Shown here: in pieces, positions 1-64,000 of the stretch | Layout of the letters: each line of letters begins with the position of its first letter | How positions within the stretch are numbered: the stretch's first letter is position 1 | The notes under the pieces: generated by a model | What the model saw: the letters and a program-made list of their open reading frames with translations, nothing else | Database searches by the model: none | Told to the model about the DNA's origin: nothing | Position numbers and translations under genes: made by a program | Assembly: GCF_022682495.2 (NCBI RefSeq) | Contig: NW_026527291.1 | Span: forward strand, 744,001-808,000 | Source: Desmodus rotundus | Taxonomy: Eukaryota > Chordata > Mammalia > Chiroptera > Phyllostomidae | Direction of reading: 5' to 3' | Length of the DNA: 64,000 nucleotides

Positions 1-28
1 TTCCTCGGCTCACCTGACCCATCCTTTA

Positions 29-594
29 GAGGTCACAGCAGTTCCACAGGGTCCCTGGGCACCTGTCCGAGGACACAGGAGCCCTCCCTGTCACCTAAAG
101 GACCACGCGATTTCCGCTGGGGAACACTCCCCAGAAGCACTCCCAGCCTCGCACAGACACTGTGCGCAGGATAGACTTGTGGACCAGGGGCCTGGGGGGG
201 GGAATTTTCCAGGGAACTCTCTAAAGGCCAGGTGCCCTCTGTCGCCCTGGGAGTGCCCACGCCATCCCTTAACCCTGCAGGACACTATCATCCAGCAATA
301 AGCAGCCCTCTGCCTCCACGGGGCTCAAACACCTGGGGCCGTTGTGCGAGCACCTGGCGTTCGTGCAGGCAAACCCGCAGACCCCTCTGGCCCGAACCCA
401 CCACTGCGAAGATCCCACTTTTCTTCCATCCGTAAAGGGGTCCTCCTTGAGGAGTGGAGGAACACGGGGAGGCCCCCAGGAGATGGCTTTTCTCCGAGCC
501 GCGGCTGGCTCCTTTCGGGCCCATACGTGGGCCGCGCGTGCGCACTCAGGCTCCCCACAACAGGCCTCCCTCGGGTCACGGGGCCCACCCTTGT
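29..594 (+). repeat. Beta monomer backbone, reference copy (566 bp)
   Basis: This copy starts at GAGGTCACAGCAGTTCCACAG and ends with one divergent 23-mer (572-594) that opens the minisatellite. Two main 3' subtypes exist. Beta-G reads CACCTGGGGCCG, ATCCGTAAAG, GGGGAGGCCC and CTTGTGGTGTC. Beta-A reads AAAACCTGGGCCCG, ATCAGTAAAG, GGGGAAGCCC and CTTGAGGTGTC. Beta 5' subtypes are L (CTGTCCGAGGAC, always following alpha-L), standard (CAGTCCGTGGAC) and S (standard plus CACAGAGTCC). This reference copy is L at its 5' end and G at its 3' end. Confidence 0.95.
533..544. promoter_or_regulatory. NRF1 consensus in the beta monomer, representative
   Basis: CGCGCGTGCGCA is a complete NRF1 match when read on the minus strand (TGCGCACGCGCG). 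It sits at the homologous position to the alpha site, about 504 bases into beta. Both beta-G and beta-A keep it, and hybrid units keep the beta version. Function is inferred. Confidence 0.45.
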
Positions 595-985
595 GGTGTC
601 TCCTGACCCACCCATGAGGGGTCAAGTGACCCACGCCCGGGGGGTCTCGTGACCCACCCCTGAGGTGTCACGTGACCCACCCCTGGGGGGTCTCGTGACC
701 CACCCTTGAGGGGTCACGTGACCCACCCCTGAGGGGTCACGTGACCCACACCTGCGGGGTCACGTGACCCACCCCTGGGGGGTCTCGTGACGCACCCCTG
801 AGGGGTCACGTGACCCACCCCTGGGGGGTCTCGTGACGCACCCCTGAGGGGTCACGTGACCCACCCTTGAGGGGTTTCGTGACCCACCCTTTTGGTGTCA
901 CGTGACCCACCCTTTTGGGGTCTCGTGACCCACCCTTGGGAAGTCACCTGTCCCACCCTGGAGGGGTCAGGTTACCCGACCTTGA
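595..985 (+). repeat. 23-bp minisatellite block, reference copy (17 copies)
   Basis: Seventeen copies of exactly 23 bp fill 391 bp. Two versions tend to alternate: an E-box version (GGGGTCACGTGACCCACCC-) and a TCTC version (GGGGTCTCGTGACGCACCC-), giving a 46-bp dimer register. The last four copies are divergent and are recognisable in every block: one ends in four T's, then a TCTC copy, then GAAGTCACCTG- and GGGGTCAGGTT-. The alpha monomer carries one 23-mer at the homologous place, so the block looks like a local expansion of that monomer end. Seven GTCACGTGAC sites lie in this block. Confidence 0.96.
711..724. promoter_or_regulatory. Perfect 14-bp palindrome with E-box (USF/MITF/TFE, CLEAR-type), representative
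   Basis: The sequence GGGTCACGTGACCC is its own reverse complement and contains GTCACGTGAC. That core is the established high-affinity target of bHLH-leucine-zipper factors (USF1/2, MITF, TFEB/TFE3). It recurs about 6-9 times in each 17-19-copy block and twice in the short block at 63452-63658. The core contains CpG, so binding would be expected to depend on methylation. Binding is inferred from the motif only. Confidence 0.5.
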
Positions 986-1156
986 GAGGTCACAGCAGTT
1001 TCACAGGGTCCCTGCGCACCTGTCCATGGAAACAGAAGCCCTCCCTGCCACTCAGAGGACCGCGCGATTACCCCTAGGCCACACTGCCCAGCAGCACTCT
1101 CAGCCCCGCACAGACAGTGTGCTAAGGACAGACTTGGATACCGGGGCCCTGGGCGG

Positions 1157-1166
1157 GGGATTTTCC
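1157..1166 (+). promoter_or_regulatory. kappaB-type site in alpha, representative
   Basis: GGGATTTTCC fits GGGRNWYYCC exactly, about 171 bases into alpha. Four alphas carry A-to-C changes that break it, at 36625, 42235, 44711 and 51276. The beta counterpart at 200-210 is GGGAATTTTCC, one base longer than the consensus, so it is only kappaB-like. A ten-base match can occur by chance; repetition here only reflects tandem copying. Confidence 0.3.
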
Positions 1167-1487
1167 ATGGAACTCTCTAAGGGCCCGGTGCCCTGTGTCG
1201 CCCGGGAGTGCCCAAGCCCTTCCTTGACCCCGCAGGACACTTGCATCCAGCAATAAGCAGCCGTCTGCCTCCACGGGGCTCAAACACCTGGGCCCGGTGT
1301 GCGGGAACCTGGCGTACGTGGAGGCAAACCCCCAGACCCCTCTGGCCCGAACCCACCACTGCGAAGATCCCCCTTTTCTTCCATCCGTAAAGGGGCCCTC
1401 CCTGGGGAGTGGAGGAACATGGGGAGGCCCCCAGGAGATGGCTTTTCTCCGAGCCGCGGCTGGCTCGTTTCGGGCCTATACGTGGGC

Positions 1488-1499
1488 CGCGCATGCGCA
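1488..1499. promoter_or_regulatory. NRF1 consensus in the alpha monomer, representative
   Basis: CGCGCATGCGCA fits the NRF1 consensus YGCGCAYGCGCR at all twelve positions. It lies about 502 bases into each standard alpha monomer. The copy near 31388-31399 is broken (GAGCATGCGCA). Function is inferred from the motif alone. Confidence 0.45.
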
Positions 1500-2506
1500 C
1501 TCAGGCTCCAAAGCACACGCCTTCCTCGGCTCACCTGACCCACCCTTTAGAGGTCACAGCAGTTCCACAGGGTCCCTGGGCACCAGTCCGTGGACACAGG
1601 AGCCCTCCCTGCCACCTAAAGGACCACGCGATTTCCGCTGGGGAACACTCCCCAGAAGCACTCCCAGCCTCGCACAGACACTGTGCGCAGGATAGACTTG
1701 TGGACCAGGGGCCTGGGGGGGGGAATTTTCCAGGGAACTCGCTAAAGGCCAGGTGCCCTCTGTCGCCCTGGGAGTGCCCACGCCATCCCTTAACCCTGCA
1801 GGACACTATCATCCAGCAATAAGCAGCCCTCTGCCTCCACGGGGCTCAAAAACCTGGGCCCGTTGTGCGAGCACCTGGCGTTCGTGCAGGCAAACCCGCA
1901 GACCCCTCTGGCCCGAACCCACCACTGCGAAGATCCCACTTTTCTTCCATCAGTAAAGGGGTCCTCCTTGAGGAGTGGAGGAACACGGGGAAGCCCCCAG
2001 GAGATGGCTTTTCTCCGAGCCGCGCCTGGCTCCTTTCGGGCCTATACGTGGGCCGCGCGTGCGCACTCAGGCTCCCCACAACAGGCCTCCCTCGGGTCAC
2101 GGGGCCCACCCTTGAGGTGTCTCCTGACCCACCCTTGAGGGGTCACGTGACCCACCCCCGGGGGGTCTCGTGACGCACCCCTGAGGGGTCACGTGACCCA
2201 CCCCTGGGGGGTCTCGTGACCCACCCTTGAGGGGTCAGGTGACCCACCCCTGAGGGGTCATGTGACCCACACCTGCGGGGTCACGTGACCCAACCCTGGG
2301 GGGTCTCGTGACGCACCCCTGAGGGGTCACGTGACCCACCCCTGGGGGGTCTCGTGACGCACCCCTGAGGGGTCACGTGACCCACCCTTGAGGGGTTTCG
2401 TGACCCACCCTTTTGGGGTCACGTGACCCACCCTTTTGGGGTCTCGTGACCCAGCCTTGGGAGGTCACCTGTCCCACCCTGGAGGGGTCAGGTGACCCGC
2501 CCTTGA

Positions 2507-4026
2507 GAGGTCACAGCAGTTTCACAGGGTCCCTGCGCACCTGTCCATGGAAACAGAAGCCCTCCCTGCCACTCAGAGGACCGCGCGATTACCCCTAGGC
2601 CACACTGCCCAGCAGCACTCTCAGCCCCGCACAGACAGTGTGCTAAGGACAGACTTTGATACCGGGGCCCTGGGCGGGGGATTTTCCATGGAACTCTCTA
2701 AGGGCCCGGTGCCCTGTGTCGCCCGGGAGTGCCCAAGCCCTTCCTTGACCCCGCAGGACACTTGCATCCAGCAATAAGCAGCCGTCTGCCTCCACTGGGC
2801 TCAAACACCTGGGCCCGGTGTGCGGGAACCTGGCGTACGTGGAGGCAAACCCCAGACCCCTCTGGCCCGAACCCACCACTGGGAAGATCCCCCTTTTCTT
2901 CCATCCGTAAAGGGGCCCTCCCTGGGGAGTGGAGGGACATGGGGAGGCCCCCAGGAGATGGCTTTTCTCCGAGCTGCGGCTGGCTCGTTTCGGGCCTATA
3001 CGTGGGCCGCGCATGCGCACTCAGGCTCCCAAGCACACGCCTTCCTCGGCTCACCTGACCCATCCTTTAGAGGTCACAGCAGTTCCACAGGGTCCCTGGG
3101 CACCTGTCCGAGGACACAGGAGCCCTCCCTGTCACCTAAAGGACCACGCGATTTCCGCTGGGGAACACTCCCCAGAAGCACTCCCAGCCTCGCACAGACA
3201 CTGTGCGCAGGATAGACTTGTGGACCAGGGGCCTGGGGGGGGGAATTTTCCAGGGAACTCTCTAAAGGCCAGGTGCCCTCTGTCGCCCTGGGAGTGCCCA
3301 CGCCATCCCTTAACCCTGCAGGACACTATCATCCAGCAATAAGCAGCCCTCTGCCTCCACGGGGCTCAAACACCTGGGGCCGTTGTGCGAGCACCTGGCG
3401 TTCGTGCAGGCAAACCCGCAGACCCCTCTGGCCCGAACCCACCACTGCGAAGATCCCACTTTTCTTCCATCCGTAAAGGGGTCCTCCTTGAGGAGTGGAG
3501 GAACACGGGGAGGCCCCCAGGAGATGGCTTTTCTCCGAGCCGCGGCTGGCTCCTTTCGGGCCCATACGTGGGCCGCGCGTGCGCACTCAGGCTCCCCACA
3601 ACAGGCCTCCCTCGGGTCACGGGGCCCACCCTTGTGGTGTCTCCTGACCCACCCATGAGGGGTCAAGTGACCCACGCCCGGGGGGTCTCGTGACCCACCC
3701 CTGAGGTGTCACGTGACCCACCCCTGGGGGGTCTCGTGACCCACCCTTGAGGGGTCACGTGACCCACCCCTGAGGGGTCACGTGACCCACACCTGCGGGG
3801 TCACGTGACCCACCCCTGGGGGGTCTCGTGACGCACCCCTGAGGGGTCACGTGACCCACCCCTGGGGGGTCTCGTGACGCACCCCTGAGGGGTCACGTGA
3901 CCCACCCTTGAGGGGTTTCGTGACCCACCCTTTTGGTGTCACGTGACCCACCCTTTTGGGGTCTCGTGACCCACCCTTGGGAAGTCACCTGTCCCACCCT
4001 GGAGGGGTCAGGTTACCCGACCTTGA
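2507..4026 (+). repeat. Full unit U2 (1520 bp)
   Basis: Alpha-L 2507-3069 (563 bp); beta L/G 3070-3635; minisatellite 3636-4026, 17 copies. A private CCACTGGGCTC occurs in alpha near 2795, where other copies read CCACGGGGCTC. Confidence 0.95.
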
Positions 4027-5546
4027 GAGGTCACAGCAGTTTCACAGGGTCCCTGCGCACCTGTCCATGGAAACAGAAGCCCTCCCTGCCACTCAGAGGA
4101 CCGCGCGATTACCCCTAGGCCACACTGCCCAGCAGCACTCTCAGCCCCGCACAGACAGTGTGCTAAGGACAGACTTTGATACCGGGGCCCTGGGCGGGGG
4201 ATTTTCCATGGAACTCTCTAAGGGCCCGGTGCCCTGTGTCGCCCGGGAGTGCCCAAGCCCTTCCTTGACCCCGCAGGACACTTGCATCCAGCAATAAGCA
4301 GCCGTCTGCCTCCACGGGGCTCAAACACCTGGGCCCGGTGTGCGGGAACCTGGCGTACGTGGAGGCAAACCCCAGACCCCTCTGGCCCGAACCCACCACT
4401 GGGAAGATCCCCCTTTTCTTCCATCCGTAAAGGGGCCCTCCCTGGGGAGTGGAGGGACATGGGGAGGCCCCCAGGAGATGGCTTTTCTCCGAGCTGCGGC
4501 TGGCTCGTTTCGGGCCTATACGTGGGCCGCGCATGCGCACTCAGGCTCCCAAGCACACGCCTTCCTCGGCTCACCTGACCCATCCTTTAGAGGTCACAGC
4601 AGTTCCACAGGGTCCCTGGGCACCTGTCCGAGGACACAGGAGCCCTCCCTGTCACCTAAAGGACCACGCGATTTCCGCTGGGGAACACTCCCCAGAAGCA
4701 CTCCCAGCCTCGCACAGACACTGTGCGCAGGATAGACTTGTGGACCAGGGGCCTGGGGGGGGGAATTTTCCAGGGAACTCTCTAAAGGCCAGGTGCCCTC
4801 TGTCGCCCTGGGAGTGCCCACGCCATCCCTTAACCCTGCAGGACACTATCATCCAGCAATAAGCAGCCCTCTGCCTCCACGGGGCTCAAACACCTGGGGC
4901 CGTTGTGCGAGCACCTGGCGTTCGTGCAGGCAAACCCGCAGACCCCTCTGGCCCGAACCCACCACTGCGAAGATCCCACTTTTCTTCCATCCGTAAAGGG
5001 GTCCTCCTTGAGGAGTGGAGGAACACGGGGAGGCCCCCAGGAGATGGCTTTTCTCCGAGCCGCGGCTGGCTCCTTTCGGGCCCATACGTGGGCCGCGCGT
5101 GCGCACTCAGGCTCCCCACAACAGGCCTCCCTCGGGTCACGGGGCCCACCCTTGTGGTGTCTCCTGACCCACCCATGAGGGGTCAAGTGACCCACGCCCG
5201 GGGGGTCTCGTGACCCACCCCTGAGGTGTCACGTGACCCACCCCTGGGGGGTCTCGTGACCCACCCTTGAGGGGTCACGTGACCCACCCCTGAGGGGTCA
5301 CGTGACCCACACCTGCGGGGTCACGTGACCCACCCCTGGGGGGTCTCGTGACGCACCCCTGAGGGGTCACGTGACCCACCCCTGGGGGGTCTCGTGACGC
5401 ACCCCTGAGGGGTCACGTGACCCACCCTTGAGGGGTTTCGTGACCCACCCTTTTGGTGTCACGTGACCCACCCTTTTGGGGTCTCGTGACCCACCCTTGG
5501 GAAGTCACCTGTCCCACCCTGGAGGGGTCAGGTTACCCGACCTTGA
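4027..5546 (+). repeat. Full unit U3 (1520 bp)
   Basis: Alpha-L 4027-4589; beta L/G 4590-5155; minisatellite 5156-5546, 17 copies. Counterpart of the unit at 14107-15626. Confidence 0.95.
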
Positions 5547-7067
5547 GAGGTCACAGCAGTTTCACAGGGTCCCTGCGCACCTGTCCATGGAAACAGAAGC
5601 CCTCCCTGCCACTCAGAGGACCGCGCGATTACCCCTAGGCCACACTGCCCAGCAGCACTCTCAGCCCCGCACAGACAGTGTGCTAAGGACAGACTTGGAT
5701 ACCGGGGCCCTGGGCGGGGGATTTTCCATGGAACTCTCTAAGGGCCCGGTGCCCTGTGTCGCCCGGGAGTGCCCAAGCCCTTCCTTGACCCCGCAGGACA
5801 CTTGCATCCAGCAATAAGCAGCCGTCTGCCTCCACGGGGCTCAAACACCTGGGCCCGGTGTGCGGGAACCTGGCGTACGTGGAGGCAAACCCCCAGACCC
5901 CTCTGGCCCGAACCCACCACTGCGAAGATCCCCCTTTTCTTCCATCCGTAAAGGGGCCCTCCCTGGGGAGTGGAGGAACATGGGGAGGCCCCCAGGAGAT
6001 GGCTTTTCTCCGAGCCGCGGCTGGCTCGTTTCGGGCCTATACGTGGGCCGCGCATGCGCACTCAGGCTCCAAAGCACACGCCTTCCTCGGCTCACCTGAC
6101 CCACCCTTTAGAGGTCACAGCAGTTCCACAGGGTCCCTGGGCACCAGTCCGTGGACACAGGAGCCCTCCCTGCCACCTAAAGGACCACGCGATTTCCGCT
6201 GGGGAACACTCCCCAGAAGCACTCCCAGCCTCGCACAGACACTGTGCGCAGGATAGACTTGTGGACCAGGGGCCTGGGGGGGGGAATTTTCCAGGGAACT
6301 CGCTAAAGGCCAGGTGCCCTCTGTCGCCCTGGGAGTGCCCACGCCATCCCTTAACCCTGCAGGACACTATCATCCAGCAATAAGCAGCCCTCTGCCTCCA
6401 CGGGGCTCAAACACCTGGGGCCGTTGTGCGAGCACCTGGCGTTCGTGCAGGCAAACCCGCAGACCCCTCTGGCCCGAACCCACCACTGCGAAGATCCCAC
6501 TTTTCTTCCATCCGTAAAGGGGTCCTCCTTGAGGAGTGGAGGAACACGGGGAGGCCCCCAGGAGATGGCTTTTCTCCGAGCCGCGGCTGGCTCCTTTCGG
6601 GCCCATACGTGGGCCGCGCGTGCGCACTCAGGCTCCCCACAACAGGCCTCCCTCGGGTCACGGGGCCCACCCTTGTGGTGTCTCCTGACCCACCCATGAG
6701 GGGTCAAGTGACCCACGCCCGGGGGGTCTCGTGACCCACCCCTGAGGTGTCACGTGACCCACCCCTGGGGGGTCTCGTGACCCACCCTTGAGGGGTCACG
6801 TGACCCACCCCTGAGGGGTCACGTGACCCACACCTGCGGGGTCACGTGACCCACCCCTGGGGGGTCTCGTGACGCACCCCTGAGGGGTCACGTGACCCAC
6901 CCCTGGGGGGTCTCGTGACGCACCCCTGAGGGGTCACGTGACCCACCCTTGAGGGGTTTCGTGACCCACCCTTTTGGTGTCACGTGACCCACCCTTTTGG
7001 GGTCTCGTGACCCACTCTTGGGAAGTCACCTGTCCCACCCTGGAGGGGTCAGGTTACCCGACCTTGA
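5547..7067 (+). repeat. Full unit U4 (1521 bp)
   Basis: Alpha standard 5547-6110; beta-G with standard 5' end 6111-6676; minisatellite 6677-7067, 17 copies. The block end carries the diagnostic T at 7016 (CCCACTCTTGGG), shared with 11014, 17096, 21092 and 23706. Confidence 0.95.
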
Positions 7068-8634
7068 GAGGTCACAGCAGTTTCACAGGGTCCCTGCGCA
7101 CCTGTCCATGGAAACAGAAGCCCTCCCTGCCACTCAGAGGACCGCGCGATTACCCCTAGGCCACACTGCCCAGCAGCACTCTCAGCCCCGCACAGACAGT
7201 GTGCTAAGGACAGACTTGGATACCGGGGCCCTGGGCGGGGGATTTTCCATGGAACTCTCTAAGGGCCCGGTGCCCTGTGTCGCCCGGGAGTGCCCAAGCC
7301 CTTCCTTGACCCCGCAGGACACTTGCATCCAGCAATAAGCAGCCGTCTGCCTCCACGGGGCTCAAACACCTGGGCCCGGTGTGCGGGAACCTGGCGTACG
7401 TGGAGGCAAACCCCCAGACCCCTCTGGCCCGAACCCACCACTGCGAAGATCCCCCTTTTCTTCCATCCGTAAAGGGGCCCTCCCTGGGGAGTGGAGGAAC
7501 ATGGGGAGGCCCCCAGGAGATGGCTTTTCTCCGAGCCGCGGCTGGCTCGTTTCGGGCCTATACGTGGGCCGCGCATGCGCACTCAGGCTCCAAAGCACAC
7601 GCCTTCCTCGGCTCACCTGACCCACCCTTTAGAGGTCACAGCAGTTCCACAGAGTCCCTGGGCACCAGTCCGTGGACACAGGAGCCCTCCCTGCCACCTA
7701 AAGGACCACGCGATTTCCGCTGGGGAACACTCCCCAGAAGCACTCCCAGCCTCGCACAGACACTGTGCGCAGGATAGACTTGTGGACCAGGGGCCTGGGG
7801 GGGGGAATTTTCCAGGGAACTCGCTAAAGGCCAGGTGCCCTCTGTCGCCCTGGGAGTGCCCACGCCATCCCTTAACCCTGCAGGACACTATCATCCAGCA
7901 ATAAGCAGCCCTCTGCCTCCACGGGGCTCAAAAACCTGGGCCCGTTGTGCGAGCACCTGGCGTTCGTGCAGGCAAACCCGCAGACCCCTCTGGCCCGAAC
8001 CCACCACTGCGAAGATCCCACTTTTCTTCCATCAGTAAAGGGGTCCTCCTTGAGGAGTGGAGGAACACGGGGAAGCCCCCAGGAGATGGCTTTTCTCCGA
8101 GCCGCGCCTGGCTCCTTTCGGGCCTATACGTGGGCCGCGCGTGCGCAATCAGGCTCCCCACAACAGGCCTCCCTCGGGTCACGGGGCCCACCCTTGAGGT
8201 GTCTCCTGACCCACCCTTGAGGGGTCACGTGACCCACCCCCGGGGGGTCTCGTGACGCACCCCTGAGGGGTCACGTGACCCACCCCTGGGGGGTCTCGTG
8301 ACCCACACTTGAGGGGTCACGTGACCCAACCCTGGGGGGTCTCGTGACGCACCCCTGAGGGGTCACGTGACCCACCCCTGAGGGGTCACGTGACCCACAC
8401 CTGCGGGGTCACGTGACCCAACCCTGGGGGGTCTCGTGACGCACCCCTGAGGGGTCACGTGACCCACCCCTGGGGGGTCTCGTGACCCACCCCTGAGGGG
8501 TCACGTGACCCACCCTTGAGGGGTTTCGTGACCCACCCTTTTGGGGTCACGTGACCCACCCTTTTGGGGTCTCGTGACCCAGCCTTGGGAGGTCACCTGT
8601 CCCACCCTGGAGGGGTCAGGTGACCCGCCCTTGA
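7068..8634 (+). repeat. Full unit U5 (1567 bp)
   Basis: Alpha standard 7068-7631; beta-A with S 5' end 7632-8197; minisatellite 8198-8634, 19 copies with nine intact E-boxes. It reads GCGCAATCAGG where other subtypes have GCGCACTCAGG. Confidence 0.95.
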
Positions 8635-10110
8635 GAGGTCACAGCAGTTTCACAGGGTCCCTGCGCACCTGTCCATGGAAACAGAAGCCCTCCCTGCCAC
8701 TCAGAGGACCGTGCGATTTCCCCTAGGCCACACTGCCCAGCAGGACTCTCAGCCCCGCACAGACAGTGTGCTAAGGACAGACTTGGATACCGGGGCCCTG
8801 GGCGGGGGATTTTCCATGGAACTCTCTAAGGGCCCGGTGCCCTGTGTCGCCCGGGAGTGCCCATGCCCTTCCTTGACCCCGCAGGACACTTGCCTCCAGC
8901 AATAAGCAGCCGTCTGCCTCCACGGGGCTCAAACACCTGGGCCCGGTGTGCGGGAACCTGGCGTACGTGGAGGCAAACCCCCAGACACCTCTGGCCCGAA
9001 CCCACCACTGCGAAGATCCCCCTTTTCTTCCATCCGTAAAGGGGCCCTCCCTGGGGAGTGGAGGAACATGGGGAGGCCCCCAGGAGATGGCTTTTCTCCG
9101 AGCCGCGGCTGGCTCGTTTCGGGCCTATACGTGGGCCGCGCATGCGCACTCAGGCTCCAAAGCACACGCCTTCCTCGGCTCACCTGACCCACCCTTTAGA
9201 GGTCACAGCAGTTCCACAGGGTCCCTGGGCACCAGTCCGTGGACACAGGAGCCCTCCCTGCCACCTAAAGGACCACGCGATTTCCGCTGGGGAACACTCC
9301 CCAGAAGCACTCCCAGCCTCGCACAGACACTGTGCGCAGGATAGACTTGTGGACCAGGGGCCTGGGGGGGGGAATTTTCCAGGGAACTCGCTAAAGGCCA
9401 GGTGCCCTCTGTCGCCCTGGGAGTGCCCACGCCATCCCTTAACCCTGCAGGACACTATCATCCAGCAATAAGCAGCCCTCTGCCTCCACGGGGCTCAAAA
9501 ACCTGGGCCCGTTGTGCGAGCACCTGGCGTTCGTGCAGGCAAACCCGCAGACCCCTCTGGCCCGAACCCACCACTGCGAAGATCCCACTTTTCTTCCATC
9601 AGTAAAGGGGTCCTCCTTGAGGAGTGGAGGAACACGGGGAAGCCCCCAGGAGATGGCTTTTCTCCGAGCCGCGCCTGGCTCCTTTCGGGCCTATACGTGG
9701 GCCGCGCGTGCGCAATCAGGCTCCCCACAACAGGCCTCCCTCGGGTCACGGGGCCCACCCTTGAGGTGTCTCCTGACCCACCCTTGAGGGGTCACGTGAC
9801 CCACCCCCGGGGGGTCTCGTGACGCACCCCTGAGGGGTCACGTGACCCACCCCTGAGGGGTCACGTGACCCACACCTGCGGGGTCACGTGACCCAACCCT
9901 GGGGGGTCTCGTGACGCACCCCCTGAGGGGTCACGTGACCCACCCCTGGGGGGTCTCGTGACCCACCCCTGAGGGGTCACGTGACCCACCCTTGAGGGGT
10001 TTCGTGACCCACCCTTTTGGGGTCACGTGACCCACCCTTTTGGGGTCTCGTGACCCAGCCTTGGGAGGTCACCTGTCCCACCCTGGAGGGGTCAGGTGAC
10101 CCGCCCTTGA
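8635..10110 (+). repeat. Full unit U6 (1476 bp)
   Basis: Alpha-M 8635-9198 with the CAGACACCTC variant; beta-A 9199-9764; minisatellite 9765-10110, 15 copies plus one extra C in the run near 9920 (346 bp). Confidence 0.95.
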
Positions 10111-11065
10111 GAGGTCACAGCAGTTTCACAGGGTCCCTGCGCACCTGTCCATGGAAACAGAAGCCCTCCCTGCCACTCAGAGGACCGTGCGATTTCCCCT
10201 AGGCCACACTGCCCAGCAGGACTCTCAGCCCCGCACAGACAGTGTGCTAAGGACAGACTTGGATACCGGGGCCCTGGGCGGGGGATTTTCCATGGAACTC
10301 TCTAAGGGCCCGGTGCCCTGTGTCGCCCGGGAGTGCCCATGCCCTTCCTTGACCCCGCAGGACACTTGCCTCCAGCAATAAGCAGCCGTCTGCCTCCACG
10401 GGGCTCAAACACCTGGGCCCGGTGTGCGGGAACCTGGCGTACGTGGAGGCAAACCCCCAGACCCCTCTGGCCCGAACCCACCACTGCGAAGATCCCCCTT
10501 TTCTTCCATCCGTAAAGGGGCCCTCCCTGGGGAGTGGAGGAACACGGGGAGGCCCCCAGGAGATGGCTTTTCTCCGAGCCGCGGCTGGCTCCTTTCGGGC
10601 CCATACGTGGGCCGCGCGTGCGCACTCAGGCTCCCCACAACAGGCCTCCCTCGGGTCACGGGGCCCACCCTTGTGGTGTCTCCTGACCCACCCATGAGGG
10701 GTCAAGTGACCCACGCCCGGGGGGTCTCGTGACCCACCCCTGAGGTGTCACGTGACCCACCCCTGGGGGGTCTCGTGACCCACCCTTGAGGGGTCACGTG
10801 ACCCACCCCTGAGGGGTCACGTGACCCACACCTGCGGGGTCACGTGACCCACCCCTGGGGGGTCTCGTGACGCACCCCTGAGGGGTCACGTGACCCACCC
10901 CTGGGGGGTCTCGTGACGCACCCCTGAGGGGTCACGTGACCCACCCTTGAGGGGTTTCGTGACCCACCCTTTTGGTGTCACGTGACCCACCCTTTTGGGG
11001 TCTCGTGACCCACTCTTGGGAAGTCACCTGTCCCACCCTGGAGGGGTCAGGTTACCCGACCTTGA
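10111..11065 (+). repeat. Hybrid unit H1 (955 bp)
   Basis: Alpha-M up to 10530, beta-G from 10545, minisatellite 10675-11065 (17 copies). The switch lies in the 14 identical bases 10531-10544. A separate alpha and beta are replaced by one monomer, so a 566-bp equivalent is missing from the normal period. Confidence 0.94.
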
Positions 11066-12585
11066 GAGGTCACAGCAGTTTCACAGGGTCCCTGCGCACC
11101 TGTCCATGGAAACAGAAGCCCTCCCTGCCACTCAGAGGACCGCGCGATTACCCCTAGGCCACACTGCCCAGCAGCACTCTCAGCCCCGCACAGACAGTGT
11201 GCTAAGGACAGACTTGGATACCGGGGCCCTGGGCGGGGGATTTTCCATGGAACTCTCTAAGGGCCCGGTGCCCTGTGTCGCCCGGGAGTGCCCAAGCCCT
11301 TCCTTGACCCCGCAGGACACTTGCATCCAGCAATAAGCAGCCGTCTGCCTCCACGGGGCTCAAACACCTGGGCCCGGTGTGCGGGAACCTGGCGTACGTG
11401 GAGGCAAACCCCAGACCCCTCTGGCCCGAACCCACCACTGGGAAGATCCCCCTTTTCTTCCATCCGTAAAGGGGCCCTCCCTGGGGAGTGGAGGGACATG
11501 GGGAGGCCCCCAGGAGATGGCTTTTCTCCGAGCTGCGGCTGGCTCGTTTCGGGCCTATACGTGGGCCGCGCATGCGCACTCAGGCTCCCAAGCACACGCC
11601 TTCCTCGGCTCACCTGACCCATCCTTTAGAGGTCACAGCAGTTCCACAGGGTCCCTGGGCACCTGTCCGAGGACACAGGAGCCCTCCCTGTCACCTAAAG
11701 GACCACGCGATTTCCGCTGGGGAACACTCCCCAGAAGCACTCCCAGCCTCGCACAGACACTGTGCGCAGGATAGACTTGTGGACCAGGGGCCTGGGGGGG
11801 GGAATTTTCCAGGGAACTCTCTAAAGGCCAGGTGCCCTCTGTCGCCCTGGGAGTGCCCACGCCATCCCTTAACCCTGCAGGACACTATCATCCAGCAATA
11901 AGCAGCCCTCTGCCTCCACGGGGCTCAAACACCTGGGGCCGTTGTGCGAGCACCTGGCGTTCGTGCAGGCAAACCCGCAGACCCCTCTGGCCCGAACCCA
12001 CCACTGCGAAGATCCCACTTTTCTTCCATCCGTAAAGGGGTCCTCCTTGAGGAGTGGAGGAACACGGGGAGGCCCCCAGGAGATGGCTTTTCTCCGAGCC
12101 GCGGCTGGCTCCTTTCGGGCCCATACGTGGGCCGCGCGTGCGCACTCAGGCTCCCCACAACAGGCCTCCCTCGGGTCACGGGGCCCACCCTTGTGGTGTC
12201 TCCTGACCCACCCATGAGGGGTCAAGTGACCCACGCCCGGGGGGTCTCGTGACCCACCCCTGAGGTGTCACGTGACCCACCCCTGGGGGGTCTCGTGACC
12301 CACCCTTGAGGGGTCACGTGACCCACCCCTGAGGGGTCACGTGACCCACACCTGCGGGGTCACGTGACCCACCCCTGGGGGGTCTCGTGACGCACCCCTG
12401 AGGGGTCACGTGACCCACCCCTGGGGGGTCTCGTGACGCACCCCTGAGGGGTCACGTGACCCACCCTTGAGGGGTTTCGTGACCCACCCTTTTGGTGTCA
12501 CGTGACCCACCCTTTTGGGGTCTCGTGACCCACCCTTGGGAAGTCACCTGTCCCACCCTGGAGGGGTCAGGTTACCCGACCTTGA
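11066..12585 (+). repeat. Full unit U7 (1520 bp)
   Basis: Alpha-L 11066-11628; beta L/G 11629-12194; minisatellite 12195-12585, 17 copies. Confidence 0.95.
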
Positions 12586-14106
12586 GAGGTCACAGCAGTT
12601 TCACAGGGTCCCTGCGCACCTGTCCATGGAAACAGAAGCCCTCCCTGCCACTCAGAGGACCGCGCGATTACCCCTAGGCCACACTGCCCAGCAGCACTCT
12701 CAGCCCCGCACAGACAGTGTGCTAAGGACAGACTTGGATACCGGGGCCCTGGGCGGGGGATTTTCCATGGAACTCTCTAAGGGCCCGGTGCCCTGTGTCG
12801 CCCGGGAGTGCCCAAGCCCTTCCTTGACCCCGCAGGACACTTGCATCCAGCAATAAGCAGCCGTCTGCCTCCACGGGGCTCAAACACCTGGGCCCGGTGT
12901 GCGGGAACCTGGCGTACGTGGAGGCAAACCCCCAGACCCCTCTGGCCCGAACCCACCACTGCGAAGATCCCCCTTTTCTTCCATCCGTAAAGGGGCCCTC
13001 CCTGGGGAGTGGAGGGACATGGGGAGGCCCCCAGGAGATGGCTTTTCTCCGAGCCGCGGCTGGCTCGTTTCGGGCCTATACGTGGGCCGCGCATGCGCAC
13101 TCAGGCTCCAAAGCACACGCCTTCCTCGGCTCACCTGACCCACCCTTTAGAGGTCACAGCAGTTCCACAGGGTCCCTGGGCACCAGTCCGTGGACACAGG
13201 AGCCCTCCCTGCCACCTAAAGGACCACGCGATTTCCGCTGGGGAACACTCCCCAGAAGCACTCCCAGCCTCGCACAGACACTGTGCGCAGGATAGACTTG
13301 TGGACCAGGGGCCTGGGGGGGGGAATTTTCCAGGGAACTCGCTAAAGGCCAGGTGCCCTCTGTCGCCCTGGGAGTGCCCACGCCATCCCTTAACCCTGCA
13401 GGACACTATCATCCAGCAATAAGCAGCCCTCTGCCTCCACGGGGCTCAAACACCTGGGGCCGTTGTGCGAGCACCTGGCGTTCGTGCAGGCAAACCCGCA
13501 GACCCCTCTGGCCCGAACCCACCACTGCGAAGATCCCACTTTTCTTCCATCCGTAAAGGGGTCCTCCTTGAGGAGTGGAGGAACACGGGGAGGCCCCCAG
13601 GAGATGGCTTTTCTCCGAGCCGCGGCTGGCTCCTTTCGGGCCCATACGTGGGCCGCGCGTGCGCACTCAGGCTCCCCACAACAGGCCTCCCTCGGGTCAC
13701 GGGGCCCACCCTTGTGGTGTCTCCTGACCCACCCATGAGGGGTCAAGTGACCCACGCCCGGGGGGTCTCGTGACCCACCCCTGAGGTGTCACGTGACCCA
13801 CCCCTGGGGGGTCTCGTGACCCACCCTTGAGGGGTCACGTGACCCACCCCTGAGGGGTCACGTGACCCACACCTGCGGGGTCACGTGACCCACCCCTGGG
13901 GGGTCTCGTGACGCACCCCTGAGGGGTCACGTGACCCACCCCTGGGGGGTCTCGTGACGCACCCCTGAGGGGTCACGTGACCCACCCTTGAGGGGTTTCG
14001 TGACCCACCCTTTTGGTGTCACGTGACCCACCCTTTTGGGGTCTCGTGACCCACCCTTGGGAAGTCACCTGTCCCACCCTGGAGGGGTCAGGTTACCCGA
14101 CCTTGA
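12586..14106 (+). repeat. Full unit U8 (1521 bp), mosaic alpha
   Basis: Alpha 12586-13149 is full length with GAGCCGCGG (standard) but has GGAGGGACATGG near 13010 like alpha-L, so it is a mosaic. Beta-G with standard 5' end 13150-13715; minisatellite 13716-14106, 17 copies. Confidence 0.94.
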
Positions 14107-15626
14107 GAGGTCACAGCAGTTTCACAGGGTCCCTGCGCACCTGTCCATGGAAACAGAAGCCCTCCCTGCCACTCAGAGGACCGCGCGATTACCCCTAGGC
14201 CACACTGCCCAGCAGCACTCTCAGCCCCGCACAGACAGTGTGCTAAGGACAGACTTTGATACCGGGGCCCTGGGCGGGGGATTTTCCATGGAACTCTCTA
14301 AGGGCCCGGTGCCCTGTGTCGCCCGGGAGTGCCCAAGCCCTTCCTTGACCCCGCAGGACACTTGCATCCAGCAATAAGCAGCCGTCTGCCTCCACGGGGC
14401 TCAAACACCTGGGCCCGGTGTGCGGGAACCTGGCGTACGTGGAGGCAAACACCAGACCCCTCTGGCCCGAACCCACCACTGGGAAGATCCCCCTTTTCTT
14501 CCATCCGTAAAGGGGCCCTCCCTGGGGAGTGGAGGGACATGGGGAGGCCCCCAGGAGATGGCTTTTCTCCGAGCTGCGGCTGGCTCGTTTCGGGCCTATA
14601 CGTGGGCCGCGCATGCGCACTCAGGCTCCCAAGCACACGCCTTCCTCGGCTCACCTGACCCATCCTTTAGAGGTCACAGCAGTTCCACAGGGTCCCTGGG
14701 CACCTGTCCGAGGACACAGGAGCCCTCCCTGTCACCTAAAGGACCACGCGATTTCCGCTGGGGAACACTCCCCAGAAGCACTCCCAGCCTCGCACAGACA
14801 CTGTGCGCAGGATAGACTTGTGGACCAGGGGCCTGGGGGGGGGAATTTTCCAGGGAACTCTCTAAAGGCCAGGTGCCCTCTGTCGCCCTGGGAGTGCCCA
14901 CGCCATCCCTTAACCCTGCAGGACACTATCATCCAGCAATAAGCAGCCCTCTGCCTCCACGGGGCTCAAACACCTGGGGCCGTTGTGCGAGCACCTGGCG
15001 TTCGTGCAGGCAAACCCGCAGACCCCTCTGGCCCGAACCCACCACTGCGAAGATCCCACTTTTCTTCCATCCGTAAAGGGGTCCTCCTTGAGGAGTGGAG
15101 GAACACGGGGAGGCCCCCAGGAGATGGCTTTTCTCCGAGCCGCGGCTGGCTCCTTTCGGGCCCATACGTGGGCCGCGCGTGCGCACTCAGGCTCCCCACA
15201 ACAGGCCTCCCTCGGGTCACGGGGCCCACCCTTGTGGTGTCTCCTGACCCACCCATGAGGGGTCAAGTGACCCACGCCCGGGGGGTCTCGTGACCCACCC
15301 CTGAGGTGTCACGTGACCCACCCCTGGGGGGTCTCGTGACCCACCCTTGAGGGGTCACGTGACCCACCCCTGAGGGGTCACGTGACCCACACCTGCGGGG
15401 TCACGTGACCCACCCCTGGGGGGTCTCGTGACGCACCCCTGAGGGGTCACGTGACCCACCCCTGGGGGGTCTCGTGACGCACCCCTGAGGGGTCACGTGA
15501 CCCACCCTTGAGGGGTTTCGTGACCCACCCTTTTGGTGTCACGTGACCCACCCTTTTGGGGTCTCGTGACCCACCCTTGGGAAGTCACCTGTCCCACCCT
15601 GGAGGGGTCAGGTTACCCGACCTTGA
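14107..15626 (+). repeat. Full unit U9 (1520 bp)
   Basis: Alpha-L 14107-14669 with a private C-to-A near 14451 (AAACACCAGACC); beta L/G 14670-15235; minisatellite 15236-15626, 17 copies. Confidence 0.95.
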
Positions 15627-17147
15627 GAGGTCACAGCAGTTTCACAGGGTCCCTGCGCACCTGTCCATGGAAACAGAAGCCCTCCCTGCCACTCAGAGGA
15701 CCGCGCGATTACCCCTAGGCCACACTGCCCAGCAGCACTCTCAGCCCCGCACAGACAGTGTGCTAAGGACAGACTTGGATACCGGGGCCCTGGGCGGGGG
15801 ATTTTCCATGGAACTCTCTAAGGGCCCGGTGCCCTGTGTCGCCCGGGAGTGCCCAAGCCCTTCCTTGACCCCGCAGGACACTTGCATCCAGCAATAAGCA
15901 GCCGTCTGCCTCCACGGGGCTCAAACACCTGGGCCCGGTGTGCGGGAACCTGGCGTACGTGGAGGCAAACCCCCAGACCCCTCTGGCCCGAACCCACCAC
16001 TGCGAAGATCCCCCTTTTCTTCCATCCGTAAAGGGGCCCTCCCTGGGGAGTGGAGGAACATGGGGAGGCCCCCAGGAGATGGCTTTTCTCCGAGCCGCGG
16101 CTGGCTCGTTTCGGGCCTATACGTGGGCCGCGCATGCGCACTCAGGCTCCAAAGCACACGCCTTCCTCGGCTCACCTGACCCACCCTTTAGAGGTCACAG
16201 CAGTTCCACAGGGTCCCTGGGCACCAGTCCGTGGACACAGGAGCCCTCCCTGCCACCTAAAGGACCACGCGATTTCCGCTGGGGAACACTCCCCAGAAGC
16301 ACTCCCAGCCTCGCACAGACACTGTGCGCAGGATAGACTTGTGGACCAGGGGCCTGGGGGGGGGAATTTTCCAGGGAACTCGCTAAAGGCCAGGTGCCCT
16401 CTGTCGCCCTGGGAGTGCCCACGCCATCCCTTAACCCTGCAGGACACTATCATCCAGCAATAAGCAGCCCTCTGCCTCCACGGGGCTCAAACACCTGGGG
16501 CCGTTGTGCGAGCACCTGGCGTTCGTGCAGGCAAACCCGCAGACCCCTCTGGCCCGAACCCACCACTGCGAAGATCCCACTTTTCTTCCATCCGTAAAGG
16601 GGTCCTCCTTGAGGAGTGGAGGAACACGGGGAGGCCCCCAGGAGATGGCTTTTCTCCGAGCCGCGGCTGGCTCCTTTCGGGCCCATACGTGGGCCGCGCG
16701 TGCGCACTCAGGCTCCCCACAACAGGCCTCCCTCGGGTCACGGGGCCCACCCTTGTGGTGTCTCCTGACCCACCCATGAGGGGTCAAGTGACCCACGCCC
16801 GGGGGGTCTCGTGACCCACCCCTGAGGTGTCACGTGACCCACCCCTGGGGGGTCTCGTGACCCACCCTTGAGGGGTCACGTGACCCACCCCTGAGGGGTC
16901 ACGTGACCCACACCTGCGGGGTCACGTGACCCACCCCTGGGGGGTCTCGTGACGCACCCCTGAGGGGTCACGTGACCCACCCCTGGGGGGTCTCGTGACG
17001 CACCCCTGAGGGGTCACGTGACCCACCCTTGAGGGGTTTCGTGACCCACCCTTTTGGTGTCACGTGACCCACCCTTTTGGGGTCTCGTGACCCACTCTTG
17101 GGAAGTCACCTGTCCCACCCTGGAGGGGTCAGGTTACCCGACCTTGA
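15627..17147 (+). repeat. Full unit U10 (1521 bp)
   Basis: Alpha standard 15627-16190; beta-G 16191-16756; minisatellite 16757-17147, 17 copies, with diagnostic T at 17096. Counterpart of U4. Confidence 0.95.
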
Positions 17148-18713
17148 GAGGTCACAGCAGTTTCACAGGGTCCCTGCGCACCTGTCCATGGAAACAGAAG
17201 CCCTCCCTGCCACTCAGAGGACCGCGCGATTACCCCTAGGCCACACTGCCCAGCAGCACTCTCAGCCCCGCACAGACAGTGTGCTAAGGACAGACTTGGA
17301 TACCGGGGCCCTGGGCGGGGGATTTTCCATGGAACTCTCTAAGGGCCCGGTGCCCTGTGTCGCCCGGGAGTGCCCAAGCCCTTCCTTGACCCCGCAGGAC
17401 ACTTGCATCCAGCAATAAGCAGCCGTCTGCCTCCACGGGGCTCAAACACCTGGGCCCGGTGTGCGGGAACCTGGCGTACGTGGAGGCAAACCCCCAGACC
17501 CCTCTGGCCCGAACCCACCACTGCGAAGATCCCCCTTTTCTTCCATCCGTAAAGGGGCCCTCCCTGGGGAGTGGAGGAACATGGGGAGGCCCCCAGGAGA
17601 TGGCTTTTCTCCGAGCCGCGGCTGGCTCGTTTCGGGCCTATACGTGGGCCGCGCATGCGCACTCAGGCTCCAAAGCACACGCCTTCCTCGGCTCACCTGA
17701 CCCACCCTTTAGAGGTCACAGCAGTTCCACAGAGTCCCTGGGCACCAGTCCGTGGACACAGGAGCCCTCCCTGCCACCTAAAGGACCACGCGATTTCCGC
17801 TGGGGAACACTCCCCAGAAGCACTCCCAGCCTCGCACAGACACTGTGCGCAGGATAGACTTGTGGACCAGGGGCCTGGGGGGGGGAATTTTCCAGGGAAC
17901 TCGCTAAAGGCCAGGTGCCCTCTGTCGCCCTGGGAGTGCCCACGCCATCCCTTAACTCTGCAGGACACTATCATCCAGCAATAAGCAGCCCTCTGCCTCC
18001 ACGGGGCTCAAAAACCTGGGCCCGTTGTGCGAGCACCTGGCGTTCGTGCAGGCAAACCCGCAGACCCCTCTGGCCCGAACCCACCACTGCGAAGATCCCA
18101 CTTTTCTTCCATCAGTAAAGGGGTCCTCCTTGAGGAGTGGAGGAACACGGGGAAGCCCCCAGGAGATGGCTTTTCTCCGAGCCGCGCCTGGCTCCTTTCG
18201 GGCCTATACGTGGGCCGCGCGTGCGCAATCAGGCTCCCCACAACAGGCCTCCCTCGGGTCACGGGGCCCACCCTTGAGGTGTCTCCTGACCCACCCTTGA
18301 GGGGTCACGTGACCCACCCCCGGGGGTCTCGTGACGCACCCCTGAGGGGTCACGTGACCCACCCCTGGGGGGTCTCGTGACCCACACTTGAGGGGTCACG
18401 TGACCCAACCCTGGGGGGTCTCGTGACGCACCCCTGAGGGGTCACGTGACCCACCCCTGAGGGGTCACGTGACCCACACCTGCGGGGTCACGTGACCCAA
18501 CCCTGGGGGGTCTCGTGACGCACCCCTGAGGGGTCACGTGACCCACCCCTGGGGGGTCTCGTGACCCACCCCTGAGGGGTCACGTGACCCACCCTTGAGG
18601 GGTTTCGTGACCCACCCTTTTGGGGTCACGTGACCCACCCTTTTGGGGTCTCGTGACCCAGCCTTGGGAGGTCACCTGTCCCACCCTGGAGGGGTCAGGT
18701 GACCCGCCCTTGA
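17148..18713 (+). repeat. Full unit U11 (1566 bp)
   Basis: Alpha standard 17148-17711; beta-A/S 17712-18277 with a private CTTAACTCTG near 17957; minisatellite 18278-18713, 19 copies minus one G near 18325. Counterpart of U5. Confidence 0.95.
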
Positions 18714-20188
18714 GAGGTCACAGCAGTTTCACAGGGTCCCTGCGCACCTGTCCATGGAAACAGAAGCCCTCCCTGCCACTCAGAGGACCGTGCGATTTCC
18801 CCTAGGCCACACTGCCCAGCAGGACTCTCAGCCCCGCACAGACAGTGTGCTAAGGACAGACTTGGATACCGGGGCCCTGGGCGGGGGATTTTCCATGGAA
18901 CTCTCTAAGGGCCCGGTGCCCTGTGTCGCCCGGGAGTGCCCATGCCCTTCCTTGACCCCGCAGGACACTTGCCTCCAGCAATAAGCAGCCGTCTGCCTCC
19001 ACGGGGCTCAAACACCTGGGCCCGGTGTGCGGGAACCTGGCGTACGTGGAGGCAAACCCCCAGACACCTCTGGCCCGAACCCACCACTGCGAAGATCCCC
19101 CTTTTCTTCCATCCGTAAAGGGGCCCTCCCTGGGGAGTGGAGGAACATGGGGAGGCCCCCAGGAGATGGCTTTTCTCCGAGCCGCGGCTGGCTCGTTTCG
19201 GGCCTATACGTGGGCCGCGCATGCGCACTCAGGCTCCAAAGCACACGCCTTCCTCGGCTCACCTGACCCACCCTTTAGAGGTCACAGCAGTTCCACAGGG
19301 TCCCTGGGCACCAGTCCGTGGACACAGGAGCCCTCCCTGCCACCTAAAGGACCACGCGATTTCCGCTGGGGAACACTCCCCAGAAGCACTCCCAGCCTCG
19401 CACAGACACTGTGCGCAGGATAGACTTGTGGACCAGGGGCCTGGGGGGGGGAATTTTCCAGGGAACTCGCTAAAGGCCAGGTGCCCTCTGTCGCCCTGGG
19501 AGTGCCCACGCCATCCCTTAACCCTGCAGGACACTATCATCCAGCAATAAGCAGCCCTCTGCCTCCACGGGGCTCAAAAACCTGGGCCCGTTGTGCGAGC
19601 ACCTGGCGTTCGTGCAGGCAAACCCGCAGACCCCTCTGGCCCGAACCCACCACTGCGAAGATCCCACTTTTCTTCCATCAGTAAAGGGGTCCTCCTTGAG
19701 GAGTGGAGGAACACGGGGAAGCCCCCAGGAGATGGCTTTTCTCCGAGCCGCGCATGGCTCCTTTCGGGCCTATACGTGGGCCGCGCGTGCGCAATCAGGC
19801 TCCCCACAACAGGCCTCCCTCGGGTCACGGGGCCCACCCTTGAGGTGTCTCCTGACCCACCCTTGAGGGGTCACGTGACCCACCCCCGGGGGGTCTCGTG
19901 ACGCACCCCTGAGGGGTCACGTGACCCACCCCTGAGGGGTCACGTGACCCACACCTGCGGGGTCACGTGACCCAACCCTGGGGGGTCTCGTGACGCACCC
20001 CTGAGGGGTCACGTGACCCACCCCTGGGGGGTCTCGTGACCCACCCCTGAGGGGTCACGTGACCCACCCTTGAGGGGTTTCGTGACCCACCCTTTTGGGG
20101 TCACGTGACCCACCCTTTTGGGGTCTCGTGACCCAGCCTTGGGAGGTCACCTGTCCCACCCTGGAGGGGTCAGGTGACCCGCCCTTGA
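18714..20188 (+). repeat. Full unit U12 (1475 bp)
   Basis: Alpha-M with CAGACACCTC 18714-19277; beta-A 19278-19843 with a private GCGCATGGCTCC near 19753; minisatellite 19844-20188, 15 copies. Counterpart of U6 without its extra C. Confidence 0.95.
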
Positions 20189-21143
20189 GAGGTCACAGCA
20201 GTTTCACAGGGTCCCTGCGCACCTGTCCATGGAAACAGAAGCCCTCCCTGCCACTCAGAGGACCGTGCGATTTCCCCTAGGCCACACTGCCCAGCAGGAC
20301 TCTCAGCCCCGCACAGACAGTGTGCTAAGGACAGACTTGGATACCGGGGCCCTGGGCGGGGGATTTTCCATGGAACTCTCTAAGGGCCCGGTGCCCTGTG
20401 TCGCCCGGGAGTGCCCATGCCCTTCCTTGACCCCGCAGGACACTTGCCTCCAGCAATAAGCAGCCGTCTGCCTCCACGGGGCTCAAACACCTGGGCCCGG
20501 TGTGCGGGAACCTGGCGTACGTGGAGGCAAACCCCCAGACCCCTCTGGCCCGAACCCACCACTGCGAAGATCCCCCTTTTCTTCCATCCGTAAAGGGGCC
20601 CTCCCTGGGGAGTGGAGGAACACGGGGAGGCCCCCAGGAGATGGCTTTTCTCCGAGCCGCGGCTGGCTCCTTTCGGGCCCATACGTGGGCCGCGCGTGCG
20701 CACTCAGGCTCCCCACAACAGGCCTCCCTCGGGTCACGGGGCCCACCCTTGTGGTGTCTCCTGACCCACCCATGAGGGGTCAAGTGACCCACGCCCGGGG
20801 GGTCTCGTGACCCACCCCTGAGGTGTCACGTGACCCACCCCTGGGGGGTCTCGTGACCCACCCTTGAGGGGTCACGTGACCCACCCCTGAGGGGTCACGT
20901 GACCCACACCTGCGGGGTCACGTGACCCACCCCTGGGGGGTCTCGTGACGCACCCCTGAGGGGTCACGTGACCCACCCCTGGGGGGTCTCGTGACGCACC
21001 CCTGAGGGGTCACGTGACCCACCCTTGAGGGGTTTCGTGACCCACCCTTTTGGTGTCACGTGACCCACCCTTTTGGGGTCTCGTGACCCACTCTTGGGAA
21101 GTCACCTGTCCCACCCTGGAGGGGTCAGGTTACCCGACCTTGA
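20189..21143 (+). repeat. Hybrid unit H2 (955 bp)
   Basis: Same fusion as H1; minisatellite 20753-21143, 17 copies, with diagnostic T at 21092. Confidence 0.94.
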
Positions 21144-22802
21144 GAGGTCACAGCAGTTTCACAGGGTCCCTGCGCACCTGTCCATGGAAACAGAAGCCCT
21201 CCCTGCCACTCAGAGGACCGCGCGATTACCCCTAGGCCACACTGCCCAGCAGCACTCTCAGCCCCGCACAGACAGTGTGCTAAGGACAGACTTGGATACC
21301 GGGGCCCTGGGCGGGGGATTTTCCATGGAACTCTCTAAGGGCCCGGTGCCCTGTGTCGCCCGGGAGTGCCCAAGCCCTTCCTTGACCCCGCAGGACACTT
21401 GCATCCAGCAATAAGCAGCCGTCTGCCTCCACGGGGCTCAAACACCTGGGCCCGGTGTGCGGGAACCTGGCGTACGTGGAGGCAAACCCCCAGACCCCTC
21501 TGGCCCGAACCCACCACTGCGAAGATCCCCCTTTTCTTCCATCCGTAAAGGGGCCCTCCCTGGGGAGTGGAGGAACATGGGGAGGCCCCCAGGAGATGGC
21601 TTTTCTCCGAGCCGCGGCTGGCTCGTTTCGGGCCTATACGTGGGCCGCGCATGCGCACTCAGGCTCCAAAGCACACGCCTTCCTCGGCTCACCTGACCCA
21701 CCCTTTAGAGGTCACAGCAGTTCCACAGAGTCCCTGGGCACCAGTCCGTGGACACAGGAGCCCTCCCTGCCACCTAAAGGACCACGCGATTTCCGCTGGG
21801 GAACACTCCCCAGAAGCACTCCCAGCCTCGCACAGACACTGTGCGCAGGATAGACTTGTGGACCAGGGGCCTGGGGGGGGGAATTTTCCAGGGAACTCGC
21901 TAAAGGCCAGGTGCCCTCTGTCGCCCTGGGAGTGCCCACGCCATCCCTTAACCCTGCAGGACACTATCATCCAGCAATAAGCAGCCCTCTGCCTCCACGG
22001 GGCTCAAAAACCTGGGCCCGTTGTGCGAGCACCTGGCGTTCGTGCAGGCAAACCCGCAGACCCCTCTGGCCCGAACCCACCACTGCGAAGATCCCACTTT
22101 TCTTCCATCAGTAAAGGGGTCCTCCTTGAGGAGTGGAGGAACACGGGGAAGCCCCCAGGAGATGGCTTTTCTCCGAGCCGCGCCTGGCTCCTTTCGGGCC
22201 TATACGTGGGCCGCGCGTGCGCAATCAGGCTCCCCACAACAGGCCTCCCTCGGGTCACGGGGCCCACCCTTGAGGTGTCTCCTGACCCACCCTTGAGGGG
22301 TCACGTGACCCACCCCCGGGGGGTCTCGTGACGCACCCCTGAGGGGTCACGTGACCCACCCCTGGGGGGTCTCGTGACCCACACTTGAGGGGTCACGTGA
22401 CCCAACCCTGGGGGGTCTCGTGACGCACCCCTGAGGGGTCACGTGACCCACCCCTGAGGGGTCACGTGACCCACACCTGCGGGGTCACGTGACCCACCCC
22501 TGGGGGGTCTCGTGACCCACACTTGAGGGGTCACGTGACCCACCCCTGAGGGGTCACGTGACCCACACCTGCGGGGTCACGTGACCCAACCCTGGGGGGT
22601 CTCGTGACGCACCCCTGAGGGGTCACGTGACCCACCCCTGGGGGGTCTCGTGACCCACCCCTGAGGGGTCACGTGACCCACCCTTGAGGGGTTTCGTGAC
22701 CCACCCTTTTGGGGTCACGTGACCCACCCTTTTGGGGTCTCGTGACCCAGCCTTGGGAGGTCACCTGTCCCACCCTGGAGGGGTCAGGTGACCCGCCCTT
22801 GA
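21144..22802 (+). repeat. Full unit U13, longest (1659 bp)
   Basis: Alpha standard 21144-21707; beta-A/S 21708-22273; minisatellite 22274-22802, 23 copies, the largest block in the window. Compared with the 19-copy blocks, four copies (92 bp) are duplicated: the otherwise single CACACCTGCGGGG copy occurs twice, 92 bp apart, near 22470 and 22562. Confidence 0.95.
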
Positions 22803-23757
22803 GAGGTCACAGCAGTTTCACAGGGTCCCTGCGCACCTGTCCATGGAAACAGAAGCCCTCCCTGCCACTCAGAGGACCGTGCGATTTCCCCTAGGCCACA
22901 CTGCCCAGCAGGACTCTCAGCCCCGCACAGACAGTGTGCTAAGGACAGACTTGGATACCGGGGCCCTGGGCGGGGGATTTTCCATGGAACTCTCTAAGGG
23001 CCCGGTGCCCTGTGTCGCCCGGGAGTGCCCATGCCCTTCCTTGACCCCGCAGGACACTTGCCTCCAGCAATAAGCAGCCGTCTGCCTCCACGGGGCTCAA
23101 ACACCTGGGCCCGGTGTGCGGGAACCTGGCGTACGTGGAGGCAAACCCCCAGACCCCTCTGGCCCGAACCCACCACTGCGAAGATCCCCCTTTTCTTCCA
23201 TCCGTAAAGGGGCCCTCCCTGGGGAGTGGAGGAACACGGGGAGGCCCCCAGGAGATGGCTTTTCTCCGAGCCGCGGCTGGCTCCTTTCGGGCCCATACGT
23301 GGGCCGCGCGTGCGCACTCAGGCTCCCCACAACAGGCCTCCCTCGGGTCACGGGGCCCACCCTTGTGGTGTCTCCTGACCCACCCATGAGGGGTCAAGTG
23401 ACCCACGCCCGGGGGGTCTCGTGACCCACCCCTGAGGTGTCACGTGACCCACCCCTGGGGGGTCTCGTGACCCACCCTTGAGGGGTCACGTGACCCACCC
23501 CTGAGGGGTCACGTGACCCACACCTGCGGGGTCACGTGACCCACCCCTGGGGGGTCTCGTGACGCACCCCTGAGGGGTCACGTGACCCACCCCTGGGGGG
23601 TCTCGTGACGCACCCCTGAGGGGTCACGTGACCCACCCTTGAGGGGTTTCGTGACCCACCCTTTTGGTGTCACGTGACCCACCCTTTTGGGGTCTCGTGA
23701 CCCACTCTTGGGAAGTCACCTGTCCCACCCTGGAGGGGTCAGGTTACCCGACCTTGA
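22803..23757 (+). repeat. Hybrid unit H3 (955 bp)
   Basis: Alpha-M/beta-G fusion; minisatellite 23367-23757, 17 copies; diagnostic T at 23706 groups it with H1 and H2. Confidence 0.94.
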
Positions 23758-25278
23758 GAGGTCACAGCAGTTTCACAGGGTCCCTGCGCACCTGTCCATG
23801 GAAACAGAAGCCCTCCCTGCCACTCAGAGGACCGCGCGATTACCCCTAGGCCACACTGCCCAGCAGCACTCTCAGCCCCGCACAGACAGTGTGCTAAGGA
23901 CAGACTTGGATACCGGGGCCCTGGGCGGGGGATTTTCCATGGAACTCTCTAAGGGCCCGGTGCCCTGTGTCGCCCGGGAGTGCCCAAGCCCTTCCTTGAC
24001 CCCGCAGGACACTTGCATCCAGCAATAAGCAGCCGTCTGCCTCCACGGGGCTCAAACACCTGGGCCCGGTGTGCGGGAACCTGGCGTACGTGGAGGCAAA
24101 CCCCCAGACCCCTCTGGCCCGAACCCACCACTGCGAAGATCCCCCTTTTCTTCCATCCGTAAAGGGGCCCTCCCTGGGGAGTGGAGGAACATGGGGAGGC
24201 CCCCAGGAGATGGCTTTTCTCCGAGCCGCGGCTGGCTCGTTTCGGGCCTATACGTGGGCCGCGCATGCGCACTCAGGCTCCAAAGCACACGCCTTCCTCG
24301 GCTCACCTGACCCACCCTTTAGAGGTCACAGCAGTTCCACAGAGTCCCTGGGCACCAGTCCGTGGACACAGGAGCCCTCCCTGCCACCTAAAGGACCACG
24401 CGATTTCCGCTGGGGAACACTCCCCAGAAGCACTCCCAGCCTCGCACAGACACTGTGCGCAGGATAGACTTGTGGACCAGGGGCCTGGGGGGGGGAATTT
24501 TCCAGGGAACTCGCTAAAGGCCAGGTGCCCTCTGTCGCCCTGGGAGTGCCCACGCCATCCCTTAACCCTGCAGGACACTATCATCCAGCAATAAGCAGCC
24601 CTCTGCCTCCACGGGGCTCAAAAACCTGGGCCCGTTGTGCGAGCACCTGGCGTTCGTGCAGGCAAACCCGCAGACCCCTCTGGCCCGAACCCACCACTGC
24701 GAAGATCCCACTTTTCTTCCATCAGTAAAGGGGTCCTCCTTGAGGAGTGGAGGAACACGGGGAAGCCCCCAGGAGATGGCTTTTCTCCGAGCCGCGCCTG
24801 GCTCCTTTCGGGCCTATACGTGGGCCGCGCGTGCGCACTCAGGCTCCCCACAACAGGCCTCCCTCGGGTCACGGGGCCCACCCTTGAGGTGTCTCCTGAC
24901 CCACCCTTGAGGGGTCACGTGACCCACCCCCGGGGGGTCTCGTGACGCACCCCTGAGGGGTCACGTGACCCACCCCTGGGGGGTCTCGTGACCCACCCTT
25001 GAGGGGTCAGGTGACCCACCCCTGAGGGGTCATGTGACCCACACCTGCGGGGTCACGTGACCCAACCCTGGGGGGTCTCGTGACGCACCCCTGAGGGGTC
25101 ACGTGACCCACCCCTGGGGGGTCTCGTGACCCACCCCTGAGGGGTCACGTGACCCACCCTTGAGGGGTTTCGTGACCCACCCTTTTGGGGTCACGTGACC
25201 CACCCTTTTGGGGTCTCGTGGCCCAGCCTTGGGAGGTCACCTGTCCCACCCTGGAGGGGTCAGGTGACCCGCCCTTGA
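23758..25278 (+). repeat. Full unit U14 (1521 bp)
   Basis: Alpha standard 23758-24321; beta-A with S 5' end 24322-24887; minisatellite 24888-25278. It has 17 copies although its S-type siblings have 19 or 23. The block has TCAGGTGA and TCATGTGA copies as in U1, and a private TCTCGTGGCCCAGCC near 25220. Confidence 0.95.
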
Positions 25279-26799
25279 GAGGTCACAGCAGTTTCACAGG
25301 GTCCCTGCGCACCTGTCCATGGAAACAGAAGCCCTCCCTGCCACTCAGAGGACCGCGCGATTACCCCTAGGCCACACTGCCCAGCAGCACTCTCAGCCCC
25401 GCACAGACAGTGTGCTAAGGACAGACTTTGATACCGGGGCCCTGGGCGGGGGATTTTCCATGGAACTCTCTAAGGGCCCGGTGCCCTGTGTCGCCCGGGA
25501 GTGCCCAAGCCCTTCCTTGACCCCGCAGGACACTTGCATCCAGCAATAAGCAGCCGTCTGCCTCCACGGGGCTCAAACACCTGGGCCCGGTGTGCGGGAA
25601 CCTGGCGTACGTGGAGGCAAACCCCAGACCCCTCTGGCCCGAACCCACCACTGGGAAGATCCCCCTTTTCTTCCATCCGTAAAGGGGCCCTCCCTGGGGA
25701 GTGGAGGGACATGGGGAGGCCCCCAGGAGATGGCTTTTCTCCGAGCTGCGGCTGGCTCGTTTCGGGCCTATACGTGGGCCGCGCATGCGCACTCAGGCTC
25801 CCAAGCACACGCCTTCCTCGGCTCACCTGACCCATCCTTTAGAGGTCACAGCAGTTCCACAGGGTCCCTGGGCACCTGTCCGAGGACACAGGAGCCCTCC
25901 CTGTCACCTAAAGGACCACGCGATTTCCGCTGGGGAACACTCCCCAGAAGCACTCCCAGCCTCGCACAGACACTGTGCGCAGGATAGACTTGTGGACCAG
26001 GGGCCTGGGGGGGGGAATTTTCCAGGGAACTCTCTAAAGGCCAGGTGCCCTCTGTCGCCCTGGGAGTGCCCACGCCATCCCTTAACCCTGCAGGACACTA
26101 TCATCCAGCAATAAGCAGCCCTCTGCCTCCACGGGGCTCAAACACCTGGGGCCGTTGTGCGAGCACCTGGCGTTCGTGCAGGCAAACCCGCAGACCCCTC
26201 TGGCCCGAACCCACCACTGCGAAGATCCCACTTTTCTTCCATCCGTAAAGGGGTCCTCCTTGAGGAGTGGAGGAACACGGGGAGGCCCCCAGGAGATGGC
26301 TTTTCTCCGAGCCGCGGCTGGCTCCTTTCGGGCCCATACGTGGGCCGCGCGTGCGCACTCAGGCTCCCCACAACAGGCCTCCCTCGGGTCACGGGGCCCA
26401 CCCTTGTGGTGTCTCCTGACCCACCCATGAGGGGTCAAGTGACCCACGCCCGGGGGGTCTCGTGACCCACCCCTGAGGTGTCACGTGACCCACCCCTGGG
26501 GGGTCTCGTGACCCACCCTTGAGGGGTCACGTGACCCACCCCTGAGGGGTCACGTGACCCACACCTGCGGGGTCACGTGACCCACCCCTGGGGGGGTCTC
26601 GTGACGCACCCCTGAGGGGTCACGTGACCCACCCCTGGGGGGTCTCGTGACGCACACCTGAGGGGTCACGTGACCCACCCTTGAGGGGTTTCGTGACCCA
26701 CCCTTTTGGTGTCACGTGACCCACCCTTTTGGGGTCTCGTGACCCACCCTTGGGAAGTCACCTGTCCCACCCTGGAGGGGTCAGGTTACCCGACCTTGA
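25279..26799 (+). repeat. Full unit U15 (1521 bp)
   Basis: Alpha-L 25279-25841; beta L/G 25842-26407; minisatellite 26408-26799, 17 copies plus one extra G near 26595. A private CGCACACCTGAG occurs near 26652. Confidence 0.95.
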
Positions 26800-28366
26800 G
26801 AGGTCACAGCAGTTTCACAGGGTCCCTGCGCACCTGTCCATGGAAACAGAAGCCCTCCCTGCCACTCAGAGGACCGCGCGATTACCCCTAGGCCACACTG
26901 CCCAGCAGCACTCTCAGCCCCGCACAGACAGTGTGCTAAGGACAGACTTGGATACCGGGGCCCTGGGCGGGGGATTTTCCATGGAACTCTCTAAGGGCCC
27001 GGTGCCCTGTGTCGCCCGGGAGTGCCCAAGCCCTTCCTTGACCCCGCAGGACACTTGCATCCAGCAATAAGCAGCCGTCTGCCTCCACGGGGCTCAAACA
27101 CCTGGGCCCGGTGTGCGGGAACCTGGCGTACGTGGAGGCAAACCCCCAGACCCCTCTGGCCCGAACCCACCACTGCGAAGATCCCCCTTTTCTTCCATCC
27201 GTAAAGGGGCCCTCCCTGGGGAGTGGAGGAACATGGGGAGGCCCCCAGGAGATGGCTTTTCTCCGAGCCGCGGCTGGCTCGTTTCGGGCCTATACGTGGG
27301 CCGCGCATGCGCACTCAGGCTCCAAAGCACACGCCTTCCTCGGCTCACCTGACCCACCCTTTAGAGGTCACAGCAGTTCCACAGAGTCCCTGGGCACCAG
27401 TCCGTGGACACAGGAGCCCTCCCTGCCACCTAAAGGACCACGCGATTTCCGCTGGGGAACACTCCCCAGAAGCACTCCCAGCCTCGCACAGACACTGTGC
27501 GCAGGATAGACTTGTGGACCAGGGGCCTGGGGGGGGGAATTTTCCAGGGAACTCGCTAAAGGCCAGGTGCCCTCTGTCGCCCTGGGAGTGCCCACGCCAT
27601 CCCTTAACCCTGCAGGACACTATCATCCAGCAATAAGCAGCCCTCTGCCTCCACGGGGCTCAAAAACCTGGGCCCGTTGTGCGAGCACCTGGCGTTCGTG
27701 CAGGCAAACCCGCAGACCCCTCTGGCCCGAACCCACCACTGCGAAGATCCCACTTTTCTTCCATCAGTAAAGGGGTCCTCCTTGAGGAGTGGAGGAACAC
27801 GGGGAAGCCCCCAGGAGATGGCTTTTCTCCGAGCCGCGCCTGGCTCCTTTCGGGCCTATACGTGGGCCGCGCGTGCGCAATCAGGCTCCCCACAACAGGC
27901 CTCCCTCGGGTCACGGGGCCCACCCTTGAGGTGTCTCCTGACCCACCCTTGAGGGGTCACGTGACCCACCCCCGGGGGGTCTCGTGACGCACCCCTGAGG
28001 GGTCACGTGACCCACCCCTGGGGGGTCTCGTGACCCACACTTGAGGGGTCACGTGACCCAACCCTGGGGGGTCTCGTGACGCACCCCTGAGGGGTCACGT
28101 GACCCACCCCTGAGGGGTCACGTGACCCACACCTGCGGGGTCACGTGACCCAACCCTGGGGGGTCTCGTGACGCACCCCTGAGGGGTCACGTGACCCACC
28201 CCTGGGGGGTCTCGTGACCCACCCCTGAGGGGTCACGTGACCCACCCTTGAGGGGTTTCGTGACCCACCCTTTTGGGGTCACGTGACCCACCCTTTTGGG
28301 GTCTCGTGACCCAGCCTTGGGAGGTCACCTGTCCCACCCTGGAGGGGTCAGGTGACCCGCCCTTGA
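26800..28366 (+). repeat. Full unit U16 (1567 bp)
   Basis: Alpha standard 26800-27363; beta-A/S 27364-27929; minisatellite 27930-28366, 19 copies. Confidence 0.95.
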
Positions 28367-29933
28367 GAGGTCACAGCAGTTTCACAGGGTCCCTGCGCAC
28401 CTGTCCATGGAAACAGAAGCCCTCCCTGCCACTCAGAGGACCGTGCGATTTCCCCTAGGCCACACTGCCCAGCAGGACTCTCAGCCCCGCACAGACAGTG
28501 TGCTAAGGACAGACTTGGATACCGGGGCCCTGGGCGGGGGATTTTCCATGGAACTCTCTAAGGGCCCGGTGCCCTGTGTCGCCCGGGAGTGCCCATGCCC
28601 TTCCTTGACCCCGCAGGACACTTGCCTCCAGCAATAAGCAGCCGTCTGCCTCCACGGGGCTCAAACACCTGGGCCCGGTGTGCGGGAACCTGGCGTACGT
28701 GGAGGCAAACCCCCAGACACCTCTGGCCCGAACCCACCACTGCGAAGATCCCCCTTTTCTTCCATCCGTAAAGGGGCCCTCCCTGGGGAGTGGAGGAACA
28801 TGGGGAGGCCCCCAGGAGATGGCTTTTCTCCGAGCCGCGGCTGGCTCGTTTCGGGCCTATACGTGGGCCGCGCATGCGCACTCAGGCTCCAAAGCACACG
28901 CCTTCCTCGGCTCACCTGACCCACCCTTTAGAGGTCACAGCAGTTCCACAGGGTCCCTGGGCACCAGTCCGTGGACACAGGAGCCCTCCCTGCCACCTAA
29001 AGGACCACGCGATTTCCGCTGGGGAACACTCCCCAGAAGCACTCCCAGCCTCGCACAGACACTGTGCGCAGGATAGACTTGTGGACCAGGGGCCTGGGGG
29101 GGGGAATTTTCCAGGGAACTCGCTAAAGGCCAGGTGCCCTCTGTCGCCCTGGGAGTGCCCACGCCATCCCTTAACCCTGCAGGACACTATCATCCAGCAA
29201 TAAGCAGCCCTCTGCCTCCACGGGGCTCAAAAACCTGGGCCCGTTGTGCGAGCACCTGGCGTTCGTGCAGGCAAACCCGCAGACCCCTCTGGCCCGAACC
29301 CACCACTGCGAAGATCCCACTTTTCTTCCATCAGTAAAGGGGTCCTCCTTGAGGAGTGGAGGAACACGGGGAAGCCCCCAGGAGATGGCTTTTCTCCGAG
29401 CCGCGCCTGGCTCCTTTCGGGCCTATACGTGGGCCGCGCGTGCGCACTCAGGCTCCCCACAACAGGCCTCCCTCGGGTCACGGGGCCCACCCTTGAGGTG
29501 TCTCCTGACCCACCCTTGAGGGGTCACGTGACCCACCCCCGGGGGGTCTCGTGACGCACCCCTGAGGGGTCACGTGACCCACCCCTGGGGGGTCTCGTGA
29601 CCCACACTTGAGGGGTCACGTGACCCAACCCTGGGGGGTCTCGTGACGCACCCCTGAGGGGTCACGTGACCCACCCCTGAGGGGTCACGTGACCCACACC
29701 TGCGGGGTCACGTGACCCAACCCTGGGGGGTCTCGTGACGCACCCCTGAGGGGTCACGTGACCCACCCCTGGGGGGTCTCGTGACCCACCCCTGAGGGGT
29801 CACGTGACCCACCCTTGAGGGGTTTCGTGACCCACCCTTTTGGGGTCACGTGACCCACCCTTTTGGGGTCTCGTGACCCAGCCTTGGGAGGTCACCTGTC
29901 CCACCCTGGAGGGGTCAGGTGACCCGCCCTTGA
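28367..29933 (+). repeat. Full unit U17 (1567 bp)
   Basis: Alpha-M with CAGACACCTC 28367-28930; beta-A 28931-29496; minisatellite 29497-29933, 19 copies. This beta keeps GCGCACTCAGG. Confidence 0.95.
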
Positions 29934-30887
29934 GAGGTCACAGCAGTTTCACAGGGTCCCTGCGCACCTGTCCATGGAAACAGAAGCCCTCCCTGCCACT
30001 CAGAGGACCGTGCGATTTCCCCTAGGCCACACTGCCCAGCAGGACTCTCAGCCCCGCACAGACAGTGTGCTAAGGACAGACTTGGATACCGGGGCCCTGG
30101 GCGGGGGATTTTCCATGGAACTCTCTAAGGGCCCGGTGCCCTGTGTCGCCCGGGAGTGCCCATGCCCTTCCTTGACCCCGCAGGACACTTGCCTCCAGCA
30201 ATAAGCAGCCGTCTGCCTCCACGGGGCTCAAACACCTGGGCCCGGTGTGCGGGAACCTGGCGTACGTGGAGGCAAACCCCCAGACCCCTCTGGCCCGAAC
30301 CCACCACTGCGAAGATCCCCCTTTTCTTCCATCCGTAAAGGGGCCCTCCCTGGGGAGTGGAGGAACACGGGGAGGCCCCCAGGAGATGGCTTTTCTCCGA
30401 GCCTCGGCTGGCTCCTTTCGGGCCCATACGTGGGCCGCGCGTGCGCACTCAGGGCCCCACAACAGGCCTCCCTCGGGTCACGGGGCCCACCCTTGTGGTG
30501 TCTCCTGACCCACCCATGAGGGGTCAAGTGACCCACGCCCGGGGGGTCTCGTGACCCACCCCTGAGGTGTCACGTGACCCACCCCTGGGGGGTCTCGTGA
30601 CCCACCCTTGAGGGGTCACGTGACCCACCCCTGAGGGGTCACGTGACCCACACCTGCGGGGTCACGTGACCCACCCCTGGGGGGTCTCGTGACGCACCCC
30701 TGAGGGGTCACGTGACCCACCCCTGGGGGGTCTCGTGACGCACCCCTGAGGGGTCACGTGACCCACCCTTGAGGGGTTTCGTGACCCACCCTTTTGGTGT
30801 CACGTGACCCACCCTTTTGGGGTCTCGTGACCCACCCTTGGGAAGTCACCTGTCCCACCCTGGAGGGGTCAGGTTACCCGACCTTGA
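29934..30887 (+). repeat. Hybrid unit H4 (954 bp)
   Basis: Alpha-M/beta-G fusion with private changes: GAGCCTCGGCTGG near 30405 and CTCAGGGCCCCAC near 30450 (one base shorter). Minisatellite 30497-30887, 17 copies. Confidence 0.94.
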
Positions 30888-32408
30888 GAGGTCACAGCAG
30901 TTTCACAGGGTCCCTGCGCACCTGTCCATGGAAACAGAAGCCCTCCCTGCCACTCAGAGGACCGCGCGATTACCCCTAGGCCACACTGCCCAGCAGCACT
31001 CTCAGCCCCGCACAGACAGTGTGCTAAGGACAGACTTTGATACCGGGGCCCTGGGCGGGGGATTTTCCATGGAACTCTCTAAGGGCCCGGTGCCCTGTGT
31101 CGCCCGGGAGTGCCCAAGCCCTTCCTTGACCCCGCAGGACACTTGCATCCAGCAATAAGCAGCCGTCTGCCTCCACGGGGCTCAAACACCTGGGCCCGGT
31201 GTGCGGGAACCTGGCGTACGTGGAGGCAAACCCCCAGACCCCTCTGGCCCGAACCCACCACTGCGAAGATCCCCCTTTTCTTCCATCCGTAAAGGGGCCC
31301 TCCCTGGGGAGTGGAGGAACATGGGGAGGCCCCCAGGAGATGGCTTTTCTCCGAGCCGCGGCTGGCTCGTCTCGGGCCTATACGTGGGCCGAGCATGCGC
31401 ACTCAGGCTCCAAAGCACACGCCTTCCTCGGCTCACCTGACCCACCCTTTAGAGGTCACAGCAGTTCCACAGGGTCCCTGGGCACCAGTCCGTGGACACA
31501 GGAGCCCTCCCTGCCACCTAAAGGACCACGCGATTTCCGCTGGGGAACACTCCCCAGAAGCACTCCCAGCCTCGCACAGACACTGTGCGCAGGATAGACT
31601 TGTGGACCAGGGGCCTGGGGGGGTGAATTTTCCAGGGAACTCGCTAAAGGCCAGGTGCCCTCTGTCGCCCTGGGAGTGCCCACGCCATCCCTTAACCCTG
31701 CAGGACACTATCATCCAGCAATAAGCAGCCCTCTGCCTCCACGGGGCTCAAACACCTGGGGCCGTTGTGCGAGCACCTGGCGTTCGTGCAGGCAAACCCG
31801 CAGACCCCTCTGGCCCGAACCCACCACTGCGAAGATCCCACTTTTCTTCCATCCGTAAAGGGGTCCTCCTTGAGGAGTGGAGGAACACGGGGAGGCCCCC
31901 AGGAGATGGCTTTTCTCCGAGCCGCGGCTGGCTCCTTTCGGGCCCATACGTGGGCCGCGCGTGCGCACTCAGGCTCCCCACAACAGGCCTCCCTCGGGTC
32001 ACGGGGCCCACCCTTGTGGTGTCTCCTGACCCACCCATGAGGGGTCAAGTGACCCACGCCCGGGGGGTCTCGTGACCCACCCCTGAGGTGTCACGTGACC
32101 CACCCCTGGGGGGTCTCGTGACCCACCCTTGAGGGGTCACGTGACCCACCCCTGAGGGGTCACGTGACCCACACCTGCGGGGTCACGTGACCCACCCCTG
32201 GGGGGTCTCGTGACGCACCCCTGAGGGGTCACGTGACCCACCCCTGGGGGGTCTCGTGACGCACCCCTGAGGGGTCACGTGACCCACCCTTGAGGGGTTT
32301 CGTGACCCACCCTTTTGAGGTCACGTGACCCACCCTTTTGGGGTCTCGTGACCCACCCTTGGGAAGTCACCTGTCCCACCCTGGAGGGGTCAGGTTACCC
32401 GACCTTGG
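30888..32408 (+). repeat. Full unit U18 (1521 bp), rich in private variants
   Basis: Alpha 30888-31451 has GCTCGTCTCGGG near 31371 and GCCGAGCATGCG near 31391, which destroys its NRF1 match. Beta-G 31452-32017 has GGGGTGAATTTTCC near 31624. Minisatellite 32018-32408, 17 copies, with CTTTTGAGGTCACG near 32319 and CTTGGGAGGTC near 32406. Confidence 0.95.
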
Positions 32409-33928
32409 GAGGTCACAGCAGTTTCACAGGGTCCCTGCGCACCTGTCCATGGAAACAGAAGCCCTCCCTGCCACTCAGAGGACCGCGCGATTACCCCTAG
32501 GCCACACTGCCCAGCAGCACTCTCAGCCCCGCACAGACAGTGTGCTAAGGACAGACTTTGATACCGGGGCCCTGGGCGGGGGATTTTCCATGGAACTCTC
32601 TAAGGGCCCGGTGCCCTGTGTCGCCCGGGAGTGCCCAAGCCCTTCCTTGACCCCGCAGGACACTTGCATCCAGCAATAAGCAGCCGTCTGCCTCCACGGG
32701 GCTCAAACACCTGGGCCCGGTGTGCGGGAACCTGGCGTACGTGGAGGCAAACCCCAGACCCCTCTGGCCCGAACCCACCACTGGGAAGATCCCCCTTTTC
32801 TTCCATCCGTAAAGGGGCCCTCCCTGGGGAGTGGAGGGACATGGGGAGGCCCCCAGGAGATGGCTTTTCTCCGAGCTGCGGCTGGCTCGTTTCGGGCCTA
32901 TACGTGGGCCGCGCATGCGCACTCAGGCTCCCAAGCACACGCCTTCCTCGGCTCACCTGACCCATCCTTTAGAGGTCACAGCAGTTCCACAGGGTCCCTG
33001 GGCACCTGTCCGAGGACACAGGAGCCCTCCCTGTCACCTAAAGGACCACGCGATTTCCGCTGGGGAACACTCCCCAGAAGCACTCCCAGCCTCGCACAGA
33101 CACTGTGCGCAGGATAGACTTGTGGACCAGGGGCCTGGGGGGGGGAATTTTCCAGGGAACTCTCTAAAGGCCAGGTGCCCTCTGTCGCCCTGGGAGTGCC
33201 CACGCCATCCCTTAACCCTGCAGGACACTATCATCCAGCAATAAGCAGCCCTCTGCCTCCACGGGGCTCAAACACCTGGGGCCGTTGTGCGAGCACCTGG
33301 CGTTCGTGCAGGCAAACCCGCAGACCCCTCTGGCCCGAACCCACCACTGCGAAGATCCCACTTTTCTTCCATCCGTAAAGGGGTCCTCCTTGAGGAGTGG
33401 AGGAACACGGGGAGGCCCCCAGGAGATGGCTTTTCTCCGAGCCGCGGCTGGCTCCTTTCGGGCCCATACGTGGGCCGCGCGTGCGCACTCAGGCTCCCCA
33501 CAACAGGCCTCCCTCGGGTCACGGGGCCCACCCTTGTGGTGTCTCCTGACCCACCCATGAGGGGTCAAGTGACCCACGCCCGGGGGGTCTCGTGACCCAC
33601 CCCTGAGGTGTCACGTGACCCACCCCTGGGGGGTCTCGTGACCCACCCTTGAGGGGTCACGTGACCCACCCCTGAGGGGTCACGTGACCCACACCTGCGG
33701 GGTCACGTGACCCACCCCTGGGGGGTCTCGTGACGCACCCCTGAGGGGTCACGTGACCCACCCCTGGGGGGTCTCGTGACGCACCCCTGAGGGGTCACGT
33801 GACCCACCCTTGAGGGGTTTCGTGACCCACCCTTTTGGTGTCACGTGACCCACCCTTTTGGGGTCTCGTGACCCACCCTTGGGAAGTCACCTGTCCCACC
33901 CTGGAGGGGTCAGGTTACCCGACCTTGA
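32409..33928 (+). repeat. Full unit U19 (1520 bp)
   Basis: Alpha-L 32409-32971; beta L/G 32972-33537; minisatellite 33538-33928, 17 copies. It is the last alpha-L unit; none occurs to its right in this window. Confidence 0.95.
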
Positions 33929-35495
33929 GAGGTCACAGCAGTTTCACAGGGTCCCTGCGCACCTGTCCATGGAAACAGAAGCCCTCCCTGCCACTCAGAG
34001 GACCGCGCGATTACCCCTAGGCCACACTGCCCAGCAGCACTCTCAGCCCCGCACAGACAGTGTGCTAAGGACAGACTTGGATACCGGGGCCCTGGGCGGG
34101 GGATTTTCCATGGAACTCTCTAAGGGCCCGGTGCCCTGTGTCGCCCGGGAGTGCCCAAGCCCTTCCTTGACCCCGCAGGACACTTGCATCCAGCAATAAG
34201 CAGCCGTCTGCCTCCACGGGGCTCAAACACCTGGGCCCGGTGTGCGGGAACCTGGCGTACGTGGAGGCAAACCCCCAGACCCCTCTGGCCCGAACCCACC
34301 ACTGCGAAGATCCCCCTTTTCTTCCATCCGTAAAGGGGCCCTCCCTGGGGAGTGGAGGAACATGGGGAGGCCCCCAGGAGATGGCTTTTCTCCGAGCCGC
34401 GGCTGGCTCGTTTCGGGCCTATACGTGGGCCGCGCATGCGCACTCAGGCTCCAAAGCACACGCCTTCCTCGGCTCACCTGACCCACCCTTTAGAGGTCAC
34501 AGCAGTTCCACAGAGTCCCTGGGCACCAGTCCGTGGACACAGGAGCCCTCCCTGCCACCTAAAGGACCACGCGATTTCCGCTGGGGAACACTCCCCAGAA
34601 GCACTCCCAGCCTCGCACAGACACTGTGCGCAGGATAGACTTGTGGACCAGGGGCCTGGGGGGGGGAATTTTCCAGGGAACTCGCTAAAGGCCAGGTGCC
34701 CTCTGTCGCCCTGGGAGTGCCCACGCCATCCCTTAACCCTGCAGGACACTATCATCCAGCAATAAGCAGCCCTCTGCCTCCACGGGGCTCAAAAACCTGG
34801 GCCCGTTGTGCGAGCACCTGGCGTTCGTGCAGGCAAACCCGCAGACCCCTCTGGCCCGAACCCACCACTGCGAAGATCCCACTTTTCTTCCATCAGTAAA
34901 GGGGTCCTCCTTGAGGAGTGGAGGAACACGGGGAAGCCCCCAGGAGATGGCTTTTCTCCGAGCCGCGCCTGGCTCCTTTCGGGCCTATACGTGGGCCGCG
35001 CGTGCGCAATCAGGCTCCCCACAACAGGCCTCCCTCGGGTCACGGGGCCCACCCTTGAGGTGTCTCCTGACCCACCCTTGAGGGGTCACGTGACCCACCC
35101 CCGGGGGGTCTCGTGACGCACCCCTGAGGGGTCACGTGACCCACCCCTGGGGGGTCTCGTGACCCACACTTGAGGGGTCACGTGACCCAACCCTGGGGGG
35201 TCTCGTGACGCACCCCTGAGGGGTCACGTGACCCACCCCTGAGGGGTCACGTGACCCACACCTGCGGGGTCACGTGACCCAACCCTGGGGGGTCTCGTGA
35301 CGCACCCCTGAGGGGTCACGTGACCCACCCCTGGGGGGTCTCGTGACCCACCCCTGAGGGGTCACGTGACCCACCCTTGAGGGGTTTCGTGACCCACCCT
35401 TTTGGGGTCACGTGACCCACCCTTTTGGGGTCTCGTGACCCAGCCTTGGGAGGTCACCTGTCCCACCCTGGAGGGGTCAGGTGACCCGCCCTTGA
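33929..35495 (+). repeat. Full unit U20 (1567 bp)
   Basis: Alpha standard 33929-34492; beta-A/S 34493-35058; minisatellite 35059-35495, 19 copies. Confidence 0.95.
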
Positions 35496-36450
35496 GAGGT
35501 CACAGCAGTTTCACAGGGTCCCTGCGCACCTGTCCATGGAAACAGAAGCCCTCCCTGCCACTCAGAGGACCGTGCGATTTCCCCTAGGCCACACTGCCCA
35601 GCAGGACTCTCAGCCCCGCACAGACAGTGTGCTAAGGACAGACTTGGATACCGGGGCCCTGGGCGGGGGATTTTCCATGGAACTCTCTAAGGGCCCGGTG
35701 CCCTGTGTCGCCCGGGAGTGCCCATGCCCTTCCTTGACCCCGCAGGACACTTGCCTCCAGCAATAAGCAGCCGTCTGCCTCCACGGGGCTCAAACACCTG
35801 GGCCCGGTGTGCGGGAACCTGGCGTACGTGGAGGCAAACCCCCAGACCCCTCTGGCCCGAACCCACCACTGCGAAGATCCCCCTTTTCTTCCATCCGTAA
35901 AGGGGCCCTCCCTGGGGAGTGGAGGAACACGGGGAGGCCCCCAGGAGATGGCTTTTCTCCGAGCCGCGGCTGGCTCCTTTCGGGCCCATACGTGGGCCGC
36001 GCGTGCGCACTCAGGCTCCCCACAACAGGCCTCCCTCGGGTCACGGGGCCCACCCTTGTGGTGTCTCCTGACCCACCCATGAGGGGTCAAGTGACCCACG
36101 CCCGGGGGGTCTCGTGACCCACCCCTGAGGTGTCACGTGACCCACCCCTGGGGGGTCTCGTGACCCACCCTTGAGGGGTCACGTGACCCACCCCTGAGGG
36201 GTCACGTGACCCACACCTGCGGGGTCACGTGACCCACCCCTGGGGGGTCTCGTGACGCACCCCTGAGGGGTCACGTGACCCACCCCTGGGGGGTCTCGTG
36301 ACGCACCCCTGAGGGGTCACGTGACCCACCCTTGAGGGGTTTCGTGACCCACCCTTTTGGTGTCACGTGACCCACCCTTTTGGGGTCTCGTGACCCACCC
36401 TTGGGAAGTCACCTGTCCCACCCTGGAGGGGTCAGGTTACCCGACCTTGA
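35496..36450 (+). repeat. Hybrid unit H5 (955 bp)
   Basis: Alpha-M/beta-G fusion; minisatellite 36060-36450, 17 copies. Confidence 0.94.
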
Positions 36451-37971
36451 GAGGTCACAGCAGTTTCACAGGGTCCCTGCGCACCTGTCCATGGAAACAG
36501 AAGCCCTCCCTGCCACTCAGAGGACCGCGCGATTACCCCTAGGCCACACTGCCCAGCAGCACTCTCAGCCCCGCACAGACAGTGTGCTAAGGACAGACTT
36601 TGATACCGGGGCCCTGGGCGGGGGCTTTTCCATGGAACTCTCTAAGGGCCCGGTGCCCTGTGTCGCCCGGGAGTGCCCAAGCCCTTCCTTGACCCCGCAG
36701 GACACTTGCATCCAGCAATAAGCAGCCGTCTGCCTCCACGGGGCTCAAACACCTGGGCCCGGTGTGCGGGAACCTGGCGTACGTGGAGGCAAACCCCCAG
36801 ACCCCTCTGGCCCGAACCCACCACTGCGAAGATCCCCCTTTTCTTCCATCCGTAAAGGGGCCCTCCCTGGGGAGTGGAGGAACATGGGGAGGCCCCCAGG
36901 AGATGGCTTTTCTCCGAGCCGCGGCTGGCTCGTTTCGGGCCTATACGTGGGCCGCGCATGCGCACTCAGGCTCCAAAGCACACGCCTTCCTCGGCTCACC
37001 TGACCCACCCTTTAGAGGTCACAGCAGTTCCACAGGGTCCCTGGGCACCAGTCCGTGGACACAGGAGCCCTCCCTGCCACCTAAAGGACCACGCGATTTC
37101 CGCTGGGGAACACTCCCCAGAAGCACTCCCAGCCTCGCACAGACACTGTGCGCAGGATAGACTTGTGGACCAGGGGCCTGGGGGGGGGAATTTTCCAGGG
37201 AACTCGCTAAAGGCCAGGTGCCCTCTGTCGCCCTGGGAGTGCCCACGCCATCCCTTAACCCTGCAGGACACTATCATCCAGCAATAAGCAGCCCTCTGCC
37301 TCCACGGGGCTCAAAAACCTGGGCCCGTTGTGCGAGCACCTGGCGTTCGTGCAGGCAAACCCGCAGACCCCTCTGGCCCGAACCCACCACTGCGAAGATC
37401 CCACTTTTCTTCCATCAGTAAAGGGGTCCTCCTTGAGGAGTGGAGGAACACGGGGAGGCCCCCAGGAGATGGCTTTTCTACGAGCCGCGGCTGGCTCCTT
37501 TCGGGCCCATACGTGGGCCGCGCGTGCGCACTCAGGCTCCCCACAACAGGCCTCCCTCCGGTCACGGGGCCCACCCTTGTGGTGTCTCCTGACCCACCCA
37601 TGAGGGGTCAAGTGACCCACGCCCGGGGGGTCTCGTGACCCACCCCTGAGGTGTCACGTGACCCACCCCTGGGGGGTCTCGTGACCCACCCTTGAGGGGT
37701 CACGTGACCCACCCCTGAGGGGTCACGTGACCCACACCTGCGGGGTCACGTGACCCACCCCTGGGGGGTCTCGTGACGCACCCCTGAGGGGTCACGTGAC
37801 CCACCCCTGGGGGGTCTCGTGACGCACCCCTGAGGGGTCACGTGACCCACCCTTGAGGGGTTTCGTGACCCACCCTTTTGGTGTCACGTGACCCACCCTT
37901 TTGGGGTCTCGTGACCCACCCTTGGGAAGTCACCTGTCCCACCCTGGAGGGGTCAGGTTACCCGACCTTGA
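36451..37971 (+). repeat. Full unit U21 (1521 bp), beta-A/beta-G mosaic
   Basis: Alpha 36451-37014 has the kappaB-breaking C at 36625. Beta 37015-37580 is A-type through ATCAGTAAAG (about 37418) and G-type from GGGGAGGCCC (about 37452) onward, so a switch occurred between them. Private variants are TCTACGAGCC near 37480 and CTCCGGTCAC near 37558. Minisatellite 37581-37971, 17 copies, G-type end. Confidence 0.94.
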
Positions 37972-39538
37972 GAGGTCACAGCAGTTTCACAGGGTCCCTG
38001 CGCACCTGTCCATGGAAACAGAAGCCCTCCCTGCCACTCAGAGGACCGCGCGATTACCCCTAGGCCACACTGCCCAGCAGCACTCTCAGCCCCGCACAGA
38101 CAGTGTGCTAAGGACAGACTTGGATACCGGGGCCCTGGGCGGGGGATTTTCCATGGAACTCTTTAAGGGCCCGGTGCCCTGTGTCGCCCGGGAGTGCCCA
38201 AGCCCTTCCTTGACCCCGCAGGACACTTGCATCCAGCAATAAGCAGCCGTCTGCCTCCACGGGGCTCAAACACCTGGGCCCGGTGTGCGGGAACCTGGCG
38301 TACGTGGAGGCAAACCCCCAGACCCCTCTGGCCCGAACCCACCACTGCGAAGATCCCCCTTTTCTTCCATCCGTAAAGGGGCCCTCCCTGGGGAGTGGAG
38401 GAACATGGGGAGGCCCCCAGGAGATGGCTTTTCTCCGAGCCGCGGCTGGCTCGTTTCGGGCCTATACGTGGGCCGCGCATGCGCACTCAGGCTCCAAAGC
38501 ACACGCCTTCCTCGGCTCACCTGACCCACCCTTTAGAGGTCACAGCAGTTCCACAGAGTCCCTGGGCACCAGTCCGTGGACACAGGAGCCCTCCCTGCCA
38601 CCTAAAGGACCACGCGATTTCCGCTGGGGAACACTCCCCAGAAGCACTCCCAGCCTCGCACAGACACTGTGCGCAGGATAGACTTGTGGACCAGGGGCCT
38701 GGGGGGGGGAATTTTCCAGGGAACTCGCTAAAGGCCAGGTGCCCTCTGTCGCCCTGGGAGTGCCCACGCCATCCCTTAACCCTGCAGGACACTATCATCC
38801 AGCAATAAGCAGCCCTCTGCCTCCACGGGGCTCAAAAACCTGGGCCCGTTGTGCGAGCACCTGGCGTTCGTGCAGGCAAACCCGCAGACCCCTCTGGCCC
38901 GAACCCACCACTGCGAAGATCCCACTTTTCTTCCATCAGTAAAGGGGTCCTCCTTGAGGAGTGGAGGAACACGGGGAAGCCCCCAGGAAATGGCTTTTCT
39001 CCGAGCCGCGCCTGGCTCCTTTCGGGCCTATACGTGGGCCGCGCGTGCGCAATCAGGCTCCCCACAACAGGCCTCCCTCGGGTCACGGGGCCCACCCTTG
39101 AGGTGTCTCCTGACCCACCCTTGAGGGGTCACGTGACCCACCCCCGGGGGGTCTCGTGACGCACCCCTGAGGGGTCACGTGACCCACCCCTGGGGGGTCT
39201 CGTGACCCACACTTGAGGGGTCACGTGACCCAACCCTGGGGGGTCTCGTGACGCACCCCTGAGGGGTCACGTGACCCACCCCTGAGGGGTCACGTGACCC
39301 ACACCTGCGGGGTCACGTGACCCAACCCTGGGGGGTCTCGTGACGCACCCCTGAGGGGTCACGTGACCCACCCCTGGGGGGTCTCGTGACCCACCCCTGA
39401 GGGGTCACGTGACCCACCCTTGAGGGGTTTCGTGACCCACCCTTTTGGGGTCACGTGACCCACCCTTTTGGGGTCTCGTGACCCAGCCTTGGGAGGTCAC
39501 CTGTCCCACCCTGGAGGGGTCAGGTGACCCGCCCTTGA
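37972..39538 (+). repeat. Full unit U22 (1567 bp)
   Basis: Alpha 37972-38535 carries the rare CTCTTTAAGGG (T at 38162), shared only with U26. Beta-A/S 38536-39101 has CAGGAAATGGC near 38989, shared with U26 and U30. Minisatellite 39102-39538, 19 copies. Confidence 0.95.
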
Positions 39539-41105
39539 GAGGTCACAGCAGTTTCACAGGGTCCCTGCGCACCTGTCCATGGAAACAGAAGCCCTCCCTG
39601 CCACTCAGAGGACCGTGCGATTTCCCCTAGGCCACACTGCCCAGCAGGACTCTCAGCCCCGCACAGACAGTGTGCTAAGGACAGACTTGGATACCGGGGC
39701 CCTGGGCGGGGGATTTTCCATGGAACTCTCTAAGGGCCCGGTGCCCTGTGTCGCCCGGGAGTGCCCATGCCCTTCCTTGACCCCGCAGGACACTTGCCTC
39801 CAGCAATAAGCAGCCGTCTGCCTCCACGGGGCTCAAACACCTGGGCCCGGTGTGCGGGAACCTGGCGTACGTGGAGGCAAACCCCCAGACACCTCTGGCC
39901 CGAACCCACCACTGCGAAGATCCCCCTTTTCTTCCATCCGTAAAGGGGCCCTCCCTGGGGAGTGGAGGAACATGGGGAGGCCCCCAGGAGATGGCTTTTC
40001 TCCGAGCCGCGGCTGGCTCGTTTCGGGCCTATACGTGGGCCGCGCATGCGCACTCAGGCTCCAAAGCACACGCCTTCCTCGGCTCACCTGACCCACCCTT
40101 TAGAGGTCACAGCAGTTCCACAGGGTCCCTGGGCACCAGTCCGTGGACACAGGAGCCCTCCCTGCCACCTAAAGGACCACGCGATTTCCGCTGGGGAACA
40201 CTCCCCAGAAGCACTCCCAGCCTCGCACAGACACTGTGCGCAGGATAGACTTGTGGACCAGGGGCCTGGGGGGGGGAATTTTCCAGGGAACTCGCTAAAG
40301 GCCAGGTGCCCTCTGTCGCCCTGGGAGTGCCCACGCCATCCCTTAACCCTGCAGGACACTATCATCCAGCAATAAGCAGCCCTCTGCCTCCACGGGGCTC
40401 AAAAACCTGGGCCCGTTGTGCGAGCACCTGGCGTTCGTGCAGGCAAACCCGCAGACCCCTCTGGCCCGAACCCACCACTGCGAAGATCCCACTTTTCTTC
40501 CATCAGTAAAGGGGTCCTCCTTGAGGAGTGGAGGAACACGGGGAAGCCCCCAGGAGATGGCTTTTCTCCGAGCCGCGCCTGGCTCCTTTCGGGCCTATAC
40601 GTGGGCCGCGCGTGCGCACTCAGGCTCCCCACAACAGGCCTCCCTCGGGTCACGGGGCCCACCCTTGAGGTGTCTCCTGACCCACCCTTGAGGGGTCACG
40701 TGACCCACCCCCGGGGGGTCTCGTGACGCACCCCTGAGGGGTCACGTGACCCACCCCTGGGGGGTCTCGTGACCCACACTTGAGGGGTCACGTGACCCAA
40801 CCCTGGGGGGTCTCGTGACGCACCCCTGAGGGGTCACGTGACCCACCCCTGAGGGGTCACGTGACCCACACCTGCGGGGTCACGTGACCCAACCCTGGGG
40901 GGTCTCGTGACGCACCCCTGAGGGGTCACGTGACCCACCCCTGGGGGGTCTCGTGACCCACCCCTGAGGGGTCACGTGACCCACCCTTGAGGGGTTTCGT
41001 GACCCACCCTTTTGGGGTCACGTGACCCACCCTTTTGGGGTCTCGTGACCCAGCCTTGGGAGGTCACCTGTCCCACCCTGGAGGGGTCAGGTGACCCGCC
41101 CTTGA
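39539..41105 (+). repeat. Full unit U23 (1567 bp)
   Basis: Alpha-M with CAGACACCTC 39539-40102; beta-A 40103-40668; minisatellite 40669-41105, 19 copies. Confidence 0.95.
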
Positions 41106-42060
41106 GAGGTCACAGCAGTTTCACAGGGTCCCTGCGCACCTGTCCATGGAAACAGAAGCCCTCCCTGCCACTCAGAGGACCGTGCGATTTCCCCTAGGCC
41201 ACACTGCCCAGCAGGACTCTCAGCCCCGCACAGACAGTGTGCTAAGGACAGACTTGGATACCGGGGCCCTGGGCGGGGGATTTTCCATGGAACTCTCTAA
41301 GGGACCGGTGCCCTGTGTCGCCCGGGAGTGCCCATGCCCTTCCTTGACCCCGCAGGACACTTGCCTCCAGCAATAAGCAGCCGTCTGCCTCCACGGGGCT
41401 CAAACACCTGGGCCCGGTGTGCGGGAACCTGGCGTACGTGGAGGCAAACCCCCAGACCCCTCTGGCCCGAACCCACCACTGCGAAGATCCCCCTTTTCTT
41501 CCATCCGTAAAGGGGCCCTCCCTGGCGAGTGGAGGAACACGGGGAGGCCCCCAGGAGATGGCTTTTCTCCGAGCCGCGGCTGGCTCCTTTCGGGCCCATA
41601 CGTGGGCCGCGCGTGCGCACTCAGGCTCCCCACAACAGGCCTCCCTCGGGTCACGGGGCCCACCCTTGTGGTGTCTCCTGACCCACCCATGAGGGGTCAA
41701 GTGACCCACGCCCGGGGGGTCTCGTGACCCACCCCTGAGGTGTCACGTGACCCACCCCTGGGGGGTCTCGTGACCCACCCTTGAGGGGTCACGTGACCCA
41801 CCCCTGAGGGGTCACGTGACCCACACCTGCGGGGTCACGTGACCCACCCCTGGGGGGTCTCGTGACGCACCCCTGAGGGGTCACGTGACCCACCCCTGGG
41901 GGGTCTCGTGACGCACCCCTGAGGGGTCACGTGACCCACCCTTGAGGGGTTTCGTGACCCACCCTTTTGGTGTCACGTGACCCACCCTTTTGGGGTCTCG
42001 TGACCCACCCTTGGGAAGTCACCTGTCCCACCCTGGAGGGGTCAGGTTACCCGACCTTGA
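41106..42060 (+). repeat. Hybrid unit H6 (955 bp)
   Basis: Alpha-M part has GGGACCGGTGCC near 41305 (shared with H7, H9, H11 and the alphas of U31 and U34) and a private CTGGCGAGTGG near 41526. Beta-G part follows; minisatellite 41670-42060, 17 copies. Confidence 0.94.
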
Positions 42061-43581
42061 GAGGTCACAGCAGTTTCACAGGGTCCCTGCGCACCTGTCC
42101 ATGGAAACAGAAGCCCTCCCTGCCACTCAGAGGACCGCGCGATTACCCCTAGGCCACACTGCCCAGCAGCACTCTCAGCCCCGCACAGACAGTGTGCTAA
42201 GGACAGACTTTGATACCGGGGCCCTGGGCGGGGGCTTTTCCATGGAACTCTCTAAGGGCCCGGTGCCCTGTGTCGCCCGGGAGTGCCCAAGCCCTTCCTT
42301 GACCCCGCAGGACACTTGCATCCAGCAATAAGCAGCCGTCTGCCTCCACGGGGCTCAAACACCTGGGCCCGGTGTGCGGGAACCTGGCGTACGTGGAGGC
42401 AAACCCCCAGACCCCTCTGGCCCGAACCCACCACTGCGAAGATCCCCCTTTTCTTCCATCCGTAAAGGGGCCCTCCCTGGGGAGTGGAGGAACATGGGGA
42501 GGCCCCCAGGAGATGGCTTTTCTCCGAGCCGCGGCTGGCTCGTTTCGGGCCTATACGTGGGCCGCGCATGCGCACTCAGGCTCCAAAGCACACGCCTTCC
42601 TCGGCTCACCTGACCCACCCTTTAGAGGTCACAGCAGTTCCACAGGGTCCCTGGGCACCAGTCCGTGGACACAGGAGCCCTCCCTGCCACCTAAAGGACC
42701 ACGCGATTTCCGCTGGGGAACACTCCCCAGAAGCACTCCCAGCCTCGCACAGACACTGTGCGCAGGATAGACTTGTGGACCAGGGGCCTGGGGGGGGGAA
42801 TTTTCCAGGGAACTCGCTAAAGGCCAGGTGCCCTCTGTCGCCCTGGGAGTGCCCACGCCATCCCTTAACCCTGCAGGACACTATCATCCAGCAATAAGCA
42901 GCCCTCTGCCTCCACGGGGCTCAAAAACCTGGGCCCGTTGTGCGAGCACCTGGCGTTCGTGCAGGCAAACCCGCAGACCCCTCTGGCCCGAACCCACCAC
43001 TGCGAAGATCCCACTTTTCTTCCATCAGTAAAGGGGTCCTCCTTGAGGAGTGGAGGAACACGGGGAAGCCCCCAGGAGATGGCTTTTCTCCGAGCCGCGC
43101 CTGGCTCCTTTCGGGCCTATACGTGGGCCGCGCGTGCGCACTCAGGCTCCCCACAACAGGCCTCCCTCGGGTCACGGGGCCCACCCTTGAGGTGTCTCCT
43201 GACCCACCCTTGAGGGGTCACGTGACCCACCCACGGGGGGTCTCGTGACGCACCCCTGAGGGGTCACGTGACCCACCCCTGGGGGGTCTCGTGACCCACC
43301 CTTGAGGGGTCAGGTGACCCACCCCTGAGGGGTCACGTGACCCACACCTGCGGGGTCACGTGACCCACCCCTGGGGGGTCTCGTGACGCACCCCTGAGGG
43401 GTCACGTGACCCACCCCTGGGGGGTCTCGTGACCCACCTCTGAGGGGTCACGTGACCCACCCTTGAGGGGTTTCGTGACCCACCCTTTTGGGGTCACGTG
43501 ACCCACCCTTTTGGGGTCTCGTGACCCAGCCTTGGGAGGTCACCTGTCCCACCCTGGAGGGGTCAGGTGACCCGCCCTTGA
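42061..43581 (+). repeat. Full unit U24 (1521 bp)
   Basis: Alpha 42061-42624 with C at 42235; beta-A 42625-43190; minisatellite 43191-43581, 17 copies, with CCCACGGGGGGTC near 43231 and CACCTCTGAGG near 43437, both shared with U25 and U28. Confidence 0.95.
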
Positions 43582-44536
43582 GAGGTCACAGCAGTTTCAC
43601 AGGGTCCCTGCGCACCTGTCCATGGAAACAGAAGCCCTCCCTGCCACTCAGAGGACCGTGCGATTTCCCCTAGGCCACATTGCCCAGCAGGACTCTCAGC
43701 CCCGCACAGACAGTGTGCTAAGGACAGACTTGGATACCGGGGCCCTGGGCGGGGGATTTTCCATGGAACTCTCTAAGGGACCGGTGCCCTGTGTCGCCCG
43801 GGAGTGCCCATGCCCTTCCTTGACCCCGCAGGACACTTGCCTCCAGCAATAAGCAGCCGTCTGCCTCCACGGGGCTCAAACACCTGGGCCCGGTGTGCGG
43901 GAACCTGGCGTACGTGGAGGCAAACCCCCAGACCCCTCTGGCCCGAACCCACCACTGCGAAGATCCCCCTTTTCTTCCATCCGTAAAGGGGCCCTCCCTG
44001 GGGAGTGGAGGAACACGGGGAGGCCCCCAGGAGATGGCTTTTCTCCGAGCCGCGGCTGGCTCCTTTCGGGCCCATACGTGGGCCGCGCGTGCGCACTCAG
44101 GCTCCCCACAACAGGCCTCCCTCGGGTCACGGGGCCCACCCTTGTGGTGTCTCCTGACCCACCCATGAGGGGTCAAGTGACCCACGCCCGGGGGGTCTCG
44201 TGACCCACCCCTGAGGTGTCACGTGACCCACCCCTGGGGGGTCTCGTGACCCACCCTTGAGGGGTCACGTGACCCACCCCTGAGGGGTCACGTGACCCAC
44301 ACCTGCGGGGTCACGTGACCCACCCCTGGGGGGTCTCGTGACGCACCCCTGAGGGGTCACGTGACCCACCCCTGGGGGGTCTCGTGACGCACCCCTGAGG
44401 GGTCACGTGACCCACCCTTGAGGGGTTTCGTGACCCACCCTTTTGGTGTCACGTGACCCACCCTTTTGGGGTCTCGTGACCCACCCTTGGGAAGTCACCT
44501 GTCCCACCCTGGAGGGGTCAGGTTACCCGACCTTGA
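43582..44536 (+). repeat. Hybrid unit H7 (955 bp)
   Basis: Alpha-M part has CCACATTGCC (T at 43680) and GGGACCGGTGCC. Minisatellite 44146-44536, 17 copies. Confidence 0.94.
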
Positions 44537-46057
44537 GAGGTCACAGCAGTTTCACAGGGTCCCTGCGCACCTGTCCATGGAAACAGAAGCCCTCCCTGCC
44601 ACTCAGAGGACCGCGCGATTACCCCTAGGCCACACTGCCCAGCAGCACTCTCAGCCCCGCACAGACAGTGTGCTAAGGACAGACTTTGATACCGGGGCCC
44701 TGGGCGGGGGCTTTTCCATGGAACTCTCTAAGGGCCCGGTGCCCTGTGTCGCCCGGGAGTGCCCAAGCCCTTCCTTGACCCCGCAGGACACTTGCATCCA
44801 GCAATAAGCAGCCGTCTGCCTCCACGGGGCTCAAACACCTGGGCCCGGTGTGCGGGAACCTGGCGTACGTGGAGGCAAACCCCCAGACCCCTCTGGCCCG
44901 AACCCACCACTGCGAAGATCCCCCTTTTCTTCCATCCGTAAAGGGGCCCTCCCTGGGGAGTGGAGGAACATGGGGAGGCCCCCAGGAGATGGCTTTTCTC
45001 CGAGCCGCGGCTGGCTCGTTTCGGGCCTATACGTGGGCCGCGCATGCGCACTCAGGCTCCAAAGCACACGCCTTCCTCGGCTCACCTGACCCACCCTTTA
45101 GAGGTCACAGCAGTTCCACAGGGTCCCTGGGCACCAGTCCGTGGACACAGGAGCCCTCCCTGCCACCTAAAGGACCACGCGATTTCCGCTGGGGAACACT
45201 CCCCAGAAGCACTCCCAGCCTCGCACAGACACTGTGCGCAGGATAGACTTGTGGACCAGGGGCCTGGGGGGGGGAATTTTCCAGGGAACTCGCTAAAGGC
45301 CAGGTGCCCTCTGTCGCCCTGGGAGTGCCCACGCCATCCCTTAACCCTGCAGGACACTATCATCCAGCAATAAGCAGCCCTCTGCCTCCACGGGGCTCAA
45401 AAACCTGGGCCCGTTGTGCGAGCACCTGGCGTTCGTGCAGGCAAACCCGCAGACCCCTCTGGCCCGAACCCACCACTGCGAAGATCCCACTTTTCTTCCA
45501 TCAGTAAAGGGGTCCTCCTTGAGGAGTGGAGGAACACGGGGAAGCCCCCAGGAGATGGCTTTTCTCCGAGCCGCGCCTGGCTCCTTTCGGGCCTATACGT
45601 GGGCCGCGCGTGCGCACTCAGGCTCCCCACAACAGGCCTCCCTCGGGTCACGGGGCCCACCCTTGAGGTGTCTCCTGACCCACCCTTGAGGGGTCACGTG
45701 ACCCACCCACGGGGGGTCTCGTGACGCACCCCTGAGGGGTCACGTGACCCACCCCTGGGGGGTCTCGTGACCCACCCTTGAGGGGTCAGGTGACCCACCC
45801 CTGAGGGGTCACGTGACCCACACCTGCGGGGTCACGTGACCCACCCCTGGGGGGTCTCGTGACGCACCCCTGAGGGGTCACGTGACCCACCCCTGGGGGG
45901 TCTCGTGACCCACCTCTGAGGGGTCACGTGACCCACCCTTGAGGGGTTTCGTGACCCACCCTTTTGGGGTCACGTGACCCACCCTTTTGGGGTCTCGTGA
46001 CCCAGCCTTGGGAGGTCACCTGTCCCACCCTGGAGGGGTCAGGTGACCCGCCCTTGA
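44537..46057 (+). repeat. Full unit U25 (1521 bp)
   Basis: Alpha 44537-45100 with C at 44711; beta-A 45101-45666; minisatellite 45667-46057, 17 copies. A near-copy of U24 offset by 2476 bp. Confidence 0.95.
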
Positions 46058-47012
46058 GAGGTCACAGCAGTTTCACAGGGTCCCTGCGCACCTGTCCATG
46101 GAAACAGAAGCCCTCCCTGCCACTCAGAGGACCGTGCGATTTCCCCTAGGCCACATTGCCCAGCAGGACTCTCAGCCCCGCACAGACAGTGTGCTAAGGA
46201 CAGACTTGGATACCGGGGCCCTGGGCGGGGGATTTTCCATGGAACTCTCTAAGGGCCCGGTGCCCTGTGTCGCCCGGGAGTGCCCAAGCCCTTCCTTGAC
46301 CCCGCAGGACACTTGCATCCAGCAATAAGCAGCCGTCTGCCTCCACGGGGCTCAAACACCTGGGCCCGGTGTGCGGGAACCTGGCGTACGTGGAGGCAAA
46401 CCCCCAGACCCCTCTGGCCCGAACCCACCACTGCGAAGATCCCCCTTTTCTTCCATCCGTAAAGGGGCCCTCCCTGGGGAGTGGAGGAACACGGGGAGGC
46501 CCCCAGGAGATGGCTTTTCTCCGAGCCGCGGCTGGCTCCTTTCGGGCCCATACGTGGGCCGCGCGTGCGCACTCAGGCTCCCCACAACAGGCCTCCCTCG
46601 GGTCACGGGGCCCACCCTTGTGGTGTCTCCTGACCCACCCATGAGGGGTCAAGTGACCCACGCCCGGGGGGTCTCGTGACCCACCCCTGAGGTGTCACGT
46701 GACCCACCCCTGGGGGGTCTCGTGACCCACCCTTGAGGGGTCACGTGACCCACCCCTGAGGGGTCACGTGACCCACACCTGCGGGGTCACGTGACCCACC
46801 CCTGGGGGGTCTCGTGACGCACCCCTGAGGGGTCACGTGACCCACCCCTGGGGGGTCTCGTGACGCACCCCTGAGGGGTCACGTGACCCACCCTTGAGGG
46901 GTTTCGTGACCCACCCTTTTGGTGTCACGTGACCCACCCTTTTGGGGTCTCGTGACCCACCCTTGGGAAGTCACCTGTCCCACCCTGGAGGGGTCAGGTT
47001 ACCCGACCTTGA
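46058..47012 (+). repeat. Hybrid unit H8 (955 bp), mosaic alpha part
   Basis: The start has T at 46156 (CCACATTGCC) like H7, but the following stretch reads CCCAAGCCC and CTTGCATCC as in standard alpha rather than alpha-M. The beta-G part begins at the usual breakpoint; minisatellite 46622-47012, 17 copies. H10 shares the mosaic. Confidence 0.94.
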
Positions 47013-48579
47013 GAGGTCACAGCAGTTTCACAGGGTCCCTGCGCACCTGTCCATGGAAACAGAAGCCCTCCCTGCCACTCAGAGGACCGCGCGATTACCC
47101 CTAGGCCACACTGCCCAGCAGCACTCTCAGCCCCGCACAGACAGTGTGCTAAGGACAGACTTGGATACCGGGGCCCTGGGCGGGGGATTTTCCATGGAAC
47201 TCTTTAAGGGCCCGGTGCCCTGTGTCGCCCGGGAGTGCCCAAGCCCTTCCTTGACCCCGCAGGACACTTGCATCCAGCAATAAGCAGCCGTCTGCCTCCA
47301 CGGGGCTCAAACACCTGGGCCCGGTGTGCGGGAACCTGGCGTACGTGGAGGCAAACCCCCAGACCCCTCTGGCCCGAACCCACCACTGCGAAGATCCCCC
47401 TTTTCTTCCATCCGTAAAGGGGCCCTCCCTGGGGAGTGGAGGAACATGGGGAGGCCCCCAGGAGATGGCTTTTCTCCGAGCCGCGGCTGGCTCGTTTCGG
47501 GCCTATACGTGGGCCGCGCATGCGCACTCAGGCTCCAAAGCACACGCCTTCCTCGGCTCACCTGACCCACCCTTTAGAGGTCACAGCAGTTCCACAGAGT
47601 CCCTGGGCACCAGTCCGTGGACACAGGAGCCCTCCCTGCCACCTAAAGGACCACGCGATTTCCGCTGGGGAACACTCCCCAGAAGCACTCCCAGCCTCGC
47701 ACAGACACTGTGCGCAGGATAGACTTGTGGACCAGGGGCCTGGGGGGGGGAATTTTCCAGGGAACTCGCTAAAGGCCAGGTGCCCTCTGTCGCCCTGGGA
47801 GTGCCCACGCCATCCCTTAACCCTGCAGGACACTATCATCCAGCAATAAGCAGCCCTCTGCCTCCACGGGGCTCAAAAACCTGGGCCCGTTGTGCGAGCA
47901 CCTGGCGTTCGTGCAGGCAAACCCGCAGACCCCTCTGGCCCGAACCCACCACTGCGAAGATCCCACTTTTCTTCCATCAGTAAAGGGGTCCTCCTTGAGG
48001 AGTGGAGGAACACGGGGAAGCCCCCAGGAAATGGCTTTTCTCCGAGCCGCGCCTGGCTCCTTTCGGGCCTATACGTGGGCCGCGCGTGCGCAATCAGGCT
48101 CCCCACAACAGGCCTCCCTCGGGTCACGGGGCCCACCCTTGAGGTGTCTCCTGACCCACCCTTGAGGGGTCACGTGACCCACCCCCGGGGGGTCTCGTGA
48201 CGCACCCCTGAGGGGTCACGTGACCCACCCCTGGGGGGTCTCGTGACCCACACTTGAGGGGTCACGTGACCCAACCCTGGGGGGTCTCGTGACGCACCCC
48301 TGAGGGGTCACGTGACCCACCCCTGAGGGGTCACGTGACCCACACCTGCGGGGTCACGTGACCCAACCCTGGGGGGTCTCGTGACGCACCCCTGAGGGGT
48401 CACGTGACCCACCCCTGGGGGGTCTCGTGACCCACCCCTGAGGGGTCGCGTGACCCACCCTTGAGGGGTTTCGTGACCCACCCTTTTGGGGTCACGTGAC
48501 CCACCCTTTTGGGGTCTCGTGACCCAGCCTTGGGAGGTCACCTGTCCCACCCTGGAGGGGTCAGGTGACCCGCCCTTGA
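47013..48579 (+). repeat. Full unit U26 (1567 bp)
   Basis: Alpha 47013-47576 with T at 47203 (CTCTTTAAGGG); beta-A/S 47577-48142; minisatellite 48143-48579, 19 copies, with one E-box changed to GTCGCGTGAC near 48447. Counterpart of U22 offset by 9041 bp. Confidence 0.95.
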
Positions 48580-50146
48580 GAGGTCACAGCAGTTTCACAG
48601 GGTCCCTGCGCACCTGTCCATGGAAACAGAAGCCCTCCCTGCCACTCAGAGGACCGTGCGATTTCCCCTAGGCCACACTGCCCAGCAGGACTCTCAGCCC
48701 CGCACAGACAGTGTGCTAAGGACAGACTTGGATACCGGGGCCCTGGGCGGGGGATTTTCCATGGAACTCTCTAAGGGCCCGGTGCCCTGTGTCGCCCGGG
48801 AGTGCCCATGCCCTTCCTTGACCCCGCAGGACACTTGCCTCCAGCAATAAGCAGCCGTCTGCCTCCACGGGGCTCAAACACCTGGGCCCGGTGTGCGGGA
48901 ACCTGGCGTACGTGGAGGCAAACCCCCAGACACCTCTGGCCCGAACCCACCACTGCGAAGATCCCCCTTTTCTTCCATCCGTAAAGGGGCCCTCCCTGGG
49001 GAGTGGAGGAACATGGGGAGGCCCCCAGGAGATGGCTTTTCTCCGAGCCGCGGCTGGCTCGTTTCGGGCCTATACGTGGGCCGCGCATGCGCACTCAGGC
49101 TCCAAAGCACACGCCTTCCTCGGCTCACCTGACCCACCCTTTAGAGGTCACAGCAGTTCCACAGGGTCCCTGGGCACCAGTCCGTGGACACAGGAGCCCT
49201 CCCTGCCACCTAAAGGACCACGCGATTTCCGCTGGGGAACACTCCCCAGAAGCACTCCCAGCCTCGCACAGACACTGTGCGCAGGATAGACTTGTGGACC
49301 AGGGGCCTGGGGGGGGGAATTTTCCAGGGAACTCGCTAAAGGCCAGGTGCCCTCTGTCGCCCTGGGAGTGCCCACGCCATCCCTTAACCCTGCAGGACAC
49401 TATCATCCAGCAATAAGCAGCCCTCTGCCTCCACGGGGCTCAAAAACCTGGGCCCGTTGTGCGAGCACCTGGCGTTCGTGCAGGCAAACCCGCAGACCCC
49501 TCTGGCCCGAACCCACCACTGCGAAGATCCCACTTTTCTTCCATCAGTAAAGGGGTCCTCCTTGAGGAGTGGAGGAACACGGGGAAGCCCCCAGGAGATG
49601 GCTTTTCTCCGAGCCGCGCCTGGCTCCTTTCGGGCCTATACGTGGGCCGCGCGTGCGCACTCAGGCTCCCCACAACAGGCCTCCCTCGGGTCACGGGGCC
49701 CACCCTTGAGGTGTCTCCTGACCCACCCTTGAGGGGTCACGTGACCCACCCCCGGGGGGTCTCGTGACGCACCCCTGAGGGGTCACGTGACCCACCCCTG
49801 GGGGGTCTCGTGACCCACACTTGAGGGGTCACGTGACCCAACCCTGGGGGGTCTCGTGACGCACCCCTGAGGGGTCACGTGACCCACCCCTGAGGGGTCA
49901 CGTGACCCACACCTGCGGGGTCACGTGACCCAACCCTGGGGGGTCTCGTGACGCACCCCTGAGGGGTCACGTGACCCACCCCTGGGGGGTCTCGTGACCC
50001 ACCCCTGAGGGGTCACGTGACCCACCCTTGAGGGGTTTCGTGACCCACCCTTTTGGGGTCACGTGACCCACCCTTTTGGGGTCTCGTGACCCAGCCTTGG
50101 GAGGTCACCTGTCCCACCCTGGAGGGGTCAGGTGACCCGCCCTTGA
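48580..50146 (+). repeat. Full unit U27 (1567 bp)
   Basis: Alpha-M with CAGACACCTC 48580-49143; beta-A 49144-49709; minisatellite 49710-50146, 19 copies. Counterpart of U23. Confidence 0.95.
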
Positions 50147-51101
50147 GAGGTCACAGCAGTTTCACAGGGTCCCTGCGCACCTGTCCATGGAAACAGAAGC
50201 CCTCCCTGCCACTCAGAGGACCGTGCGATTTCCCCTAGGCCACACTGCCCAGCAGGACTCTCAGCCCCGCACAGACAGTGTGCTAAGGACAGACTTGGAT
50301 ACCGGGGCCCTGGGCGGGGGATTTTCCATGGAACTCTCTAAGGGACCGGTGCCCTGTGTCGCCCGGGAGTGCCCATGCCCTTCCTTGACCCCGCAGGACA
50401 CTTGCCTCCAGCAATAAGCAGCCGTCTGCCTCCACGGGGCTCAAACACCTGGGCCCGGTGTGCGGGAACCTGGCGTACGTGGAGGCAAACCCCCAGACCC
50501 CTCTGGCCCGAACCCACCACTGCGAAGATCCCCCTTTTCTTCCATCCGTAAAGGGGCCCTCCCTGGGGAGTGGAGGAACACGGGGAGGCCCCCAGGAGAT
50601 GGCTTTTCTCCGAGCCGCGGCTGGCTCCTTTCGGGCCCATACGTGGGCCGCGCGTGCGCACTCAGGCTCCCCACAACAGGCCTCCCTCGGGTCACGGGGC
50701 CCACCCTTGTGGTGTCTCCTGACCCACCCATGAGGGGTCAAGTGACCCACGCCCGGGGGGTCTCGTGACCCACCCCTGAGGTGTCACGTGACCCACCCCT
50801 GGGGGGTCTCGTGACCCACCCTTGAGGGGTCACGTGACCCACCCCTGAGGGGTCACGTGACCCACACCTGCGGGGTCACGTGACCCACCCCTGGGGGGTC
50901 TCGTGACGCACCCCTGAGGGGTCACGTGACCCACCCCTGGGGGGTCTCGTGACGCACCCCTGAGGGGTCACGTGACCCACCCTTGAGGGGTTTCGTGACC
51001 CACCCTTTTGGTGTCACGTGACCCACCCTTTTGGGGTCTCGTGACCCACCCTTGGGAAGTCACCTGTCCCACCCTGGAGGGGTCAGGTTACCCGACCTTG
51101 A
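50147..51101 (+). repeat. Hybrid unit H9 (955 bp)
   Basis: Counterpart of H6 (GGGACCGGTGCC near 50345) but without H6's private CTGGCGAG. Minisatellite 50711-51101, 17 copies. Confidence 0.94.
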
Positions 51102-52622
51102 GAGGTCACAGCAGTTTCACAGGGTCCCTGCGCACCTGTCCATGGAAACAGAAGCCCTCCCTGCCACTCAGAGGACCGCGCGATTACCCCTAGGCCACAC
51201 TGCCCAGCAGCACTCTCAGCCCCGCACAGACAGTGTGCTAAGGACAGACTTTGATACCGGGGCCCTGGGCGGGGGCTTTTCCATGGAACTCTCTAAGGGC
51301 CCGGTGCCCTGTGTCGCCCGGGAGTGCCCAAGCCCTTCCTTGACCCCGCAGGACACTTGCATCCAGCAATAAGCAGCCGTCTGCCTCCACGTGGCTCAAA
51401 CACCTGGGCCCGGTGTGCGGGAACCTGGCGTACGTGGAGGCAAACCCCCAGACCCCTCTGGCCCGAACCCACCACTGCGAAGATCCCCCTTTTCTTCCAT
51501 CCGTAAAGGGGCCCTCCCTGGGGAGTGGAGGAACATGGGGAGGCCCCCAGGAGATGGCTTTTCTCCGAGCCGCGGCTGGCTCGTTTCGGGCCTATACGTG
51601 GGCCGCGCATGCGCACTCAGGCTCCAAAGCACACGCCTTCCTCGGCTCACCTGACCCACCCTTTAGAGGTCACAGCAGTTCCACAGGGTCCCTGGGCACC
51701 AGTCCGTGGACACAGGAGCCCTCCCTGCCACCTAAAGGACCACGCGATTTCCGCTGGGGAACACTCCCCAGAAGCACTCCCAGCCTCGCACAGACACTGT
51801 GCGCAGGATAGACTTGTGGACCAGGGGCCTGGGGGGGGGAATTTTCCAGGGAACTCGCTAAAGGCCAGGTGCCCTCTGTCGCCCTGGGAGTGCCCACGCC
51901 ATCCCTTAACCCTGCAGGACACTATCATCCAGCAATAAGCAGCCCTCTGCCTCCACGGGGCTCAAAAACCTGGGCCCGTTGTGCGAGCACCTGGCGTTCG
52001 TGCAGGCAAACCCGCAGACCCCTCTGGCCCGAACCCACCACTGCGAAGATCCCACTTTTCTTCCATCAGTAAAGGGGTCCTCCTTGAGGAGTGGAGGAAC
52101 ACGGGGAAGCCCCCAGGAGATGGCTTTTCTCCGAGCCGCGCCTGGCTCCTTTCGGGCCTATACGTGGGCCGCGCGTGCGCACTCAGGCTCCCCACAACAG
52201 GCCTCCCTCGGGTCACGGGGCCCACCCTTGAGGTGTCTCCTGACCCACCCTTGAGGGGTCACGTGACCCACCCACGGGGGGTCTCGTGACGCACCCCTGA
52301 GGGGTCACGTGACCCACCCCTGGGGGGTCTCGTGACCCACCCTTGAGGGGTCAGGTGACCCACCCCTGAGGGGTCACGTGACCCACACCTGCGGGGTCAC
52401 GTGACCCACCCCTGGGGGGTCTCGTGACGCACCCCTGAGGGGTCACGTGACCCACCCCTGGGGGGTCTCGTGACCCACCTCTGAGGGGTCACGTGACCCA
52501 CCCTTGAGGGGTTTCGTGACCCACCCTTTTGGGGTCACGTGACCCACCCTTTTGGGGTCTCGTGACCCAGCCTTGGGAGGTCACCTGTCCCACCCTGGAG
52601 GGGTCAGGTGACCCGCCCTTGA
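51102..52622 (+). repeat. Full unit U28 (1521 bp)
   Basis: Alpha 51102-51665 with C at 51276 and a private CCACGTGGCTC near 51391; beta-A 51666-52231; minisatellite 52232-52622, 17 copies. Counterpart of U24. Confidence 0.95.
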
Positions 52623-53577
52623 GAGGTCACAGCAGTTTCACAGGGTCCCTGCGCACCTGTCCATGGAAACAGAAGCCCTCCCTGCCACTCAGAGGACCGT
52701 GCGATTTCCCCTAGGCCACATTGCCCAGCAGGACTCTCAGCCCCGCACAGACAGTGTGCTAAGGACAGACTTGGATACCGGGGCCCTGGGCGGGGGATTT
52801 TCCATGGAACTCTCTAAGGGCCCGGTGCCCTGTGTCGCCCGGGAGTGCCCAAGCCCTTCCTTGACCCCGCAGGACACTTGCATCCAGCAATAAGCAGCCG
52901 TCTGCCTCCACGGGGCTCAAACACCTGGGCCCGGTGTGCGGGAACCTGGCGTACGTGGAGGCAAACCCCCAGACCCCTCTGGCCCGAACCCACCACTGCG
53001 AAGATCCCCCTTTTCTTCCATCCGTAAAGGGGCCCTCCCTGGGGAGTGGAGGAACACGGGGAGGCCCCCAGGAGATGGCTTTTCTCCGAGCCGCGGCTGG
53101 CTCCTTTCGGGCCCATACGTGGGCCGCGCGTGCGCACTCAGGCTCCCCACAACAGGCCTCCCTCGGGTCACGGGGCCCACCCTTGTGGTGTCTCCTGACC
53201 CACCCATGAGGGGTCAAGTGACCCACGCCCGGGGGGTCTCGTGACCCACCCCTGAGGTGTCACGTGACCCACCCCTGGGGGGTCTCGTGACCCACCCTTG
53301 AGGGGTCACGTGACCCACCCCTGAGGGGTCACGTGACCCACACCTGCGGGGTCACGTGACCCACCCCTGGGGGGTCTCGTGACGCACCCCTGAGGGGTCA
53401 CGTGACCCACCCCTGGGGGGTCTCGTGACGCACCCCTGAGGGGTCACGTGACCCACCCTTGAGGGGTTTCGTGACCCACCCTTTTGGTGTCACGTGACCC
53501 ACCCTTTTGGGGTCTCGTGACCCACCCTTGGGAAGTCACCTGTCCCACCCTGGAGGGGTCAGGTTACCCGACCTTGA
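52623..53577 (+). repeat. Hybrid unit H10 (955 bp), mosaic alpha part
   Basis: T at 52721 as in H7 and H8, followed by standard-alpha CCCAAGCCC and CTTGCATCC as in H8. Minisatellite 53187-53577, 17 copies. Confidence 0.94.
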
Positions 53578-55098
53578 GAGGTCACAGCAGTTTCACAGGG
53601 TCCCTGCGCACCTGTCCATGGAAACAGAAGCCCTCCCTGCCACTCAGAGGACCGCGCGATTACCCCTAGGCCACACTGCCCAGCAGCACTCTCAGCCCCG
53701 CACAGACAGTGTGCTAAGGACAGACTTTGATACCGGGGCCCTGGGCGGGGGATTTTCCATGGAACTCTCTAAGGGCCCGGTGCCCTGTGTCGCCCGGGAG
53801 TGCCCAAGCCCTTCCTTGACCCCGCAGGACACTTGCATCCAGCAATAAGCAGCCGTCTGCCTCCACGGGGCTCAAACACCTGGGCCCGGTGTGCGGGAAC
53901 CTGGCGTACGTGGAGGCAAACCCCCAGACCCCTCTGGCCCGAACCCACCACTGCGAAGATCCCCCTTTTCTTCCATCCGTAAAGGGGCCCTCCCTGGGGA
54001 GTGGAGGAACATGGGGAGGCCCCCAGGAGATGGCTTTTCTCCGAGCCGCGGCTGGCTCGTTTCGGGCCTATACGTGGGCCGCGCATGCGCACTCAGGCTC
54101 CAAAGCACACGCCTTCCTCGGCTCACCTGACCCACCCTTTAGAGGTCACAGCAGTTCCACAGGGTCCCTGGGCACCAGTCCGTGGACACAGGAGCCCTCC
54201 CTGCCACCTAAAGGACCACGCGATTTCCGCTGGGGAACACTCCCCAGAAGCACTCCCAGCCTCGCACAGACACTGTGCGCAGGATAGACTTGTGGACCAG
54301 GGGCCTGGGGGGGGGAATTTTCCAGGGAACTCGCTAAAGGCCAGGTGCCCTCTGTCGCCCTGGGAGTGCCCACGCCATCCCTTAACCCTGCAGGACACTA
54401 TCATCCAGCAATAAGCAGCCCTCTGCCTCCACGGGGCTCAAACACCTGGGGCCGTTGTGCGAGCACCTGGCGTTCGTGCAGGCAAACCCGCAGACCCCTC
54501 TGGCCCGAACCCATCACTGCGAAGATCCCACTTTTCTTCCATCCGTAAAGGGGTCCTCCTTGAGGAGTGGAGGAACACGGGGAGGCCCCCAGGAGATGGC
54601 TTTTCTCCGAGCCGCAGCTGGCTCCTTTCGGGCCCATACGTGGGCCGCGCGTGCGCACTCAGGCTCCCCACAACAGGCCTCCCTCGGGTCACGGGGCCCA
54701 CCCTTGTGGTGTCTCCTGACCCACCCATGAGGGGTCAAGTGACCCACGCCCGGGGGGTCTCGTGACCCACCCCTGAGGTGTCACGTGACCCACCCCTGGG
54801 GGGTCTCGTGACCCACCCTTGAGGGGTCACGTGACCCACCCCTGAGGGGTCACGTGACCCACACCTGCGGGGTCACGTGACCCACCCCTGGGGGGTCTCG
54901 TGACGCACCCCTGAGGGGTCACGTGACCCACCCCTGGGGGGTCTCATGACGCACCCCTGAGGGGTCACGTGACCCACCCTTGAGGGGTTTCGTGACCCAC
55001 CCTTTTGGTGTCACGTGACCCACCCTTTTGGGGTCTCGTGACCCACCCTTGGGAAGTCACCTGTCCCACCCTGGAGGGGTCAGGTTACCCGACCTTGA
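53578..55098 (+). repeat. Full unit U29 (1521 bp)
   Basis: Alpha standard 53578-54141; beta-G 54142-54707 with A at 54616 (CCGCAGCTGG) and a private CCATCACTGC near 54513; minisatellite 54708-55098, 17 copies, with A at 54946 (TCTCATGACG). Confidence 0.95.
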
Positions 55099-56665
55099 GA
55101 GGTCACAGCAGTTTCACAGGGTCCCTGCGCACCTGTCCATGGAAACAGAAGCCCTCCCTGCCACTCAGAGGACCGCGCGATTACCCCTAGGCCACACTGC
55201 CCAGCAGCACTCTCAGCCCCGCACAGACAGTGTGCTAAGGACAGACTTGGATACCGGGGCCCTGGGCGGGGGATTTTCCATGGAACTCTCTAAGGGCCCG
55301 GTGCCCTGTGTCGCCCGGGAGTGCCCAAGCCCTTCCTTGACCCCGCAGGACACTTGCATCCAGCAATAAGCAGCCGTCTGCCTCCACGGGGCTCAAACAC
55401 CTGGGCCCGGTGTGCGGGAACCTGGCGTACGTGGAGGCAAACCCCCAGACCCCTCTGGCCCGAACCCACCACTGCGAAGATCCCCCTTTTCTTCCATCCG
55501 TAAAGGGGCCCTCCCTGGGGAGTGGAGGAACATGGGGAGGCCCCCAGGAGATGGCTTTTCTCCGAGCCGCGGCTGGCTCGTTTCGGGCCTATACGTGGGC
55601 CGCGCATGCGCACTCAGGCTCCAAAGCACACGCCTTCCTCGGCTCACCTGACCCACCCTTTAGAGGTCACAGCAGTTCCACAGAGTCCCTGGGCACCAGT
55701 CCGTGGACACAGGAGCCCTCCCTGCCACCTAAAGGACCACGCGATTTCCGCTGGGGAACACTCCCCAGAAGCACTCCCAGCCTCGCACAGACACTGTGCG
55801 CAGGATAGACTTGTGGACCAGGGGCCTGGGGGGGGGAATTTTCCAGGGAACTCGCTAAAGGCCAGGTGCCCTCTGTCGCCCTGGGAGTGCCCACGCCATC
55901 CCTTAACCCTGCAGGACACTATCATCCAGCAATAAGCAGCCCTCTGCCTCCACGGGGCTCAAAAACCTGGGCCCGTTGTGCGAGCACCTGGCGTTCGTGC
56001 AGGCAAACCCGCAGACCCCTCTGGCCCGAACCCACCACTGCGAAGATCCCACTTTTCTTCCATCAGTAAAGGGGTCCTCCTTGAGGAGTGGAGGAACACG
56101 GGGAAGCCCCCAGGAAATGGCTTTTCTCCGAGCCGCGCCTGGCTCCTTTCGGGCCTATACGTGGGCCGCGCGTGCGCAATCAGGCTCCCCACAACAGGCC
56201 TCCCTCGGGTCACGGGGCCCACCCTTGAGGTGTCTCCTGACCCACCCTTGAGGGGTCACGTGACCCACCCCCGGGGGGTCTCGTGACGCACCCCTGAGGG
56301 GTCACGTGACCCACCCCTGGGGGGTCTCGTGACCCACACTTGAGGGGTCACGTGACCCAACCCTGGGGGGTCTCGTGACGCACCCCTGAGGGGTCACGTG
56401 ACCCACCCCTGAGGGGTCACGTGACCCACACCTGCGGGGTCACGTGACCCAACCCTGGGGGGTCTCGTGACGCACCCCTGAGGGGTCACGTGACCCACCC
56501 CTGGGGGGTCTCGTGACCCACCCCTGAGGGGTCACGTGACCCACCCTTGAGGGGTTTCGTGACCCACCCTTTTGGGGTCACGTGACCCACCCTTTTGGGG
56601 TCTCGTGACCCAGCCTTGGGAGGTCACCTGTCCCACCCTGGAGGGGTCAGGTGACCCGCCCTTGA
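55099..56665 (+). repeat. Full unit U30 (1567 bp)
   Basis: Alpha standard 55099-55662; beta-A/S 55663-56228 with CAGGAAATGGC near 56116, as in U22 and U26; minisatellite 56229-56665, 19 copies. Confidence 0.95.
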
Positions 56666-58232
56666 GAGGTCACAGCAGTTTCACAGGGTCCCTGCGCACC
56701 TGTCCATGGAAACAGAAGCCCTCCCTGCCACTCAGAGGACCGTGCGATTTCCCCTAGGCCACACTGCCCAGCAGGACTCTCAGCCCCGCACAGACAGTGT
56801 GCTAAGGACAGACTTGGATACCGGGGCCCTGGGCGGGGGATTTTCCATGGAACTCTCTAAGGGACCGGTGCCCTGTGTCGCCCGGGAGTGCCCATGCCCT
56901 TCCTTGACCCCGCAGGACACTTGCCTCCAGCAATAAGCAGCCGTCTGCCTCCACGGGGCTCAAACACCTGGGCCCGGTGTGCGGGAACCTGGCGTACGTG
57001 GAGGCAAACCCCCAGACCCCTCTGGCCCGAACCCACCACTGCGAAGATCCCCCTTTTCTTCCATCCGTAAAGGGGCCCTCCCTGGGGAGTGGAGGAACAT
57101 GGGGAGGCCCCCAGGAGATGGCTTTTCTCCGAGCCGCGGCTGGCTCGTTTCGGGCCTATACGTGGGCCGCGCATGCGCACTCAGGCTCCAAAGCACACGC
57201 CTTCCTCGGCTCACCTGACCCACCCTTTAGAGGTCACAGCAGTTCCACAGAGTCCCTGGGCACCAGTCCGTGGACACAGGAGCCCTCCCTGCCACCTAAA
57301 GGACCACGCGATTTCCGCTGGGGAACACTCCCCAGAAGCACTCCCAGCCTCGCACAGACACTGTGCGCAGGATAGACTTGTGGACCAGGGGCCTGGGGGG
57401 GGGAATTTTCCAGGGAACTCGCTAAAGGCCAGGTGCCCTCTGTCGCCCTGGGAGTGCCCACGCCATCCCTTAACCCTGCAGGACACTATCATCCAGCAAT
57501 AAGCAGCCCTCTGCCTCCACGGGGCTCAAAAACCTGGGCCCGTTGTGCGAGCACCTGGCGTTCGTGCAGGCAAACCCGCAGACCCCTCTGGCCCGAACCC
57601 ACCACTGCGAAGATCCCACTTTTCTTCCATCAGTAAAGGGGTCCTCCTTGAGGAGTGGAGGAACACGGGGAAGCCCCCAGGAGATGGCTTTTCTCCGAGC
57701 CGCGCCTGGCTCCTTTCGGGCCTATACGTGGGCCGCGCGTGCGCAATCAGGCTCCCCACAACAGGCCTCCCTCTGGTCACGGGGCCCACCCTTGAGGTGT
57801 CTCCTGACCCACCCTTGAGGGGTCACGTGACCCACCCCCGGGGGGTCTCGTGACGCACCCCTGAGGGGTCACGTGACCCACCCCTGGGGGGTCTCGTGAC
57901 CCACACTTGAGGGGTCACGTGACCCAACCCTGGGGGGTCTCGTGACGCACCCCTGAGGGGTCACGTGACCCACCCCTGAGGGGTCACGTGACCCACACCT
58001 GCGGGGTCACGTGACCCACCCCTGGGGGGTCTCGTGACGCACCCCTGAGGGGTCACGTGACCCACCCCTGGGGGGTCTCGTGACGCACCCCTGAGGGGTC
58101 ACGTGACCCACCCTTGAGGGGTTTCGTGACCCACCCTTTTGGTGTCACGTGACCCACCCTTTTGGGGTCTCGTGACCCACCCTTGGGAAGTCACCTGTCC
58201 CACCCTGGAGGGGTCAGGTTACCCGACCTTGA
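56666..58232 (+). repeat. Full unit U31 (1567 bp), mosaic minisatellite
   Basis: Alpha-M with GGGACCGGTGCC 56666-57229; beta-A/S 57230-57795 with T at 57774 (CCCTCTGGTC); minisatellite 57796-58232, 19 copies. The block begins A-type but ends G-type (CTTTTGGTGTCACG, then CACCCTTGGGAAG), so the exchange lies inside the minisatellite. Confidence 0.94.
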
Positions 58233-59753
58233 GAGGTCACAGCAGTTTCACAGGGTCCCTGCGCACCTGTCCATGGAAACAGAAGCCCTCCCTGCCACTC
58301 AGAGGACCGCGCGATTACCCCTAGGCCACACTGCCCAGCAGCACTCTCAGCCCCGCACAGACAGTGTGCTAAGGACAGACTTTGATACCGGGGCCCTGGG
58401 CGGGGGATTTTCCATGGAACTCTCTAAGGGCCCGGTGCCCTGTGTCGCCCGGGAGTGCCCAAGCCCTTCCTTGACCCCGCAGGACACTTGCATCCAGCAA
58501 TAAGCAGCCGTCTGCCTCCACGGGGCTCAAACACCTGGGCCCGGTGTGCGGGAACCTGGCGTACGTGGAGGCAAACCCCCAGACCCCTCTGGCCCGAACC
58601 CACCACTGCGAAGATCCCCCTTTTCTTCCATCCGTAAAGGGGCCCTCCCTGGGGAGTGGAGGAACATGGGGAGGCCCCCAGGAGATGGCTTTTCTCCGAG
58701 CCGCGGCTGGCTCGTTTCGGGCCTATACGTGGGCCGCGCATGCGCACTCAGGCTCCAAAGCACACGCCTTCCTCGGCTCACCTGACCCACCCTTTAGAGG
58801 TCACAGCAGTTCCACAGGGTCCCTGGGCACCAGTCCGTGGACACAGGAGCCCTCCCTGCCACCTAAAGGACCACGCGATTTCCGCTGGGGAACACTCCCC
58901 AGAAGCACTCCCAGCCTCGCACAGACACTGTGCGCAGGATAGACTTGTGGACCAGGGGCCTGGGGGGGGGAATTTTCCAGGGAACTCGCTAAAGGCCAGG
59001 TGCCCTCTGTCGCCCTGGGAGTGCCCACGCCATCCCTTAACCCTGCAGGACACTATCATCCAGCAATAAGCAGCCCTCTGCCTCCACGGGGCTCAAACAC
59101 CTGGGGCCGTTGTGCGAGCACCTGGCGTTCGTGCAGGCAAACCCGCAGACCCCTCTGGCCCGAACCCACCACTGCGAAGATCCCACTTTTCTTCCATCCG
59201 TAAAGGGGTCCTCCTTGAGGAGTGGAGGAACACGGGGAGGCCCCCAGGAGATGGCTTTTCTCCGAGCCGCAGCTGGCTCCTTTCGGGCCCATACGTGGGC
59301 CGCGCGTGCGCACTCAGGCTCCCCACAACAGGCCTCCCTCGGGTCACGGGGCCCACCCTTGTGGTGTCTCCTGACCCACCCATGAGGGGTCAAGTGACCC
59401 ACGCCCGGGGGGTCTCGTGACCCACCCCTGAGGTGTCACGTGACCCACCCCTGGGGGGTCTCGTGACCCACCCTTGAGGGGTCACGTGACCCACCCCTGA
59501 GGGGTCACGTGACCCACACCTGCGGGGTCACGTGACCCACCCCTGGGGGGTCTCGTGACGCACCCCTGAGGGGTCACGTGACCCACCCCTGGGGGGTCTC
59601 ATGACGCACCCCTGAGGGGTCACGTGACCCACCCTTGAGGGGTTTCGTGACCCACCCTTTTGGTGTCACGTGACCCACCCTTTTGGGGTCTCGTGACCCA
59701 CCCTTGGGAAGTCACCTGTCCCACCCTGGAGGGGTCAGGTTACCCGACCTTGA
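58233..59753 (+). repeat. Full unit U32 (1521 bp)
   Basis: Alpha standard 58233-58796; beta-G 58797-59362 with A at 59271; minisatellite 59363-59753, 17 copies, with A at 59601. Both markers are 4655 bp from those of U29. Confidence 0.95.
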
Positions 59754-61320
59754 GAGGTCACAGCAGTTTCACAGGGTCCCTGCGCACCTGTCCATGGAAA
59801 CAGAAGCCCTCCCTGCCACTCAGAGGACCGCGCGATTACCCCTAGGCCACACTGCCCAGCAGCACTCTCAGCCCCGCACAGACAGTGTGCTAAGGACAGA
59901 CTTGGATACCGGGGCCCTGGGCGGGGGATTTTCCATGGAACTCTCTAAGGGCCCGGTGCCCTGTGTCGCCCGGGAGTGCCCAAGCCCTTCCTTGACCCCG
60001 CAGGACACTTGCATCCAGCAATAAGCAGCCGTCTGCCTCCACGGGGCTCAAACACCTGGGCCCGGTGTGCGGGAACCTGGCGTACGTGGAGGCAAACCCC
60101 CAGACCCCTCTGGCCCGAACCCACCACTGCGAAGATCCCCCTTTTCTTCCATCCGTAAAGGGGCCCTCCCTGGGGAGTGGAGGAACATGGGGAGGCCCCC
60201 AGGAGATGGCTTTTCTCCGAGCCGCGGCTGGCTCGTTTCGGGCCTATACGTGGGCCGCGCATGCGCACTCAGGCTCCAAAGCACACGCCTTCCTCGGCTC
60301 ACCTGACCCACCCTTTAGAGGTCACAGCAGTTCCACAGAGTCCCTGGGCACCAGTCCGTGGACACAGGAGCCCTCCCTGCCACCTAAAGGACCACGCGAT
60401 TTCCGCTGGGGAACACTCCCCAGAAGCACTCCCAGCCTCGCACAGACACTGTGCGCAGGATAGACTTGTGGACCAGGGGCCTGGGGGGGGGAATTTTCCA
60501 GGGAACTCGCTAAAGGCCAGGTGCCCTCTGTCGCCCTGGGAGTGCCCACGCCATCCCTTAACCCTGCAGGACACTATCATCCAGCAATAAGCAGCCCTCT
60601 GCCTCCACGGGGCTCAAAAACCTGGGCCCGTTGTGCGAGCACCTGGCGTTCGTGCAGGCAAACCCGCAGACCCCTCTGGCCCGAACCCACCACTGCGAAG
60701 ATCCCACTTTTCTTCCATCAGTAAAGGGGTCCTCCTTGAGGAGTGGAGGAACACGGGGAAGCCCCCAGGAGATGGCTTTTCTCCGAGCCGCGCCTGGCTC
60801 CTTTCGGGCCTATACGTGGGCCGCGCGTGCGCAATCAGGCTCCCCACAACAGGCCTCCCTCGGGTCACGGGGCCCACCCTTGAGGTGTCTCCTGACCCAC
60901 CCTTGAGGGGTCACGTGACCCACCCCCGGGGGGTCTCGTGACGCACCCCTGAGGGGTCACGTGACCCACCCCTGGGGGGTCTCGTGACCCACACTTGAGG
61001 GGTCACGTGACCCAACCCTGGGGGGTCTCGTGACGCACCCCTGAGGGGTCACGTGACCCACCCCTGAGGGGTCACGTGACCCACACCTGCGGGGTCACGT
61101 GACCCAACCCTGGGGGGTCTCGTGACGCACCCCTGAGGGGTCACGTGACCCACCCCTGGGGGGTCTCGTGACCCACCCCTGAGGGGTCACGTGACCCACC
61201 CTTGAGGGGTTTCGTGACCCACCCTTTTGGGGTCACGTGACCCACCCTTTTGGGGTCTCGTGACCCAGCCTTGGGAGGTCACCTGTCCCACCCTGGAGGG
61301 GTCAGGTGACCCGCCCTTGA
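59754..61320 (+). repeat. Full unit U33 (1567 bp)
   Basis: Alpha standard 59754-60317; beta-A/S 60318-60883; minisatellite 60884-61320, 19 copies. It resembles U30 but has CAGGAGATGGC, not CAGGAAATGGC. Confidence 0.95.
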
Positions 61321-62887
61321 GAGGTCACAGCAGTTTCACAGGGTCCCTGCGCACCTGTCCATGGAAACAGAAGCCCTCCCTGCCACTCAGAGGACCGTGC
61401 GATTTCCCCTAGGCCACACTGCCCAGCAGGACTCTCAGCCCCGCACAGACAGTGTGCTAAGGACAGACTTGGATACCGGGGCCCTGGGCGGGGGATTTTC
61501 CATGGAACTCTCTAAGGGACCGGTGCCCTGTGTCGCCCGGGAGTGCCCATGCCCTTCCTTGACCCCGCAGGACACTTGCCTCCAGCAATAAGCAGCCGTC
61601 TGCCTCCACGGGGCTCAAACACCTGGGCCCGGTGTGCGGGAACCTGGCGTACGTGGAGGCAAACCCCCAGACCCCTCTGGCCCGAACCCACCACTGCGAA
61701 GATCCCCCTTTTCTTCCATCCGTAAAGGGGCCCTCCCTGGGGAGTGGAGGAACATGGGGAGGCCCCCAGGAGATGGCTTTTCTCCGAGCCGCGGCTGGCT
61801 CGTTTCGGGCCTATACGTGGGCCGCGCATGCGCACTCAGGCTCCAAAGCACACGCCTTCCTCGGCTCACCTGACCCACCCTTTAGAGGTCACAGCAGTTC
61901 CACAGAGTCCCTGGGCACCAGTCCGTGGACACAGGAGCCCTCCCTGCCACCTAAAGGACCACGCGATTTCCGCTGGGGAACACTCCCCAGAAGCACTCCC
62001 AGCCTCGCACAGACACTGTGCGCAGGATAGACTTGTGGACCAGGGGCCTGGGGGGGGGAATTTTCCAGGGAACTCGCTAAAGGCCAGGTGCCCTCTGTCG
62101 CCCTGGGAGTGCCCACGCCATCCCTTAACCCTGCAGGACACTATCATCCAGCAATAAGCAGCCCTCTGCCTCCACGGGGCTCAAAAACCTGGGCCCGTTG
62201 TGCGAGCACCTGGCGTTCGTGCAGGCAAACCCGCAGACCCCTCTGGCCCGAACCCACCACTGCGAAGATCCCACTTTTCTTCCATCAGTAAAGGGGTCCT
62301 CCTTGAGGAGTGGAGGAACACGGGGAAGCCCCCAGGAGATGGCTTTTCTCCGAGCCGCGCCTGGCTCCTTTCGGGCCTATACGTGGGCCGCGCGTGCGCA
62401 ATCAGGCTCCCCACAACAGGCCTCCCTCTGGTCACGGGGCCCACCCTTGAGGTGTCTCCTGACCCACCCTTGAGGGGTCACGTGACCCACCCCCGGGGGG
62501 TCTCGTGACGCACCCCTGAGGGGTCACGTGACCCACCCCTGGGGGGTCTCGTGACCCACACTTGAGGGGTCACGTGACCCAACCCTGGGGGGTCTCGTGA
62601 CGCACCCCTGAGGGGTCACGTGACCCACCCCTGAGGGGTCACGTGACCCACACCTGCGGGGTCACGTGACCCAACCCTGGGGGGTCTCGTGACGCACCCC
62701 TGAGGGGTCACGTGACCCACCCCTGGGGGGTCTCGTGACCCACCCCTGAGGGGTCACGTGACCCACCCTTGAGGGGTTTCGTGACCCACCCTTTTGGGGT
62801 CACGTGACCCACCCTTTTGGGGTCTCGTGACCCAGCCTTGGGAGGTCACCTGTCCCACCCTGGAGGGGTCAGGTGACCCGCCCTTGA
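61321..62887 (+). repeat. Full unit U34 (1567 bp)
   Basis: Alpha-M with GGGACCGGTGCC 61321-61884; beta-A/S 61885-62450 with T at 62429; minisatellite 62451-62887, 19 copies, all A-type to the end, unlike U31. Confidence 0.95.
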
Positions 62888-63658
62888 GAGGTCACAGCAG
62901 TTTCACAGGGTCCCTGCGCACCTGTCCATGGAAACAGAAGCCCTCCCTGCCACTCAGAGGACCGTGCGATTTCCCCTAGGCCACACTGCCCAGCAGGACT
63001 CTCAGCCCCGCACAGACAGTGTGCTAAGGACAGACTTGGATACCGGGGCCCTGGGCGGGGGATTTTCCATGGAACTCTCTAAGGGACCGGTGCCCTGTGT
63101 CGCCCGGGAGTGCCCATGCCCTTCCTTGACCCCGCAGGACACTTGCCTCCAGCAATAAGCAGCCGTCTGCCTCCACGGGGCTCAAACACCTGGGCCCGGT
63201 GTGCGGGCACCTGGCGTACGTGGAGGCAAACCCCCAGACCCCTCTGGCCCGAACCCACCACTGCGAAGATCCCCCTTTTCTTCCATCCGTAAAGGGGCCC
63301 TCCCTGGGGAGTGGAGGAACACGGGGAGGCCCCCAGGAGATGGCTTTTCTCCGAGCCGCGGCTGGCTCCTTTCGGGCCCATACGTGGGCCGCGCGTGCGC
63401 ACTCAGGCTCCCCACAACAGGCCTCCCTCGGGTCACGGGGCCCACCCTTGTGGTGTCTCCTGACCCACCCATGAGGGGTCAAGTGACCCACGCCCGGGGG
63501 GTCTCGTGACGCACCCCTGAGGGGTCACGTGACCCACCCTTGAGGGGTTTCGTGACCCACCCTTTTGGTGTCACGTGACCCACCCTTTTGGGGTCTCGTG
63601 ACCCACCCTTGGGAAGTCACCTGTCCCACCCTGGAGGGGTCAGGTTACCCGACCTTGA
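62888..63658 (+). repeat. Hybrid unit H11, shortest (771 bp)
   Basis: Alpha-M part with GGGACCGGTGCC and a private GTGCGGGCACC near 63204, then the usual switch to beta-G. Minisatellite 63452-63658 has only nine copies: relative to the 17-copy block, eight copies (184 bp) are missing between the copy corresponding to 3 and that corresponding to 11. Confidence 0.95.
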
Positions 63659-64000
63659 GAGGTCACAGCAGTTTCACAGGGTCCCTGCGCACCTGTCCAT
63701 GGAAACAGAAGCCCTCCCTGCCACTCAGAGGACCGCGCGATTACCCCTAGGCCACACTGCCCAGCAGCACTCTCAGCCCCGCACAGACAGTGTGCTAAGG
63801 ACAGACTTTGATACCGGGGCCCTGGGCGGGGGATTTTCCATGGAACTCTCTAAGGGCCCGGTGCCCTGTGTCGCCCGGGAGTGCCCAAGCCCTTCCTTGA
63901 CCCCGCAGGACACTTGCATCCAGCAATAAGCAGCCGTCTGCCTCCACGGGGCTCAAACACCTGGGCCCGGTGTGCGGGAACCTGGCGTACGTGGAGGCAA
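63659..64000 (+). repeat. Partial alpha monomer at right edge
   Basis: The first 342 bp of a standard alpha, cut by the window end. The array evidently continues. Confidence 0.95.

What the first reader, a model, noticed from the sequence alone, without database searches (positions are those of the whole stretch)
595..63658. Hundreds of palindromic GTCACGTGAC E-boxes in the minisatellite blocks
Seen: each of 46 blocks has about 6-9 copies of GTCACGTGAC (two in the last block), mostly within the perfect palindrome GGGTCACGTGACCC. I estimate roughly 300 or more sites in 64 kb, extrapolated from hand counts of four blocks. Known: this is the high-affinity E-box form for USF1/2 and for MITF/TFEB/TFE3 (CLEAR element). 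Inference: the array may concentrate or sequester these factors, or act as a methylation-gated transcription platform, since the core holds a CpG.
Basis: partly seen in the sequence, partly recalled or inferred. Interest (0 to 1): 0.8.

Follow-up and report, generated by a model that had tools for sequence, protein, structure and literature searches.

The report
GC-rich macrosatellite packed with E-boxes
The window is one long GC-rich satellite array of an unidentified animal whose small internal repeats carry several hundred perfect E-box sequences and whose larger repeats nearly all carry an NRF1-type site too; it looks like a repeated promoter-like sequence, but nothing here shows that proteins bind it or that selection keeps the sites.

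Summary
GTCACGTGAC occurs 345 times against 0.08 expected; 295 copies lie in GGGTCACGTGACCC, in 46 blocks. The whole 64 kb is one homogenised macrosatellite: 23-bp minisatellite arrays alternate with 525-529-bp spacers of types A and B. The 345 sites are copies of a few unit positions per array, not independent events. Selection on the E-box is not shown: 345 of 848 units hold it; the six core columns are no more conserved than the rest (p 0.62 and 0.48). The wider 14-base palindrome ranks 4th and 1st of 23 windows (p 0.15 and 0.055), suggestive at most. NRF1 site plus E-boxes resembles CpG promoter repeats such as TERRA's, which lends some support to a methylation-gated promoter. But only 5 of 14 relatives spanning the site could keep it, 34 of 80 spacers are not followed by an E-box array, and no binding, methylation or RNA data were available. 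Species not identified. Verdict: a real, unusually E-box-dense macrosatellite; amplification is the simplest explanation of the count.

The parts
1..64000 (.). GC-rich (64.8%) macrosatellite that fills the window and runs off both ends: 80 spacers alternating with 46 minisatellite arrays and 34 remnants of 37/38 bp
573..993 (+). Representative 23-bp minisatellite array (18 units, 7 E-boxes), unit GGGTCACGTGACCCACCCCTGAG alternating with GGGTCTCGTGACCC-type units
667..676 (+). First of 345 GTCACGTGAC sites
22252..22810 (+). Longest array (24 units, 12 E-boxes)
63430..63659 (+). Shortest array (10 units, 2 E-boxes), running into the next spacer, not cut by the window end
26..554 (+). Type A spacer (528/529 bp; 35 copies in two sub-classes; all 35 are followed by a minisatellite array)
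984..1509 (+). Type B spacer (525/526 bp; 45 copies in two sub-classes), about 88% identical to type A; 34 of 45 are followed by a remnant, 11 by an array
1510..1546 (+). 37-bp degenerate remnant between a B and an A spacer (34 of 79 gaps between spacers are 37 or 38 bp); no E-box in the copies printed
533..544 (+). NRF1-consensus site CGCGCGTGCGCA in a type A spacer, 28 bp before the minisatellite
1488..1499 (+). NRF1-consensus site CGCGCATGCGCA in a type B spacer; 79 of 80 spacers have a consensus site at this place

Best explanation
This is a GC-rich macrosatellite, probably of a mammal (a guess from its kind; no call names the species), built from a 23-bp minisatellite joined to a ~527-bp spacer that was duplicated into A and B forms and then spread as dimeric (1.52-1.57 kb) and trimeric (2.43-2.61 kb) higher-order repeats by unequal exchange and gene conversion. 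The founding 23-bp unit happened to contain, or early on acquired, the palindrome GGGTCACGTGACCC, so amplification alone multiplied it to 345 copies. The default state is most likely compact, CpG-methylated heterochromatin. USF, TFE/MITF or BHLHE40 could bind some sites when CpGs are unmethylated, but the motif number need not have been selected for that. Shown: the anatomy, the counts, the homogenisation and that the six-base core is not specially conserved. Inferred: the amplification mechanism, the heterochromatin state and conditional binding.
For: The array is homogenised: mean identity within the four spacer classes is 99.2-99.6%, A versus B about 88%. Array length differs by whole 23-bp units (10, 16, 18, 20 or 24 units in 46 arrays), apart from single-base differences in four arrays (428, 430, 383 and 474 bp), as expected from unequal exchange. 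Only 39 distinct unit sequences occur among 848 units. The core columns CACGTG rank 15th of 23 circular windows in the 18-unit array consensus (p 0.62) and 13th in the 20-unit one (p 0.48). Column 6, the A of CACGTG, is the third most variable of 23 columns in both. Variants inside E-boxes: 2 per 230 columns versus 18 per 1103 outside, Fisher p 0.56 (39 of 46 arrays, 7 left out because their groups had fewer than 5 members). Relatives differ at this place: of 5 whose alignment spans an E-box, 2 are compatible with it. No Rfam match at gathering, no tRNA, no open frame of 170 aa or more under table 11. [quoted passage not shown]
Against: The wider palindrome looks more conserved than the core: the 10- and 14-base windows rank 4th of 23 in the 18-unit consensus (p 0.18, 0.15) and 1st in the 20-unit consensus (p 0.125, 0.055). 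NRF1 sites at a fixed place in 79 of 80 spacers and modest CpG decay between A and B (6 CpG transitions among 58 substitutions, 20 CpGs shared of 27 and 28) would not be predicted from plain heterochromatin. The test on variants has little power (20 array events in all).
Confidence: 0.66

Rival explanations
1. Methylation-gated promoter platform: spacers end in an NRF1 site and, in 46 of 80 cases, are followed by a cluster of E-boxes; when CpGs are unmethylated (germline, early embryo, cancer), NRF1 and USF-type factors bind and drive satellite RNA, as NRF1 does at TERRA promoters.
For: NRF1 consensus in 79 of 80 spacers at a fixed position, none elsewhere in the window, 0 in 60 Markov simulations; two versions occur (33 CGCGCATGCGCA, 46 CGCGCGTGCGCA) and both fit the consensus. 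All 35 type A spacers lead into an array. The spacer's last 180 bp are the most alike between A and B (88-100% per 50-bp window in three comparisons against 78-92% before). Between A and B few substitutions are CpG transitions (6 of 58). TERRA promoters are CpG-rich tandem repeats with putative NRF1 sites in each 29-bp unit, and demethylation raises NRF1 binding and TERRA (PMC6600276, passages). NRF1 and USF1/2 are classed as accessibility-independent binders (PMC10484684, passages).
Against: All 79 sites descend from one or two ancestral sites, so their number is not independent evidence. Only 5 of 14 metagenome relatives whose alignment spans the site are compatible with NRF1. 34 of 80 spacers are followed by a remnant, not an E-box array. 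CpG o/e is 0.53 in spacers and 0.44 in arrays, below the usual CpG-island mark of 0.6 (recalled). Among recent variants CpG columns are hit about twice as often as others (12 of 354 against 50 of 3088, p 0.03) and CpG transitions 3.6 times as often as other C/G transitions (6 of 354 against 9 of 1891, p 0.02; counts, tests), which points to some methylation. No TATAAA or AATAAA. No RNA or methylation data.
Confidence: 0.2
2. Transcription-factor sponge: the array titrates USF/TFE/MITF/BHLHE40 away from genes.
For: 345 strong sites per 64 kb in an array that runs off both window ends; USF1/2 are reported to bind largely irrespective of accessibility (PMC10484684, passages). Altered sequestration of transcription factors by hypomethylated satellites has been proposed (PMC4363358, passages).
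Against: No significant E-box conservation. Total array size in the genome is unknown. Many bHLH factors prefer the unmethylated hexamer (PMC10773111, passages), and a satellite in heterochromatin is likely methylated.
Confidence: 0.04
3. The palindrome is really a pair of nuclear-receptor half-sites (GGGTCA-CG-TGACCC); orphan receptors such as COUP-TF or TR2/TR4 bind it and recruit TRIM28 to set H3K9me3.
For: 416 GGGTCA and 703 TGACCC in the window; TGACCC is present in 622 of 848 units against 345 for CACGTG. Orphan receptors at telomeres recruit TRIM28 and promote H3K9me3 (PMC13187458, abstract), and NR2F2 and NR2C2 can bind (TCAGGG)n variant repeats (PMC7691514, start of abstract in a listing).
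Against: An inverted repeat with 2-bp spacing is not a classical receptor element (recalled). Half-sites are short and would be multiplied by amplification in the same way.
Confidence: 0.04
4. The self-complementary units matter as DNA structure: hairpins or cruciforms promote breaks and unequal exchange and so drive the spread of the array.
For: A 46-nt pair of units folds with z -4.1 and a whole 421-nt array with z -7.2 against shuffles. Array length varies in unit steps.
Against: The 14-nt E-box palindrome alone does not stand out (z -1.4, 24 of 200 shuffles fold as well). Changes in one arm (GTG at columns 1-3; GACGC at columns 10-14) are not matched in the other arm in the common units that carry them (unit list, by eye). 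A strong fold is expected in any array of palindromic units.
Confidence: 0.06

Closest known systems
Macrosatellites of Martes (S17H-S48H), heterochromatic tandem repeats
   Same: Kilobase-scale tandem repeats; 9 of 11 have 57-71% GC, and monomers of 986 and 1580 bp are near the unit sizes here (PMC9957230 Table 2).
   Different: No sequences are in the text I saw, so identity could not be tested; no listed monomer matches the periods here (mostly 1519-1567 bp, 64.8% GC) exactly.
Human TERRA promoter 61-29-37 repeats
   Same: CpG-rich short tandem repeats with NRF1 sites and methylation gating (PMC6600276, passages).
   Different: Unit 23 bp instead of 61/29/37; NRF1 site lies in the spacer, not in the short repeat; no telomeric repeat (0 TTAGGGTTAGGG with up to 2 mismatches). 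Gating is shown there, not here.
HSF1-bound satellite III (nuclear stress bodies)
   Same: A factor binding a satellite and transcribing it would be the functional parallel (title of a cited reference seen in PMC9032817; otherwise recalled).
   Different: Different motif and sequence (recalled); no binding shown here.
Chicken HS4 USF barrier element
   Same: USF E-boxes in a chromatin-boundary context; USF sites can shift replication timing (PMC3295818, title, one-sentence abstract and outline).
   Different: A regulatory element at a gene cluster, not a satellite.

Membership tests
Macrosatellite / higher-order-repeat satellite | Large tandem units repeated head to tail over tens of kilobases | tested here: met
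   A-to-A periods: 24 of 34 are 1519-1567 bp, 10 are 2430-2614 bp
Macrosatellite / higher-order-repeat satellite | Homogenised copies | tested here: met
   99.2-99.6% mean identity within the four spacer classes
Macrosatellite / higher-order-repeat satellite | Location in constitutive heterochromatin | not testable with these tools
   No genome is held for the window
Martes macrosatellites | Sequence identity to a named repeat | not testable with these tools
   Only length and GC are given in the text seen; none matches exactly
CLEAR / USF E-box | Core GTCACGTGAC | tested here: met
   345 copies; that this is the preferred form is recalled
CLEAR / USF E-box | Bound by MITF/TFE or USF in cells, near gene starts | not testable with these tools
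   No binding data; no open frame of 170 aa or more
TERRA-type promoter repeat | 61-, 29- and 37-bp tandem units | tested here: not met
   Basic period is 23 bp
TERRA-type promoter repeat | NRF1 sites in repeated DNA | tested here: met
   79 of 80 spacers
TERRA-type promoter repeat | CpG island | tested here: inconclusive
   GC 64.8%, CpG o/e 0.50 in the window, 0.53 spacers, 0.44 arrays; the usual mark is 0.6 (recalled)
TERRA-type promoter repeat | Next to telomeric TTAGGG repeats | tested here: not met
   0 matches in the window; sequence beyond the window is not held
CENP-B-box centromeric satellite | CENP-B box | tested here: not met
   0 matches to the minimal pattern (recalled) on either strand

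The most novel reading that the evidence does not exclude
The repeat is a satellite-borne promoter platform: an NRF1 site in nearly every spacer and clusters of USF/TFE-type E-boxes make the array switch from silent heterochromatin to a transcribed, factor-concentrating nuclear domain when its CpGs lose methylation, for example in germ cells or the early embryo.
Probability: 0.17. Interest if true: 0.75.

Novelty: new member of a known kind. Interest (0 to 1): 0.38.

Why it matters
If bound, such an array would hold 345 strong E-boxes and 79 NRF1 sites per 64 kb, enough to be a natural test of whether satellites can store, titrate or use transcription factors and how methylation gates that. 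If not bound, it is a clean example of how concerted evolution can pile up perfect motifs without selection, which is a caution against reading motif counts as function.

Tried and rejected
Source species: the 18-base unit pattern gave 0 in viral contigs and 3 stretches in genome contigs, all in what I recall as high-GC actinobacteria, which I take as chance (loci not read). P0004 and a spacer pattern gave nothing in viral contigs. No genome is held for the window. Three protein searches with reading frames from the window, used only as probes and not as genes, found 6, 12 and 15 relatives; 32 of 33 list ENA as source and none has a name; one (P0030) lists no source.

Genes and RNAs: no Pfam match at cut-off for 4 frames (one match at E 0.055, 14.5 bits against a cut-off of 27). 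No Rfam match at gathering; in 1-3100 there are 16 sub-threshold matches, 11 of them to miRNA families (best: mir-361, E 9.4e-05, 33.9 bits against a gathering score of 70), nearly all in the self-complementary arrays; rejected.

Motifs (recalled consensus patterns): CTCF (a 14-base pattern), CENP-B, YY1, SP1, ETS, ZBTB33, CRE, HNF4, TATAAA and AATAAA gave 0 on both strands; the pentamer CCCTC gave 317 and 361, too short to mean anything. No motif library was on hand, so other factors were not scanned.

Literature: GGGTCACGTGACCC is in 0 held papers. Searches on E-box satellites, macrosatellites, 23-bp GC-rich subrepeats, sequestration, NRF1/USF1 repeats, carnivore satellites, CACGAG, USF barriers and receptor repeats listed no title or abstract start that describes this array; most lists were cut (for example 20 of 247), and only the held library was searched.

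Corrections on checking: the script counted 847 units because it dropped the last unit of the last array; the recount is 848 with 10 units there. The conservation test was first run on one array consensus; the second consensus, added, is somewhat more favourable to the palindrome, and the CpG variant tests are less favourable to hypomethylation.
Full report
Observation. GTCACGTGAC occurs 345 times in the window; shuffles give 0.08 on average and at most 1. There are 346 CACGTG; the one outside the 10-base form is a spacer variant at 51388. 295 sites lie in the 14-base palindrome. The sites fall in 46 blocks: 44 with 6-9 sites, one with 12 and the last with 2.

Anatomy. Tandem Repeats Finder gives a 23-bp unit in each block. 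Splitting at conserved spacer ends gives 80 spacers of 525-529 bp, separated by arrays of mostly 429 or 475 bp or by 37/38-bp remnants. Clustering separates type A (35 copies) and type B (45 copies), each with two sub-classes; mean identity is 99.2-99.6% within sub-classes, about 98% between sub-classes of a type and about 88% between types. A dimer runs A, array, B, remnant; a trimer A, array, B2, array, B1, remnant. Of 34 A-to-A periods 24 are dimers (1519-1567 bp) and 10 trimers (2430-2614 bp). The pattern reaches both window ends, so the true array is longer than 64 kb. Arrays with their short lead-ins make up 20,193 bp and spacers 42,167 bp. There are 848 units with 39 distinct sequences (one search had counted 847).

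What the E-boxes are. In the consensus 18-unit array the E-box falls at 7 unit positions and in the 20-unit array at 9; these positions recur across the 46 arrays. So 345 is a copy number, not 345 independent gains. 238 of 848 units carry CTCGTG (CACGAG on the other strand), which Myc is reported to bind in vitro, though the same paper finds no significant correlation of CACGAG with Myc binding in cells (PMC2258436, passages). The six core columns rank 15th of 23 circular windows in conservation in the 18-unit consensus (p 0.62) and 13th in the 20-unit consensus (p 0.48). The 10- and 14-base palindromes rank 4th (p 0.18, 0.15) and 1st (p 0.125, 0.055). The two consensus arrays are related, so these are not independent tests. 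Variants among copies hit E-boxes in 2 of 230 columns and other array columns in 18 of 1103 (p 0.56); this used 39 of 46 arrays, and 7 in groups of fewer than 5 were left out. Selection on the E-box is therefore neither shown nor excluded; power is low.

A second motif. Each spacer ends in a region where the NRF1 consensus YGCGCAYGCGCR (recalled) is found: 79 of 80 spacers, always starting 22 bp from the spacer end, none elsewhere in the window, 0 in 60 simulated sequences; the miss is the spacer at 30886. 33 copies, all in type B, read CGCGCATGCGCA; 46 (35 A, 11 B) read CGCGCGTGCGCA; both fit. All 35 A spacers but only 11 of 45 B spacers are followed by an E-box array. The last 180 bp of the spacer are the most alike between A and B, which could be constraint or gene conversion. 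Among the 33 unnamed metagenome relatives, 14 have an alignment that spans an NRF1 site and 5 of these 14 have a peptide compatible with it; for the E-box 5 span and 2 are compatible. A looser search anywhere in the protein gave 6 of 33 for NRF1 against 2.0 from shuffled proteins, and 2 of 33 against 0.9 for the 10-base E-box. These peptides come from open frames only, so they are a biased sample.

Methylation signature. CpG observed/expected is 0.50 overall, 0.53 in spacers and 0.44 in arrays. Between A and B (one pair of consensus sequences), 6 of 58 substitutions are transitions at CpG, and 20 CpGs are shared out of 27 and 28. Against that, recent variants hit CpG columns about twice as often as others (12 of 354 against 50 of 3088, p 0.03), and CpG transitions are 3.6 times as frequent as other C/G transitions (6 of 354 against 9 of 1891, p 0.02; counts, tests). 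I recall about tenfold for methylated mammalian DNA, but numbers are small and copying between repeats blurs them. The sequence does not settle the methylation state.

Structure. A single strand of the array folds better than shuffles (z -7.2) and so does a 46-nt pair of units (z -4.1), but the 14-nt E-box palindrome alone does not (z -1.4). Compensating changes in the arms are not seen in the common units with a changed arm (by eye), so I treat folding as a by-product.

How it most likely works. Most likely it is ordinary satellite chromatin whose motif density came from amplification; factors may occupy it when unmethylated. The best rival is a methylation-gated promoter platform. USF1/2 and NRF1 are reported as accessibility-independent binders; the same paper says earlier work reported USF1/2 at heterochromatin, and that NRF1 binding is restricted by methylation in mouse stem cells (PMC10484684, passages). 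At human TERRA promoters, CpG-rich tandem repeats, demethylation raised NRF1 binding and TERRA (PMC6600276, passages). USF elements can change replication timing (PMC3295818, title, one-sentence abstract and outline). Myc and many other bHLH factors prefer the unmethylated hexamer, while USF1/2 gave some methyl-preferring motifs in one analysis, against earlier in vitro work (PMC10773111, passages).

Compared with what is known. The kind is a macrosatellite. Martes macrosatellites are similar in size and GC (PMC9957230; abstract, results, discussion and tables seen), but their sequences are not in the text I saw, so I cannot say this is one of them; a carnivore source is only a guess. The TERRA promoter is a functional parallel but fails two features tested here (unit lengths, telomeric repeats).

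Verdict. Real and unusually dense, but the number is most simply explained by amplification. The NRF1 plus E-box combination makes it worth a look in methylation and CUT&RUN data; without these the functional claims stay open.

Noticed in passing
window, spacers (e.g. 533-544, 1488-1499): An NRF1 consensus at a fixed place in 79 of 80 spacers.
   Followed up: yes
window, spacer types A and B and array variants: Transversions outnumber transitions, both between one A and one B consensus (33 against 25) and among variants within classes (36 against 26); a 2:1 transition excess, as I recall for mammals, is rejected (p 0.0002 and 0.00007). C-G exchanges are as common as C-T between A and B (13 each). 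Cause unknown; copying between repeats may contribute.
   Followed up: partly
window, last 180 bp of each spacer: A and B spacers are 88-100% identical per 50-bp window here but 78-92% further upstream (three consensus comparisons).
   Followed up: partly
window, minisatellite units: The TGACCC nuclear-receptor-like half-site is present in more units (622 of 848) than the E-box (345 of 848).
   Followed up: partly
proteins P0005, P0010, P0016, P0018: Distant metagenome relatives keep a spacer block near the NRF1 position while the array side differs, suggesting an older satellite family in which the E-box array is variable (by eye).
   Followed up: partly
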